Positions 1-64,000 of a stretch of DNA of 64,000 nt are shown in pieces. A program made the position numbers and the translations under genes. Origin of the DNA: Hypericum androsaemum (taxonomy: Eukaryota; Streptophyta; Magnoliopsida; Malpighiales; Hypericaceae); assembly GCA_963995505.1 (NCBI GenBank), contig OZ023187.1, positions 503,501 to 567,500 on the forward strand, in the 5' to 3' direction. Below the pieces are notes generated by a model. That model was not told the DNA's origin, searched no databases, and saw nothing but the letters and a program-made list of their open reading frames with translations. Each line of letters opens with the position of its first letter. The stretch's first letter is position 1.

Positions 1-495
1 CAAACCCTCAACGCGTGAGGCGAGCTACATTTTGTAGACTTGACATAGCCCTCCCTCCTTACCTCCTCTTACGTTTTAGACTATTAATTATTAATGTGGG
101 GTGTGTGTGGATTTTACTCCATCTTTATAAATTATGGCTGGATTTGGGTCCCACTAATCTGAGATCCATGTTATCCGGACTGCCTCCTCAATATGCAGTC
201 CGAGTCGTTGGTTTTTTTTTTGTTTTTTAGTCGAGGCGCATATATTCTGAGGTCAACTAAGTCGAATAAAATTGATGACAAGTTCTGATTAATCTGAACT
301 AACGCCATATGAGTTGATTTACGCAGAGCTTGCTTGGTGGCAATCATTCTCACTTTAACCACATGTCGATGGAGTAGAGAAAAAAATCCTCTTAAATCAT
401 CGGAAGGAAACCAATCAAGGAAAAGAAGAGACAAAACAGAGAGAGAGAGAGAGAGTATAGGGCATCAATCTAATATATGATCAGCTGAGTTCAAT
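1..495. other. AT-rich flank with no recognised gene
   Basis: No open frame here resembles a known family. A short (GA)n microsatellite lies at about 440-453. The segment from about 430 to 495 is probably the 3' untranslated region of the minus-strand gene that ends at 496. Confidence 0.4.
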
Positions 496-792
496 TCAAT
501 TACGGACGAGGGTCTCGAAACAGAAGAGACCATCCAGCTCGGGAGCGAACCTTGTCCCCCTTTCTACTCTCTTGCAGTTTCCTGCTTCCCCTGTTGAGGA
601 TGATCCCTTGTTGTTGTTCTGATTATCTTTAATATGACTACTACTAGAGGTAGAAGTAGTACTACCCTTTGCGGCTGTAGCGTGATTGGCGACAGATGAT
701 GATGATGATGATGATGATGACGATTTTGCCATCCAGGTCACTCCCAAGAGCTCCCCCAACACTGCGTCAAACGAGCTAAACATGGAATTCAT
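496..792 (-). CDS. Small serine-rich plant protein with C-terminal RFAPELDGL motif
   Basis: A complete 98-residue frame starts at an ATG at 792, with a second in-frame ATG three codons later. The N-terminus is hydrophobic and compact (FSSFDAVLGELLG). The centre is low complexity: a run of ten serines from residue 24, encoded by a TCA microsatellite, then Thr/Ser- and Asn-rich stretches. The C-terminus carries RGTRFAPELDGLFCFETLV. Small plant proteins with a low-complexity middle and a RFAPE-DGL-CFE tail occur widely in dicots; that is family recollection and their function is not established to my knowledge. No signal peptide or membrane segment is seen. A good TATA box lies about 155 bp upstream. 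This is probably an ordinary, expressed single-exon gene. Confidence 0.7.
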   Translation of the reverse strand: MNSMFSSFDAVLGELLGVTWMAKSSSSSSSSSSVANHATAAKGSTTSTSSSSHIKDNQNNNKGSSSTGEAGNCKRVERGTRFAPELDGLFCFETLVRN

Positions 793-945
793 CTTTTTTA
801 CGCTCTTAAATATGTATTTATTTATGTAGCTAATAGCTCTACCTTTGGTGTTTTATTTCTTCCTGGGTTTGTGGTTTTCAGAGATGTATATGAATTAAAA
901 AATTAGAAGGTTGGGGATGGTGAATTGTGATGCGTTCTTGGCGGG

Positions 946-954
946 TATTTATAG
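946..954 (-). promoter_or_regulatory. TATA box of the serine-rich gene
   Basis: On the minus strand the sequence reads CTATAAATA, followed about 155 bp later by the ATG at 792. The intervening leader is A/C-rich and has no upstream ATG, which fits a plant 5' untranslated region. Confidence 0.65.
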
Positions 955-1508
955 TAGTGTACAAGTATGGTCATGGACGAGCCAATTCAAAGAATCTAAG
1001 CGCGCGTGGGATGTGGAGTGAAGCTGTCGTCTGATGGGATTTCGTGAAAGGATGGAACCAACTTGGAAAGGACAAGTTGACACTGTCTGGGTTCCAAGTT
1101 GCTTTGCTGCCTTGTCTTGTAGTTGGATATTTATGGAACATGTACTCGTTTTCTCCTAGGAACAGAGTCATGTGAGCGTAGTTGCGGTGTATTTGGTCAA
1201 CCACGCCGCCTCTAACATATTCCATACTCGTATGAATCAATCAAATCATATGTTAAATCAATTTAAGGTTTGCAAGCCACATTTGAGGTGTGACAACTTA
1301 CATTTAAAAGCCACGAGTTCAAATCTTAAAAGTATTTTTTGAAATCTTCCTCGGTTTGTGATTCTTAAAGTATATGAACTAAAAATTAGAGGGTTGGGAT
1401 GGAGAATTGTGATTTGTTCTCGCCGGGTATTTATAGTAGTGTAGAGATCACTGTATTAATTAATTTATGGGTGGTAAAAGTATGGACGGTTCAAAGAATC
1501 TATGCGGG

Positions 1509-1688
1509 GGTTGGATTGAGTGGGGACAAGGTTTGTTCCCACTGAAATGGATCAAAGTTTTTGATTAATGGACACAATTTTTGATAACTGTCAGATCTGT
1601 AGATACGATTTTTAATGAAATCTGATGGTCCAAATAAAATCTCCTCTGTATGGACAACTTTTATGCTGTCCCTACTCAGTCCAAAACA
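1509..1688. mobile_element. Short miniature inverted-repeat element
   Basis: The segment begins with TTGGATTGAGTGGGGAC and ends with GTCCCTACTCAGTCCAA, an inverted repeat with few mismatches. The paralogous empty site in the proximal duplicate near 1000-1025 runs straight from 'agcgcgcg' into 'gtgaagctg' without this segment, which supports an insertion. The termini resemble those of the elements at 7468, 12387 and 59387. I could not define a clean target duplication. Confidence 0.6.
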
Positions 1689-2031
1689 GAGAAATGGAGT
1701 CAAGCTGTATTCTGATGGAATTTCTTCGAGCTTCGAAAGGATGGAGGAACCAACTTGGAAACGACAAGTTAATAATAAAGTTGACACTTTTGGTCTGGGT
1801 TCCAACTCCAAGTTGCTTTGCTGCCTTGTCTTGTAGTTGGAAGCAGAGTCATGAGAGCGGTGTATTTGGTCAACCACGCCGCCGCTAACATATTCCATAC
1901 TCGTTTTCTGTGTCTGATTCAAAGCATACTCTCAATCTATTTTAAGGTTTGTAAGCCACATTTGAGGTGTGACAACTTATACTTAAAAGCCACAACGAGT
2001 TAAAACTTTAAAGTATTTATTGAAATCTAAA

Positions 2032-2588
2032 GGGAAAAGTCCACTTTAGTACCCTGTGGTATCGACCAAAATCACTTTAGTACCCTGTGGTAAAAAATCG
2101 ATCAATCGAGTCATACTTATTCTAATTAACATCAAAAAGGGCCTCAGGCAGCTGCCCGGAGCTGCCCCAACCTACCCCAACCCTGCCCGGAATCCATCTC
2201 CTTCCCCCCTCCTCCTCCTCCTCCTCCTCCCCGCCTCCTCCTCCTCCTCCTCCTCAGCGTCCTCCTCCTCCTCCCCTCCTCCTCCTCCTCCCCGCCTCCT
2301 CCTCCCCTCCTCCTCCTCCCCGCGTCCTCCTCCTCCCCGTGTCCTCCTCCTCCTCCCCGCCTCCTCCTCCTCCTCCTCTCCACGTGGCACCACGTCATCA
2401 AAAATTGGTGACGTGGCTGGCCACGTAGCCCGGGCAGGGTTGGGGTAGGTTGGGGCAGCTCCGGGCAGCTGCCCGAGGCCCTTTTTGATGTTAATTGGAA
2501 TAAGTATGACTCGATTGATCGGTTTTTTACCACAGGGTACTAAAGTGATTTTGGTCGATACCACAGGGTACTAAAATAGACTTTTCCC
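2032..2588. mobile_element. Mutator-like miniature element with 159-bp inverted repeats
   Basis: Perfect 9-bp target duplications (aaatctaaa) lie at 2023-2031 and 2589-2597. The two arms, each about 159 bp and beginning GGGAAAAGTC, are inverted copies with only a few mismatches. Long terminal inverted repeats plus 9-bp target duplications are the signature of MULEs. The centre is a (CTC)n-type microsatellite at about 2213-2385, whose open frames are low-complexity Ser/Pro or Arg/Gly strings and not genes. The transcript would fold into a near-perfect hairpin. Confidence 0.85.
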
Positions 2589-2597
2589 AAATCTAAA

Positions 2598-3181
2598 TAA
2601 AAATTATTTTTCACCTATTACAGTTGTGGGCCCTGTGGCTATTTCAGGAACACAGAAACCGCCAAAGGAAAAGATCTCCACCGTTGATTACCTCCTGCAT
2701 CGGAAAAACAAAATTTGATTGGCCCAAAGGGACCATCATGAGGACCAACCGTCAGATCACTTTTATAACGGCCAACAACCAAAATCCAACAGAGAAACTC
2801 TTTGGGCCAGTCAACCAGAAACGAAAGCCTGCAGATGAACCTCGCATATGACTTCGAATGCGAAAACCAATCCGGCGATCAAGCCTCTCGTTGACCAACC
2901 GGGTACTAAAACAGCGGTGGCAAGGCAATCAGAAGTCTTTTAAGAAAATGTTCAATCAACAATTTCACTCAAATTAAAATGCAAAAAACTTAGCGGAGAA
3001 CAATTTCTGGGAACACATTGCTTTAAGGCAGGAAGATCCTCTTAAAGTGATTATGTCATAACATTCCGAACCTACAAGCGGGATTCGGGAAGAATCCCTT
3101 CACTCTGTTCATCGATAGAACCCTATCGGAAATGTGAAAGCATAAAAAAGTAGGCAAGCAGAGATTTTGGCCTAGCTGGGA
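2598..3181. other. Unassigned spacer
   Basis: Mixed-composition sequence with short open frames only. Nothing recognisable was found. The part next to 3182 is probably the 3' untranslated region of the neighbouring gene remnant. Confidence 0.3.
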
Positions 3182-3445
3182 TCATTTTCTGATGTTCTGA
3201 AAATAGTCAGCTGGGTTCTTCTCAAAGCCGTCCCTGAAAAAGCGGCAGTCTCTCCCCGGAGCCTTCATGGTCTTCCTTTCACTGCAGGAGCCCCCAAAAA
3301 CATAAGCCGCAACTGCAACTCCAACTGCTACTGCCCCAACCGCAGCAGCCACTTTGAGTGCTTCATTTGTTTCACGCTCAGCCACTTCCGTATCCGTCTT
3401 CGTACATATGGTGGTCTTCGTTTATACGCTTTGATTACCGGCCAT
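3182..3445 (-). pseudogene. Remnant of a small one-helix membrane protein gene
   Basis: The readable part encodes EVAERETNEALKVAAAVG, then a hydrophobic alanine/valine helix (about 20 residues, AVAVGVAVAAYVFGG), then a basic tail with KTMKAPGRDCRFFRDGFEKN and ADYFQNIRK before the stop at 3182. The frame has no ATG of its own; its first methionine-like codon is a GTG at 3385. An in-frame ATG 60 bp further up (MAGNQS) is separated from the body by a TAA stop. The most economical reading is a plant gene of unknown function with a nonsense mutation near its N-terminus. An unseen upstream exon is the alternative. Confidence 0.45.
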
Positions 3446-4464
3446 TTGCTGCCTCAACGCATAAGTTCGCCCAAGTCCTATTTCGGGTTTACTCAATATG
3501 TACATCGGATCCCGGTTGCATGGGAGGGTTATGTAGGCAGGGGCAGGAAGGAACCCGAAGGGTTGAGGGCCTCGTAAATGTGGGTTAGTGTGGTAGTGAG
3601 GCGTGAGTCAATAGGGGAGTCTTTAGTGTTAGTTACGAAGCTTATTAATCTTTGTTGGTTTTCGATGGAACTGATCTGAGGAAGACCAAGGGACGGATAT
3701 GCCACAGACTTCTAGGGATTAGGGGGAGAGTTAACTGAACAAACATCGATCATCCCGAGTAGTGGTATATAACTTATAATTTTAGATGCCGAAAAATACC
3801 TGGAAGAGAGAGGATGGTGAAATGGTGAAGAATTTCTCACCTCCCGGACCCATACCCAAGTAAGTATTCCTTTTCTGCTTTGTAACATCCTGATACTTTT
3901 GGGAAACATTTGTAATTTTACTGTCCGGATTCGGATCCGAATTCGAACTGAGATTTTTCTAAAATGGATAAAAAATTACATATATTCATTTTCATACGAA
4001 TCTATTCCGCCCCTGCTTCTGCTACGTGTGGCAGTGGCTTGGGCATTTTTAAAAAATATAAAGGTAAATCACGCTAATATTTTTTGAGTATAGTCAAATA
4101 GATGATACGATCCCTCTTCTAAAATGCATGTAGCTGTTTTCGTAGTTTTGTTTTATTATACTCTTGTACATTTCGTGAAAACAAATTCAACATGACTCCT
4201 TGATGACTAACTAAACAAAATAAGTAAACAAAATAAAATTTTGTCATTCTTAAGGATCCAATACATCGAATGGACTTGTCATAATCTTATTAGTGTTATG
4301 CCAAGAGTATTTAGCCCAACAGCACAAGGCGTTATCAAACTGAAAGTAGACCAGGATTCAAACTCTCAGAAGTGTATGCATGGTATAAAAATTTACCTTA
4401 AAAAAATTATATTAATGTTATTTGGCCATTAAATTTCAGTAAACTTTGAGCTTAATTTTAGAAC
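3446..4464. other. Unassigned AT-rich spacer
   Basis: No coding family recognised. The region turns AT-rich after about 3950 and runs into the LINE target site at 4465. Confidence 0.3.
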
Positions 4465-4688
4465 ATAAATTGACTATTCTTTTTTTTATCAGTTAAAGGT
4501 TCATTAGTATATATTAAAATGTACAAAAATACCAAGGGGCGAAAACGAATAGACTCGCTAATGACAAACACCAGTACAGATAAACCCTATTCCGACTTGC
4601 AAAGATAGCACCGAATGCAAGAGAAGCTAGAGAATCTTCTAACACATTCCATCCCAAAACAAGTAACTAGCAATAGGCCGCCAAAAGC

Positions 4689-5124
4689 CTAATCTCTTGC
4701 ATTGGTTGACTCCAACATCAAGAAATTTTTTTGGTTGCAATTCATTTTTAGCAAACCAGCCCAACAAATCCACTCATACGTGAGGTGAATAACCGAATTC
4801 TTCAAGGCCTTACCATCAATTGAAGCCTCCTCAAAGATTACTTTATTCTGGTGATTCCAGATCCCCCACACCGAAGCACCGAAGATTAGGAGCCACAACT
4901 CTTTCAACTGCTTCATGTGCAACAAACCCATCCATTGAGTGAGTTAGTTCCCGACATTTGGTCCCCCGCACTAGCTTGCCCCTAACTTCCTAACGAAGAA
5001 GTTCCAAATGTGACTAGTAACTCTACAGTTGAAAAATAGGTGAAAATTTGTTTCATCTTCATCCCCACAGAGCGGACACAAACAGTCCCACAGGTCAAGT
5101 TGATGCCTTCTGATAAGGTTGGTT
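4689..5124 (-). pseudogene. LINE ORF2 C-terminal zinc-knuckle (zf-RVT) remnant
   Basis: In the minus frame after the deletion junction one reads RTNLIRRHQLDLWDCLCPLC, then DEDETNFHLFFNC. This is the CxxC...H...C knuckle found at the end of plant LINE reverse transcriptases. A TAG at 4971 interrupts it. The downstream piece resumes with LWLLIFGASVWGIWNHQNK, matching the conserved W-IW--RN tail region. Confidence 0.7.
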
Positions 5125-5577
5125 CTAGTGCTTGGTTACAACATTAAAATCTCCTGCAACAATCCAGGAGCAGCAAACGGTAGAGGCCATAAAACCAAAA
5201 ATTTTCTGCCAAACCACATCTTGATCATGATGATTATGAGGGCCATAAACTGAGATAATATCAATTGATTCCCCATAGTGAGGAGAAGTCCCAATAGTTG
5301 CTAACCACCTACCACCAATGTGAACATAATCTTTTAAAAAAAAAGCAGTACTCCAAGTGCAAAGAATCCCACCGGCATTACGCACCGCCGGGGAATGGAT
5401 CCAATCAAAATCTTCAAGACGCCACATGCTCTTAACCAAATTCCTTTTTGGGTTTTTGAACTTAGTTTCCTGAATCATCAAGTAACCAATATTCTCCTTA
5501 CGAACCAGGCTTCTCGTAGCCCTTCTTTTTTTTATAGAGGTGTTCGCTCCTCTTATATTCCAGGAGATGTAATTCAT
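5125..5577 (-). pseudogene. LINE ORF2 endonuclease domain, truncated
   Basis: Starts MNYISWNIRGA and continues with IQETKF, IISVYGPH and WIVAGDFNVV, the metal-binding and catalytic landmarks of the APE-like endonuclease that nicks target DNA for L1 elements. The frame stops right after AGDFNVV, where the rest of the endonuclease and the whole reverse transcriptase have been deleted. The remaining 150 residues are about two thirds of the endonuclease domain. Confidence 0.8.
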
Positions 5578-5677
5578 TGAGAAGCCATCACCATTATACC
5601 TCTACCCACTGCTGCATATTGCATAATTTGTCATCCTACGCCACACCCAGCCTAGAGACTAAAGCCAGAGCTGCCAA

Positions 5678-7235
5678 TTATCTAAAGTCATGATCATCCT
5701 CTGCTGGAGCCATGGATTGGGGGACAAGGTCCTGAGTTGGAACGCATCCATCATGCCCTCTGGGTCTTCTTAGAGACTTAAGTTTCAATTGCTGGTTAAA
5801 AGCAATTGCTTTAGGAGCGGATTTCCTTTGCCTAGTAAGGATCTTAAGCTTAGGGGATAGCGGTTTAATAGGCTCAATTTCATCAACCTCAACAGCCAAG
5901 TTCACAACCTGCTGCACACCATCTACCACCTCAGGCCCAGTGGACTCTCCTAACGAGAAAATGGGCTCTTCAATCTCATCTAAAGGCCCAGCAGAAGGAG
6001 ATAAAAGGCCCAAACCAGAAGGCCTAAAAGAGTCTTGGACCATTTCAAAAGAATCGCTCACCTTTATGTCAGAGCACATAGGTTATACAGGACCCCTACT
6101 CACCAAAGGGCAAGTCTCACCTACGTCCTCGAAAAGGCTCGCAGAGGCCAAAAGTGGCAGCTGGACACACCTACTAGCCAGCAATTCACCATCAATTGGC
6201 AACGCAGGTACCGATGTACCACCAACTTCCTTCTCCAAGAAAGTGCAAAGCTTCAACTTGTTTAAATCACCACCAGGAAAACCAACAGAACAAGACATGG
6301 AAAGACCATCAGAAGGAATAAACTCAGTAATCCAAATAGAGTGGGAAACCCCTTTAAATGAGACAACCCGATTTTTAGCAATCGGGCTTGTCATCTTGGT
6401 GGAGATATGAACCTTTGCCACGGCAAACTTCAAGCAAGAGGAAGTATCTTCATGTAAATAAATACTCTCCCCTAAATTCGACAAGAGCCAGTCAAAGAAA
6501 CCCAGGGACCAATACTGGATAGGAACACCCCTTAATTGAAGCCAAGCATTCCTAGAGAAAGGCTTTGCCTTAGGAGACCAAGGACTTATGGATCTGAAGA
6601 AGGGGGGTTAACTTTTCACCCCACTCTACTGAGTCCTCCACTGAATCAAAGGTTAGAAGGATAGAATCCCCCTCCCAAAGGCGCACTTGAGCCCTTTTAA
6701 CCCCAAATTGAGCGAGGATGAGATGGACATACCTAAGCTGCTTAGGATTGATCAGAACTGCCACCAAGGATCTGAAGAGCCAGTCGAACCCTACACCCTC
6801 CTCTCCGTCATAACACAGAGGGGATAAAATAGACTCGTTGGAGACCACTACCTCCGACGGAGGCTGACTAGGCAAAGCTTCAGGCTGTTTGTCCGAGAGA
6901 ACCTCAGCAAAAGATTTCTCATTCTGGACCCAAGCCTGCCTCCCGGCCCCAACTTTTTGAAACACCTTAGGTTGAGCCCCCTTAGAAGGAATGGCAACTC
7001 CTCTAGAGAACTTAGAGATTGTCACAAATAGCTTCTTTTTTCCCACAGGAAAGCCGTTAGTTTTAAGGATAAGATCTTGAACGTCCATCTCCTTTGGAAC
7101 CCTAATGAATCCAAAATGCGTGTTCCTCTTAGAGACCTTGCTTGCCACGAACGCGTCCACCACCTTCGAGAACTTTTGGAAGCAGTCTCTCAGCGCTTCG
7201 CTCCTCCACTGGTTCGGTAAATTTTTTACGAACAA
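5678..7235 (-). pseudogene. LINE ORF1 (RRM, DUF4283-like), broken
   Basis: The N-terminus MFVKNLPNQW and the segment NTHFGFIRV are the two RNP motifs of an RRM fold, about residues 1-75. About 140 residues in is a DUF4283-like stretch (DWLFRSLVAVL, VRLWEGDSILLTF). After a stop at 6570 the protein continues in a shifted frame with NAWLQLRGVPIQYWS, another hallmark of plant LINE ORF1. A final stretch down to 5678 is rich in Pro/Ser/Glu. At least two frame breaks are present. ORF1 proteins of this type bind the LINE RNA and act as nucleic-acid chaperones. Translation start taken at 7235, near the element's 5' end. Confidence 0.75.
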
Positions 7236-7619
7236 CGTAGTAATACTAGCCCCCGGGCCTGGATAGAAGTGTTAGGCAGACCATAGCCCCACCACACGCC
7301 ACTCGCCCTTCCCACTAACGGAAGGAGGGACCTAGCGGTAGAACCGTGGAAGAAGATAGATTTAATAGGAAAGGTGGAGAGGTGTTAGAGAGAGAGAGAG
7401 AATAGTTCAACAAAATAAATTGACTATTCTTAATTCATATAAACCAACAAGTACATACATTAATTGAGGTTCAAATTCAGTGGGGACATGGGTAATCCCC
7501 ACTGAAAGGGACAGGGGCAATATTGGAAATATAATAATTAAAATAATTAAAAAAATATCAGTAAAATAATATAATTTATGGAAATACAAGTATGGGAATA
7601 TTAGTTTTCATTATACTAT

Positions 7620-7735
7620 GATATTGGTTTCATTCTACTATGATATTGGTTTCCATCTTCTCGGATATTGGTTTTCATCTTCTATGCTATTGGTTTCATT
7701 CTACTATGATATTGGTTTCCATCTTCTCGGATCGG
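7620..7735 (+). repeat. GATATTGGTTTC minisatellite
   Basis: Five or so imperfect units of about 22 bp with core gatattggtttc. The same core in a tandem array recurs in the elements at 12387 (inverted) and 59387, so it belongs to this transposon family. Confidence 0.7.
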
Positions 7736-7736
7736 G

Positions 7737-7770
<34 letters not shown>

Positions 7771-7955
7771 GAAGGGGCGGTGGAACGACGGGATCGGATT
7801 GGGGGGGGGGGGGGGGGGGGGGGGGGGCGGGGGGAAGGGGCGGTGGAACGACGGGATCGGGTCGGGGGGAGGGGGGGGGGGGGGGGGGTTGGGGGCGGCG
7901 GAACGACGGGATCGGGCTCGGGGGGGAGGGGGAGGGGGAAGGGGGCGGCGGCGAA
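7736..7955. repeat. G-run minisatellite (about 60-bp unit, four copies)
   Basis: Four units each contain ggcggtggaacgacgggatc or a close variant followed by a long G tract (up to nearly 30 consecutive G). Open frames across it are poly-glycine or poly-proline strings and not genes. Such tracts can form G-quadruplexes. Their exact length is uncertain because sequencing through them is error-prone. Confidence 0.8.
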
Positions 7956-8190
7956 TTGAGGATATGGTGGGAGGGGATAAATAGGGAGATGATTTTTTTG
8001 TGGGGTTATATAGAAAAATGGTAGAACCCTAATGAGTATGTTTGGATAAAAACTCGAAAATACCCTCAATAGATTCTGACCATCAGATCTATAAAAAAAG
8101 AATTTGATCAAATCTAAAGGTCCATATTTAGTCCATACCATGGAGATGATTTTTATGTAGTCCCCCCTGAATCCAAATCCCATTAATTGG

Positions 8191-9078
8191 GGATGAATGT
8201 TGTTCTAGCTTAATTAGGTTTTGAGTTCGAATAATTAAAAATGTACCAGTGTTAAATATATTTTGGGAGAACTTTTATCTTTTTTCAAAAATATCAGTCG
8301 TTTCAAATTTGAAATAGTCAATGTAACGGTATAAATATCGAACATAAACCAAAAAAAATCTGAATTCTAATTAAAAGATAACGTAAAAATTCTACCAATT
8401 TTTAAAGCAGCCCTCTCTCCCTACCGAGTGGCCCTATGTTTTATGAAGGGTCATCAAGCAACCCTATTGACTTCTGTAGATGATGGGTATTAATATTGGC
8501 CACAGTTAATTAGTTTAATTTTGATCAGACTTACAATTGAATTAGTAGACATATTGATATCTGGATGTTAACTGATTTAAACAAAAAATTTAGGCAAGCT
8601 GAGGTTAACTAAAAAAGGTTAAATATGTTTAGGTAATCTGTATTATAGAAAATGAACAGTTGAAATGAGTTATAACAACATCCAAAAATTATGAATTATT
8701 TAGAACTCACAGTATGATATATATATTGAATAACTTATTATACTCGCAGTTCGGTCATTCCCCCCTCTACTTCCGTCCCCTTCTCTCTTCTTTCTCCACT
8801 CTTCCGCTGTTGGGCCACATATGTGATCGCTCACGAAAATTCTCACCCAAACCAAAAAAAAACTTGTCCAATTCGACCCAAAGCTTTCCGGTTCTGATTT
8901 AGGCTTATTTTCCCTAAAAAAAGATATAGGCTTATTTCCTCCTCCATTGAGTCTCAGATTTAAATGTCAGGGAGCGTTATTATGGTATTTGAATTACCAC
9001 ATACATTGACAATGTTCTATTTTTTTTTAAGAGAGAAGTATTTGAGAGAGAGGTGAATGAGGGGTATAATAAACTTTT
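8191..9078. other. Left edge of the array spacer
   Basis: From about 8380 the sequence (attctaccaatttttaaagc, then 'tgttttatgaag', then 'ttgacttc-g-agatgatggg') matches the spacer found upstream of each PPC gene further right. This is the leftmost array unit seen. It has no PPC coding copy. Confidence 0.55.
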
Positions 9079-10500
9079 GGGAAAAGTCCACTTAAGTACC
9101 CTGTGGTGTCACTAAAAATCAAGTTAGTACCCTGTGGTTTAAAACGTATCAATTGAGTCAAACTTATTCTAATTAAAATTAATTAGAGGCCCGGTCAGCT
9201 GCCCGAACCCTGCCCGTCTTATCCGAACCTTGACCGGCCACGTGAACCAGCCACATCAGATTTTTCTGATGACTTGGCGCCACGTGTATACCCAATCTCT
9301 CTCCTCTTCCCCCTCTTCTCTTCTTCCTTCGTCCTCTCTCTCTGCATCCTCACCGGCGGGAAGAAGCTTCCCGGGCTGTCCCCTCAGCTTCCAGCGTTGG
9401 CGCTACCATCCCGCCAGGAAAACACCCATCTCCTTGGAGACCCCGTTTTCCCAACACCCTTCATACCGGTTCGTATTGGCCTACAACAACGCCCCCTTTT
9501 CGGAGATGACCCCGCCATGCCTCTCCCCGTCGTACTCGTTCCCTTTCCTCCACACGTACCACCCCTTCCCCTCCTGGAGGTTCTTCTTCCACCCGCCCTC
9601 GTAGAGGTCGCCGTTGGCGTACCTCTTCTGACCGAACTCGTGCTTCCGATCGGCGAGCCAGGATCCCCGTTAGGTAACTTCGTTGGCGCAGATGAAGGTC
9701 CTGAAACCCTCCATCCGGCTGGACCGAAACTCCCCTTCGTAGGAGCAGGAGTCAGCTTCGGTAAGGTGAAAAAATAGAAGAAGCAGGGGAGAAGAGTGGA
9801 CAGCCAGTGGAGCCCACATTGGGGGAAGAGATGGACTCGTCCTGGGCGAGGGCACGAGGGCGTGGATTTGGCGTTGTTGAGGTCCTGATTGCCGGAGTGG
9901 GAGAGAGAGGCAGCGGCCTCTTCGGGAGCCTCGCCGACCAGGTCCCCAACATCTGCCCCCTCCCCCAAAATTGCCTCTCCCTCTGTGTCTCCCTCCAAAG
10001 CTCCAGCTTTCGCTCCCGCCTCGGTCGTCCCCTTCTCAGCTTCGATCAGCTCCCCGCCGTCTCCGGCAGGCAGCGCGGCCTCCACTCCCCTGAACGGCCC
10101 CGTCTCTACCAGAGGAGCCGCTCTCTTCACTTTTGTTGGCTTTGTTGGTGTGGATCTGAGCTTCTACTTGCTATTTCTAGCGTCAGTATAATTATTAGGA
10201 TTTCGAGTTTAGAGAAATTTGTCCTGTCGAAAGAAGAACAAAAAGAAGAAGAAGAAGAGGAGGAAGAAGAAGAAGAGGAGAAGAGGAGGAAGGAGAGACG
10301 GCCACATCATCAGAGAAATCTGATGTAGCTAGTCCACGTGGCCGGGCAGAGTCCGAGCAAGACGGACAGGGTTCGGGCAGTTGTCCTGGCCTCTAATTGA
10401 TTTTAATTGGAATAAGTTTGACTCAATTGATATATTTTAAACCACAGGGTACTAACTTGATTTTTTGTGATACCATAGGGTACTTAAGTGAACTTTTTCC
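9079..10500. mobile_element. Pack-MULE carrying a PIP5K MORN-repeat fragment
   Basis: The ends (GGGAAAAGTCCACTTAAGTA at left, its inverted counterpart at right) belong to the same inverted-repeat family as the element at 2032-2588. The flanks taaactttt (9070-9078) and taaattttt (10501-10509) match in 8 of 9 bases, a 9-bp target duplication. The GC-rich interior contains degraded host coding sequence (9361-9765, minus strand) and a further GC-rich stretch (about 9780-10190) of unknown origin, then a purine-rich GAA tract at 10229-10300. Host gene fragments between MULE ends define a Pack-MULE. Confidence 0.8.
9361..9765 (-). pseudogene. Captured MORN-repeat segment of a PIP5K-like gene
   Basis: The minus strand reads, with two in-frame stops, [60 protein letters not shown] and [19 protein letters not shown], then NRYEGCWENGVSKEMGVF. 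Repeated YEG-W--G-GKG units are MORN repeats. Their order and wording match the N-terminal MORN block of plant phosphatidylinositol-4-phosphate 5-kinases, where the repeats target the kinase to membranes and regulate it. The kinase domain is absent. The stops show it no longer encodes a protein. Confidence 0.8.
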
Positions 10501-11257
10501 TAAATTTTTTAATATAGTAATTTTGTATTTTGAATAATTTAGGAATGTGTTTCTATAACTCAGATTTTAAATATTCATTTACAATAACTTAAATTACTCA
10601 ATTATTTTTAACCCAACAAAATTAGGCAAGCTCAAGTTCTGGCATCACTCTTATATGGAGAGGGGTTTTTTTTGGGCTCATTCAAGAATGACACTTTTTT
10701 AGGGGTAAGAATGACACTCTTGACCTCCAATAGAATAAATATCGTTATGTTTTATGTTCATATGTTGTTATGTCTTTTATGTTTTGTAAGCATATTTTTA
10801 TTCTTTAATGAAAGACTTCTAGTCATCCTTTTAGAAAAATCAAAGTTAACAATTAAGGGACTTAATGAACTCTTCTTTCCTACCGAAAAATGCGTTCTTA
10901 AATGAAAAGTTATCATCCTCGAACAAATTGAGAAGTTACCAAAAATGTACCAATAAAAAACAAGAAGAAAAGTGAGAACATCAAAGGCCATATGGGAAAA
11001 TTATTCGGCTATTACTCGTCAATTTCTAGTCCCTAAATTCTTATTCTAACCAATGAATTGGGAGGCAATCGGAACTCTCCGGATCATACATGGAAGGACT
11101 TGTAAAGATTTACAATTAACGAATAGGACTGTAATAGAAATATGCCACATTGTATAGAACTAACTATCTTGAATATAATTCTTCTTCTCCTACCTTGTAG
11201 TGTAGACGACGGGGGTAACTGCCTTGTTTCTTTAACAAGAACCGCTTGATGAACGAC
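10501..11257. other. Array spacer and 3' flank of the first PPC gene
   Basis: AT-rich spacer with 'ttgggctcattcaagaatgacac' and 'atatgccacattgta' (about 11141-11155), landmarks repeated beside every unit. The part closest to 11257 is the probable 3' untranslated region of the next gene. Confidence 0.55.
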
Positions 11258-11737
11258 TCAGTTGTCCGGCTGGTTGGGGGACCTCGTAGCTCCGCTGTCC
11301 CTCTGATTGCCAGCGGCCGCGATGAGTGGGAGCCTGATAACCGGGGGGTTCCCGCCGGCGGCGGCGAGGACGAGCACGACGGGGCCGGCAGAGACGATAT
11401 ACCCGACGACAATGCCGCTGATGATCTGGCCACTGGTGTAGCCGAGGATGGCCGATAAGGACCCGGAGTATCCGCCGTTGGTGAGGGCGATAAAGCACCC
11501 GGAGAGGGACACGATTCTGTGGGCCCAGGTCAGCTCCGAATAGACCCCTCCGTGTTGGAGAATGACGTTGCCGACCATCCCGGAGGCGGAGAGCACTATA
11601 ACGACCGTGTGGGCCCCCCTTCTTGCGAATGAGATGATGAACTGGACGATGTCGAGCCCCTCGTGGACTTCCAAGAAATAGTGTCTCATGGCGGGCGGCG
11701 GGAGACGGTGGCGGGGGGCTTGTTCGTTGGAGGACAT
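11258..11737 (-). CDS. PPC-domain protein without AT-hook (array copy 1)
   Basis: An open frame of 159 residues from the first ATG after the TATA box. The PPC domain begins at residue 17 with MRHYFLEVHEG, continues through GAHTVVIVLSASGMVGNVIL, AHRIVSLSGCFI, TSGQIISGIVVGYIVSAGP and ends VIRLPL, followed by a polar tail. The order of strands matches AHL proteins, nuclear architecture factors that form trimers through this domain. There is no RGRP hook. The start codon itself (ATG in GAGGGGATGTCC) replaces the CTG found at this place in sister copies. The AHL signature GRFEIL is AHRIVSL here. Copy 1 and the copy at 49.2 kb form a subgroup by their TSGQ-I-G segment. Single exon, minus strand like all the others. 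GC-rich against an AT-rich spacer. Confidence 0.85.
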   Translation of the reverse strand: MSSNEQAPRHRLPPPAMRHYFLEVHEGLDIVQFIISFARRGAHTVVIVLSASGMVGNVILQHGGVYSELTWAHRIVSLSGCFIALTNGGYSGSLSAILGYTSGQIISGIVVGYIVSAGPVVLVLAAAGGNPPVIRLPLIAAAGNQRDSGATRSPNQPDN

Positions 11738-11900
11738 CCCCTCGGCTTGTTCTTGGAGGGCGGCCTCCACGTGGACGGTGATGCCTAAGTCGGAGGAGGA
11801 GTCGTCTTGGCTTCTACTCTTTTTCCTAATACGATATCTGCTTTTTTTTTTCCTTTTTCAAAAGGAGTTTTAAGAAACAGAATGAGTCACTTTTTGGCTC

Positions 11901-11907
11901 TTATATT
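11901..11907 (-). promoter_or_regulatory. TATA box, PPC copy 1
   Basis: Minus strand AATATAAGAGCC, about 165 bp before the ATG at 11737. The first ATG downstream is the one chosen as start. Confidence 0.6.
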
Positions 11908-11919
11908 GGGTCAACCTCA

Positions 11920-12378
11920 CATTCTTGGGGAATGATTTCTTTCGTTTGACCCGGTTTCGTACGAATTTTTTTGAAATACCATACGAGAATATTGAAATGA
12001 TTTGACGGTGGATATGTCTTTTGCCAAATTATATTTTAAAAATAAATTATGTGACCATATTTTTGTTAGTTTAATTCAACCAAGTATAATAAATTATTAT
12101 ATTTAATAAGTTAATTCAGATTTTTTATATAAACTTAATTTTTAAATTAACAGTTAATCTAACATAATTTACTGAATTGAATCTGCAATTAGTTGATTTT
12201 ACCATGTCGAATTTACTAAAATGAATTTGTTACCTTTTTTTAAATAACTATCTGCGCTAATCTGGCCAGTGTCATTAAGCGCCCCTATTGACTTGGGTTC
12301 TTAACTGTGGCCACCGACCATGTGGTTAATTAAGCAAACTGCCATCACAAAATATCGAGGGACCTCTTTTGGGCTAAT
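11920..12378. other. Array spacer upstream of copy 1
   Basis: AT-rich sequence with remnants of the common upstream module. No gene recognised. It ends at the miniature element at 12387. Confidence 0.45.
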
Positions 12379-12386
12379 TCAATTCG

Positions 12387-12679
12387 GGGTAGATTTGGTG
12401 GGGACTGGGGTAGTCCTTAACTATGGGGACTAACTCAAACCAATATCATTACACATGCAAACCAATATCACTTAACATGTAAACTAATATCACTTCATAT
12501 GTAAATCACCGTCTTCCAAACCAATATCACTTCACATGCAAACCAATAACACTTCACATGCAAACCAATAACACCTGATAGGTTATTGACCATCAGATTT
12601 AAAGATAATCAAATCTGACGGCCCAAAATGTAGTCCCCACCTATGGACAAATTTTCTTTAGTCCCCACTCAATCCGGTC
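12387..12679. mobile_element. Miniature inverted-repeat element with ACCAATATCAC minisatellite
   Basis: Flanks tcaattcg at 12379-12386 and 12680-12687 are identical 8-bp direct repeats. The ends GATTTGGTGGGGAC and GTCCCCACTCAATC are inverted. The interior holds about seven units of aaaccaatatcacttcacat, the inverted form of the minisatellite core at 7620 and 59640. It sits inside the array's 'gggctcattcaagaatgacac' spacer motif, which it splits. Confidence 0.7.
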
Positions 12680-12687
12680 TCAATTCG

Positions 12688-13205
12688 AGAATGCACTCTC
12701 GACCTCGGATAGAATAAATGGGCTATTTGTAATTGCGTCCTCTTTTTTTGTACATCAAAGTTGGCAATTAAGGCACTTAAATGAACTCTGCCAAAAAAAT
12801 ACATTTTTAAATGAAAAGTTATCATCCTTAAACAAAGTTAAAAGTTACCAAAAAATGTACCAATAAAAAACAGAAGAAGGGGATTAATTATTCGGCCATT
12901 ACTTGTCAATTTCCAGTCCCTAAATTCTTATTCTATTTCTAAACATTTTGGGGAGGCATATTACGAATTGGAACTCTCCGGAGCATACACGGACTTGTAA
13001 AGAGTTGCCAATGAATAGATAAGACTATAAAAGGAATATGCCACATTGTATCGAACTATTATGAAAATTGTATTGAACAAATCAACAAACTATCTTGAAA
13101 ATTGTATAGAACTAACCAACTATATTGAACAATTTCTTGAATCATCCCTAAAAATCTTCTTCTCCTACTCTATTGTATGGGCTTCTCTGTAACTGCCATC
13201 TTTCT
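12688..13205. other. 3' flank of PPC copy 2
   Basis: Common downstream module: 'cggagcatacacggacttgt', 'actataaaaggaatatgcca', then repeats of aactatcttgaa-attgtat, then the segment just before the stop of the next copy. Confidence 0.5.
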
Positions 13206-13703
13206 CTATTCTTGATATCTTGACCAATTTTCCCGCTGGGACCCGTTGGCCGCCGGAATAGGGAACATCACAGCGCTGCCATTCTCGGCGTCCCTCTGAT
13301 TCCCACGAAGGGGTTCTCGCAGACGGAGAGGACGACCACGACGGTGCCGGAAGCGAGGATCAACCCGGTGACCACGCCGCCAACGACAACGCCATCGTCG
13401 CCGACGAGGATGGCCGAGAAGGACGAGGATGGCCGAGAAGGACGAGGAGTAGCCGCCACCGGGGAGGGAAATAAAGTACCCGGGGAGGGACACGAGTCTG
13501 TAGGCGTCGGGAACCGGCACCAACGGCGGTCGAAAACCGGGGAGGTTGATATCACCGTGAAGGTCGTTTTGGAGAGTGACGCGATCGATCATCCCGGAGG
13601 CAGAGAGCACCGTGACGGACGTGTGGGCCCCGCTTCTGGCGAATCCGATGATGGTTTGGACGACGTCGTTGCCCTGGGTGATTTCTAACATAAAGTGTCT
13701 CAT
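13206..13703 (-). pseudogene. PPC copy 2, frameshifted in the middle
   Basis: Starts MRHFMLEITQGNDVVQ at the ATG at 13703 and reads well to YSSSFSAILV. A 19-bp tandem duplication (gaggatggccgagaaggac at 13406-13424 and 13425-13443) then shifts the frame. The correct continuation, VVVGGVVTGLILASGTVVVV, is in another frame. A second lesion near 13300-13315, which removes the usual FALPL segment, brings the original frame back for the tail GNQRDAENGS. The frame is therefore open for 165 codons but about 45 residues in the middle are out of register, so the fold should be lost. Confidence 0.8.
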
Positions 13704-13878
13704 GGCGGTGGACTTGGGCTTGTTTTTGGAGGGCAGGGGCTTCTTGGCCGTGGACGAGGTCGGTTGGGCGGCCTCCACGTGGTCGGTGGAGGAGTCTCTT
13801 GGCTTCTTCTTTTCCTAAGTCGTGCTTGTTTTAAGAAAGGGGAGAATTCATGAGTTGAAAACTCTAATAGGCTCCACT

Positions 13879-13886
13879 TGTATATT
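13879..13886 (-). promoter_or_regulatory. TATA-like box, PPC copy 2
   Basis: Minus strand AATATACA, weaker than the AATATAA(G/A)A form in other copies, about 175 bp before the ATG. Confidence 0.45.
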
Positions 13887-14110
13887 GGGTGGGTCCACCC
13901 CACCTCCAGGCCGAATCTTGAACACCCCGCTTTTTGTTTGCTTCTTGTTTTGTTTGCTTCGTGTAATTTGTTCCTATTTAGCTCATTTCTTATCTATTTA
14001 GTTCTATAACCATTTCCCTCAAAATAATATATTTAGCTCTATAATCATTTAAAGAGTATATTATCATTTACATTTGGAACTTTTCAGAAATCAGAAGATA
14101 TTTTTTGCGC

Positions 14111-14374
14111 TGACGGAAATGGAAATTGGAAATTAGAAATTGGAAAAAAGGGAGAAAACAGTTATTTGGAAGGAAGACCTAAAATAAGAGGGAAATGAAA
14201 TCTCTGTCGTAATTGTTTTCAATGAGTTAAATCAAATATTTCCTGTACATCCAGCTCATCTCTCCTTATATACTTGTAAAGAAACATGGACTAGCTAAGT
14301 CGAAGTGGGCCGAACATCTTCATTATTGGCAGGCCCATTTGACGTTTTCTTTGGAGTAGCAGTAGACGTGTCCA
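14111..14374 (-). repeat. Copia 3' LTR
   Basis: On the minus strand it runs TGGACACGTC...ATTTCCGTCA, with TG...CA ends, 264 bp. The purine tract GTGAGAGGGT lies immediately inside it. Confidence 0.8.
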
Positions 14375-14382
14375 ATACCCTC

Positions 14383-16158
14383 TCACAAGTTGGAGTATGA
14401 ATATCCTTCATACCCAACATGGCGATGCCCGGGGAGGGCCTTCGTGAATACATCAGCAAGCTGAAAGTCAGTGGGCACGTGAAATAACTTAATTAATCCT
14501 TGTTGAACCTTCTCACAAACATGGTGGCAATCAATCTCAATATGCTTCGTACGTTCATGAAAGACAGGGTTCTCGGCGATGTATATCGCAGAACGATTGT
14601 CACAATAGACCAAGGATAGGCCAACAGGCTGCATACGGAGATCAACCAGTAAGTAGTACAGCCACTGCAGCTCACTTGCCAAAGACGCTAAGGCACGATA
14701 CGCAGCTTCAGAACTAGATTTTGACATAGTAGGCTGCTTCTTGGAACGCCAAGAAATCAAAGAATCACCAAGGAAGACGTTATAACCAGTAATAGAACGA
14801 CGAGTCTCCGTGCAAGTGGCCCAATCACTATCACAATAGGCCTTAAATTGGAGAGGAGAGAAGCTAGAAAAGAACAAACCAGTGCCAGTACTATCTTTGA
14901 GATAACGAAGAACACGATGAGCCGCCTTCATATGGTTATGTGTAGGGCGAGAGCAAAATTGACTCAACTGTTGAACAGAAAAGCTGATATTGGGCCTGGT
15001 ATTGGTAAGATATAAGCGCTTGCCAACCAATTTTCTGTACGTGGAAGAAGTAATGGGAGCAGCAGGATCAAGGGAACAATCTGCATCATCCGAATCATCT
15101 AATGGCAAAGGAGAGTCATCAAGGAAAGGACTATCTGCAGTAGTCAAGCGACAAGAAGTGTCCATAGGTGTAGTCGCAGGCCTGCAACCAATATACCCAG
15201 TCTCCTTGAGAAGTTCTAATGTATACTTTTTCTGGCAAAGATGTAAACCAGTATCCTTTCGGGCGACTTCAAGACCGAAAAAGTACTTCAATGGACCCAA
15301 ATCTTTAAGTTTTAAGTGTTGGCTTAAAGCAGTACGAACGGCTGCAATAGCTTCAATAGATTCACCAGTGAGCACAATATCATCTACATAAACCCATAGA
15401 GCAAGAAAACAACCAGAAGAATGCTGCATAGTGAATAAAGAGTGATCACTGGAAGACTGAATAAAACCCATGTGTAGTAATAACGATGTCAGCTTGGCAA
15501 ACCATTGTCGGCTAGCTTGCTTCAAGCCATACAAAGATTTCTGTAGCAAACAAACCTTTCTGAAATCAGCAGCAGCGACAGATAACCCAGGTGGCAGAAC
15601 CATGTATACCTCCTCTACTAAATCACCATTAAGGAATGCGTTATTAACATCGAGCTGGTGCAAATACCAACCCTTGCTCACTGCTATAGCCAACAACAAT
15701 CTCACAGTGGTTAGTTTAGCAACAGGTGAAAAAGTATCCAAGAAATCAACACCGAAGGCTTGAGTATAGCCCTTGGCAATGAGACGAGCTTTATATCGCT
15801 CAGTAGACCCATCAGATTTTAGTTTAACCTTGTAAACCCACTTGCGTCTAATGGCAGCCTTCCTGGGAGGTAAATTAACAAGATCCCAAGTAGAATTAGC
15901 AGCGAGAGCATCAAGCTCCTGTGCCATGGCCTCTTTCCAGCAGTCCTCTTTCACAGCATCCTGATACCTAGTGGGCTCTACAACGAAAGCTAAAGACACA
16001 CTAAAAGCTCTATGAGAAGCACTACGATTTGCAAAAGAAATATGATTTGTGATTGGATAGAGACACTTAGAAACAGACGAGATAACAGATGCAGTCAAGA
16101 TAAGAGATATGCTAGACATAGGAGATGCAAGTGATTGGCCAAGCAAAGCTGAAACATA
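14383..16158 (-). pseudogene. Copia reverse transcriptase and RNase H
   Basis: Reads as one frame of about 590 codons. The RT region has RKWVYKVKLKSDGSTERYKA, KARLIAKGYTQ, LHQLDVNNAFLNGDL, LYGLKQASRQW and the catalytic WVYVDDIVLTG. The RNase H region has YCDSDWA, RRSITGYNVFLGDSLISWRS and SSSEAAYRALA. These are the standard copia motifs, with the YVDD box intact. This is the best preserved part of the element, but it is cut off from the upstream domains by a stop at 16162. The C-terminus ends just before the 3' LTR. Confidence 0.85.
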
Positions 16159-16161
16159 ATG

Positions 16162-17957
16162 TTATAAATGTAAAGGACGTCTCTTATTTCTTGTGGATTG
16201 TCGAACAAGATCAGAGGAAGCAGCTGAGGTATCATTAAATGTAGGAGTTAAAAGGCTAGGATGGCTAGGTGTAGAGGTAGCTGGTGAGGGAGAGATGGCT
16301 GGAGTAGGACTGGGAGCAAGATCATGGTCAGGATAATCAAAATCTGTGACTTCATGAAGAGGAGTAGGCAGGGGCAAACATGATTCATCCAAATCCAAGA
16401 CTTGAAAGTCTGTAGGCTGATACAAATGGCCCCTTTTAAAGGGAAAAATATCTTCATAAAATTGAACGTCTCTAGAATAGATGATCTGATGGCTGAGTAA
16501 ATCATATACTTTGTACCCTTTTACTCCAAAAGGGAATCCAAGAAAAATGCACTGAGCTGCCCGTGGATCAAACTTAGACCTGTTAGGAGTGAGGTTAGAT
16601 ATGTAGCAAAGACATCCAAAAATCTTGAGGTTGTTGAGGACAGGAGGTTTGTGATATAGTAGGTCATAAGGTGTGTAGTTTTGTAGGATGTGTGAGGGAG
16701 TTCTATTGATTAGGTAAGCAGCATGTATGATAGCATCACTCCAAAAGGTAGTAGGGAGATGAGCATGAAAAATCAGAGAACGAGCAACATTCAAGAGATG
16801 TTGATGCTTGCGTTCAACCCTCCCATTCTGCTGAGGTGTAGAGCACAGGAAACTTTATGAACAACACCTTTAGCAGCATACAATTCTGTCATCATGAACT
16901 CACGGCCACCATCAGATCGAATGATCTTTATCCGAACATCAAATTGAGTAATCACCATGTTATAGAAATGTTCAATGCATGGCCGAACCTCAGCTTTACT
17001 ACGCAAAAGATAAATCCACAAAACTCGAGAATGATCATCAAGAATAGTGAGAAAGTACTCATAACCATCATAAGAAGGCACACGATATTTGCCCCAAATG
17101 TCCATGTGAATTAGATCAAAATACGCTGTAGCTCGAGAAAAGCTAACAGGAAATGGAAGACGATGATATTTAGCCAAAGTGCAGGATTCACAATGTGCAG
17201 GAGCATCAACATTTATTCCAGGGTCTATGGTTCTAAAAATGTCTAGCTTATGGTTAGGAACATGACCAAGGCGACAATGCCAAAGGTCTTCAATCTTGGT
17301 TACAGAATTTATGGATACAGAGGGAATATGGGTAACAACTGCTTCATGATCCAACTTCAAAACAAAGAGACCAGCTTGTACATCAGCTTTGCCAATCACC
17401 TTCAAATGGATAGGGTTCTGAATATGACATGAATTCTTAACAAAAGAAACTACAAGAGACTCACTCTGAAGGAATTTACTAACTGAAATCAGATTGAACT
17501 GGAAGTCTGGAACATATAGAACATTACTAAGGAAAAGGCTACCTATTTTGACATCACCCACGTGAGAAACAGGCACTTGATGCCCATTTGGAAGACAAAT
17601 CAAGACATTAGACAAAGAAGACATACAAATAAAATGATGAAGAGAACAAGCCATATGATCAGTGGCACCAGAATCAACTATCCAACTATTCTTAGACACA
17701 GGATAAGTAGCCGAGGGAACAAAAAGATTGTAATTACCAGACATATGGAAGGAGTTGGAAGGAATTGGTGGTGATGGAGGCAACGAAACTGAGAAGTTAC
17801 CATTGCTGGAGATAGGAATACCAGGACTGCCAGAAGAAGAATGCTGAATCAAGCCCATAACATTGTGTTGCTGCTCTTGTGTAAGATTCAATTTTCTCAA
17901 CTCTTCAGAGATATTCAATGAGTGAGGCGAAGAAGGTTGTGAGGCATAAGAATACAC
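16162..17957 (-). pseudogene. Copia protease and integrase, frameshifted
   Basis: The protease site is SWIVDSGATDHM. It is followed by the GAG-pre-integrase segment LWHCRLGHVPNHKL and the integrase core HMDIWGKYRVPS, FLTILDDHSR, IIRSDGGREF. Near 16848 a single base is missing, so the frame leaves the expected [12 protein letters not shown] stretch, which is legible one frame over. The rest of the integrase ([20 protein letters not shown] onward) follows in the shifted frame and ends at a stop at 16162. Integrase Asp residues are retained. Confidence 0.85.
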
Positions 17958-18974
17958 CTAATTAATAGATGTAGAACCACCTGTAGAAGGCCGAGAACCT
18001 CCATAGTATCCTGCAGAAGGTCCAGAACCAGTCCATGAACTATAAGAAGGAGAATGTAGAGGCATGAATCTAGGGGTTCTCGGTCTATAACCTGGGGGAT
18101 AACCGTGTTTCTTGAAGCAACGATCCACTATATGTCCAACACCATGACAGAACGTGCATTGAGGCTTCTTGTTACCAGTATTCCATGGACGTTTTGGTCC
18201 TTGATAACCTTGAGCTGCCATGACAGGGACCTGAGTTGAAGCTCCCATGATAGGATGCATCATCTGCATCTCTTGTTCACCAGCCATCGACAACACACGA
18301 GATATCGAAGGCAGATGATCAAGCATCAAAATTTGAGACCTCATTCAATTATAACTCTCATTCAACCCACGCAAAAACCTCATAACCTAATCACCTTCTA
18401 AGTAAGACCTCATCGCAACAACAACCTCACATTTATCACCACAAATCCCTCCATTCACAATATTAATACACTTGCAACTAGGTATAACTCGTAACTGCAT
18501 CAATTGATCCCATAGAATCTGAAATTGCGTATAGTAATCATTCAAGCTTAGAGCACCTTGCCCGAGATTGTAGATTTGTTCCTGGAGAGATGCGATGCGC
18601 ATCGACTCGCCTCGCCCGAACCGTTCCTTCAGATTCTTCCACACATCAGCTGCAGACTCGTACCATAGAACGCTCTGTGATATAGCGGGCTCTACTGAGC
18701 GAGAAATCCAGCTAATCACCATCGTATTGCAACGATCCCAGCTAAAACACTTCGGATCATCAACAGGAGGCATAGTAATTGATCTGTCGATAAATTCGAG
18801 CTTGTTCTTCGAGCGAAGCACCAATTGAATAGATTGGCTCCATGAATGGTAATTAGTCCCGTTCAGGAGAGGCGTGACGAGGACAACCACCGGCGATTCA
18901 TTTGGCGCGAGGAAATAAGGATCCGCCTCATCCTGCATGTGCAAAGATGATACCGCCGCTGCATTTGTCGCCAT
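17958..18974 (-). pseudogene. Copia gag with zinc knuckle
   Basis: Start taken at the ATG at 18974 (MATNAAAVSSLHMQ). The gag core has LNGTNYHSWSQSIQLVLRSK and WKNLKERFGRG, and the C-terminal CTFCHGVGHIVDRC is a CCHC RNA-binding knuckle. In-frame stops at 18387 (TAG), 18345 (TGA) and 17958 (TAA) split it into pieces. Confidence 0.85.
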
Positions 18975-19060
18975 GGAAACTAGAAGCTTCACAAGCTCAA
19001 ATCTCCTTCACGAAGTAACAAAAATCTCAAGGATCGACTAGAACAACAAGCTTTGATCAC

Positions 19061-19079
19061 GCTTGTGGCTCTGATACCA
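19061..19079 (-). other. Primer binding site of the copia element
   Basis: Directly inside the 5' LTR the minus strand reads TGGTATCAGAGCCACAAGC, the usual copia site complementary to the 3' end of initiator tRNA-Met. Confidence 0.85.
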
Positions 19080-19334
19080 TGACGGAAATGAAAATTGAAA
19101 AAAAAAAAAAGGAGAAAACAGTTATTTGGAGGGAAGACCTAAAATAAGAGGGAAATAAAATCTCTTTTGTAATTGTTTTCAATGAGTTAAATGAAAAATC
19201 TCTTGTACATCCAGCTCATCTCTCCTTATATACTCGTAAAGATACATGGACTAGCTAAGTCGAAATGGGCCGAACATCTTCATTATTGGCAGGCCCATTT
19301 GACGTTTTCCTTGGAGTAGCAGTGGACGTGTCCA
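19080..19334 (-). repeat. Copia 5' LTR
   Basis: 255 bp, aligned to the 3' LTR over its full length. The main length difference is an A-rich tract at 19090-19112. Confidence 0.8.
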
Positions 19335-20384
19335 ATATACCCGTCTTCAATATATTTGGTTTTAGTCCAGTAGTATTTGTTAGCTAATCCGTTACATTAT
19401 TGGCTAGTCTTCGAATATAAACAACCTTACTTAATGGACTAGACAAAAGAAATTTTTTGGATCACCGGGATTTGCAATTCAATGTCCAGGCCGAAGTGTT
19501 GTTTAGAAAATCAATAGGAACTTGTAGCAGCATTTCATATTTTGGGCTCATTCAAGAATGACACTCTCGGCTTTGGATAGAATAAATGGGCTCCTCATTA
19601 CGTTGGGAATTGGGATGTGTTGTAATTGCCTCCTCCTTTTTTATTTACATCAAAGTTAACAAATTCTCCTATTCCTACCCAAAAACTGTATTCTTAAACG
19701 AAAAGTTACCATCCTGAAAAAAATTGAGAAATTACGAAAAAAATGTACCAATAGTAAACAAAAGAAATAATGAGTTGCTGGTAATAAGTAGTGTGAGGCA
19801 ATCGACCTTATCTTTTCTGGTGCAATAGGTTTGTGCTCTATTCTTTGATAAGATTTAATTTTGAGAGTCGTTGATCTTAAAGTCATTTCTATCAATAATT
19901 TTTACATTCGTGATACTTAAACTTAAATTTTTTTTAAGTGAATCTATCGGTTGTTGATGTTATTGGCTCCTTGACATAGGCCAAAACACAATGGCTTATG
20001 TCAATGGCACAATTGCTTACAAACTACCGTCACTTTTTTCATGATTCCACTTGCCATTGCTCAAGAAGAAAGTTGAGACCGCCATTAGCTCTCCTCTCCT
20101 CCCCTGCTCACTGAAGATCATACATGGAAAGATTATTCGGCTGTTAGTTGTCAATTATCAGTAATTTTGGCCCCCAAATTCTTGAATCAAGGACTATGAA
20201 GATGGATATGACTATGAAAGTAATATGCCATATTGTATTGAACAAACTATCTTGAACATTGTATAGAACTAACTATTTCTTGAATCTTATTCTTCTCCTA
20301 CTTTCTACGGGCTTCTCTATAACTGCCTTATTTCTTGACGATGACATCCAGCGCCAACCTTAACAAGAAGGCCTGATCAAAGAC
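19335..20384. other. Array spacer and 3' flank of PPC copy 3
   Basis: Begins with the other half of the upstream module split by the copia insertion (cccgtcttcaatatatttgg). It continues through 'gggctcattcaagaatgacac', 'agttgagaccgccattagct' and 'aatatgccatattgtattga' to the stop of copy 3. No gene seen. Confidence 0.5.
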
Positions 20385-20843
20385 TCAGTTGGGCGGGCGA
20401 GAGGGTGGACCTCGCCTGCCGCCATTGTCAGGGAGCAACATGACTTGCTGGGAGCCGTTGTCCCTCTGATTCTGAGCGTCCCTCCGATTTCCAGCGGCAG
20501 CGTTATCCGCGACGGAGAGAAGGACCACGACGGTGCTGTGAGCGACGAGCGACGTGGCCAAGCCCCCCACGAGATAGCCATTGAAGGAGGCGATGCTTGC
20601 CGAGAAGCACCAGGAGTAGCCGCCACAGGGGAGGGAGAAAAAGTACCCGGAGAGGGACAAGAGCCTGTAGGCCCCGGGCAGCATCCTTACCGACGATTGG
20701 TCGTCCTCGATGAAAAAGACGTTTTGGACCATCCCGGAGGCGGAGAGTAACGTGACGGCCGTGTGGGCCCCGTTTCTGGCGAACGCGATGATGGCCCGGT
20801 CGATGCTGGTGCCCCGGGGGACATCCAAGAAAAATAGTGTCAT
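20385..20843 (-). CDS. PPC-domain protein without AT-hook (array copy 3)
   Basis: 152 residues from the ATG at 20843. Domain start MTLFFLDVPRGTSIDRAI, then NGAHTAVTLLSASGMVQNVF, AYRLLSLSGYFFSLP, YLVGGLATSLVAHSTVVVLL. The usual CENPSVF-LPL segment is shortened (SVADNAAAGNRRD), so the last strand of the domain may be missing. Upstream, in the same frame but with no ATG and after a TAG stop, the 5' leader reads KKPRGCPPRTSTS; in the next frame it reads GLPSKNKHKPS. These are two halves of an AHL AT-hook. Translation from the PPC ATG gives a hook-less protein. Function unknown; by family it could associate with other PPC proteins. Confidence 0.8.
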   Translation of the reverse strand: MTLFFLDVPRGTSIDRAIIAFARNGAHTAVTLLSASGMVQNVFFIEDDQSSVRMLPGAYRLLSLSGYFFSLPCGGYSWCFSASIASFNGYLVGGLATSLVAHSTVVVLLSVADNAAAGNRRDAQNQRDNGSQQVMLLPDNGGRRGPPSRPPN

Positions 20844-20857
20844 GGCGGGTGGCGGAG

Positions 20858-20897
20858 GGCTTGTGCTTGTTCTTGGAGGGCAGCCCCTTGGCTTCTT
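20858..20897 (-). other. AT-hook relic in the 5' leader of copy 3
   Basis: KKPRGC is in frame with the PPC ATG, while GLPSKNKHKP lies one frame over. The AHL consensus is a PRGRP core followed by SKNKPKP. The second core Arg is Cys (TGC), and a frame break separates the two halves. Confidence 0.6.
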
Positions 20898-21013
20898 GGC
20901 GGTGGACAGCCTCCACGTGGACGATGATGCCTAAGTCGGAGGAGTCTTCGCTTCTTCTTCTTCTGTTTTAGAAAGAGAGGAATTTATGAGTTGAAATCTC
21001 AAGTAGGGTCAGT

Positions 21014-21021
21014 TTTATATT
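21014..21021 (-). promoter_or_regulatory. TATA box, PPC copy 3
   Basis: Minus strand AATATAAAACTGACCC, about 170 bp before the ATG. It is followed upstream by the conserved GGTGAGGTGGACCCAACCC stretch. Confidence 0.6.
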
Positions 21022-21282
21022 GGGTTGGGTCCACCTCACCGATTCTTGGAATTTCTTTGGGAATAATTTCTTCGTTTGAACACCCCGCTGTCACATGTAT
21101 GGCGGGAAATTGGACAAATGTAAGCCGTTGGATTAATGTTCGTTAGGTTGTTGTATGTCGTTGGATCACCCGCTTGTTGGGCTTATGGCCTACGGCCCAA
21201 GTAATAGTTGGCTGCGTCGTTGGATCACCCGCTTGTTGTTTGCTTCCTGTAATTTGTTGCTATTTTGTTCCTTCTAGTTCTA

Positions 21283-21757
21283 GGGTCTGGATTGAGCACG
21301 GAGTGAAGGAATCGATTCCGTACGGTTTGGAGTGAAAGGGGACCGCAGTGGCAAGCGCAGTTATGTGATAATGGCAAGTGCAGTTATGTGATAATGGCAA
21401 GTGCAGTTATGTGATAATGGCAAGCGCAGTTATGTGATAATGGCATGTGTATTTTTGATAGTGGCAAGTCCCCGTTGATGATAATGGCGCGCGTGGTTTT
21501 TTTTATTTTGGTCCCCCATATTTTAGCATTTTTGCAAAAAGGTCACACTGGCATGCGCAGTTATGTGATAGTGGCATGCACAGTTATGTGATATTGGCAT
21601 GCACAGTTGTGTGATAATGGCATTTGTATCCGGCCTGCGTTTGTGCGTGGTTTTTTTCATTTTGGTCCCCGTATTTTAGCGCGTTTGCAAAAAAGTCCCC
21701 GCATGTCTTCATTCCGAACGGTTCGGAATCTGAGCATTCCGTGCCCAATCCAGACCC
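21283..21757. mobile_element. Mutator-like miniature element with internal repeats
   Basis: Perfect 9-bp target duplications, ctagttcta, lie at 21274-21282 and 21758-21766. Terminal inverted repeats are GGGTCTGGATTGAGCACGGA and GGGTCTGGATTGGGCACGGA. Inside are two families of short direct repeats: about eight units built on gcagttatgtgataatggca, and two copies of a 'ttttggtccccgtattttag' segment. It inserted into the upstream module ('tagctccttc-ttctatttagttctataatc') of PPC copy 3. Confidence 0.85.
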
Positions 21758-21935
21758 CTAGTTCTATAATCAGCTAAGCGTATATTATCATTCACATTTG
21801 GTACTTTCTAAAAGTTATAATATCTGTTTGTAGCTGTCACCGATCTATTTGCTTTCAATACCTGCACAAATGAACCGTAAAAATTATTTTGGCCGAATCA
21901 CAAATTAAATTAACTAATCTAAATATAAATTAGAT

Positions 21936-22541
21936 GTTTTGGCCTCTGCCAAGGTGCATCGTCCGTTTCTACGTCGCCGGAGTCTACCGCTCCTGTCTGG
22001 GTGGGCAAAAAGGTTAAAGTGAGTCACTTTACTCAGATGACTCCGATCCGTTCTAGCACCCGTGTTCCGAAGCTGACCAGTAAAGCCGCCGTTCTTTTGC
22101 AATCTTCTACTCCAAAAGTGAAGGTAAAACTAACTTCGAATCCAGAGTTGGAGCTTTGCCTCCCCTCGATTTTGGCGAGTTTGGATTCAAATGAGGATAC
22201 TCTTCGCGAAGCGCTTTCGGCAGAGGCGTGGCATCATGCTATCATTGCAGGGTTCTCTTGGGAGGAGGACGCTTTTTTTATCCTCTGCACGATTAAGGAG
22301 TCAGCCTTTGGGATCTTTTATTCTTGGTCTTTTGATCCCCTTGACTTTTTTATAGGTGTTTGCTTATGTTTTGGCCTTCCTTTGTGGTGTGGTATTGTGG
22401 AGCGACTCGAATTAGATATCATTTATCTTGTAGGTTTTCTACTTTGATAGGTTCTATCTGATTCCATGAGAGTTGTATCTTCTGGTTGTAAACTTTTCTG
22501 GATCCTTTTTGAGGAGTAATATATATTTACTTATAAAAAAA
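21936..22541 (+). mobile_element. 5'-truncated LINE/retroposon fragment
   Basis: An open stretch from 21936 to 22447 on the plus strand reads SVSTSPESTAPVWVGKKVKV, HFTQMTPIRSSTRVPKL and LREALSAEAWHHAII. The 3' end 'tatttacttataaaaaaa' is an A-tail of LINE type. The flanks aattagat (before) and aaatagat (after) suggest a short target duplication. It interrupts the array spacer between 'actaatctaaat' and 'accaattttcaaagc'. The protein may be the C-terminal part of a LINE ORF1, but the family match is weak. Confidence 0.5.
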
Positions 22542-22546
22542 TAGAT

Positions 22547-24339
22547 TTTAATGTAATCTCTTACCAATTTTCAAAGCATTCCTCTCTCCCTACCAAGTGC
22601 TCCTGTGTTTTATGAAGTGTCATTAGACGACTCTATTAACTTCCAGAGATGACGGGTCTTAATAGTGACTAGTTGTGTGATTCTAATTTAGATTAGTGCG
22701 TATAGTATTGTCTAGATGTTAGGTGGTCTAAATAAAAAATTAGTCATGTTGAGGTTAAACAAGAAAAGGAAAAATTAGTAAGTACTTATGGTTAGATATA
22801 ACGGGATGTCTACTTCATAGGTTTTTAGCTATTGAGTTTTGAAAAATTGAAGTAATTAGTTCCTATATTTTATTTTTAGTTAATAACTTTTATGAAATAT
22901 CAGAACTATCTTTATCATTCTCCTAACAAGTAAATAAAAGTGAAGAGATTTGGTAAGCAAACCAAAAAATTCATTTGAGCCGCATGCAAACTCATATCAA
23001 CAAAAACCATAAAATTAAATCATGATATACCCTCCAAGCAAATCTCCGATAATACGAAAAAATTATGGACTAAAAAGTTATGAAATAGAGATCCGATTAT
23101 ATCTAACCTTAGGTAAGCAAGTTAGTGCCATCACAAAAAATATATTTTTTGAAGGTTAAAAACTAGAATTTTAATTAATCCTTAAAATCATGCAAAAGAA
23201 ATTCATTGACACGAGGACTATAAACATTGTCCTCCAATCTAGTTCCAATCCCTGCAGCATTTGCTACCTAATCTGCAATATTATTGGCAATCTTGGAATA
23301 TAAACAATCTAACTTAATGGACTAGGCAAAATAAAAAATTGGATCTCCAGAATTTGCAATTAAATGTTACAATCAATGGAGGACGACGAGTTGTTTAGGA
23401 GACCAACTGGGGACTTGCAGCAGCATTTTCTCTTTTGGGCTCATTCAAGAATGACATTCTAAACTTCGAATAGAATAAATGGGCTCGTCTTTTCGTTGGG
23501 CTGTGTTTTAATTGCCTCGTTATGAGTACTGTTCTAACAAATTTTCCTATTCCTGCCAAAAAATATGCATTCTTAAACGAAAAGTTATCATCCTTGAAAA
23601 AATTAAAAAATTACCAAAAAATGAACCAATAAAAAATACATTGTCGATCCTATTTTAATAGTGGATCTTTTAATAATAATTTTTACATTTGTGAGATTCA
23701 AACCTAAAATTATTTTAAATGAATACAATTTTTTTACCACTAGAAAACCAACTATAGGTTTGTGTTATTGGAACCATAACAGGGTCCAAAACACAGTGGC
23801 TTATGTTATTGGCATATTTGCTTACAAACTACAATTACCATCATTATCATTGCTCTCCTCCCCTGCTCACTAAAGATGGACAGTTGAAAGTTGAGCCTCA
23901 GAACATCTTAGAATAACAGGGCCAATTTGGACTTCAAAGACACCACTTGAAAAGATTATTCGGCTATTAGGTTTCAATTTTCAGTAGTTTAGGCCCCTAA
24001 ATTATCGAGTACAAGAATGTTTATGAACGCATGAGGGCATATTGCGAATCGAAACTTTGGAATGACTTGTAAAATATGTCAATGAACGAATAGGACTATA
24101 AAAGTGACATGCCACATTGTATTGAACTAACTAACTAAGTATGACTTGTAAAATATTTGTCGATGAACAAATAGGACTATAGAAGTAATATGCCACATTG
24201 TATTGAACTATTTATCTTGAACATTGTATTGAACTAACTAACTATCTTGAATCTATTTCTTCTATCTATATTCTTGTAACGACATCCATGGCCAACCTTA
24301 ACAAGAAAGCCTGATCAAAGACTCAGTAGGGCGGGGACC
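22547..24339. other. Array spacer before PPC copy 4
   Basis: AT-rich module shared nearly base for base with about 40620-42400: 'accaattttcaaagcat', 'aacctccgataata'-like and 'tatctaaccttaggtaagca' landmarks. It includes two tandem copies of the 'atatgccacattgtattgaa' motif near 24108 and 24190. No gene found. Confidence 0.5.
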
Positions 24340-24344
24340 TCACC

Positions 24345-24771
24345 TCACATACCGCCATTTTCCTGCTGGCCCGCCGGCATAGGATTGCCGTTCTTCCACG
24401 AGGGGGACCGTGAAAACCGATGGGTTCTCGCAGACGAAGAGGACGACCGAGACGGGCTGGAAACGACGATCGGCCCGGTGACCACGCCGCCGACGACACC
24501 GCCATCTTCGCCGATGAGGATGGCCGAGAAGGACGAGGCGAGGCCTCCGCCATTGGGGAGGGAGGCAACGTACCCGGGGAGGGACACGAGTCTGGGCCGT
24601 GGGGAGCGGGACGACCGGGGATTGGGCCCCGCCGTTTTGGAGAATGACGGGATCGACCATTCCGGAGGCGGAGAGCATCGTGACGGCCGCGTGGGCCCCA
24701 CTTGTGGCGAATGCGATGATGGAATGGACGACGTCGGTGCCCTGTTGGACTTCCAAGGTAAAGTATGTCAT
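24345..24771 (-). pseudogene. PPC copy 4, three frame breaks
   Basis: Near-twin of the intact copy at 42405-42869. From the ATG at 24771 it reads MTYFTLEVQQGTDVVHSI to VVPLPTA. A 2-bp deletion near 24593 then shifts the frame (correct continuation LVSLPGYVASLPNGGG in the next frame). A 1-bp deletion near 24456 restores it for PVSVVLFVCENPSVFTVPL. A larger deletion of about 35 bp near 24392 shifts it again, leaving NPMPAGQQENGGM in the other frame. The middle of the domain is therefore scrambled. The first two lesions together lose exactly three bases. Confidence 0.85.
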
Positions 24772-24986
24772 GGCGGGAGGAGGGTTACTGTACGCAGCAG
24801 ACGGTGGCTTCGGCCTGGGATTGTTCTTGGGAGGGCTTCTTGGGCGGTGGGCTGGGACGGAGACGGCCTCCACGTGGCCCAAGTCGGAGGTGTCTTCTTG
24901 TGTTTTTCCTAAGCCAGGCTTGTTTTTTCAAAAGGAGTTTCAAGAAAGAGATGAATTATGAATTGAAAACTTTACTCGGCTCACTC

Positions 24987-24993
24987 TTATATT
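24987..24993 (-). promoter_or_regulatory. TATA box, PPC copy 4
   Basis: Minus strand AATATAAGAGTGAGCC, about 215 bp before the ATG. It is retained although the gene is broken. Confidence 0.55.
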
Positions 24994-25009
24994 TGGTGGG
25001 TCTCTAGCC

Positions 25010-25985
25010 CCGCCCATTCTTGGAATTTCTTTAGAAATAATTTTTTTTATTAGAAGGTGTTAAATTTTCTTATAAAAATACAAGATTATAATGGTAGATT
25101 TTATTAAAACCTTATCATATTAAAACTTAAAATTTAGTGAAAATTTACGAGAGAAAAAAGTTTACCTGAACACTAACGCTACTGAAACTAAATTTAACAA
25201 TCCTGTACAACCACAATAATTACATTACATATTTTCCCATTTTGGGCTCTTTGGACATTTAGGCTTACTAATTTCGGACATTCCGAGTTGCAAGACTAGC
25301 AAAATGAACGTAATTACACCTCGATTGAACCTAGATACATTAGTAGATCCTGGCCTCTTAGTTCAGTCAAGGAGTTGGACCTAAGCCATTCCCGGCATTT
25401 AGAGAGCGCAGGAGAAATTTTCGATTACATTCGACTCCGTCATTAAGCACTGTTGACTTTCAGAGATGAAGAATTTAATACAAGCCACAGTATGGTTACC
25501 ATCCTAAAACAAATTGAAAGTTACAGAAAAATGTATCAATAAAAAACAAAATAAAAAAAGGGTTTGCTGGACCGAGTAAGGGAGGTATTAGTTGTGTAAC
25601 GAATATGACTATAAAACGAATATGCCACATTGTATGGAACTATCTTGGACATTGTACCAATTACTTCAATCTAATTCTCCTCTCGTTCTTCTTCTAATGC
25701 CTTTCTTCTCTTCTTTCTCTATCGACCTCCATCGCCAAGTTTAACAAGAACAACTGATGAAACCCTAATACGAATCGGAACTCTCCGGAACATACATGGA
25801 AGGACTTGTAAAGATTTACAAAGAAACGAATAGGACTGCAAAAGAAACATACCACATTGTGTTGAACTAAATTGTACATTGTACGGAACTAACTATCTTG
25901 AACAGTCTCTTGAATCTAATTCTTCTTTCTCTATTCTTCAAATCGAACTCCATAGCCAACCGTAACAACAACGCCTGATCAAAAC
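25010..25985. other. Array spacer with a gene-less 3' module
   Basis: Contains two successive copies of the downstream module: one at about 25600-25760 with 'gacctccatcgccaagttta' and 'gaaaccctaatacgaatcgg', and a second directly before the stop of copy 5. Only the second is followed by a PPC gene. Confidence 0.5.
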
Positions 25986-26462
25986 TCAGTAGGGCGGGCC
26001 ATGATTTTCATGCATGGAGCCGTTGGCCGCCGGCATTGGACTGCCATTCTCGGCGACCCCATGATCGCCAGCGGCCGCGTAATCCGAGAGGAGGGGGAGC
26101 GTGAAAACCGATGGATTCTCGCTTACGCAGAGGACGACCGTAACGGGGCCGGAAGCGACGATCGACCTGACCACGCCGCCGACGGCGTAGCCACTGTCGT
26201 AGGCGGTGACGGCCGAGAAGCACCAGTAGTAGCCGTCCTCGGGGACGGAGACATAGTATCCATAGAGGGACAAGAGTCTTTTGTCAACGGGCAGCGACAC
26301 GTACGGCGGCGATTGGCCCAAGCGGTTTTGGAAAATGACGTTGTTGACCATCCCGGAGGCGAAGAGCGCCGTGACGGCCGAGTGGGCCCCGCTCCTGGCG
26401 AATGCGATGATGGCCCGGACGAGGTCGGTACCCTCGGGGGCTTCCAAGATAAATTGTATCAT
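25986..26462 (-). CDS. PPC-domain protein without AT-hook (array copy 5)
   Basis: 158 residues from the ATG at 26462: MIQFILEAPEGTDLVRAI, SGAHSAVTALFASGMVNNVI, KRLLSLYGYYVSVPEDG, YAVGGVVRSIVASGPVTVVL, SENPSVFTLPL, then a Gly/Asn/Pro tail. All strands of the PPC domain are present. The 5' leader still spells KKPRGCPPPPSPA in the same frame right up to the ATG, but a TAG stop lies 23 codons upstream of KKPR... region's start codon region and no ATG precedes it. Hence an AHL-type protein that begins at the domain. The part of the leader carrying the GTGGAGGCC segment is deleted in this copy. Confidence 0.85.
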   Translation of the reverse strand: MIQFILEAPEGTDLVRAIIAFARSGAHSAVTALFASGMVNNVIFQNRLGQSPPYVSLPVDKRLLSLYGYYVSVPEDGYYWCFSAVTAYDSGYAVGGVVRSIVASGPVTVVLCVSENPSVFTLPLLSDYAAAGDHGVAENGSPMPAANGSMHENHGPPY

Positions 26463-26501
26463 GGCGGGTGACGGTGGCGGAGGGCAGCCCCTCGGCTTCT
26501 T
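26463..26501 (-). other. AT-hook relic in the 5' leader of copy 5
   Basis: KKPRGCPPPP in frame with the CDS. In an intact AHL hook the core would be PRGRP, so one codon (TGC, a C-to-T change from CGC) separates it from a functional core. The SKNKPKP half is missing. Confidence 0.65.
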
Positions 26502-27257
26502 GGCGGTGGCCTGGGACGGGGACGGTGATGCCTAAGTCGGAGGAGTCTTTTCTTCTTTTTCTTATGTTTTTCCTAATGCTTGATTTTTCAAAATGGGGTT
26601 TTAACTTTTAACGAAAAGAGGAATTTATGAGTTGAATACTCAAGTAGGGTCAGTATTATATTGGGTGGGTCCACCTCACCTCTGAGCAGATTCGTGGAAT
26701 TTCTTTGGGAATAATTTCTATGCTTGAGCACCCCGCTCGTTGTTTACTTCTTGTAATTTGTTTCTATTTAGCTCCTTCATTTTCTTATAGTTCTGTAATC
26801 AGCTAAAGAGTGTATTATCATTCATATTTGTACTTTTTGGAAATTAGAATATCTTTTTGCGGCCGTCAAGAAACTATTTGGTTTCAATACCTGCTTAAAT
26901 GAATCATATGATTTTTTTTAATCGCAAATTAAATTAACTAATCTTAATTTAAAGTAAATAATGAATTTTTTTTACTAATTTTCAAAGTAGTCCTCCCTCA
27001 CTAGTGACTACCCAGTGGTCATGTGTTTTATGAAGTGTCATTAGGCAACGTTATTGACTTTCGGAGATAAACATAAATAATAATCAGTATCATCTTGTAA
27101 TTGTAATCTGAATTAGTAAAAATATTATTATTTAAATATTAGGTGGTCTAAATAAAAAATAGTCCTTAAAATCATACAAAAGAAGTTGATTGAATTCATG
27201 AGGAGGACTATAAACATACCTGCATGTCATTTTTACAATCGTGCCAGAAAAGTTGAT
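26480..27257. repeat. Direct repeat A, left copy (PPC leader and upstream module)
   Basis: Closely matches 37519-38300 (about four differences in the first 150 bases of leader and promoter compared by eye). Both copies end at the same point, 'tttacaatcgtgcc-gaaaag'. The two copies bracket the non-array block 27258-37518. Confidence 0.75.
26656..26662 (-). promoter_or_regulatory. TATA box, PPC copy 5
   Basis: Minus strand AATATAATACTGACCC, about 195 bp before the ATG. The same variant occurs at the gene-less remnant at 37728. Confidence 0.55.
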
Positions 27258-27376
27258 GTAAATATAAGAATGGATTCTTTCTTGATATAAAATTTTGAAA
27301 ATTGATCACCTTGCAGCATTTCTTCACTTGTCATACTCAATCCTTCCTCTATAGCTCATGAAGAGCATCGTGAGTT

Positions 27377-27971
27377 TCAGCCGAAGCTGCTTGCTATGTT
27401 CATCTTACCAAGTTGCGCACACACCGAGAGCGACAGCACTCGATGCTTCAACTCTTGTTCAGTTAATTCCCTCTTACCATTTTCAGTTAAGTGATGGCTC
27501 ATCGCAATACTTACTCCATAGGTACGCCACCTGATCGGTCCTCCTCTTCGAGGAGTAGACAGAAGTTGGGCTACGGAGTGGTGTTTTTGCACCCATAGAC
27601 GTGTAGAAGTTCTTGAAGGCTCTATCTAGTCTGGTAGCGGGGTCATTTTCTGTTCCCAGTGTTGAAGGACCGAATCAGGAAAAACTCGAGTACACTGGGA
27701 TAATCGCAAGTTTGCTGCTAAGCCATGAGGTGGTTCAAATTTTCTACTAGCCTAGCCACAAACAAAAACCGAGACAATGAAAACCTTCCTCATTCAAATC
27801 TCCGGAATCGGAGGTCAACAAGCTGTTCTTGACAAATTCCGAATCGTCCAGCCTGGATGGAGAAGTTGTAGCAGAATTGCTGCCTGACCCATCTTTCTTC
27901 TTACCAATATGAGCTTCATCCTTGGCTTGCTTGGAGATATCACATCTCTCTTCAACAGGGACAAACATCAT
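27377..27971 (-). other. Possible fragments of an unrecognised gene
   Basis: Two minus-strand open stretches: 27747-27971 starts with ATG and encodes a hydrophilic Ser/Asp-rich segment with GSGSNSATTSPSRLDDSEF, and 27377-27592 encodes RTYGVSIAMSHHLTENGKRE and EQELKHRVLSLSVCAQLG. The composition looks coding, but no family was recognised and no splice structure could be fixed. Confidence 0.3.
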
Positions 27972-30162
27972 AGATATACAGAAACAGAACCCAAGTTAGC
28001 AACTTCAACCTCATATCCACTCAATCAAAGAAAGACCTAAAGAAACCCACTTCGCATAATTATTAACACTTTATATTATTTAATTGGAACAATTTACACC
28101 CTCCAATCAAATTTGGTGACACATCATTATTAAATGCCGCATTATTTAGGTTCCTTATATTTTATAAATTAATTTAACATTAACTCTTCTTTCTGCCTAC
28201 ACTCTCTGAGAGATACAATTCATTCTCACCTCTGGAAAAACAATTGATCATGTACTGGTTGAAAACTATCACATTATAATTCAAATAAAAATTTTAAACT
28301 ACTTTTGCTCATTAAAATTTAAATAGTTAAATATCTCAAAAAAATAAAATCATGTTTATCTCCCACTTCCGTCTAGTCCTCCGTCTCTCACTCTTTATTT
28401 ATAATGACATGTCAATTTGTATTAATAATGAGTACAGATAATTTTTTAATTAAATGGTTCAATTTTAAATGTACAAAATGGTAATTATACTGTTTCATAA
28501 AAATATAGCGTGAGAAGAAAGGAGAGAGAAGCATGAGGGAGGAGAGAGATGGAGGGGAAGGGAGATTGTTTTGGAAAAATATAAATTAGTGTAGGATTGT
28601 TTTTAAATTTTTACCACGACAATTCAGCAACACCAGAGTCCAATTTTTGTCGAGCTGGCATGTCACATATGGGACAAAGCCTCGTCGTTTGAATTTCGAG
28701 TAGGGGGCAGCTGCTCGTGAGCTGGCATGCCACATGATTGTAACCACAGAGTATTAAAGTGAAGCTTTTTCTTTTTTTAAGAAAAATAAAATTTATTAAA
28801 AGTAATATTTACAACCCACCAAATATGAAATTCCCACTTTCAAGTTACACTATTTAGTTAAATCTATACCAACTGAGGCAATTAAAAAAAAATTACAAGG
28901 TAACAATTTTATAATAGTTCACACATTAATCACTTTCTATTAAGTTTTTGCAAAAAAAAGGATCATGAAATGAAAGTAGACCTCGTTTGATTGTTTGATG
29001 TGCTCTGCTTTATTGTGTGCTTGCTGTATGGATTCTTGTTGGTGGAAGTTCATGTAAATTTCATGAAATATATCTTTTCACGATAGTGTGGAGATCTGAG
29101 TAGTCCTTTAAACTAATATTTACATGATTTAACAGTTGGTTGTCATTGCAATTGACCTGTCATGTATGTCGTAAGCAGCTTGGCACTTATTTTCTACTGC
29201 CCCTCCGGCTTTTTATTTCTTTGGTTGAATCGGTTCATATTTTCAATGATTTGTTATCTAGATTTTGAGATGCTACTGAATTTTGTCCGTCTCCTTCAAA
29301 GAATCAACATGTTCATATTTTCTTTCATTTGAGCGTTAGTTTGTTGTGTTTGATTGCTAGCTTTAGTTGAATTTGAGTTACAGTGTGATATTTGAGGTTA
29401 CAGTGTGCTGTGATTGAAGTTAAGTTGGTTAAATTGCAAGCTAAATTAGTTGAGGTTGTTGAGGCTATAGTGTGCTACTTTTAGTTGAATAATTCCAACT
29501 ACCAACTAATAACTTAAATTTAATTGTTTAAGTAAAATTGGTACGAGCATATCAATTCAAGACTCAATTTTATTGAAACCGTTATATAAAGTGGTAAGAT
29601 TTTATCAAATTCTATTAAATGTTTATCTTAATTTTTTGGTATAAGATTTTATTTTTGGCAATAAGTAGGATAGTTATATTCGATGTTGACTTGTTTAAAA
29701 TCAACAAAATTTTTAATTATCATCTAACTAATTAAAAACTATATTATCTTCATATAAAATGTCTCCTTTTGAGGGGAGTGGAGTACACAGGGATGTTGAC
29801 AGAAAGTGAATTTGTCAACAGAAAGTTTAAGGAGAAAAGTCTCCGACTTCTAACTATTACAGACTAGAAAAAAAACCTCTATTTCCTTATGTGTTTCATT
29901 AAGTTTTTTTTGGTTTACTTTCATTAAGTTGTTTGCTCCTGCCATAAGTTATTTTTTCATTCATCTCCGCCTTCCAACTTGATTTTGTTGAACCTGTGTT
30001 ATTCTGTAAACAGTTTCCATCACTAACTAGAGTTTTTTTTTATTCTGCGCGGCGACCTACAGATTCTAAAATAAATTTTAAACTGAACTGCAAACCATCT
30101 AATATTTCTTGCTCAACTTTTTCTATCTATTTCTCAGCAGTTTTTCGATAGAGAAAAAATCA
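27972..30162. other. AT-rich non-array sequence
   Basis: No PPC modules and no clear genes. A segment near 28600-28770 ('ggcagctgctcgtgagctgg' and 'ccacagagtattaaagtgaa') resembles a decayed arm of the GGGAAAAG MULE family. A direct repeat 'gggatgttgacagaaagtga' near 29793 recurs near 31811. Confidence 0.4.
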
Positions 30163-30312
30163 TACCGCTTTTGCTTCCTTTTCAAGTTTCTTTTTCGAGG
30201 AATCATTCTCTTCCCCCACAGCCTGAAGATTTGCTTCAAATTTACTGTTGCGTTGCTGCACAGTTGAATCTTAATCTTTTAATTATTTGTACAACTTCTC
30301 AAAGGAGGCGGC
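30163..30312 (-). pseudogene. Kinesin-like coiled-coil exon fragment
   Basis: After a TTTGGAATCCGCAG acceptor-like site the minus strand reads ASFEKLYK, stop, LKD, stop, DSTVQQRNSKFEANLQAVGE, then ENDSSKKKLEKEAKAV. The wording resembles the coiled-coil stalk of kinesin-14 (YKRLQEYN-SLQQYN-KL). Two stops make it non-functional. Confidence 0.4.
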
Positions 30313-30420
30313 CTGCGGATTCCAAAATAAATTTTAAACAAAAAGCAACTTTTATTTCACATGAATATGGACTGGAAACCATCTATAATAACCAAGAATC
30401 AAGAGCATGAAGGCCTACCT

Positions 30421-30590
30421 CATGATTGGCTGCCAATTTCTTTAATTTTTCCTTTTCTAGGTTCTTTGTCAAAGAAGCATTCTTCTGCCAAAATTATCTT
30501 AGGCACACCTTAAGGCGGCTGTTGTACTCCTTGAGATCAAAATTATTTGTTGAAAGCTGCTCATTTTGTTACTTTATAGTTTTTCACTGT
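30421..30590 (-). pseudogene. Kinesin-14-like stalk exon fragment, copy 1
   Basis: Minus-strand reading QNEQLSTNNFDLKEYNSRLK, VCLR, stop, FWQKNASLTKNLEKEKLKKL, AANHE. The equivalent segment occurs near 32161-32270 and 33050-33200, so it has been duplicated with its surroundings. The LK-C-R-F-Q pattern fits the start of the kinesin-14 (ATK-type) coiled coil. Confidence 0.45.
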
Positions 30591-30599
30591 AAAAAGATT

Positions 30600-32160
30600 T
30601 TAAAATCAAAATATTTCTTACATGATATCCGTTTATATATAAAAGATTCAATGAAAACTAGTTTATATTGTCTAATTATATATTTCTTATATGCAATTTA
30701 TTTATATATAGAATATTTCCAACATTGCAAGATAATAATTGTAATAATTAGATGTCGGTTCCAACATTGCATACAATAACAAACCGACAATACTAAAGTC
30801 TCTTTTGTATCTCAATTCTTAACATTTTATTTTGATGTAGGTTATTATTTCGCGTATCCTACTATAATAAAAAAATCTTCAATTTATAAAAATATAACAC
30901 AGTGATTGTTAGTTTGCATTTCAAAGAAATTTTTTTCATTGTTATAACTAACTACAAAGCAACAAAATGTCTAATTCTATATAATCTTGTAAAAAAGATT
31001 AAGGAAATTGAAAAGTTTGTCTTAAACTATTGCCCTTGTGAACAAAATAACTAAGTGAGCTCTTGCAAAATAATTGCACCTTGCATTTTTTGAGTCCTCG
31101 TGCATTTTTTGTTGCACGTGCGTCGATTCACCATTTTCTTTGGTGCATCATGAATGTCGGTTTTTATTTCAATTTATATTTCAAAGAAAATTGTTTAATT
31201 CTTATAACTAACTATAAAACAATAAAATATTGAATTCTATGTAATCTTGTAAAAGAGAATAACATTATTTTCAAGCTACCTTTTGGATGTATGCACTGCC
31301 TGAGTGCTTGCAGATGAGGGCTCACCCGAGTTAAGGATCACCTCTTTTGTATCTTAATTCTTAAAATTTTATTTTGATGTAGGTAATGATTTCGCGGATC
31401 CTATTGTAAAAAAGAACTCTAAAATTTACAAAAATATAAAGCAGTAATTGTCGATTTATTTATCAATTTATATTTCAAAGAAAATTATTTATTTATAACT
31501 AACTATAAATAAAAAAAGGTTTAATTCTATATAATCTTGTAAAAGAGATTAAGATTATTTCCAAGCTACCTTTTGGGTCAGTATGCATTACATGAGTGCT
31601 TGCAGATGAGGGCTTACTCGAGTTAAAGAGCATCTCCAGACCGTTTAAGAGCTCTTAGAATCTAACACTCAGCGGAAGCTCTATTATATCTGATACAACC
31701 AAACCGCCCATGCGTGTCAGCAAAACTTTTGAGCCTACTGTCTTAATTGCAAGAGAATGCACAGACAACAGCAAGGACCAAAGCCAAATATGGGAGCAGA
31801 GTGCACAGGGATGTTGACAGAAAGTGAATTTGTCAACAAAAAGCTTGAGGAGAAAAGACTCCGCCATCCAACTATTAAAGACTAGAAAATAAACCTCCAA
31901 TTCTTTTATGTCTTTCATTAAGTTATTTTTTGGTGTACTTTCAATAATTTGTTTGCTCTTGGCATAAGTTATTTTTTCATTAATCTCTGCCTTCCAACTT
32001 CATTGTTGAACCTGTGTCAGTCAGAAGATCGAAGCAGAGTCAACCACAAAAAGATCGAAACTAACACACCCGTAATGTTATCCATAGCACAATTAGAGGG
32101 ACAAACACTACCTAAATTAAAGCAATTGAAGTCAGTTATAATCAGTCGCCTACCTTATAA
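30600..32160. other. AT-rich sequence with duplicated intron-like modules
   Basis: A module 'ttttgatgtaggt-atgatttcgcg-atcctat' occurs at about 30835, 31375 and 33475, and 'gagtgcttgcagatgagggct' at about 31302 and 31590. These look like introns and exons of the same decayed kinesin locus. No intact gene. Confidence 0.4.
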
Positions 32161-32405
32161 TTGGCTGCCAATTTTTTTAATTTTTCCTTTTCCAGGTTTT
32201 CTATAAATGAAGCGTTCTTCTGCTGGAACCACATTAGGCACACCTCAAGCTACTGCTCATTGACTAGCGCATCCACATCATCCTTGGTGAAATTCACCGC
32301 ACACTCCGACCCCTCTGCCTCTTGCTACTTTTCCCCCGACTGCTTCTTTAGGCTAGGGTTCACAGAAGGCCCGGCCCCCACCCTCCTCTGACTTCGAGAG
32401 ACCAT
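32161..32405 (-). pseudogene. Kinesin-14-like N-terminal fragment, copy 2
   Basis: Begins MVSRSQRRVGAGPSVNPSLK, then a stop, then QEAEGSECAVNFTKDDVDAL, VNEQ, stop, LEVCLMWFQQKNASFIENLE and KEKLKKLAANYKV. The order (basic head, ECxxxFTKDDVDAL, stalk start LK-C--W-QQ) matches the N-terminus of plant ATK-type kinesin-14, a minus-end motor of the spindle. Here exon 1 is joined to the stalk segment with the intervening part lost. The motor domain is absent. Confidence 0.55.
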
Positions 32406-32711
32406 CACCGTGAGGCCATCATCGTCTTCATATTCTCCAATTTGTTTCTTGGCGAGAGAGAGGGAGATGGGAGAGTGGGGTTCGGTTGGGTTTGGGCGGG
32501 TGGGTGGGTAGGTGAGCAGTTCTCCGTCTTCGTCTAATTAGGGCATTTGTCTTGGTTAAGACTTAAGACTTCGGCTATTGACTTAATTTACTTATTTTAA
32601 TTAATTTTATGTAAAATTGGATTTTGGTCCAAATTTTTCTAGTTTGGGCTGAGGACTAATTTGAGTTCTTGAATATAATTATTTGATAATAGGGTAGTAG
32701 TCTAATTAGAT

Positions 32712-32737
32712 TAAATGGAGTGGAGTGGAGTGGAGTT
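32712..32737. repeat. (TGGAG)n microsatellite
   Basis: Four to five units of tggag in tandem within an AT-rich stretch. Confidence 0.7.
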
Positions 32738-33049
32738 GAATTAGTTACAACAATTAATGTATGATAATATTAATGATAAACTAGCAGTCCGTAAACAGTT
32801 CACATCACTCGCAAGAGATTCTTTTTTATTTTGCCCGGCGACCAACAGATTCCAAAACAAATTTTAAACTGAACTTCAAACCATCTAATATTTCTTGCTG
32901 AGCTTTTTCTATCTCTTTTTTCAGAAGCTTTTCGATAGAGAAAAAAAATCATTCCAAAATAAATTTTAAACAAAAAGTAACTTTTATTTCACATGAATAT
33001 TGGACTGCATACCATCTATAATAACCAAGAATCAAGAGCATAAAGGCCT

Positions 33050-33745
33050 GCCTCATAATTGGCTGCCAATTTCTTCAATTTTTCATTTTCCAGGTTCTCT
33101 GTCAAGGAAGCATTCTTTTGCCAGAATTATCTTAGGCACACCTTAGAGCGGATGTCGTATTCCTTGCGATCAAAATTCTTTGCCGAAAGCTGCTCATTTT
33201 GTTGATTTATAGTTTTTCACGGTAAAAAGATTTAAAATCAAAATATTTCTTGCATGCTATTCGTTTATATATAAAAGAATGAATGGAAACTAGTTTATAT
33301 TGTCTAATTATATATTTTTTTACATGCTATTTGTTTATATATAGAGAATTTCCAACATTGCAAGACAATAATAGTAATAACTAGATAACTAGATGTCGGT
33401 TCCAACATTGCATACAATAACAAACTGACAATACTAAAGTCTTTTTTGTATCTCAATTTTTTAACATTTTGTTTTGATGTAGATAATGATTTTCCGTATC
33501 CTATTGTAATAAAAAACTCTTCAATTTATAAAATATAACACAGTGATTGTTAGTTTGTATTAAAATTTATATTTCAAAGAAAATTGTTTAATTGTTATAA
33601 CTAACTATAAAGCAACAAAATTTTTAATTCTAAATAATCTTGTAAAAGAGATTAAGAAAATTGAAGAGTTTAATTGGCAGGGTTCACAGAAGTCTCGGCC
33701 CCCACCCTCCTCTGACTCCGGTCCTGGTTGGGAGAGGCCATCGAG
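33050..33745 (-). pseudogene. Kinesin-14-like fragment, copy 3
   Basis: The stalk exon (33050-33200; LKVCLR-type segment, NASLTENLENEKLKKLAANY) and an upstream exon-1 piece (33690-33745; MASPNQDRSQRRVGAETSVN) are separated by an AT-rich stretch that looks like an intron. Flanks from about 32790 repeat those of copy 1 from about 29990, so this is a tandem duplicate. Exon 1 breaks off after the NP of VNP. Confidence 0.5.
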
Positions 33746-34777
33746 TGGAGCACCGACTTGGGGCTCCCAACTGGCCAGTTCTAGTTGCGAGAGGTCATTA
33801 TTGTCTTCTCTGATTATTTTTCGTCTATAGAGAGATGCCGTTTTTGTCTCACGGCTCTGTTTTGTTAATTGGTTGGGTTTAGGGTTTAGCGTAATTAAGG
33901 AATGAGGGAGAGAGATAGATTGGGTTGCAATTGAACTTCAATTAATTTTCAAACATTAGTTGCCAATTGCTACGCTAGACATCTCACACCCTATCTTTAC
34001 TTAATTTAATTAGACTAAAGACAAAAATTATTATTTTTCACCGGTTAATTTATGAAATAAATTTCTATCTCATAGTCTTTTATGTTTATTTGATAGTTAG
34101 CTTGTTCAATCAAGACTTTTATATTGGGTGAAAAAATTGCAAAGTACTATTAATAGAAAACAAAATTATTACACTCAAGAAAAACGAAATTGTCACTAAT
34201 GAATCGAGGAAATTCAAACAATAATTCACATTTATTTCTATAAAGTCCAAAAAAACATGTTCCAAATTTGTGAATATTAAAGAGAGAATCAAAAATGAAT
34301 TTGACCGAAACACACCTCGGAGTAATTTTATATAGTGTCTCCCAAATTTTTTATGCAAAGACCAATAGAAATCTGAATAAAAGAAAATCCAGATTCGACC
34401 TCCCAATTGGATTATTTTAATTATATTTTGATTCAGAGTAGAAATGAGTGACTTTAATTCAATTTTCTTTTTCTCTCAGACACTGTTTGATCTCCTAACC
34501 AACGGTGTACATAGAGTTTGGAGGATAGTGTAGCCCAACCCAATCACCGACTTCCGAAAAACCCTAGCCCGAGGATATTTTAGACATTTGCCACCTCCTC
34601 CTCCTCAGAGAAGTCATTTACCTTCTGTAGAAGAGGGTTGTCCCTCTCGTCCAAGCCTCCCAGTGTTGGGAATATTATTTAGAGGCCGGATGAGCCTTGA
34701 GAATTTATAAAGGGCCCCGATTGATTTTAATCTAGACTCTCACTAGGCTTTTGATATTTCGGGTTGGACTTTTCAAA

Positions 34778-34906
34778 ATGATCGTTCGGATTCCCCTGGG
34801 TGGGCCGAGGGAAAAGAATGAGAAGTTTGTGGCTGCGATCCGCTTGAGACCTTGTTCAGAGGATCCTGTAGCTTGGGAGTGCCTCAATGACAACACCATT
34901 GTGGGC
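34778..34906 (+). pseudogene. Kinesin-7 (NACK-like) N-terminal fragment
   Basis: ATG at 34778, then GGPREKNEKFVAAIRLRP and VAWECLNDNTIV. The GGPR-KEEK-VVxxRLRP entry into the motor and the VAWEC--DNTIV segment are typical of plant NACK-type kinesin-7, which act in the cytokinetic phragmoplast. The match ends abruptly after NTIV, before the ATP-binding P-loop, and runs into a T-rich sequence. This is opposite in strand to the kinesin-14 pieces. Confidence 0.6.
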
Positions 34907-34999
34907 TTTTTTTGTTTTTATTTTTTATTTTTAACTTTTCTTTTATTGGTGACTGGGTCATGCCGAGACATCGATAAAAGTAGTCTAATTGCTTGAAGT

Positions 35000-37100
35000 A
35001 CAAATACAATATATATATTTCTATCATCATTGGTCATTTCGTCATTGGAGACTTTCAATTTTATCCAGCATCATGTCATACCTTGCCTCATCATTCTTGG
35101 CCAATTATATATATTATTACCATGTTTTTTTTTCTGAAATTAGAAATATTACTCAGCACTGAATATCATTTTTATATGTTTCTCATTTCGTACGTGAAGC
35201 TTTGATATGCCTAATCTGCAACAAACAAACACCATCCAAAAAAAAATAAACAAACAACAATATGGTCTTCATCTACGATTTTAAGAGGCTTACGAGTTAA
35301 TGGGTCTTCAAGACCGAACGTGACTCCATTGACAATATCGAATGATATAAAACTAGACTTGTAACCAAAGATTTTATTCAGAAAAATGGCATTATTATAG
35401 CGAGATTTCTTCGTCAATCTCTAATAAAGACTCTTAAGTCTTATATTTATGATATTTTGCTTGCTACGAAATTTAGGAACATTATGTGAGACTAAAAATT
35501 TTATCTCATTATATTTTGAGATGAAAGATTGAGTTGAAACATCCTATATGATTGGAATAAATATTTTAAAATAGTTCACAAATTAGCTATAATTGTCACC
35601 GAAAATAAATTTAGTCTCATTAAGTTGATTCATAAATACTACATGCTCATATATAGGTTATGATACATTAAAGGTGGTCGAATATTTGAATTCATAGTTG
35701 TCTTGTTTCCAGTTAAAAGGAGCAATATTATGGAAGATTGCTAAGCAATCTATTATTTGGTGTTGCTCAATATAGAAATTAAGATTGTGACAGATTTTGA
35801 AGTCACGATTAATGCATAATGATTAAGGAACTTATTTCAGGACTTTGGGTTTTCGACGCCATTATCAAATTGCTGAAAATTTATTGCCTTAGTAGTATTA
35901 GTGATTTCGTTGAATCCAGGAACTTGATAATAATTTGTCCTATTTTTAAACCTGTAACTAATATAAAACATGTATATAATAAATAACAAATCGGATATGA
36001 TAAATGCTATAAACAATATATAAATTAAAATTTTGGTCGCATTACCTATCAAACGTTTACAAACGTATTCTAAACCCTATAAATCGATGTCATCGAACAT
36101 AAGAATTATTTTTTTAGATAGATTGTCACAAAAAGGAATTTAGTTTTTTTTCTTTGAATGATTAAAATTAATTTAAATCTCCACTACAGTGTGACGTTGT
36201 AATCAAATTCTATCAGAGAATTTATAATATTTAAAGTCGAGCTATTTTATAAAACATGAACAAAGATTTCTTTAATAAATTCAATTTTTTTATACTTGAA
36301 TCTTATTTATTGTACACAAATTTTATGTGTGTAAATTTTAATATTCATAGTCGAACAAATGATCCTTTTTAGGAAGGGGATTATGTCTTTCACTTATAAT
36401 ATAGTACTCGGCAGTTGGGAAAAAATATGGGAAAATTACTTGGAGATCCCGAAATTAGCTAAATTAGACAAATAAGGGCAGATCACAACAATCATCAGCA
36501 ATAGATTTTCACTGGCGAGTGCCTAGTTTGACGCTCTTGGCCTCCATATGCTACCACCAAGTAAAAGAAAGGTCATATCTAGTATCTCTAACAACAACAA
36601 AAAGTCATTGTGAAAGCCAAATAAAGCAAGTGTTTCTTCTCACCAAAAAATTAATATCAAAATAAAAGAAGTGTTCCTTTTTTTTTCCAAAAGTGGAACT
36701 AAGGTGAAATAAGCATGTGGACAAGTACCGAAGAGTATACGGATTAGCAGCACTATTCGTTGTAAAATTCAAAGAATTATAAGCTTCAAATCTTGACATG
36801 ATATAAAAATTTAAAGTGGGACAAATTTAACTCTTAAAAACAGAAGAAGAGAAGTTGAGGAAACTTCTAAAAGATCAGGGTCGATAAATATGGAACCAAA
36901 TTGAAAGTTCAAGTAATTTATTATTTTCTTAAAAAAGAAAGGGAATGGTAATTAATTTTATGTGTAATCACTTACCATGTATGATTTCTGACTTGCCATA
37001 TTTATATATATAATTTTTAAATTTGCCATATATATATATTTTTTTTTTAAATTTGCCATATATGATACTAGCTTGTATATACACACACAGAGAGAGAATC
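35000..37100. other. AT-rich sequence without recognised genes
   Basis: Only short open frames with no family resemblance. A tandem 'aaatttgccatatat' repeat lies at about 36970-37065. Confidence 0.4.
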
Positions 37101-37103
37101 CAT

Positions 37104-37335
37104 TATAAAAAGAAACTAAAGCATTTGAATTTGCAACAACCAATAAGAGAGAGAATGTACTACTACTAGTTGTTAGGCTTTGAAGAGTAATTTGTATGTA
37201 GTGATATACTGACATGGTTGGTCGCTGTGCTGGCTAAGCCGAAGCCTAAGCCTGTCTTAGGAATTAGCAAGCAGAAGACACAGAAACCAACAACAGATAA
37301 TAATATGTCCGACTTCGGCGGCTTCAAGCGTCAGG
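37104..37335 (+). other. Possible first exon of a lost plus-strand gene
   Basis: A TATA-like 'ccattataaaaag' at about 37102 precedes an open stretch AKPKPKPVLGISKQKTQK followed by NNMSDFGGFKRQ, ending at CAG followed by GTAATT, a plausible splice donor. About 180 bp later the PPC-derived repeat begins, so any downstream exons are gone. No family recognised. Confidence 0.25.
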
Positions 37336-37518
37336 TAATTTCCCACTCTTTTAGTGTTTTTAACTTTAATCTTAAACTTACTAAGACAGACAAAACAAAG
37401 GTAGGGATGTTAATGGATAGGGTAGAATAGGGTATTGATAGGATCCTACCCATATTCTAGTTTTTTTGGATGGACCCATATCTTACCCTCGACCTAAGGA
37501 AAATGCAAGGCAAGGAAA

Positions 37519-38300
37519 TGGTGGTGGCGGAGGGCAGCCCTCGGCTTCTTGGAGGTGGCCTGGGACGGGGTCTCTTGGGCGGCCTCCACGTGGACGGTGA
37601 TGCCTAAGTCGGAGGAGTCTTTTCTTCTTTTTCTTCTGTTTTTCCTAATGCTTGATTTTTCAAAATGGAGTTTTAACTTTTAACGAAAAGAGGAATTTAT
37701 GAGTTGAATACTTAAGTAGGGTCAGTATTATATTGGGTGGATCCACCTCACCTCTGAGCAGATTCGTGGAATTTCTTTGGGAATAATTTCTATGCTTGAG
37801 CACCCCGCTCGTTGTTTACTTCTTGTAATTTGTTTCTATTTAGCTCCTTCATTTTCTTATAGTTCTGTAATCAGCTAAAGAGTGTATTATCATTCACATT
37901 TGTACTTTTTGGAAATTAGAATATCTTTTTGCGGCCGTCAAGAAACTATTTAAATTATATGAATCATATGATTTTTTTAATCACAAATTAAACTAACTAA
38001 CCTTAATTTAAATTAAATAATGAATTTTTTTAACAAATTTTCAAAGTAGTCCTCTCACTAGTCACTACCCAGTGGTCATGTGTTTTATGAAGTGTCATTA
38101 GGAAAGTTATTGACTTTCGGAGATAAACATAAATAATAATTAGTATCATCTAATTATAATCTGAATTAGTAAAAATATTATTATTTAAATATTAGGTGGT
38201 CTAAGTAAAAAATAGTCCTTAAAATCATACAAAAGAAGTTGATTGAATTCATGAGGAGGACTATAAACATACCTGCATGTCATTTTTACAATCGTGCCGG
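37519..38300. repeat. Direct repeat A, right copy: PPC leader and promoter without the gene
   Basis: Starts inside the 5' leader of a PPC unit (AAGAAGCCGAGGGCTGCCC on the minus strand, the AT-hook relic) and continues through the TATA box (37728-37734) and the upstream module. The PPC coding part is absent; the break is at about 37519. It keeps the 'gcctccacgtggacggtgat' leader piece that the 26-kb copy has lost. Confidence 0.75.
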
Positions 38301-38488
38301 AAAAGTTGACGTGGCGTGCCACGTCGTCACAAAAATGACGTCGTTTTTTGCCAGCTAGACTCGGGAAGTCGACTGAGACTCTAAGTAATTTTAATTGAAA
38401 AAAGTTTGACACAATTGATGCATTTTAAACTACAAAGTACTAATTTAATTTTCGGCGATACCACGAAATACTAACGTAGATTTTTCCC
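38301..38488. mobile_element. Single arm of a GGGAAAAG-family MULE
   Basis: The complement of the right side reads GGGAAAAATCTACGTTAGTA and follows the arm pattern of the elements at 2032 and 9079, including the two 'agtac-ttgtggt'-type repeats. Only one arm is present. Its right flank 'tattttttatcttcgaa-ttgaacc' matches the spacer at 46905. Confidence 0.55.
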
Positions 38489-38589
38489 TATTTTTTATCT
38501 TCGAAGTTGAACCTAAATTTTTTTAAATGGATCCAAATTTTAGCACTCTAACCAATGTTGTTGGCATAATTGCTCGAGAAGAAAGTGAG

Positions 38590-38885
38590 ACGGCCATTAG
38601 CACTCTAAGTCTTCTGTTTGAGAAAGAGAGGAATTTAATCATTTTTTAGGGTCAGTTTTATATTGGGTGGGTCCACCTCACCAATTCTTGGAATTTCTTT
38701 GGAAATAATTTATTCGTTTGAGCACCCCGCTGTCACATGTATGTTGTGGCGGGAACTTGGACAAATGTAAGCCGTTGGATTAATGTTCGTTAGGTTGTTG
38801 TACGTCGTTAGATCATTACGGGCGAGCGGGAACCTTATTGGGCTTGTGGCCTCCGGCCCAGGTAAAAGTTGGGTGCTATAAATGC
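38590..38885. repeat. PPC promoter remnant without a gene
   Basis: 'gtcagttttatattgggtgg' and 'gagcaccccgctgtcacatg' match the region 20960-21250 upstream of copy 3. On the left it is joined directly to 3'-flank sequence ('agtgagacggccattagc'), so the whole coding unit has been deleted between them. Confidence 0.7.
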
Positions 38886-38978
38886 AATTGTTAAGAGAGT
38901 TAGGAACTATTCTGAAAATTGCCAATAAAAACAGTTATCTCTCCCCGCGTAATCTTCTTCTGCCTGCCTCTTTCTTAT

Positions 38979-40408
38979 TTTTTTAGAAAAGTAGAGCGAA
39001 GCCTATATTAAGGTACCAAAATTACAAAACATAAGTAAATACATAAATAGATAAAAATAATACCAGACGGAAACAAGATGGCACGGGGGGAGCGATGGGT
39101 GGTCGAGTAGCCGCAAGAGCTAACGACCAAGACGAAATTCTGCCGAGACAAGCAACGGCTATAAACCACAAGGTAACGTCATAAACGCAGCCCCGTGAGC
39201 ATTTGAATGCATACGTGATGCACTCAAATGAAAGCCAAGGTCGAACAAGTTCGACCGAGACAAATTTCTCGACCTGTAACAACAGTAAAAATATCGAGAA
39301 CCGCATAGATCTCGAATCCCAAGCAAAAGCATAAACAAGAGGCAATAAGCCTAATCCCGAAAAGGCCACCAGACAGATGTGGCTCGAGACCAAATCTAGC
39401 AAACAAAAGCATAACAACAGTAAATAACAAAGAACATCACAGTTCTTGAACTTAAGAACTAAACAAGCAAAAACGCAGAAAAAGCATGAAAAGTAACCGA
39501 AAATAGACCGGAGGGGAGGTCGACGATGACCAACCCCTCCGGTCGCCACCAAGGGCTACCTCTGAGTGACCCGAGCTACGGCCAGATCCGACGGCTGGGA
39601 GAAGTGGCCGTTGCTCGCCTGACTGGAAGCTGCACCCTTCTCCGGCTTGAGCTGTTATGGATGATGAGGTCGGCGTTGAGAAACGGTGTGGGCGAAAAGG
39701 ACGGCCTCCAAACTCTGGGATCGCCTCCAAACTCCGGACAACACGGAGGAGACCGGAGAAAAAGGGAATTCGGCGAGGTGACTCCGAACTACACGAAACA
39801 AGGATGTGGGGGCTCCAATCTACACCAGAAGTCCGGATAGGGGCGGAGCCAATTGCCCCCACTTAATTTTTTGTTTGTTTAATAACTAGGTATATTTTTT
39901 AATATATGTCATACTAAAATTAGAAATTGACCCCACTAAAAAATTAATCAACCTAAAAATTAAAATCAAATCTTAAAAAATTTAGGCATTCCTTGTATTG
40001 TCTCCACTCGAAAAAATTTCTGGCTCCGCCCCTGGCTCCGGATCTGGGCCGAGCTACACAAAGGAAGACCGAAAATCACTCGAATCCGACTAGGGGCAGC
40101 AGTGGAGTGACGGTGGAGTGAAGGGGAAGGTGGTCTGGACGAGGTCTGGAAAAGGGAGAACGGCGGAGGAGATAAGAGTGGTGGGTGGAGTGGGTGGCTG
40201 AGATGGCCTACAACGGAAGAGAGGCGGGGATAATTAGGTTTTTTGACAAACCTAGGCTAGTGCTCCAACAAGGGAGACAGAAAGCTCTTTTTTTTGGAAA
40301 AAAAGAGAGGGATTGTTCTACTGTCTTCGAAGTTAGGAGAAAACCATATTCACCTGACCTCGCCTCCCCTTTTTGGTGTTTTTGATTTGGTCTAATTAAG
40401 GGATTGTT
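38979..40408 (-). mobile_element. LINE-type retroposon with 16-bp target duplication
   Basis: Direct repeats cctgcctctttcttat at 38963-38978 and 40409-40424. On the minus strand the 3' end reads TATAGGCTTCGCTCTACTTT and ends in an A-tract, the usual end of plant LINE-derived retroposons. No protein domain was recognised; the long minus frame at 39022-39552 is hydrophobic and Cys-rich and not convincing. It contains a nested hAT-type miniature element at 39838-40034. Confidence 0.75.
39838..40034. mobile_element. hAT-type miniature element nested in the retroposon
   Basis: Terminal inverted repeats TAGGGGCGGAGCCA and CAGGGGCGGAGCCA, the usual ends of a common plant hAT miniature family. Flanks agtccgga and gctccgga agree in 6 of 8 bases, compatible with an 8-bp target duplication. 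The interior is AT-rich. Confidence 0.75.
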
Positions 40409-40424
40409 CCTGCCTCTTTCTTAT

Positions 40425-42404
40425 GGGCTTGTTGTTTGCTTCTTGTAATTTGTGCCTATTTAGTTACTGCCTTTTTAAATTTAGTATATTATCATTCACT
40501 TTGGTACTTTCTAGAAATTATAATATCTTTTTTTAGCTGTCACCAATCTATTTTTTTTCAATATCTGCATAAATAAATCATATGAATTATCACGGTCGAT
40601 CTAAATTAAATTAACTAATTTAAATTTAAATTGAATAATAATAATTTTTTACCAATTTTCAAAGCATCCCTCCCTCACTACCAAGTGGTACTGTGTTTTA
40701 TGAAGTGTCATTAGACGATCTTATTGACTTCTGGAGATGGCGGGTCTTAATAGTGGCTAATATGGTATAGTTCCGATTTGAATTAGTGAGTATAGTACTT
40801 AGATTAGATATAATGGGATGTTCACTTCATAGGTTTTTAGTTATTGAATTTTGAGAAATCGAACTAAATATATCCTAAATTTTACTTTTGGTCTATAATT
40901 TTTGTGAAGTGTGAAAACTATCCTTATTTTTCTCCTAACAAGTAAATTTTTTTGGTAATTTTGATGGGTACTAGTGCATTCATTTATTCATAAACAATTA
41001 AGAGTTCAACCGTACTAGCCTGAAAGTGTCCACCCCTATACAATCTTACTCCAAGAGCGATACACACTCAGATGATGGCTCATCTAAAACATGAAAACCT
41101 AATGAAAACTCATTTGAACCACATGCAAATCTCATATCAACAAAAATCATAAAATCAAATCATGATATACCTTCCTAGCAAACCTCCGATAATAGAAAAC
41201 AATGAAATAGAACTCCGATTATATCTAACCTTAGGTAAGCAAGTTACCGCCATCACAAAATATATATATTTTTGGAAGGTTCAAAACTAGAATTTTAATT
41301 AATCCTTAGAATCAAAACAAGTTCATTGACATCATGAGGAGGACTATAAACATTGTCCTCCAATCTAGCTCCAATCATGGCAGGATTTGCTAGCTAATCC
41401 ACAATATTATTGGCAATCTTGGAATATAAACGATCTAACTTAATGGACTAGGCAAAAGAAAATTTTGGATCTCCATAATTTGCAATTCAATGCCCAATCA
41501 ATAGAGGACGAAGAGTTGTTTAGGAGATCAACTAGGGACTAGTAGCAGCATTTCCTCTTTTGGGTTCATTCAAGAATGTTACTCTAGGCTTCGAACAGCA
41601 TAAATGGGCTCGTCTTTTAGTTGGGCCGTTTTGTAATTGCCTCGTTGTTGTTGTTTTACATCAAAGTTAACGAACTCTCCTATTCATAACAAAAAAAATG
41701 CATTCTTAAATGAATAATTACCATCCTTTAAACAAATTAAAAAATTAGAAAAAATGAACCAACAAAAAACAAAAGAAATAATGGGTTACTGGTAATAAAT
41801 ACTGTGAAGCGATAGAACTTATTGGTTCTAGCGCAATATGTTTATGCAATAGAACTTATCCCCTCGAGTATTCGGATTATTTTAATAATAAATTTTCTAA
41901 TAGTATTTTTTATATTTGTGACACTCGAAACTAAAATTATTTTAAATAAATTTGAATTTTACCACTAAAAAATCCAACTATAGGTTTATGTTATGGGCAC
42001 CATAACAGGGTCCAAAACACAGTGGCTCATGTTATTGGCATAATTGCTTACAAACTACAATTACCTTCTCGTTATTCCACTTATCAATGCTCAAGAAGGA
42101 AAGTTGACGGACTTGTAACGATTTGTCAATTAACGGATATGATTATGAAAGGAATATGCCACATTGTATTGAACTAACTATCTTTGAACATTGTATTGAA
42201 CTCAACTAACTATCTTGAACAATTTTCTACCCCAAAAAAAACGATCTTGAACAATTTCTTGAATCTAATTCTTCTCCAACCTTGTAAGTCAGAGTTTCTC
42301 TGTAACTGCCTAGTTTCTCTATTCTTGAACTAACTATCTTGACATCCAACGCCAAGCTTAACAAGAAGGCCTGATCAAAGACTCAGTAGGGCGGGGACCT
42401 CACC
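40425..42404. other. Array spacer before PPC copy 6
   Basis: Collinear with 21758-24340. It is the same upstream and downstream modules, without the MITE and LINE pieces that interrupt the left copy. No gene. Confidence 0.55.
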
Positions 42405-42869
42405 TCACATACCGCCATTTTCCTGCTGGCCCGCCGGCATAGGATTGCCGTTCTCGGCGTCCCCCTGATTGCCAGCGGCCGCGTTTTCTTCCACGAGGGG
42501 GACCGTGAAAACCGAGGGGTTCTCGCAGATGAATAGGACGACCGAGACGGGGCCGGAAGCGACGATCGGCCCGGTGACCTTGCCGCCGACGACACCGCCA
42601 TTGTCGTCGACGAGGATGGCCGAGAAGGACGATGAGAGGCCGCCGCCATTGGGGAGGGAGGCAACGTACCCGGGGAGGGACACGAGTCTGTGGGCCGTAG
42701 GGAGCGGCACAACAGGCGATTGGGCCCCGCCGTTTTGGAGAATGACGGGATCGACCATCCCGGAGGCGGAGAGCACTGTGACGGCCGCGTGGGCCCCACT
42801 TGTGGCGAATGCAATGATGGCATGGACGACGTCGGTGCCCTGGGGGACTTCCAAGGTAAAGTATGTCAT
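42405..42869 (-). CDS. PPC-domain protein without AT-hook (array copy 6)
   Basis: 154 residues from the ATG at 42869, intact and the best reference copy: MTYFTLEVPQGTDVVHAI, TSGAHAAVTVLSASGMVDPV, AHRLVSLPGYVASLPNGGG, SSSFSAILVDDNGGVVGGKV, TGPIVASGPVSVVLFI, CENPSVFTVPL, then an Asn/Gln/Gly tail ending NPMPAGQQENGGM. This is the full order of PPC strands, as in AHL nuclear proteins where the domain builds trimers and recruits transcription factors. The position of the AHL GRFEIL motif is AHRLVSL. The leader is short (118 bp from the TATA box) and no hook relic remains. It is the partner of the broken copy at 24.3 kb. Confidence 0.88.
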   Translation of the reverse strand: MTYFTLEVPQGTDVVHAIIAFATSGAHAAVTVLSASGMVDPVILQNGGAQSPVVPLPTAHRLVSLPGYVASLPNGGGLSSSFSAILVDDNGGVVGGKVTGPIVASGPVSVVLFICENPSVFTVPLVEENAAAGNQGDAENGNPMPAGQQENGGM

Positions 42870-42986
42870 GGTGAGCGGCGGGGTTACCGAACGAAGACGG
42901 TGTTTTTCTTAAGTCGGGCTTGTTTTTCCAAAAGGAGTTTCAAGAAAGAGACGAATCATGAGTTGAGAACTCAACTAGGCTCACTC

Positions 42987-42992
42987 TTATAT
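42987..42992 (-). promoter_or_regulatory. TATA box, PPC copy 6
   Basis: Minus strand GATATAAGAGTGAGCC, about 118 bp before the ATG, the shortest leader in the array. Confidence 0.6.
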
Positions 42993-43069
42993 CGGGTGAG
43001 ACCACCTCTAGCCCCGCCCCTTGTTGCTGCTTCTTTTAATTTCTTCTTATTTACCTTTTTTTCATAAGT

Positions 43070-43911
43070 TGATTTTATTTCACTAGAAAATAATACTTAC
43101 GTATTAAAACCTTAGTTACTAAATTCTCTCGTAGAAGTACGAGATTGTGTTCGTAAGTTTTGTTAAAATTTTTTCGTAATAAAATTTAGTAAAATTTTTA
43201 ATAATAACTAAGAAATTCTACCAATTTTCAAAGCAACCCTCCCGCCATACCAAGTGGTCCTGTGTTTTATGAAGTGTCATTTAGCATTTTTGGAGATGAC
43301 GAGTTTAATAGTCACCACAATATGGTTAATTAAGCAAGTCGATCTCACTCGATTCAAATATAGTTTAGTTATTTATGTGGTATCTGGTTTTAGGTAGTCT
43401 AAATAAATAATCAGGTAAGTTGGACTTAAATTTAAAAAAATCATAACTTCTTAATATAATGTATTCGGAAATTCTCTTCATAAGTTTTTAATCATTAAAT
43501 TTTTAAAAAATTGAACTTATTAGTACTTGATTCTATTTCGGTCAACAATTTTTGTGCACTGTCAAAAGAGTTTTTGTCTTTCTCCTAACAAATAAATAAA
43601 AGCGAAGGAAATTGATTAACAACCCCAAAAAATCGTCCAACAGAGCCACTTGCAAACTCAAATAAATGAATACAATCATTATAAAATCCATGATATACCC
43701 TCCAAGCAAACCTTTAATAATATTAAAAAAATGGAACGAGGGACTATAATATTATAGAATAGACCTCCCAATTAAAACAAAATTAAAAAAATGGGTTGCT
43801 GGACCGAGTGAGGAAGTGTCAGTTGTATAACGATTAGGACTACAAAAGGAATACGCCACATCGTATTGGACTATCTTGGACATTGTACCAAATACTTCAA
43901 TCTAATTGCCT
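43070..43911. other. Array spacer
   Basis: Upstream module of copy 6 followed by the downstream module of the next unit ('ggaatacgccacatcgtatt' near 43851). The unit is then interrupted by the LINE at 43922. Confidence 0.5.
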
Positions 43912-43921
43912 TTCTTCTCAT

Positions 43922-45897
43922 TTTTTTAAAATAAAAATTGTATTACTTCTCAAAAAAAATTTCAAGGGTACTTACATCCAGATAATTGCATCACAGGAAA
44001 ACTAGTTCAAAAATTTATCAAATTAACACCAACTTGATAAACACAATCTAACAACCTAGCTCCAAAAAAAATTATCCCTAATAGGTACCCAAAACATGCA
44101 TCCTGATCCAAAAAATTCACCAAAGCTAACTGCCAGAGGCCACCAAATAAAAATCACACCTTCCATAGAGACCATCACAACAGCCAGTCCCACCAAAATG
44201 AATTCACAGTAATCAAAGGGGTTATAGATCTTTGGTTGGTTTTTGCGTGCAGCCACACCTCGGATACCATCAAGAATTTGTGGAGTTTTAGCATCCCAAG
44301 ACATACAAAAATTCTTAGCGACATTTCAAGTGTCTTTCGCCAGTTCCGTTTGCTGGAGATCCGGTTTTGCTTGCTCCTCAATTTCATCAAGTATAGAAGC
44401 AAGACTGATGTCATCCGGAGGCTTGGGAGGCATTTTAATTGTGACTCTCTTTGGTAAAATCTTGACAAGAGCAGCCACCTTCCTCGTAGGTCTCCTCGTT
44501 CTTGAGCTGGACCTGATCGTCCCCTCATCCTTTCTGATTGTTGGTCGTTTTCTCTCAGTGGAATTCTCTGTTTCTATTTGCTTGAGGATTACATCCACAA
44601 TTTGTTGTGTGAGCTGGTTCACCCAAATCTCTTCTTCAAATACCTTAGATACCTCCTAACCAACATCGTCTGAGAAATCAACTTGCTGACCAGCAGCCAA
44701 ACAACCAGAAGTGGCGCCAGAAATAGATGATAAACCAGCCGCTAGGGACTGCCCTAACAACTTAAATTCATCCATTTCCAAGGTCGGTAGAACTCCCAAA
44801 TCAACTACAGGGAGCAGCGTACACTCATCTTCACAATCTGCAGCAAAAAGCTGCAATATGTCTTTGTTCTCAACAGCAGGTAACTGCAAATTCTCCACAT
44901 CGAAACCAACTCCAACCGCAGCACAGGCTGGTATAGTAGCCAGGGGTTGCACAACCTCAGTTTCCACAGTGAGCCAGTCTGATCCGAAGTGAGCCAAAAC
45001 TTGCCTATCCTTAAAAACATCTGCAACCACCACATTGGAGTCAACATGATGAAACAGAGAAGCCACATCACGACTCAAAACCTCATCCTCAAACTCTCCA
45101 TGTAACCAAAATTATCCAATGGCATCCAAACAACCATAAGCCCAATCAAAATTTGGCTGATCATCAACTTCATTCGCTACAAATTCCTCCAATCTTACTG
45201 CATATGTTTATACTCCAATTTTAACGTTGACTCTTTTACTAACCCGATCCATAGATTTTGATGAAATAAACACGAACGCGACATCCAGCCGCTTCCTGTC
45301 GGAAGTAAGTTTGTGTACCGACTTGACGTCCCCTAAAGAGGAAGCAAGCCATTCAAAAAAGTGAATCTGACCATACTTGAAGAGGAACCCCCCGAATTTG
45401 TAGCCAAAGACTCCTCATTGTGGCTTTGAAGCTCGGGGTCCAAGGAGCGATGTCTTTGAAGAAATGACCTAATTTTGAGCTCTACTGAAGCATCTCCTCA
45501 GCCAATTGGAAGGATATGAGCACCTCCTCACCGCCGAGGACTCTGACTTGAAATGACTTGACCCCAATATCGAAGAGGTTCTGTTGAATGTATCTGTGTT
45601 GCCCGGCATCGATTAGGGTCGCAACCAGGCAGCGTTTTAACCACTCATCTTGTAAATCTTCTGGAGGGAGATATATGAGCTCCTCCACCACTGCAAAGGA
45701 CTGGTCTTTGCAAACCCACTGGGAGCTTGAAACACCAGCAGCGTGCGGGGGGGCAACCGGAAAGTGTCGGCTCCTTTTCCCTCCTCTAAGGAACTTGGCT
45801 TTTGAAAATTTAGGTAGAATAAAAACGGAAGGGTTTTTGGGGTGGAATTTTGGGGACGCGTGGATGGCGCGTTCTGAACGAATATTCCTATGTACTG
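43922..45897 (-). mobile_element. LINE fragment with ORF1 only
   Basis: Flanks ttcttctcat (43912-43921) and ttctcctcat (45898-45907) match in 9 of 10 bases, and an A-tract is read on the minus strand at the 43922 end. The interior carries ORF1-like coding pieces but no endonuclease or reverse transcriptase, so the element is truncated or non-autonomous. It interrupts the downstream module of an array unit. Confidence 0.65.
44050..45890 (-). pseudogene. LINE ORF1 (DUF4283-like), broken
   Basis: The upstream piece holds DEWLKRCLVATLIDAG, GVKSFQVRVLGGEEVLISF, a DUF4283-like stretch. After a stop at 45482 come acidic pieces with WLTVETEVVQPLATIPACAA and LGQSLAAGLSSISG, then a basic Arg/Thr-rich piece (RKRPTIRKDEG, SSRTRRPTRKVAALVK), then SWDAKTPQILDGIRGVAARK. 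The succession resembles plant LINE ORF1 proteins, with several stops between pieces. Confidence 0.55.
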
Positions 45898-45907
45898 TTC
45901 TCCTCAT

Positions 45908-47367
45908 CTTTCTCATTCTTAAACTATCAACCTCCATCGCCAAGTTTAACAAGAACATCCGATGAAATCTTAATACGAATTGGAACTCGCTGAGCTTACG
46001 TGGAACTGTAAAGATTTTACAATGAACGAATAGGACTGTAAAAGAAATATGCCACATTGTATTGAACTATCATGAAAATTGTATTGAACTAACTATCTTG
46101 AAATCTGATTCTTCTTTCTCTATTCTTTTGGGAATAATTTGATAAATTTCTTTGTTTGAGCACCCGCCGTCCCGCCCCGCCCCGCTTGTTGTTTGCTTCT
46201 TGTAATTTGTTCCTATTTAGCTACTTCGTTTTTAATTTAGTTCTATAATCGTTTAAAGAGTATATTATTATTCACATTTGGTTCTTTTTGAAAATTAGAA
46301 TATCTTCTTGAGACCTTCACTAATCTATTTGGTTTCGATACCTGCATAAAAGAACCATGTAGTTTTTTTGGTCGAATCACAAATTAAAGTAACTAATCAA
46401 TATTTAAATTAAATAAAAATCAAAGTAGTCTGCCCTCATTACCAAGTGGTCGTGCGTTTTATGAAGTGTCATTAGACAACTCTATTAACTTTCGGAGATA
46501 AACGGACTTTAATAATAATTAGTGTCATTTAATTCTAATATGAATTAGTAAAAAATTTATTATTTAAATATTAGGTGGTCCAAATAAAAATTAATCTTTA
46601 AAATCATACAAAATAAGTTGAATGAATTCATGAGGAGGACTATAAACATTGTCCTCCAATCTGGTTCAAATCCTCGCACCATCTGTTAAACAAAATTTTG
46701 TAATATAAACAAAATTTTACTTAATCGATGAAAAGTTGTTAAGGAAATCAACTTACAGTAGCATTTCCTCTTTTGGGCCCATTCAAAATGTGCCAATGAA
46801 AAACAAAAGAAGTAATGGGTTGGTGGTAATAAAGTACTGTGAGGCAATAGAACTCTGTCCAGGTGCAATGGTTTTTTAGTGAATTTTTTAATAATATTTT
46901 TTATTTTCGAACTTGAACCTAATTTTTTTTTAATGGATCCAAAATTTTTAGCTTCGGAACCAATGTTATTGGCATAATTGCTCGAGAAGAAAGTGAGACC
47001 GCCATTATAGCTCTCCCCTCGCCTGCTCACTGAACAACTAATTCTGCTCTCATTCTGTCTCCTTCTTCTTCTTTTCTAACTGCCTTTCTTCTCTTCTTAA
47101 CAAGAACACCTCATGAAAGCCTAATACGAATCTGAGCTCTCCGGAGCATACATGGAAGGACTTGTAAAGATTTGCCATTGAACGGATAGGACTATGGAAG
47201 TAATATGCCATATTGTACTGAACTAACTAACTATCTTGAACATTGTATAGAACTAAAAAAATTTTGAATCTAATTCTTTTATCCTACCTTCTACGTAAGG
47301 GCTTCTCCATAACTGCCTTGTTTCTCTATTCTTGATATCAAAGAATCGGTAGGGCGGGGACCTCACC
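45908..47367. other. Array spacer including a unit that has lost its gene
   Basis: At about 46120-46135 the downstream module ('ctttctctattctt') is joined directly to the distal upstream module ('ttgggaataattt'). Everything from stop to promoter is missing. A second downstream module (47090-47340) leads to copy 7. Confidence 0.6.
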
Positions 47368-47829
47368 TCACATACCGCCATTTTCCTGCTGGGAGTCATT
47401 GCCCGACGGCGTAGGACTGCCATCCTCGGCGTCCCCCTGGTTGCCCGCGGCAGCGTTATCCGGGAGGAGGGGGAGCCTGAAATACGAGGAGTACTCGCAG
47501 ACGGAGAGGACGACCACGACGGTGCCGTAAGCGACGATCGACCAGACCTCGCCGCCGGCGACATAACCACGGGTGTAGGCGGTGCTGGCCGAGAAGAACC
47601 AGGAGTAGTCGCCATCGGGAAGGGAGGTAACGTACCCGGAGAAGGACACGAGTCTGTGGGGCCCGGACACTGACGATACCAGCCCTCGGTCCCTTTGGAA
47701 GATGACGTTGTGGACCATCCCAGAGGCGGAGAGTACCGTGACGTTGGTGTGGACCTCGTTTCTGGCGAATGCGATGATGGACAGGACGAGGTCGGTGCCC
47801 TGGGGGGCTTCCAAGAAAAATTGTGTCAT
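47368..47829 (-). CDS. PPC-domain protein without AT-hook (array copy 7)
   Basis: 153 residues from the ATG at 47829: MTQFFLEAPQGTDLVLSI, NEVHTNVTVLSASGMVHNVI, PHRLVSFSGYVTSLPDG, GYVAGGEVWSIVAYGTVVVV, LSVCEYSSYFRLPLLPDNAA. The frame stays open for 63 more codons upstream, but that stretch runs through the TATA box and so is not translated from its first ATG. The first ATG after the TATA box is the one chosen. The domain is complete. The segment FARNEVHT replaces FARSGAHT of the other copies. Confidence 0.85.
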   Translation of the reverse strand: MTQFFLEAPQGTDLVLSIIAFARNEVHTNVTVLSASGMVHNVIFQRDRGLVSSVSGPHRLVSFSGYVTSLPDGDYSWFFSASTAYTRGYVAGGEVWSIVAYGTVVVVLSVCEYSSYFRLPLLPDNAAAGNQGDAEDGSPTPSGNDSQQENGGM

Positions 47830-47991
47830 GGCGGGTGGCGGGGCTTGTTCTTGGCGGTGGGCTGGGACGTGGACGGTGATGCCTAAGGTCGGAGTCGGTG
47901 GAGTCTTCGCTTCTTCTTGTGTTTTTCCTAAGTCGGTGATGCTTGTTTTAGAAAGAGAGGAATTATGAGTTGAAAACTCAACTAGGCTCAC

Positions 47992-48000
47992 TTTTATAAA
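47992..48000 (-). promoter_or_regulatory. TATA box, PPC copy 7
   Basis: Minus strand TTTATAAAAGTGAGCC, the best consensus TATAAAA in the array, about 163 bp before the ATG. Confidence 0.65.
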
Positions 48001-48049
48001 GGGGTGGGTCCACCTCACCTCACTCTCCTCTGGCTCCGTTCACCATCTA

Positions 48050-49185
48050 TCCTATTTTATGAGTGAAGTTAGTATTATTTTTTTACGATACTTAAACTAA
48101 AATTTTTAAGTGAATTTAAATTTTTTATTTTTTTATTTTGGCAAAAAAAAGAACTGCATAAATAAAAAAAAGATTACAAGCCGAACAAATATATCAATAT
48201 TGGGCTCTATTTATAGAGAATTAAAAATTAAAAATTTTCATGTTATTTAAAATATTTTGGTTATAAATTAACTTGAATTATCAAAGTCACAAAACTAATA
48301 TCTATAAAAAAAATTTTGAACTACTTAAATTGTGCCAAGTATTACTAAGTAGATAGAATAGGTATAAAAAATGCCACGTCAGCCACGAGCGGCCGCGTGT
48401 CAGGAGCGGCCGACCACTAGCTACGATCGATCGTAACAAGGCTCCGTTGTGGGTAGCCTTATGTTATTGGCACAATTGGTCACAAACTACGTTGCCTTCT
48501 TCATTATTCCACTTATCAATGCTCAAGAAGAAAGTTGAGACCGCCATTAGCTCTCCTCCCCTGCTCACTAGAGATGGACAGTTGAAGGTCGAGCCTCAGA
48601 ACATTTTGGAATAACAGTGCCAATTTGGGCATCGAAGACGCCACTTGGAAAGACTGTCGCCTGTTAGTTGTCAATTTTCACTAATTTAGGCCCCTAAATT
48701 ATTGAGTACAAGAATGTTTTTTAACACACGAGGCATGTTGCGAATCAAAACTTTGGACTTGTAAACATATGCGAAGGAATTAGGCGGTGTTAGCTGTAAA
48801 AGGAATAGGACTGTAAAAGGAATATGCCACATTGTATGGAACTATCTTGAACATTGTACTCAATTACTTTCTCTATCAATCTCCAACTGATGTAACCCTA
48901 AGACGAATCTGAGCTCTCCGGAACATACATGGACTGAGTTGTAAATATTTACAATGAACGAATAGGACTGTAAAAGAAATATGCCACATTATATTGAACA
49001 AACTATCTTGAACATTGTATAGAACTAACTATTTCTTGAATCTAATTCTTCTCCTACCTTCTTCTAGTCTACGGTGAAACTGCCTTGTTTCTATGTTCTT
49101 GATATCGACATCCATCGCCAAACCTTAAAAAGAAAAGAACACCTGATCAAAGACTTAGTAGGGTGGGCGAGAGGGTGGACCTCGT
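48050..49185. other. Array spacer with two downstream modules
   Basis: Two copies of the 'atatgccacatt' motif (about 48826 and 48981). A short GC-rich patch, 'cacgagcggccgcgtgtcag', at about 48384 has no counterpart elsewhere in the window. Confidence 0.45.
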
Positions 49186-49599
49186 CTACCACCATTGTCC
49201 GGGGGAGGCCGGGAGGAGGGGGGGCCTGATTTCCGTGCCGTTGTCGCAGGCGGCGAGGACGATCGTGATCAAGCCGACAGCGACGAGCGGCCCGATGACC
49301 GCGCCGGCGATGACCTGGCCACTGGTGAAAGTTAGGATGGCCTCGAAGGACCCGTAGCCGCCGTTGGTGACGGTGATAAAGTACCCGGAGAGGGATACGA
49401 GTCTGTGGGTCATGGGCAGCGCCACGAACCGCACATACGCCCCGCCGTTTTGGAGAACGACGTTGCCGACAGTCCCGGAGGCGGAGAGCACCGTGACTGA
49501 CATGTGGGCCCCCCTTATGGCGAATGTGGTGATGGACCGGATGACGTCGGAGCCCCCGGGGACTTCCAGGATAAACTGTCTCATGGCGGATGAGGTCAT
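49186..49599 (-). CDS. PPC-domain protein without AT-hook (array copy 8)
   Basis: 137 residues from the ATG at 49599 (MTSSAMRQFILEVPGG); an alternative start five codons later would give the usual domain start. Then GSDVIRSITTFAIRGAHMSV, TVLSASGTVGNVVLQNGGAY, THRLVSLSGYFITVTNGG, SFEAILTFTSGQVIAGAVIG, PLVAVGLITIVLAACDNG. It belongs with copy 1 by the TSGQ-I-G segment and by lacking the CENPSVF motif (ACDNGTEIRPPL instead). The C-terminal tail is short. In the leader, in frame but without ATG, one reads QRLPSKERNQAQ, a diverged hook relic. Confidence 0.83.
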   Translation of the reverse strand: MTSSAMRQFILEVPGGSDVIRSITTFAIRGAHMSVTVLSASGTVGNVVLQNGGAYVRFVALPMTHRLVSLSGYFITVTNGGYGSFEAILTFTSGQVIAGAVIGPLVAVGLITIVLAACDNGTEIRPPLLPASPGQWW

Positions 49600-49802
49600 G
49601 GCTTGGGCTTGGTTTCGTTCTTTGGAGGGCAGCCTCTGAGCTTCTCTGCGGTGGGCGGCCTCCACGTGGACGGTGATGATGCCTAAGTCGGAGGAGGAGG
49701 AGTCTTGGCTTCTTCTTTTCTTCTTCCTAATGATATCTGCTTTTTTTTTTCAAAATGAGTTTTAAGAAACAGAATTTATCAAGTAGGCTAATTTTTTTGC
49801 TC

Positions 49803-49809
49803 TTATATT
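49803..49809 (-). promoter_or_regulatory. TATA box, PPC copy 8
   Basis: Minus strand AATATAAGAGC, about 204 bp before the ATG at 49599. Confidence 0.55.
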
Positions 49810-49829
49810 AGGTCCACCTCACATTCTCG

Positions 49830-51312
49830 TAGAATAATTTCTTTCGTTTGAGTACTACTTTCTTTAAAATTCCGTACGGCTTGGGCATGGTTCTGTTAAC
49901 GCCAAGTTTCTATTTAGCTCCTTCGTTTTCTATTTAGTTCTATAATCATCTAAAGAGTATATTATCGTCAACTTAACAGAAATTAGAATATTTTTTTGTG
50001 CATTGCTTTCAATACCTGCATTAAGTGAACCATATGATCTTTTCACTGGACATTATGTAACATCCAATTAAATTAAATTAACTAATCTAAATTTAAATTA
50101 TTTAATAATATAAAAATTCTAACAATTTTCAAAGCAACTCTCCGTCCGTACCAAGTGGTCCTGTGTTTTATGAAGTGTCATTAAGCACTATTGACTTCCG
50201 GAGATGAAGTGTCATTAAGAACTATTGACCTCCGGAGATGACTGAATTTAATAGTCGCCACAGTATGGTTAATTAGGCAAGTCGATGGCACCCGATTCAA
50301 ATATAGTTTGGTCGATTATGTGGTATTCGGTTTTTGGGTGATCTAAATAAATAATTAGGTAAGCCGGAGTTAGATTACAAAAATAAAAAAATTTATAAGT
50401 TCTTAAGATGGAATATAATGTACCCGGAGATTCACTTTATAAGTTTTTAGTTTTTGAATTTTAAAAAATTGAACCAAGTCTATTTTGGTCAACAATTTTT
50501 GTGGAATGTCAAAATAGTCCTTGTCTTTCTCCTAACAACTAAATGGAAGTGAAGGAAATTGATAAGCAAACCAAAAAACTCGTCCAACCGAACCGCTTTC
50601 AAACTAAAATAAATGAATACGAAAATCATAATAACATCAAACCTTAATATACCCTCCTTCTTGTAATTTGTTCCTATCTAGATCCTTCCTTTTCTATTAG
50701 TTATAATTAGTATATTTGTAAATGTTATCATTACATTTAGAAGTTTGTATATCTTTTTGTACCCAAAATATTCGGTTTCAATATCTGCATTAAGTGACCA
50801 TATGCTTTTTTTGGGCCTCTTTTGGGCTCATTCAAGAATGACACTCTTGGGCTCATCTTTTCGTTGGACGGATTGTAGTTACCTCCTCATTTTTTTAATA
50901 TCAAAGTTGATAATCAAGGCACACCTTTAAAAAATAATAATAATCAAGGCACTTAAATGAACTCTCCTATTCCAACCAAGAAATGCAATCTTAAACGAAA
51001 CATCATTAACAAATAGAAAACTTACCAAAAATGTACCAATAAAAAACGAGAATAAAATGAGAAGGGGATTTGTAGCCATTAGCTCTCCGGAGCATACATG
51101 GACTTGAAAGATTTGCCAATAAACGAATAGGACTATAAACGGAATATGCCAAATCGTATAGAATTAGAACATAGTCTAATCATCTTGAACAATTTCTTGA
51201 ATCTAATTCTTCTCCTATCTTGAACATTGTCTATTTCTCTGTTCTTGATATCGACATCCATCGCAAATATTAACAACAACGCTTGGATCAAAGACTCGGT
51301 TGGGCGCGAACC
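49830..51312. other. Array spacer with partial second upstream module
   Basis: The upstream module of copy 8 runs to about 50650. It is then joined to another partial copy of the same module ('cttgtaatttgttcctatct', about 50664), indicating a second unit that has lost its gene. The 3' module of copy 9 follows. Confidence 0.5.
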
Positions 51313-51756
51313 TCACCTACCGTCATTTTCCTGCTGGCCCGCCGGCATAGGATTGCCATTCTCGGCGTCCCCCTGATTGGCAGCGGCCGCGTTATCCGAT
51401 ACGAGGGGGAGCGCGAAAACTGAGGGGTTCTCGCAGACGGAGAGGACGATCACGACGTCGCCGTAAGCGACGATCGACCTGACCACCCCGCCGACGACAG
51501 AGCCATTGTTGTAGGCGATAACTGCCGAGAAGGATGAGGAGTAGCCGCCTCTGGGGAGGGAGACAAAGTACCCGGAGAGGGACACGAGTCTGTGAGTCCC
51601 GGAAGGCATCGTTATCGGCGGTTGGTCCTGGAAAATGACGTTGTCGACCAACCCGGAGGCGGAGAGTGTCGTGACGGCCGGGTGGTCTCTGGCATATGCG
51701 ATGATGGCCCGGTAGATGTCGGTGCCATGGGGGGCTTCCAAGAAAACTCGTGTCAT
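51313..51756 (-). CDS. PPC-domain protein without AT-hook (array copy 9)
   Basis: 147 residues from the ATG at 51756: MTRVFLEAPHGTDIYRAI, YARDHPAVTTLSASGLVDNV, THRLVSLSGYFVSLPRGG, SSSFSAVIAYNNGSVVGGVV, RSIVAYGDVVIVLSV, CENPSVFALPLVSDNAAA. Compared with the sister copies it lacks about three residues at the FARSGAHTAV turn. The leader has lost the hook region altogether: TACGCAGACG follows the PPC ATG closely and then the GTGGAGGCAGCC leader piece. No other abnormality. Confidence 0.85.
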   Translation of the reverse strand: MTRVFLEAPHGTDIYRAIIAYARDHPAVTTLSASGLVDNVIFQDQPPITMPSGTHRLVSLSGYFVSLPRGGYSSSFSAVIAYNNGSVVGGVVRSIVAYGDVVIVLSVCENPSVFALPLVSDNAAAANQGDAENGNPMPAGQQENDGR

Positions 51757-51948
51757 GGCGGGCGGCGGGGTTACGCAGACGTTGGTGGGGGGGATTGGGC
51801 TGCCTCCACGTGGACGGTGATGCCTTCGTCGGAGGAGTCGTCTTCTTCTTCTTGTGTTATTCCTAAGTCGGGCTTTTTTTTTTCAAAAGGAGTTTCAAGA
51901 AAGAGACGAATTATGAGTTAAGAGTTAAGAACTCAACTAGGCTCACTC

Positions 51949-51955
51949 TTATATT
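51949..51955 (-). promoter_or_regulatory. TATA box, PPC copy 9
   Basis: Minus strand AATATAAGAGTGAGCC, about 193 bp before the ATG. Confidence 0.6.
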
Positions 51956-51989
51956 GGGTGGGTCCACCTTTGTCCCCGCCCCACCCCTC

Positions 51990-53079
51990 CTTGTAATTTC
52001 TTTGGGATAATTTCTTAGTTTTGAGTCTGCTTATTGTTTTGTGAGTTGAGTCTGCTTATTGTTATTTATTGTTATTTAGTTCTTTTTTATAAGTTGATCA
52101 TATTTTATTATAAAAAAATTTCATAAATTCCGAAGATTAGATATAATACAACCGGAGGTCTATTTTATAAAATTTTTATTGATAAGTTTTGAGAAATTTA
52201 ACTAATTGATATTTGAGTCTATTTTCTGTCAATAATTTTTGTGGAAGTCAAAATTATCCTTATCTTTCTAAAGTGAAGGAAATTAGTAAGCAAACCAAAA
52301 AACTCGTCGAGCCGCTTGCAAACTCAAATCAATGAATATGAAAATCATAAAATCAGACCATGATATATTCTCCAAGCAAACCTTTAGTAATAAAAAAAAA
52401 CTGAACGAGGGACTAAAATATTATTAGACCTCCCAATCAAGGCAAACCTCGTGAGTTTTATTCCCCAAAGAAATTAAACAGGATGAGGTAATTGCTTCCT
52501 CGTTTTTGTTTTACATTAAAGTTAACAACTAAGGCACTTAAATGAACTCCCTATTTCTACCAAAAAATACATTCTTAAACGAAAAGTTACCAGCTTTAAA
52601 CAAATTGAAAAGTTACAAAAAAATGTGTCAATAAAAAACGAAATTAAAAAATGGGTCGCTGAACCGAGTGAGGAAGTGTTAGCTATGTAACGAATAGGAC
52701 CATAAAAGGAAAATGCTACATTGTATGTAACTATCTTGGACATTGTACCAATTACTTCAATCTAATTCTTCTCTGTTCTCCTTCTCAAAAAAAAAAAAAT
52801 TTCTCCTCTCGTTCTCCTTCTAACTGCCTTTCTTCTCTTCTTGACAAGAACACCTCATGAAACCCTAATACGAATCTGAGCTCTCCGGAGGATACATTGA
52901 TGGACTTGTAAAGATTTGCCAGTGAACGGATAGGACTATGAAAGTAATATGCCACATTGTATTGAAGAAACTATCTTGAACATTGTATTGAACAATTTCT
53001 TGAATCTAATTCTTCTGCTACCTTCTACGTAAGGGCTTATATGTAACTGCCTTGTTTCTCTATTCTTGATATCAAAGAC
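51990..53079. other. Array spacer with two downstream modules
   Basis: The 'atgctacattgtatgtaac' variant at about 52713 and 'atatgccacattgtattgaa' at about 52948, the second leading into copy 10. Includes 'catgaaaccctaatacgaat' at 52857 (gene-less module). Confidence 0.5.
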
Positions 53080-53532
53080 TCACATACCGCCATTTTCCTC
53101 TTGGGCCGCCGGCATAGGATTAACATTCTCGGCGTCCCCCTGGTTGCCAGCGGCCGCAACGAGAGGGAGCGCGGAAACTGAGGGGTTCTCGCAGACGGAG
53201 AGGACGACCACGACGGGGCCGTAAGCGACGATCGAACTGACCACGCCGCCGACGACAAAGCCTTGTTCGCGGGCGATGCTGGCCGAGAAGGACCAGGAGT
53301 GGCGGCCACCGGGGAGGGAGATAAAGTAGCCGGAGAGGGACACAAGTCTGTGGGCCCCGGGCAGCGACACCAACGGCGGCGGTTGGTCCCCGACGTTTTG
53401 GAAAACGACGTTGTGGACCATCCCGGAGGCGCAGAGTACCGTGACGGCAGTGTGGGCCCCGATTCTGGCGAAGGCGATGATGGCCCGGTCGATTTCGGTG
53501 CCCTCGGGGGCTTCCAAGAAGAATTGTGTCAT
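53080..53532 (-). CDS. PPC-domain protein without AT-hook (array copy 10)
   Basis: 150 residues from the ATG at 53532: MTQFFLEAPEGTEIDRAI, IGAHTAVTVLCASGMVHNVV, AHRLVSLSGYFISLPGG, GFVVGGVVSSIVAYGPVVVV, LSVCENPSVSALPL, GNQGDAENVNPMPAAQEENG. This copy has the longest leader and keeps the most complete hook relic (53543-53599), out of frame and closed by a TAA immediately before the ATG. Intact domain, so it is a candidate for expression. Confidence 0.87.
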   Translation of the reverse strand: MTQFFLEAPEGTEIDRAIIAFARIGAHTAVTVLCASGMVHNVVFQNVGDQPPPLVSLPGAHRLVSLSGYFISLPGGRHSWSFSASIAREQGFVVGGVVSSIVAYGPVVVVLSVCENPSVSALPLVAAAGNQGDAENVNPMPAAQEENGGM

Positions 53533-53542
53533 GGCGGGGTTA

Positions 53543-53599
53543 TGTGACTGTGGCTGGGGGCTTGGGCTTGTTCTTGGAGGGCAGCCCCCGGGGCTTCTT
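53543..53599 (-). other. Best preserved AT-hook relic (leader of copy 10)
   Basis: The minus strand reads KKPRGLPSKNKPKPPATVT followed by TAA. This is the AHL type-I hook layout (basic run, PRGRP core, GSKNKPKPP, VT) except that the second core Arg is Leu (CTG) and one residue is missing before SKNK. The frame differs from that of the PPC ATG at 53532. No ATG opens it. Confidence 0.75.
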
Positions 53600-53780
53600 G
53601 GCGGTGAGCTCCCTGGGAGGGAGGACGGTGTCGGTTAGGCAGCCTCCACGTGGACGTTGATGCCTAAGTCGGAGGAGGAGTCTTCGATTCTTCTTCTTTT
53701 TTTTTTCCTAATGCTTGTTTTCTAAGAAGGAGATTCAAGAAACAGTGCGATTATGAGTTGAAATCTATAGTATGCTCACT

Positions 53781-53788
53781 TTTATATT
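53781..53788 (-). promoter_or_regulatory. TATA box, PPC copy 10
   Basis: Minus strand AATATAAAAGTGAGC, about 249 bp before the ATG, the longest spacing in the array. The usual GGTGGACC stretch upstream is lost. Confidence 0.6.
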
Positions 53789-53799
53789 GAAACCAAACA

Positions 53800-54640
53800 G
53801 TGGCCCCCCGCTTGTTGTTTGTTTCTTGTTATTTTTTTAGCTCCTTCCTTCCTATTTAGTTCTATAAACATCTTTATCATTCACATTCGATACTTTCCAG
53901 AAGTTGGAATATATTTTTCACCAAACTATTAGGTTCAATTTTTGAATCACAAATTAAATTAACTAATCTAAATTAAATAATTGAGAAAATTTATGAAGTG
54001 TTATTAAGTGATTCTATTGTTTCCGGAGATGACGGGTTTTAATAGTGGTTAATAAAGAATCCGATTCAAGACAACACAATTGTTGAATTAGAAAGAGTAG
54101 AATGGGTGTAGATGGCGGCACATGGGAACTAAATATGAACTATTGATTTTGAGGGAGCCAAACGCGTGTTCAATTTGGACATTCAAAATTTCACGCAGAA
54201 ATAACAGAGATGGATTCAACCTTATTTCCATACATTTCTCTGAATTAACAATCCAACACCGAAATCAAATTCTTTTGAAAACATTATCATCTTTCCTTGA
54301 GTCAGCTGATGGTATGCACAAAAAGACCAAGGATTACTTGATAATTGCCCTCGCTATCAAGGAAAAGCACTAAATCCCCCGACGCCTTATGATCTTTAAT
54401 CTCGTAACGCTCCAGGGAAAGCTCAAACTGCTCCTCCATATAGATTCGCAACAGTAGACAAACAAACTCCTCCTCCAGGGAAAGCTCAAATTACGTTACC
54501 ATTTTTAAGAGTAGGAATTAGGGTTAGGGTGGAGAGCTTCGGCCATGGCCTCGAACAATATGGATCATACTAAATAACAACATCTTGCCTCTCAACCCTG
54601 AACTTTGTTTTTCCTTCTTTCTAAATGATGATAAAGTTAT
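53800..54640. other. Array spacer and unassigned sequence
   Basis: The upstream module of copy 10 is followed from about 54080 by sequence unlike the rest of the array. A plus-strand frame at 54122-54373 (84 codons) has no family resemblance. Confidence 0.35.
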
Positions 54641-54659
54641 TCCAAAAAAAATGATGATA

Positions 54660-54915
54660 AAGTTGTGTGTATTAATTTGGTGACTCATCGTTGTGCACAT
54701 CCAATGTCGTGCACGTGATGTGCCAGGATCGTATATACATGATATGTCAGTGCTATGTATATTATGTGCTAGTGTCGTGCACATGATGTTCTAATATCAT
54801 ATATACATTATATGTCAGTGTCGTGTATATGATATGTTTGTGTCAGTCCTTTTCAATAGTGTGCCGGTGTCTTGTGCATGGTGTGCCAGTGTCTATGTGC
54901 CAACATCGTTTGTGT
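54660..54915. repeat. Imperfect minisatellite (gtgtcgtg-a-atgatgtgcca)
   Basis: About nine degenerate units of 22-30 bp built on gtgtcgtgcacatgatgt. No coding sense. Confidence 0.6.
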
Positions 54916-54919
54916 GCTG

Positions 54920-56229
54920 ATATTTTTTAAATTTCCAAAATTACATCTATATATTTTATGATATTACAAATTTTTCACTGGTTCTCATGAATCCAACCCC
55001 ATCACAGAATATCGAGGACCCTCTTTTGGGCCCATTCAAGAATGACACTGGGCTCATCTTTCCTTTTTGGGTTGTTTGTAATTTGCATCCTCATTTTTTT
55101 ATACATCAAAGTTAACAAATAAGACACTCAAATAAACTCTCCTATGCCTACCAAAAATTGCATTTCTTAAACGTAAAGTTACCATCTAGGGATGGTAATT
55201 AGATCACAGCGCTGCCATTCAAAAAAATGTGTTGCTGCCATTCAATAGAACTTTTCTTTTTCTGGTGCAACAGGTTATGTTATTGGCACAATAACAGGGT
55301 CCAAAACAAAGTGGCCTAATATCGTATCTCTAAAGTCTAACCCCTTTCCGTTCCGAATGTTTTTTAGGTGCTTGTTTGAGTGATGTTAAAGAGACGTTTT
55401 TGAAGAAAGCGTCGCAAAGAGGAGAAAGGTTGATTTCAGAAATATTTAGAATTTTCGTAGAAATAAATTATTTATTCAGATTGAATACTTATACGACATC
55501 TAAATAAAAAACTGTGGAAAAATATAGATATGGATCAATTACAACTACTTAACAAAAAAATTTCGAGAAATAATTAGTTTTTATATGGGAAGAATGAGAG
55601 GCGTCATGCCCAACAGGAGAGAATGCAATTGGGCTTGGCACCAGCTCTCTAAGAAGAAGTGCGAGGCCTAAAAAATTAACATACAAGGCAAATAAAATCG
55701 GGATGACAATTAACAAATTCAATAGGAAACTTGGACCTCTCAGGAAATTTATTTTTGAATAAATAAAAATTTACCAATTACTTCGATCTAATTCTCCACT
55801 CACCCTTCTTCTAACTGCCTTTCTTCTCTTCTTTTTCATTCTTTCTCTATTTTTTATATCGACCTCCATAGCCAAGCTTAACATGAATACCTCATGAAAC
55901 CCTAATACAAATCGAACTCTCCGAAGCATACATGGATTGACTTATAAAGATTTGACAATGAACGAATAGGGGACTATAAAAGGAATATGCCACATTGTAT
56001 TGAACTAATTATTTTGAAAACTGTATAGAACTAACTATCTTTAACATTGTACCAATTTCTAATTCTAGCCAATGAATTGGGAGGCATGTTACAAATCTTG
56101 AACATTGTAATGAACTAACTATCTTGAACAATTTCTTGAATATAATTCTTCTTCTAGTCTACGGCGTAACTGCCTTGTTTCTCTATCATTGCCAAGCTTA
56201 ACAAGAAGGCTCGATCAAAGACTCAGCAA
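54920..56229. other. Array spacer with a tiny PPC 3' trace
   Basis: At 55203-55222 the words 'atcacagcgctgccattc' match the 3' end of PPC copies 2 and 13, so a gene copy has been reduced to about 20 bp. The rest is downstream module ending at copy 11. Confidence 0.45.
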
Positions 56230-56662
56230 GGCGGGGACCTCACCTCACAACGCTGCCATTCTCGGCGTCCCCCGGACACCGACGCGTTATGCGCCAGCGG
56301 CCGCGTTATCCGGGAGCGTGAAAAACGAGGGGTTCTCGCAGGCGGAGAGGACGACCACGACGGGGCCGTAAGCGACGATCGAACTGACCAGGCCACCGGC
56401 GACAAAGCCTTGTTCGCGGGCGATGCTGGCCGAGAAGGAAGAGGAGTGGCCGCCACTTGGGAGGGAGCTAACGTATCCGGAGAGGGACACGAGTCTGTGG
56501 GGCCCGGACACCGACGATACCAGCCCTTTGGAAAATGACGTTGTGGACCATCCCGGAGGCGGAGAGTACCGTGACGGACGTGTGGGCCCCGTTTCTGGCG
56601 AATGCAATGATGGACTGGACGACGTCGGTGCCCTGGGGGGCTTCCAAGAAAATCTGTGTCAT
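56230..56662 (-). pseudogene. PPC copy 11, frameshifted by an 8-bp deletion
   Basis: From the ATG at 56662: MTQIFLEAPQGTDVVQSI, NGAHTSVTVLSASGMVHNVI to FQR. Compared with copy 7, eight bases are missing at about 56523-56526, where copy 7 has ccctcggtccct and this copy only ccct. The domain then continues one frame over: GLVSSVSGPHRLVSLSGYVS, GFVAGGLVSSIVAYGPVVVV, ACENPSFFTLPDNAAA. The encoded protein would stop after about 64 residues. Confidence 0.85.
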
Positions 56663-56783
56663 GGCGGGTGGCGGGGCTTGTTCTTGGAGGCTTCTTGGCT
56701 GGGACGTGGACGGTGTTTTTCCTAAGTCGGGTTGTTTCTGAAAGAGAGGAATTATTATGAGTTGAAAACTCAACCAGGCTCAC

Positions 56784-56792
56784 TTTTATAAA
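56784..56792 (-). promoter_or_regulatory. TATA box, PPC copy 11
   Basis: Minus strand TTTATAAAAGTGAGCC, same variant as copy 7, about 122 bp before the former ATG. Confidence 0.55.
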
Positions 56793-56829
56793 GGCTGGGT
56801 CCACCTCATCTCTAGCTCCGTTCATTGTC

Positions 56830-59386
56830 GATCCAATTTTTTTTTTGAACCGGTAAGATCTTTTATTAAATAACCCCTGTACAACCCTTATACAACCACA
56901 TTTGGCAGGGTAAATTTTTAATAATATTTTTTTACATTGAGAATTAAACTAAAAATAATTATAAAATTTAGGCGGGTTGATTTAAATCCCGGAGTTCTAA
57001 ACAGGATTGGACTTTATTTCTCTTTCAAGTAAAGTTTTGCCATTTTTGCAATGAGTGAGAATTGATCCACCGATTTCTGGAAAACGAGGCATGATCTATT
57101 GTCATCCTATCCCTTGCACATAAAAAAAAGTGAATTTAAATTTTTTATCACTTCAACCAATTATCATTAGTATAAGCTTATGTTATTGGCGTGTAAAATG
57201 CGGGATCGGGGGACGAGGAGATCCTTGTACATATCTTTGTATTTGATATATTTATTCAAAAATTTACTTATCAAAAAATAAGTTTGTTATTGGCACCATA
57301 ATAGAGTCCAAAACATAGTGGCTTATACCTATAAAAAAAACAAAGTGGCTTATGTTATTGGCACAATTACTTACAAACTACATTACCATATTCGTTATTC
57401 CACTTATCAATGCTCAAGAAGAAAGTTGAGACCGCCATTAGCTCTCCTGCCCTGCTCACTGAAGATGGACAGCTGAAGGTCGAGCCACAGAACTTCTTGG
57501 GATAACAGGGCCAATTTGGATGTCAAAGATGCCACTTGCAAAGATTGTTCAGCTGTTAATTGTCAATTTTTCAGTAATTTAAGCCTCTAAATTACTGAGT
57601 CCAAAAATATTTTTTAACACACGAGACATGTTGCGAATCGAAACTCTGGACTTGTAACGAAATGCGAAGGAATTAGGTCGAGCCAAGAAGTATTAGATGT
57701 AAAAGGTATATGCCACATTGTATGGAATTATCTTGAGCATTCTATCAATTACTTGAATAATTATGCTTCTTCTTCTTCTGACTGACTTTCTTCTCTTCTT
57801 TCTTGTTCTATCTCTATCGACCTCCATCGCCAAGCTTAACTAGAAGATCATATGAAACCCTAATACGAATCGGAACTCTCACTTGTAAAGATTTGTCAAT
57901 GAACAGAAAGGACTACGAAAGTAATATGCCACATTGTATTGAACTATCTTGAACATTGTACCTCCACAATAGTGACTTTTGTCACGACGGTCAAGAAAAA
58001 GACAAAAAAATTAAAATTAAAGCAAAACTAAAATCAGTCCCTCGCCCGAGATATAATATCCGAACTATTATAAATTTTAATTTTAATTCTAAACCATCTC
58101 GTTTTATTAATCAATATTTTTATAAATGATTGTTTTGTCCGACAGGGTGAATTGGATAGCCCGTGTTGTTAATGTGCAAAATGACACAAATTTGATCTCG
58201 AGTTTGTGGTCCGAAAATTAATTTTTTTTTTCGCTTTGCTTCTTGTAATTTGTTCCTGTTTAGCTCCTTCCTTGTCTATTAGTTATTATTAGTAGATTTA
58301 TAATTATCTAAAGAGTATGCTATCATTTACATTTAGTAGTTTTTAGAAGTTTGAATATCTTTTTGTACACGTCACTAACATATTTGGTTTTAATATCTGC
58401 ATTAAGTGAACCGTATGTTTTTTTTGTCGAATCACAAATTAAAATTAAATTGAATAATTTAAATTGAAAATAAATAATAATGTAAAAATTCTACCGATTT
58501 TCAAAGCAGCCATCCCTGCCTACCAGGTGTCATTAAGCAACCCTATTAACTTCCGGATATGATAGGTCTGAATAGTGATCACCGTATGTCTAATTAGGTA
58601 ACCTGAATATGGATCAATTAAACAAAAATTAAGAAAACCGGGGTACTGCTATCGCAAAATATGGAGGGGCTTTTTTGTGCTCATTCAAAAATGACACTTT
58701 TGGGCTCATCTTTTCGTTGGGCAGTTTGTAATTGCCTCCTCGTTTTTTTTCCATCAAAGTTAGCAATTAAGGCACTAAAATGAACTCTCCTATCCCAAAC
58801 AAGAAATGCATTCTTAAACGAAACATCATTAACAGATTGAAAATTTACCAATAAAAAGTACCAATAAAAAAAAGAATAAAATGAGAAGGGGATTTGTAGT
58901 CATTAGCTCTCCCACACCGACATAAAATTTACCAATAAAATAAATGTTATTCATTTACATTTAGTAGTTTTTAGAAGTTTGAATATCTGTTTGTACCCGT
59001 CACCGACATATTTAGTTTTAATATCTGCATTAAGTGAACCATATGCTTTTTTCGGCCGAATCGCAAATTAAAATTAAATTGAATAATCTAAATTGAAATT
59101 AAATAATAATGTAAAAATTCTACTGATTTTCAAAGCAGCCATCCCTACCTACCTACCATGTGGCCCTGTGTTTTATGAAGTGTTATTAAGCAACCTTATT
59201 AGCTTCCGGAGATGATATGTATTAATAGTGGCCACCTTATGGTTAATTAGGTAAAATGTTTCTACCCAACTTAATATGGAATTAAACAAAAATTAAGAAA
59301 GCTGGGGTACTGGTATCGCAAAATATGGAGGGGCATCTCTTTTGGGCTCATTAAAGAATGAAACTCTTGGGGCCAACTTTTTTTTA
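56830..59386. other. Long array spacer with duplicated upstream modules
   Basis: Two downstream modules (57705 and 57925), a non-array piece at about 57960-58215, then two direct copies of the upstream module (58230-58700 and 58920-59340) with no PPC gene between them. Units here have been lost by unequal exchange. Confidence 0.55.
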
Positions 59387-60799
59387 GGTTCGAATTCAGT
59401 GGGTACTATGCTAGTCCTTATTAATGGAGATAGGGGTAATATTGATACACGACTATTAACAAAAAAAATTACAAATTAGGAAATATAATTATTGAAATAA
59501 TTAAAAAAATAAATACCATCCAATTACCTTAAATCACGTAACAACACTATCAGTAACACACACAAAAAAGATAAAAAAAATAATACAATTTATGGAAAAC
59601 AATACAATTTATGAAAATACAATTATGGGAATATTAATATCCTTGTACTCGGATATTGGTTTCATTCTTCTCAGATATTGGTTTGCTTCTTCTATGATAT
59701 TAGTTTCATTTGACACTGATATTGGTGTCATTCTACTCTGGTATTGGTGTCCTTCTATGATATTGATTTTCTTCTACTCTGATATTAGTGTCATTCTACT
59801 CGGATATTAGTTTTCTTCTTCTCTAATATTGGTTTTCTTGTACTCGGATATTGGTATCCTTCTTCTCGGGTATTAGTTTTTTTCTTATATGATATTGGTT
59901 TCCTTCTTATATGATATTGGTTTCGTTCTACTCTGATATTAGTTTTCTTTTACTGTGATATTGGTATCCATCTAGTCTTATATTGGTATACTTATTATAT
60001 GAAATTGATATACTTATTCTCTAATATTGATATACTTCTTCTCTGATATTAGTATCCATCTATTCTGATATTGGTATACTTATTATATGATATTGGTATA
60101 CGTTCATAAGTCTCTCTCTTCTCCTCCAACATTAAAAAACTATTCTTAAATAATATTCGTTCCCCAAATAGAATAGTTGCTGCTACCAAATTGAATAAAG
60201 TCACCCATTGAAAATGGATGTTCAACGATTTGGTTAAATATTATCTTCATTCTTGCCAAAACATGGAAACAAAAAAAGTCAACCCAATGCAGAACAAAAA
60301 AGAAAAGTGGAGACGAAAGAAGATCAAAATTCTGAGAATTAAATAGGGTGAGTGATAACTTAAAATAGCATAGCAGAAGCATGTATATTGCACTAGATTT
60401 TCTTTTAATTAATTGAGAGAAGAAGAAAAAATGGTCGAAACCTATCAGGAGTACGGTGGCGTACTCAAAGAGCTTACCTTTATAAGAGAAGACGATGATG
60501 GCAACTCCAGCATCACAAAGAACGAAGGGTGACGGGGAATCCTATCGGCTCTGTTCTTCGATGTCGTCGGCTTTGCTTGGAGGAGAGGATGGGATTCGAT
60601 TAGATTTTTTAAAGAAAATTTGGGAGAGAGACAGACTGCTAGGGTTAAAACTCTTGTTGAGAATTCTTGGGTTAAAACTCCAAAATGCTCTCGAGGATTT
60701 AGACCGTCAGTAAATAAAAATTTTAATCCAATCTAACAGTTCATATGTACTCCCCTTCATGTGGACATATTTTATGTATTTCCACTTAATCTAAATCCC
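59387..60799. mobile_element. Large member of the TTGAATTCAGTGGG inverted-repeat family
   Basis: Left end GGTTCGAATTCAGTGGG and right end complement GGGATTTAGATTAAGTGG match the family at 7468. It shares 'gaaatataattattgaaataattaaaaaaat' type sequence with that element and a long GATATTGG minisatellite (59630-60090). An extra segment of about 600 bp (60110-60720) is not repeated elsewhere in the window and could be captured DNA. It splits the 'gggctcatcttttcgttggg' spacer motif. The target duplication is not clear. Confidence 0.6.
59630..60100 (+). repeat. GATATTGGTTTC minisatellite, large array
   Basis: Some twenty imperfect units of about 20-24 bp with core gatattggt, alternating with ttctactc or ttcttctc. 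The frame across it is a repeat artefact. Confidence 0.8.
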
Positions 60800-61221
60800 A
60801 TCTTTTCGTTGGGCAGTTTGTAATTGCCTCATCTTTTTACATCGAAGTTGAAAATTAAGGCACTTAAATGAACTCTCCTATTCCAACCAAGAAATGCATT
60901 CTTAAACGAAACATCATCAACAAATTGAAAAGTTACCAAAAAATCTACCAATAAAAGACAAAAGAATAAATGAGAAGGGGATTTGTAGCCATTAGCTCTC
61001 CGTAGTTAACAATCATGGACTTGAAAGATTTGCCAATAAACGAATAGGACTATAAACGGAATATGCCACATTGTAATGAACTATCTTTAACATTTCTTGA
61101 ATCTAATTCTTCTTCTCCTACCTACCTTTTATTGTATGGGCTTCTCTGTAACTGCCTTATTTCTCCATTCTTGATATCGACATCCCACGCCAACATTAAT
61201 AAGAAGGCCTGGATCAAAGAC
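60800..61221. other. 3' flank of PPC copy 12
   Basis: Downstream module with 'aacggaatatgccacattgt' (about 61055) leading into the stop of copy 12. Confidence 0.5.
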
Positions 61222-61665
61222 TCAGTAGGGCGGGCCGCCATTTTCCTGCTGGGCCGCCGGCATAGGATTGCCATTCTCGGCGTCCCCCTGATTGCCGGCG
61301 ACGAGAGGGGGCAAGAAAACTGAGGGGTTCTCGCAGACGGAAAGGACGACCACGACGGTGTCGTAAGCGGTTATCGTCCTGACCACGCCGCCGACGAGGG
61401 AGCCGTTGTTGTAGGCGATAATTGCCAAGAAGGTTTGGGAGTAACCGCCACTGGGGAGGGGGACAAAGTACCCGGAGAGGGACACGATTCTGTGGGCCCC
61501 GGACATCGTTGTTATCGGCGGTTGGTCCTCGCCGTTTTGGAAAGTGACGTCGTGGACCATCCCGGAGGCGGAGAGTGCCGTGACTGCCGTGTGGGCCCCG
61601 CTTATGCCGAATGCGAATCCGTTGGTGTAATCGACGACGTCGACTCCCTGGGGAGATTTAAGAAA
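61222..61665 (-). pseudogene. PPC copy 12, 5' end and start codon lost
   Basis: The open frame starts without ATG: FLKSPQGVDVVDYTNGFAFG, then ISGAHTAVTALSASGMVHDV, AHRIVSLSGYFVPLPSGG, GSLVGGVVRTITAYDTVVVV, CENPSVFLPPL, tail NPMPAAQQENGG. The first ATG is the Met of SASGM, which would remove a third of the domain. The residues between DVV and GAHT differ from all other copies. The TATA position reads TTTTATTTT. The leader is fused directly to the first strand, so a deletion of leader, hook region and start explains the structure. Confidence 0.75.
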
Positions 61666-61799
61666 CAGAGGGATTATTATGAGTTAGGTGATGAAAGCTC
61701 AAGTTGGCTCACTCGAACCGATTCTTGGGATTTCTTTGGATTAATGTCAAGTAAGCTCACTTTTATTTTGGGTCGCAAAATACGACTAGTGAGTCCTCA

Positions 61800-63094
61800 T
61801 CCTCTGCTTGGACACTCAAGTAGGTTCATATCGGGACTTTCTCGAGTTGGTAAATTAATTTAGATTCGAGTGATCTTTTAATTCTGTAAGTTGAACCCCA
61901 AATTCTTAATATATAAGAAATATTCTCCCAAGGAGAACACTCGCCAAAAGAGAGGAGCCAATTAAATTGAAGGAATTCTTAAAAAATAACAAGGAAAGAA
62001 ATCAGGGAAGGATTTTAAAGTATTAATTACTCTGATTAGGGGTCTTACATTAGTTTTTAGTGCAATCTGATCCAAAAAATTTAGAAATTCGACCCGGAAT
62101 TCATGCATGCATCTTATGCATCTGCACATTTATTTTACCCATAAAACACAAAAGATAATGGGTCGATGGTAACAAGTACTGTGAGTCAAAAAGACTTATC
62201 TGTTCTGGTGCAATAGAGATTATCGACTCAAATAATGTCGGTCCTATTTTGGTTCTCTAAGAACTTATATGTTCTGATGCAATTGTTTATGCGGTAGAAC
62301 TTATTTGATTCGTGCATTGTTAACTCTATTCAGTAATGGATCTCTCAATAATATTTTTTTTAGTTTTTGAGACTTAAACCAGTGTGATCGGTAAAGGTTG
62401 ATGTTATTTGCACAATAGCACGGTCCAAAACACAGCGGATTATGTCATTAGCTCTCCTCCCCTGCTCACTGAAGATGGACAGTTGAAGATCGAGCTACAA
62501 AATATCTTGGAATAACGGATGGGACTAAAAAGGAATATGCCACATTGCATGGAACTATATTGAACATTTTACCGATTACTTAGAATCAAATTCTCCTCTC
62601 ATTCTTCTTCTTCTTCTTCGAACTGACTTTCTTCTCTTCTTTCTCGTTCTTAACAAGAACACCTCATGAAACCCTTAGACTAATCGGAACTCTCCGGAGC
62701 ATACATGGACGGACTTGTAAAGATTTGTCAATGAAAGAATAGGACTATAAAAGGAATATGCCACATTGTATTGAACTAACTAACTATCTTCAACATGAAA
62801 GAATAGGACTATAAAAGGAATATGCCACATTGCATTGAACTAACTAACTATCTTGAGCATTGTATAGAAACTAACTAACTAACTATCTTGAACAATTTCT
62901 TGAATATAATTCTTCTTCTCCTACCTTGTAGTGTAGTCTACGGCGTAACTGCCTTGTTTCTCTATTATTGCCAAGAACGCTTAACAAGAACGCTTGATCA
63001 AAGACTCATCAGGGCGGGGGCCTCACCTCACATACTCCGTTGGCCGCCGGCAGCGAGAACATCACAGCGCTGCCATTCTCGGCGTCCCCCCTGG
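61800..63094. other. Array spacer with three downstream motifs
   Basis: Copies of 'atatgccacattg' at about 62535, 62757 and 62820, the last two in a 63-bp tandem repeat. A gene-less module 'catgaaacccttagactaat' lies at about 62665. Confidence 0.5.
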
Positions 63095-63469
63095 TTATCC
63101 GGGAGGAGGGGGGAGCGTGAAAACGGAGGGGTTCTCGCAGACGGAGAGGAAGATCACGACGGGGTTGTAAGCGATGATGTGCCTGACCAAGCCGCCTTCG
63201 ACAATGCCATTGAGGGAGGAGGTGCTGGCCGAGAAGGACCAGGAGTAGCCGCCTCTGGGAAGGGAGGTAACGTACCCGGAGAAGGAAATGAGTCTGTGGG
63301 GCCCGATCACTGGCGCTAACGGCCCTCCGTCCCTTTGGAAGATGACGTTGTGGACCATCCCGGAGGCGGAGAGTACCGTGACGGACGTGTGGACCCCGTT
63401 TCGGGCGAATTCGATGATGGCGCGGTCGATCTCGGTGCCCCGGGGAGCTTCCAAGTAATAATGTGTCAT
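63095..63469 (-). CDS. PPC-domain protein without AT-hook (array copy 13), short tail
   Basis: 124 residues from the ATG at 63469: MTHYYLEAPRGTEIDRAI, NGVHTSVTVLSASGMVHNVI, PHRLISFSGYVTSLPRGG, GIVEGGLVRHIIAYNPVVIF, LSVCENPSVFTLPPPPG. The domain is complete, but one extra G in the run at 63106-63112 shifts the frame, so the usual NQGDAENG tail is replaced by an early stop. The tail is variable in the family, so the protein may still fold. This is the last copy before the window's edge. Confidence 0.82.
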   Translation of the reverse strand: MTHYYLEAPRGTEIDRAIIEFARNGVHTSVTVLSASGMVHNVIFQRDGGPLAPVIGPHRLISFSGYVTSLPRGGYSWSFSASTSSLNGIVEGGLVRHIIAYNPVVIFLSVCENPSVFTLPPPPG

Positions 63470-63527
63470 GGCGGGCGGCGGAGGGTTCTTGGCACGTGGA
63501 CGGTGATGCCTAACTCAGACTCGGAGT

Positions 63528-63556
63528 CGTCTTCTTCTTCTTCTTCTTCTTCTTGT
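63528..63556. repeat. (CTT)n microsatellite in the leader of copy 13
   Basis: Nine or so units of ctt on the plus strand, a purine GAA tract in the transcript leader. Shorter forms exist at the same leader position in other copies. Confidence 0.75.
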
Positions 63557-63626
63557 GTTTTTCTAAGTCGGTGGTGCTTGTTTTAGAAAGAGAGGAATTA
63601 TGAGTTGAAAACTCAACTAGGCTCAC

Positions 63627-63635
63627 TTTTATATT
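63627..63635 (-). promoter_or_regulatory. TATA box, PPC copy 13
   Basis: Minus strand AATATAAAAGTGAGCC, about 158 bp before the ATG, next to the usual GGTGAGGTGGACCCG stretch. Confidence 0.6.
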
Positions 63636-63659
63636 GGGCGGGTCCACCTCACCTCACTG

Positions 63660-64000
63660 ATTCGTGGATTTTCTTTTCAAGTAATTTTTTCGTTTGAGCA
63701 CCCCGCTTGTCGTTTGCTTTTTGTGATTTGTTCCTATTTAGTTCCGTCTTAATAATTTTTTTTTAAATAGATTTGGTCAAACACGAGAAAAAACGGAAAA
63801 TAATTTGTCCATTTTAATATTTGTTGTAGCGGTTACCGATCTGTTTGGTTTCAATACCTGAATAAATGAACTATATGATTTTTTTTGTCAAATCACAAAT
63901 TAAATTAACTAATCTAAATTTAAATTAAATAGTAATAAAAAAAATTCTTCAAGCTTTCAAAGCAATCCTATGTGGTCCTATGTTTTATGAAGTGCTATTA
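63660..64000. other. Array spacer continuing past the window
   Basis: Upstream module ('gagcaccccgcttgtcgttt', 'gtttcaatacctgaataaat', 'tgttttatgaagtgctatta'). The array evidently continues to the right. Confidence 0.55.

Follow-up and report, generated by a model that had tools for sequence, protein, structure and literature searches.

A tandem array of thirteen PPC-domain genes without AT-hooks, very probably derived from an AHL gene, in Hypericum androsaemum

Introduction

Dominant-negative single-domain inhibitors, such as the microProtein-like ones, bind and inactivate their parent family. AHL proteins, which affect plant growth, ageing and embryogenesis, are defined by an AT-hook with an Arg-Gly-Arg core placed before a PPC domain (PMC4209074 section 8, PMC12958825), and their Clade-A (Type-I) members by an intron-less coding region (PMC4209074). 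Engineered PPC fragments interfere with AHL function; Arabidopsis plants over-expressing the PPC domain alone have long hypocotyls, and in yeast a soybean PPC domain binds AHL29 (PMC4209074 section 7). Surveys of AHL genes can miss those without a hook, since the Brachypodium survey, for example, required a hook as well as a PPC domain in every gene that it retained (PMC12958825).

A first-pass annotation of the DNA analysed here took AHLs to be usually dispersed single-copy genes carrying a hook before the PPC domain. Both statements were too general: a cluster of 12 genes is known in pepper (PMC12249567 section 6), B. napus has tandem AHL13 genes (PMC8458767), and AHLs without RGRP occur in B. 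napus (six genes) and in a grass family. AHLs without a hook have been described, and so have AHL clusters; the combination of both, a PPC-only tandem array, was not reported in any of the titles and abstract openings found in our literature search on hook-less PPC arrays and related terms.

Results

The window, that is, the whole stretch of 64,000 nucleotides that we analysed, contains thirteen copies of the PPC domain (PF03479) between 11.3 and 63.5 kb, all on the minus strand, as are all the features described below. A tblastn search with ten copies as queries hit exactly 13 places, all on this strand and spanning 11207-63638, and a nucleotide profile of the domain returned the same 13 loci (14 rows, one copy being split in two), so the thirteen minus-strand copies counted by the first-pass annotation stand. 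Nine copies are open, the number given previously: c01 (11258..11689, 143 aa, with an additional in-frame ATG at -48), c03 (20385..20843, 152 aa), c05 (25986..26462, 158 aa), c06 (42405..42869, 154 aa), c07 (47368..47829, 153 aa), c08 (49186..49584, 132 aa, with an additional in-frame ATG at -15), c09 (51313..51756, 147 aa), c10 (53080..53532, 150 aa) and c13 (63095..63469, 124 aa, with a short tail). Each of these PPC-only ORFs opens with a Met placed at the first strand of the domain and has a single terminal stop. Three copies are frameshifted: c02 (13307..13703) by a 19-nt insertion, c04 (24412..24771) by deletions of 2 nt and 1 nt, and c11 (56320..56662) in the loop after the strand ending at c10 residue 45. 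The remaining copy, c12 (61315..61675), lacks the start Met, its first codons looking as if swapped for leader sequence, and the rest of its domain is in frame. A fourteenth unit (37528..37720) consists of a leader without PPC domain; there, about 790 bp match the 5' flank of c05 at 92%.

The repeated unit extends beyond the domain and includes a TATA-bearing leader and a tail of about 220 nt common to the copies. Start-to-start distances range from 1.7 to 16.4 kb, roughly the 2-16 kb given previously. The domains differ on average by 24% of bases (c04 and c06 are the closest to each other), and the array is therefore not a single gene multiplied by assembly error.

The Pfam PCC/PF03479 profile, whose curated cut-off is 25 bits, matched all nine open copies at 35.6-46.4 bits; the DUF296 assignment, which a failure of this profile would have overturned, thus holds. 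Pieces of c02 and c11 also exceed the cut-off, and c04 (21.0) and c12 (22.1) fall below it. A monomer model of c10 (mean pLDDT 85.7; a prediction made without alignment gave 39 and was discarded) has a predicted fold whose top structural match is 2dt4, a described PPC protein. Identity is 11-20% over the first eight matches, and the seven chains ranking after 2dt4 are presumably PPC proteins as well, as are 2hx0, 2p6y and 3htn. VIA-align gave PPC and acetolactate decarboxylase chains followed by many weak rows, from which we concluded nothing. A single-sequence protein search returned no matches, and a search of plasmids with the copia ORF gave four distant records only.

Two landmarks said to be present in every copy proved less regular: SGM is found in 11 of 13 copies (c08 has SGT and c09 SGL), and HR(L/I)(V/L/I)S in nine, the looser form xR(L/I)(V/L/I)S being common to all thirteen. 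At the Glu of the GRFEIL motif (PMC4209074), all thirteen copies carry Arg, as against Glu in 87 of 109 relatives, and this Arg is among the most conserved codons of the array (dN/dS below 1, posterior 0.96). The Phe of the motif has become His, Tyr or Lys (one gap), and its Arg has become Ala, Pro, Thr or Asp. Where Clade-A / Type-I domains start with Leu-Arg-Ser-His, the array has Met-Thr (8/12), Met-Arg (3/12) or Met-Ile (1/12); Met at this place also occurs in 55 of the 109 relatives. In a tree with 45 plant AHL-type proteins, the thirteen copies form one separate clade; their identity to AHL-type proteins is 25-36%.

We then looked upstream of the domains. Each of the 12 copies that retain the domain ATG has a TATA-like match at -122 to -254; that of c10 (TATAAAAG, 53779..53786) is at -254. 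Between this box and the start of c10 lies what appears to be a decayed, untranslated Type-I AT-hook, KKPRGLPSKNKPKPP (53555..53599), which is out of frame with the domain and has no start codon. The c02 leader holds a second relic, KKPLPSKNKPK (13713..13745), in the domain frame and likewise without an in-frame start codon. From the Type-I hook tail Gly-Ser-Lys-Asn-Lys (motif definition in PMC4209074 section 8), Ser-Lys-Asn-Lys is left in five of the 13 leaders (c01, c02, c03, c10 and c11), with no start codon. The RGR core is absent from all 13 domain segments and, in three frames, from all 13 leaders, and no in-frame start codon that would add a hook to an unspliced transcript was found in the leaders. 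The array thus has none of the AT-hooks with Arg-Gly-Arg at their core (one or two per protein) that precede the PPC in AHLs, and the earlier description of PPC-only proteins descended from an AHL is upheld for unspliced transcripts. As in Clade-A / Type-I genes, the coding region is intron-less, the domain being uninterrupted in the nine open copies.

The reading frames bear the mark of selection. No in-frame stop was found across the 13 domains, compared with 19-22 expected under neutrality, an outcome never reached in 2000 neutral simulations at either rate. In the ten unshifted copies 11 of 11 indels are multiples of three (13 of 17 overall, leaving aside gaps truncated at the edge of the stretch counted). 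The absence of stops and the length of these indels indicate that the array is not a set of mere pseudogenes. Site models placed about one quarter of the codons in a strongly conserved class and about one quarter in a class faster than synonymous sites. The excess of fast codons over the flanks was significant in two of three calibrations, the leader-only one being marginal (2dl 5.9, p 0.052). Nine of the 16 fast sites of high posterior fall in loops, which make up 31 of the 115 residues (p 0.007). Over the domain's first half the fast class is wide and mild in rate, taking in 63% of codons at 1.58.

Simple counts pointed to strong positive selection (median dN/dS 1.47; 70 of 78 pairs at 1 or above), a reading that we rejected when maximum likelihood under codon models corrected for base composition gave an average of 1.07 (MG style) or 0.71 (GY style, 180 log units worse). 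The synonymous rate is 0.57 of the flank rate, and fourfold sites evolve at 0.158 compared with 0.25-0.31 in the flanks; synonymous change is thus unusually slow, and dN/dS taken alone exaggerates positive selection. We therefore relied on site models, null simulations (which do not model the slow synonymous sites) and flank calibration; the IQ-TREE codon models served for tree topology. For the closest pair, c04-c06, dN/dS is 0.46, so not every branch shows rapid change. Third codon positions change least across the array. An alternative coding frame was considered for this reason and, on informal inspection, set aside: stops interrupt the +1 frame, read by eye, in several copies, and the antisense frame in register is open along parts of several others or the same ones, which third positions rich in C would produce in any case.

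The hook relic in the leader, the invariant Arg and the mixture of conserved codons with fast loops are additions to what had been noticed previously.

Discussion

As to anatomy and origin, the array very probably goes back to one intron-less AHL gene of Clade A (Type I) whose AT-hook start was lost and which multiplied in tandem; nine of the resulting copies can encode proteins of 124-158 aa made of the PPC domain and a short tail only. Selection has preserved the frame and a portion of the domain; another set of codons, many of which fall in loops, has changed faster than synonymous sites and, by two of three calibrations, faster than the flanks. The proposed mechanism is a good deal more tentative and, in our estimate, falls somewhat short of even odds: the proteins would be expressed and, once in the nucleus, join ordinary AHLs in PPC trimers. 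To these an array subunit would bring neither DNA contact nor a working partner-binding motif, and it would thus poison or tune the complex. Which partner each copy meets might be set by loop diversity. Such natural inhibitors would have a precedent in the PPC domain over-expressed alone in Arabidopsis and in the binding of the soybean domain to AHL29 in yeast. To the explanation as a whole, hook-less amplified AHL descendants acting on AHL trimers, we give a probability of about 0.5. Against it, an average dN/dS near 1 is also expected from neutral decay, co-assembly is doubtful because identity to AHL-type proteins is so low, and the Glu-to-Arg change could exclude AHLs instead of admitting them. 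Taken further, a fast-diversifying family whose fixed Glu-to-Arg reversal produced dedicated poison or decoy subunits, in a conflict or tuning system directed within the genome at AHL trimers, strikes us as rather doubtful.

Several other accounts have to be weighed. The array may have left the AHL network altogether and form PPC trimers of its own that present another surface and meet other partners; the Arg would then be fixed because it makes the new interface. Its invariance and strong conservation, the replacement of further GRFEIL residues and the 25-36% identity all fit, but a complete switch alone leaves the continuing loop change among copies unexplained, and we consider this account possible rather than probable. 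It is unlikely that the array serves to decoy or sense a pathogen or selfish factor aimed at AHL PPC domains, its loops diversifying in an arms race: tandem birth and death (nine open copies, three shifted, one without start and one leader-only unit) and the concentration of fast sites in loops would be expected, yet relaxed loop constraint, judged by the leader-only yardstick, accounts for part of the pattern, and positive sites located in coils are also reported for other AHL types of B. napus (PMC8458767).

Decay of every copy, after amplification of one hook-less AHL copy with its flanks, would agree with four broken copies out of 13, with an average dN/dS of about 1 (by simple count, dN at least equal to dS in 70 of 78 pairs) and with the label of pseudogenes given to hook-less AHLs in cotton (PMC6977275). 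We hold it to be improbable in view of the missing stops, the in-frame indels and the quarter of codons that are strongly conserved. It is more improbable still that a hidden upstream exon splices an AT-hook onto the copies, making them ordinary AHLs: a TATA-like box precedes the start by 122-254 nt in every one of the 12 copies that keep the ATG, and the hook relic itself is unread in the leader. No such exon, which would have contradicted the first-pass annotation, was seen in the sequence.

Compared with Clade-A (Type-I) AHLs of land plants, the array shares the PPC fold, the PF03479 match and the intron-less domain, and it keeps an apparent relic of the Type-I hook. It differs in lacking the AT-hook, in its altered GRFEIL and in gathering thirteen copies within 52 kb, and its average dN/dS near 1 contrasts with 0.29 for Type-I AHLs of B. 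napus (PMC8458767). The grass AHL-like proteins without RGRP (for example Setaria SEVIR_5G001100v4, rice P0020 and wheat P0015) resemble it in their Type-A PPC and in the remnant of a hook segment before the domain; unlike the array, the grass proteins retain an N-terminal segment (with RGR in at least P0011 and P0019) and mostly keep the Glu, in GTMEIL, and the eleven placed in our tree form their own clade away from the array with 100% support. Prokaryotic PPC proteins such as 2dt4 are also PPC-only and have the same fold, but they are 11-20% identical in the first eight matches and are not AHL-derived. Local duplication is shared with pepper cluster 2 (12 genes, PMC12249567) and B. napus AHL13f-i (PMC8458767), which, unlike the array, are reported as AHLs; sections 6 and 8 of the pepper paper do not give hook content gene by gene. 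The dominant negatives SOB3-PPC and soybean Gm06g01650.1-PPC are, like the array proteins, PPC domains without a hook, but they are laboratory constructs from canonical AHLs, over-expressed in Arabidopsis (PMC4209074 section 7). If the array is indeed a natural, amplified PPC-only family of this kind, evolution itself would have made such blockers, and the copies would provide a natural set of variants with which to map the parts of the PPC trimer that select its partners.

Results

The array and its repeated unit

With ten copies as tblastn queries we found exactly 13 PPC places in 52 kb, all on the minus strand, as the first-pass annotation had proposed (c01 to c13, window positions 11258-63469). 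A nucleotide profile of the domain recovered the same 13 places and none besides (E 1e-3). In nine copies, also as proposed, the frame is uninterrupted between a Met at the first domain strand and a stop (124-158 aa). Their assignment to DUF296/PCC held, all nine exceeding the Pfam PCC cut-off. Frameshifts occur in c02, c04 and c11, and c12 lacks the start. The duplicated unit is larger than the domain; it also includes a leader, with a TATA box, and a tail of about 220 nt. A fourteenth unit, at 37528-37720 (minus strand), consists of the leader only, with no PPC domain. Over about 790 bp this region and the 5' flank of c05 match at 92%, and the match stops near the start codon.

Between c02 and c03 is a Ty1/copia element (14111-19337; gag, integrase and RVT_2) that is broken up into several ORFs; its flanking repeats are 91% identical and LTR-like in appearance. 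LINE-like fragments, with an endonuclease domain and an RRM-type ORF, are found at 5125-7235 (minus strand). A copia-like reverse transcriptase, 34% identical, is also present in two plasmid records of 4.6 and 5.2 kb from rhizosphere actinomycetes (NZ_CP115454.1 and NZ_CP115302.1); these records may represent DNA of plant or other eukaryotic origin that was deposited as plasmid sequence.

Start codons and leaders

The 12 copies having the domain ATG show a TATA-like box 122-254 nt upstream of it, and in 8 of them this ATG is the first one past the box. An earlier in-frame ATG exists in c01 (48 nt upstream) and c08 (15 nt), and the upstream ATG of c02 and c06 does not lead into the domain. Upstream in-frame stops are present in all 13 copies; the one in c07, whose leader has no ATG, sits before the TATA box. 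With this layout the encoded proteins would be PPC-only. Their start Met is not necessarily new: of 109 relatives at least 150 aa long, 55 have Met at that column and 47 have Leu.

Origin of the array

We built a tree from the 13 copies and 45 plant AHL-type proteins hand-chosen from 111 listed matches. The array forms one group (support 100 on the branch separating it from all others), with c01 and c08 outside the group of the remaining eleven copies (support 95). Two profile searches, each scoring only the roughly 8000 candidates sharing most words, gave no relative more than 43% identical to the first query.

The c10 leader translates as KKPRGLPSKNKPKPP and that of c02 as KKPLPSKNKPK. In Type-I AT-hooks, Arg-Gly-Arg is followed by the tail Gly-Ser-Lys-Asn-Lys (PMC4209074), and by sequence both strings are this tail, the core being gone. 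Judging by these relics, the array most likely descends from a Clade-A AHL gene that bore a hook and had no introns. Adjoining the true relic, the leaders of c01, c02 and c08 contain a hook-like RPRGGRP in another frame, probably a chance string in GC-rich DNA.

The reading frame is kept

No in-frame stop was found in the 13 domains when the frame was tracked through the shifts of c02, c04 and c11. Neutral simulations gave a mean of 19-22 stops and never reached zero (2000 runs at each of two rates). Counting each distinct gap once, irrespective of the copies sharing it, 13 of 17 domain indels (up to c10 codon 116) are multiples of three, compared with 32 of 100 in the flanks (Fisher p 0.0007). 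The other four domain indels are in c02, c04 and c11; for the ten copies without a shift, every listed indel (11/11) is a multiple of three.

Selection on the domain

The domain average of dN/dS is 1.07. This and the site tests below call for caution, as synonymous sites evolve slowly, at 0.57 of the flank rate, in part because third-position C rarely changes. At fourfold sites with consensus C, 6.8% are changed in the domains (C to G, 0.7%); for flank C the figure is 13-21%. The closest pair, c04-c06, has a dN/dS of 0.46. Site heterogeneity is strong (M0 vs M3, 2dl 88), M2a placing 24% of codons at 0.17, 48% at 1.0 and 28% at 2.3. The 2dl was 23.8 for M2a vs M1a and 29.0 for M8 vs M7; the maximum in 80 simulations under M1a was 5.0. 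The signal persisted in the nine open copies only (p 1e-5), with the indel loop removed (3e-4), under both limits (7e-4), and in each domain half on its own tree (p 0.022, where 63% of codons fall in a mild class of 1.58, and 0.0013). With leader plus tail as yardstick, the fast class comprised 17% of codons (2dl 19.1), with the tail alone 22% (2dl 28.4), and with the leader alone it was marginal (10%, 2dl 5.9, p 0.052); by flank calibration it runs about 2.2-2.4 times the flank rate. We thus hold firmly that part of the domain is under purifying selection; the rest is likely, not certainly, under diversifying selection.

Fast sites and the partner-binding motif

The model of c10 (mean pLDDT 85.7, from a 64-sequence alignment) has a PPC fold. 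Loops account for 31 of 115 residues and hold nine of the 16 sites with a posterior of at least 0.8 (p 0.007); the other seven are in helix and strands. The partner-binding motif GRFEIL reads GAHRLV or similar in the array. Its Glu column holds Arg in all 13 copies, and this codon ranks with the best conserved of the array (posterior 0.96); the 109 relatives have Glu in 87, Asp in 7, Asn in 3, Arg in 1, and others or a gap in 11.

Discussion

AHL genes lacking RGRP have been reported: six in B. napus (PMC8458767) and four in cotton, which have no hook and were termed pseudogenes (PMC6977275). Pepper has AHL genes in tandem clusters (PMC12249567). The first 28 of our 111 listed matches (P0001-P0028), three of which belonged to the query, have no RGRP, and all organism-named ones are from grasses; at least two, P0011 and P0019, retain RGR before the domain. 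This grass AHL-like family (rice, wheat, Setaria, Panicum, Phragmites and others) shows a decayed Type-I hook segment and mostly GTMEIL in place of GRFEIL; it differs from the array in that the N-terminal segment is still present. The array's dN/dS of 1.07 also differs from the 0.29 reported for B. napus Type-I AHLs (PMC8458767). In the portions of the literature that our search covered, we found no report of a hook-less PPC array or of an Arg change at GRFEIL.

If the array proteins still enter AHL trimers, they would be poison subunits. If the Glu-to-Arg change bars mixing with AHLs, the array would instead be a new family of PPC homotrimers. There are precedents: Arabidopsis hypocotyls become longer with the isolated PPC domain of AHL29 or of soybean, the soybean domain can bind AHL29 in yeast (PMC4209074), and AHL15 minus GRFEIL is a dominant negative (PMC9540020). 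The array proteins naturally unite both losses of these precedents, that of the hook and that of GRFEIL.
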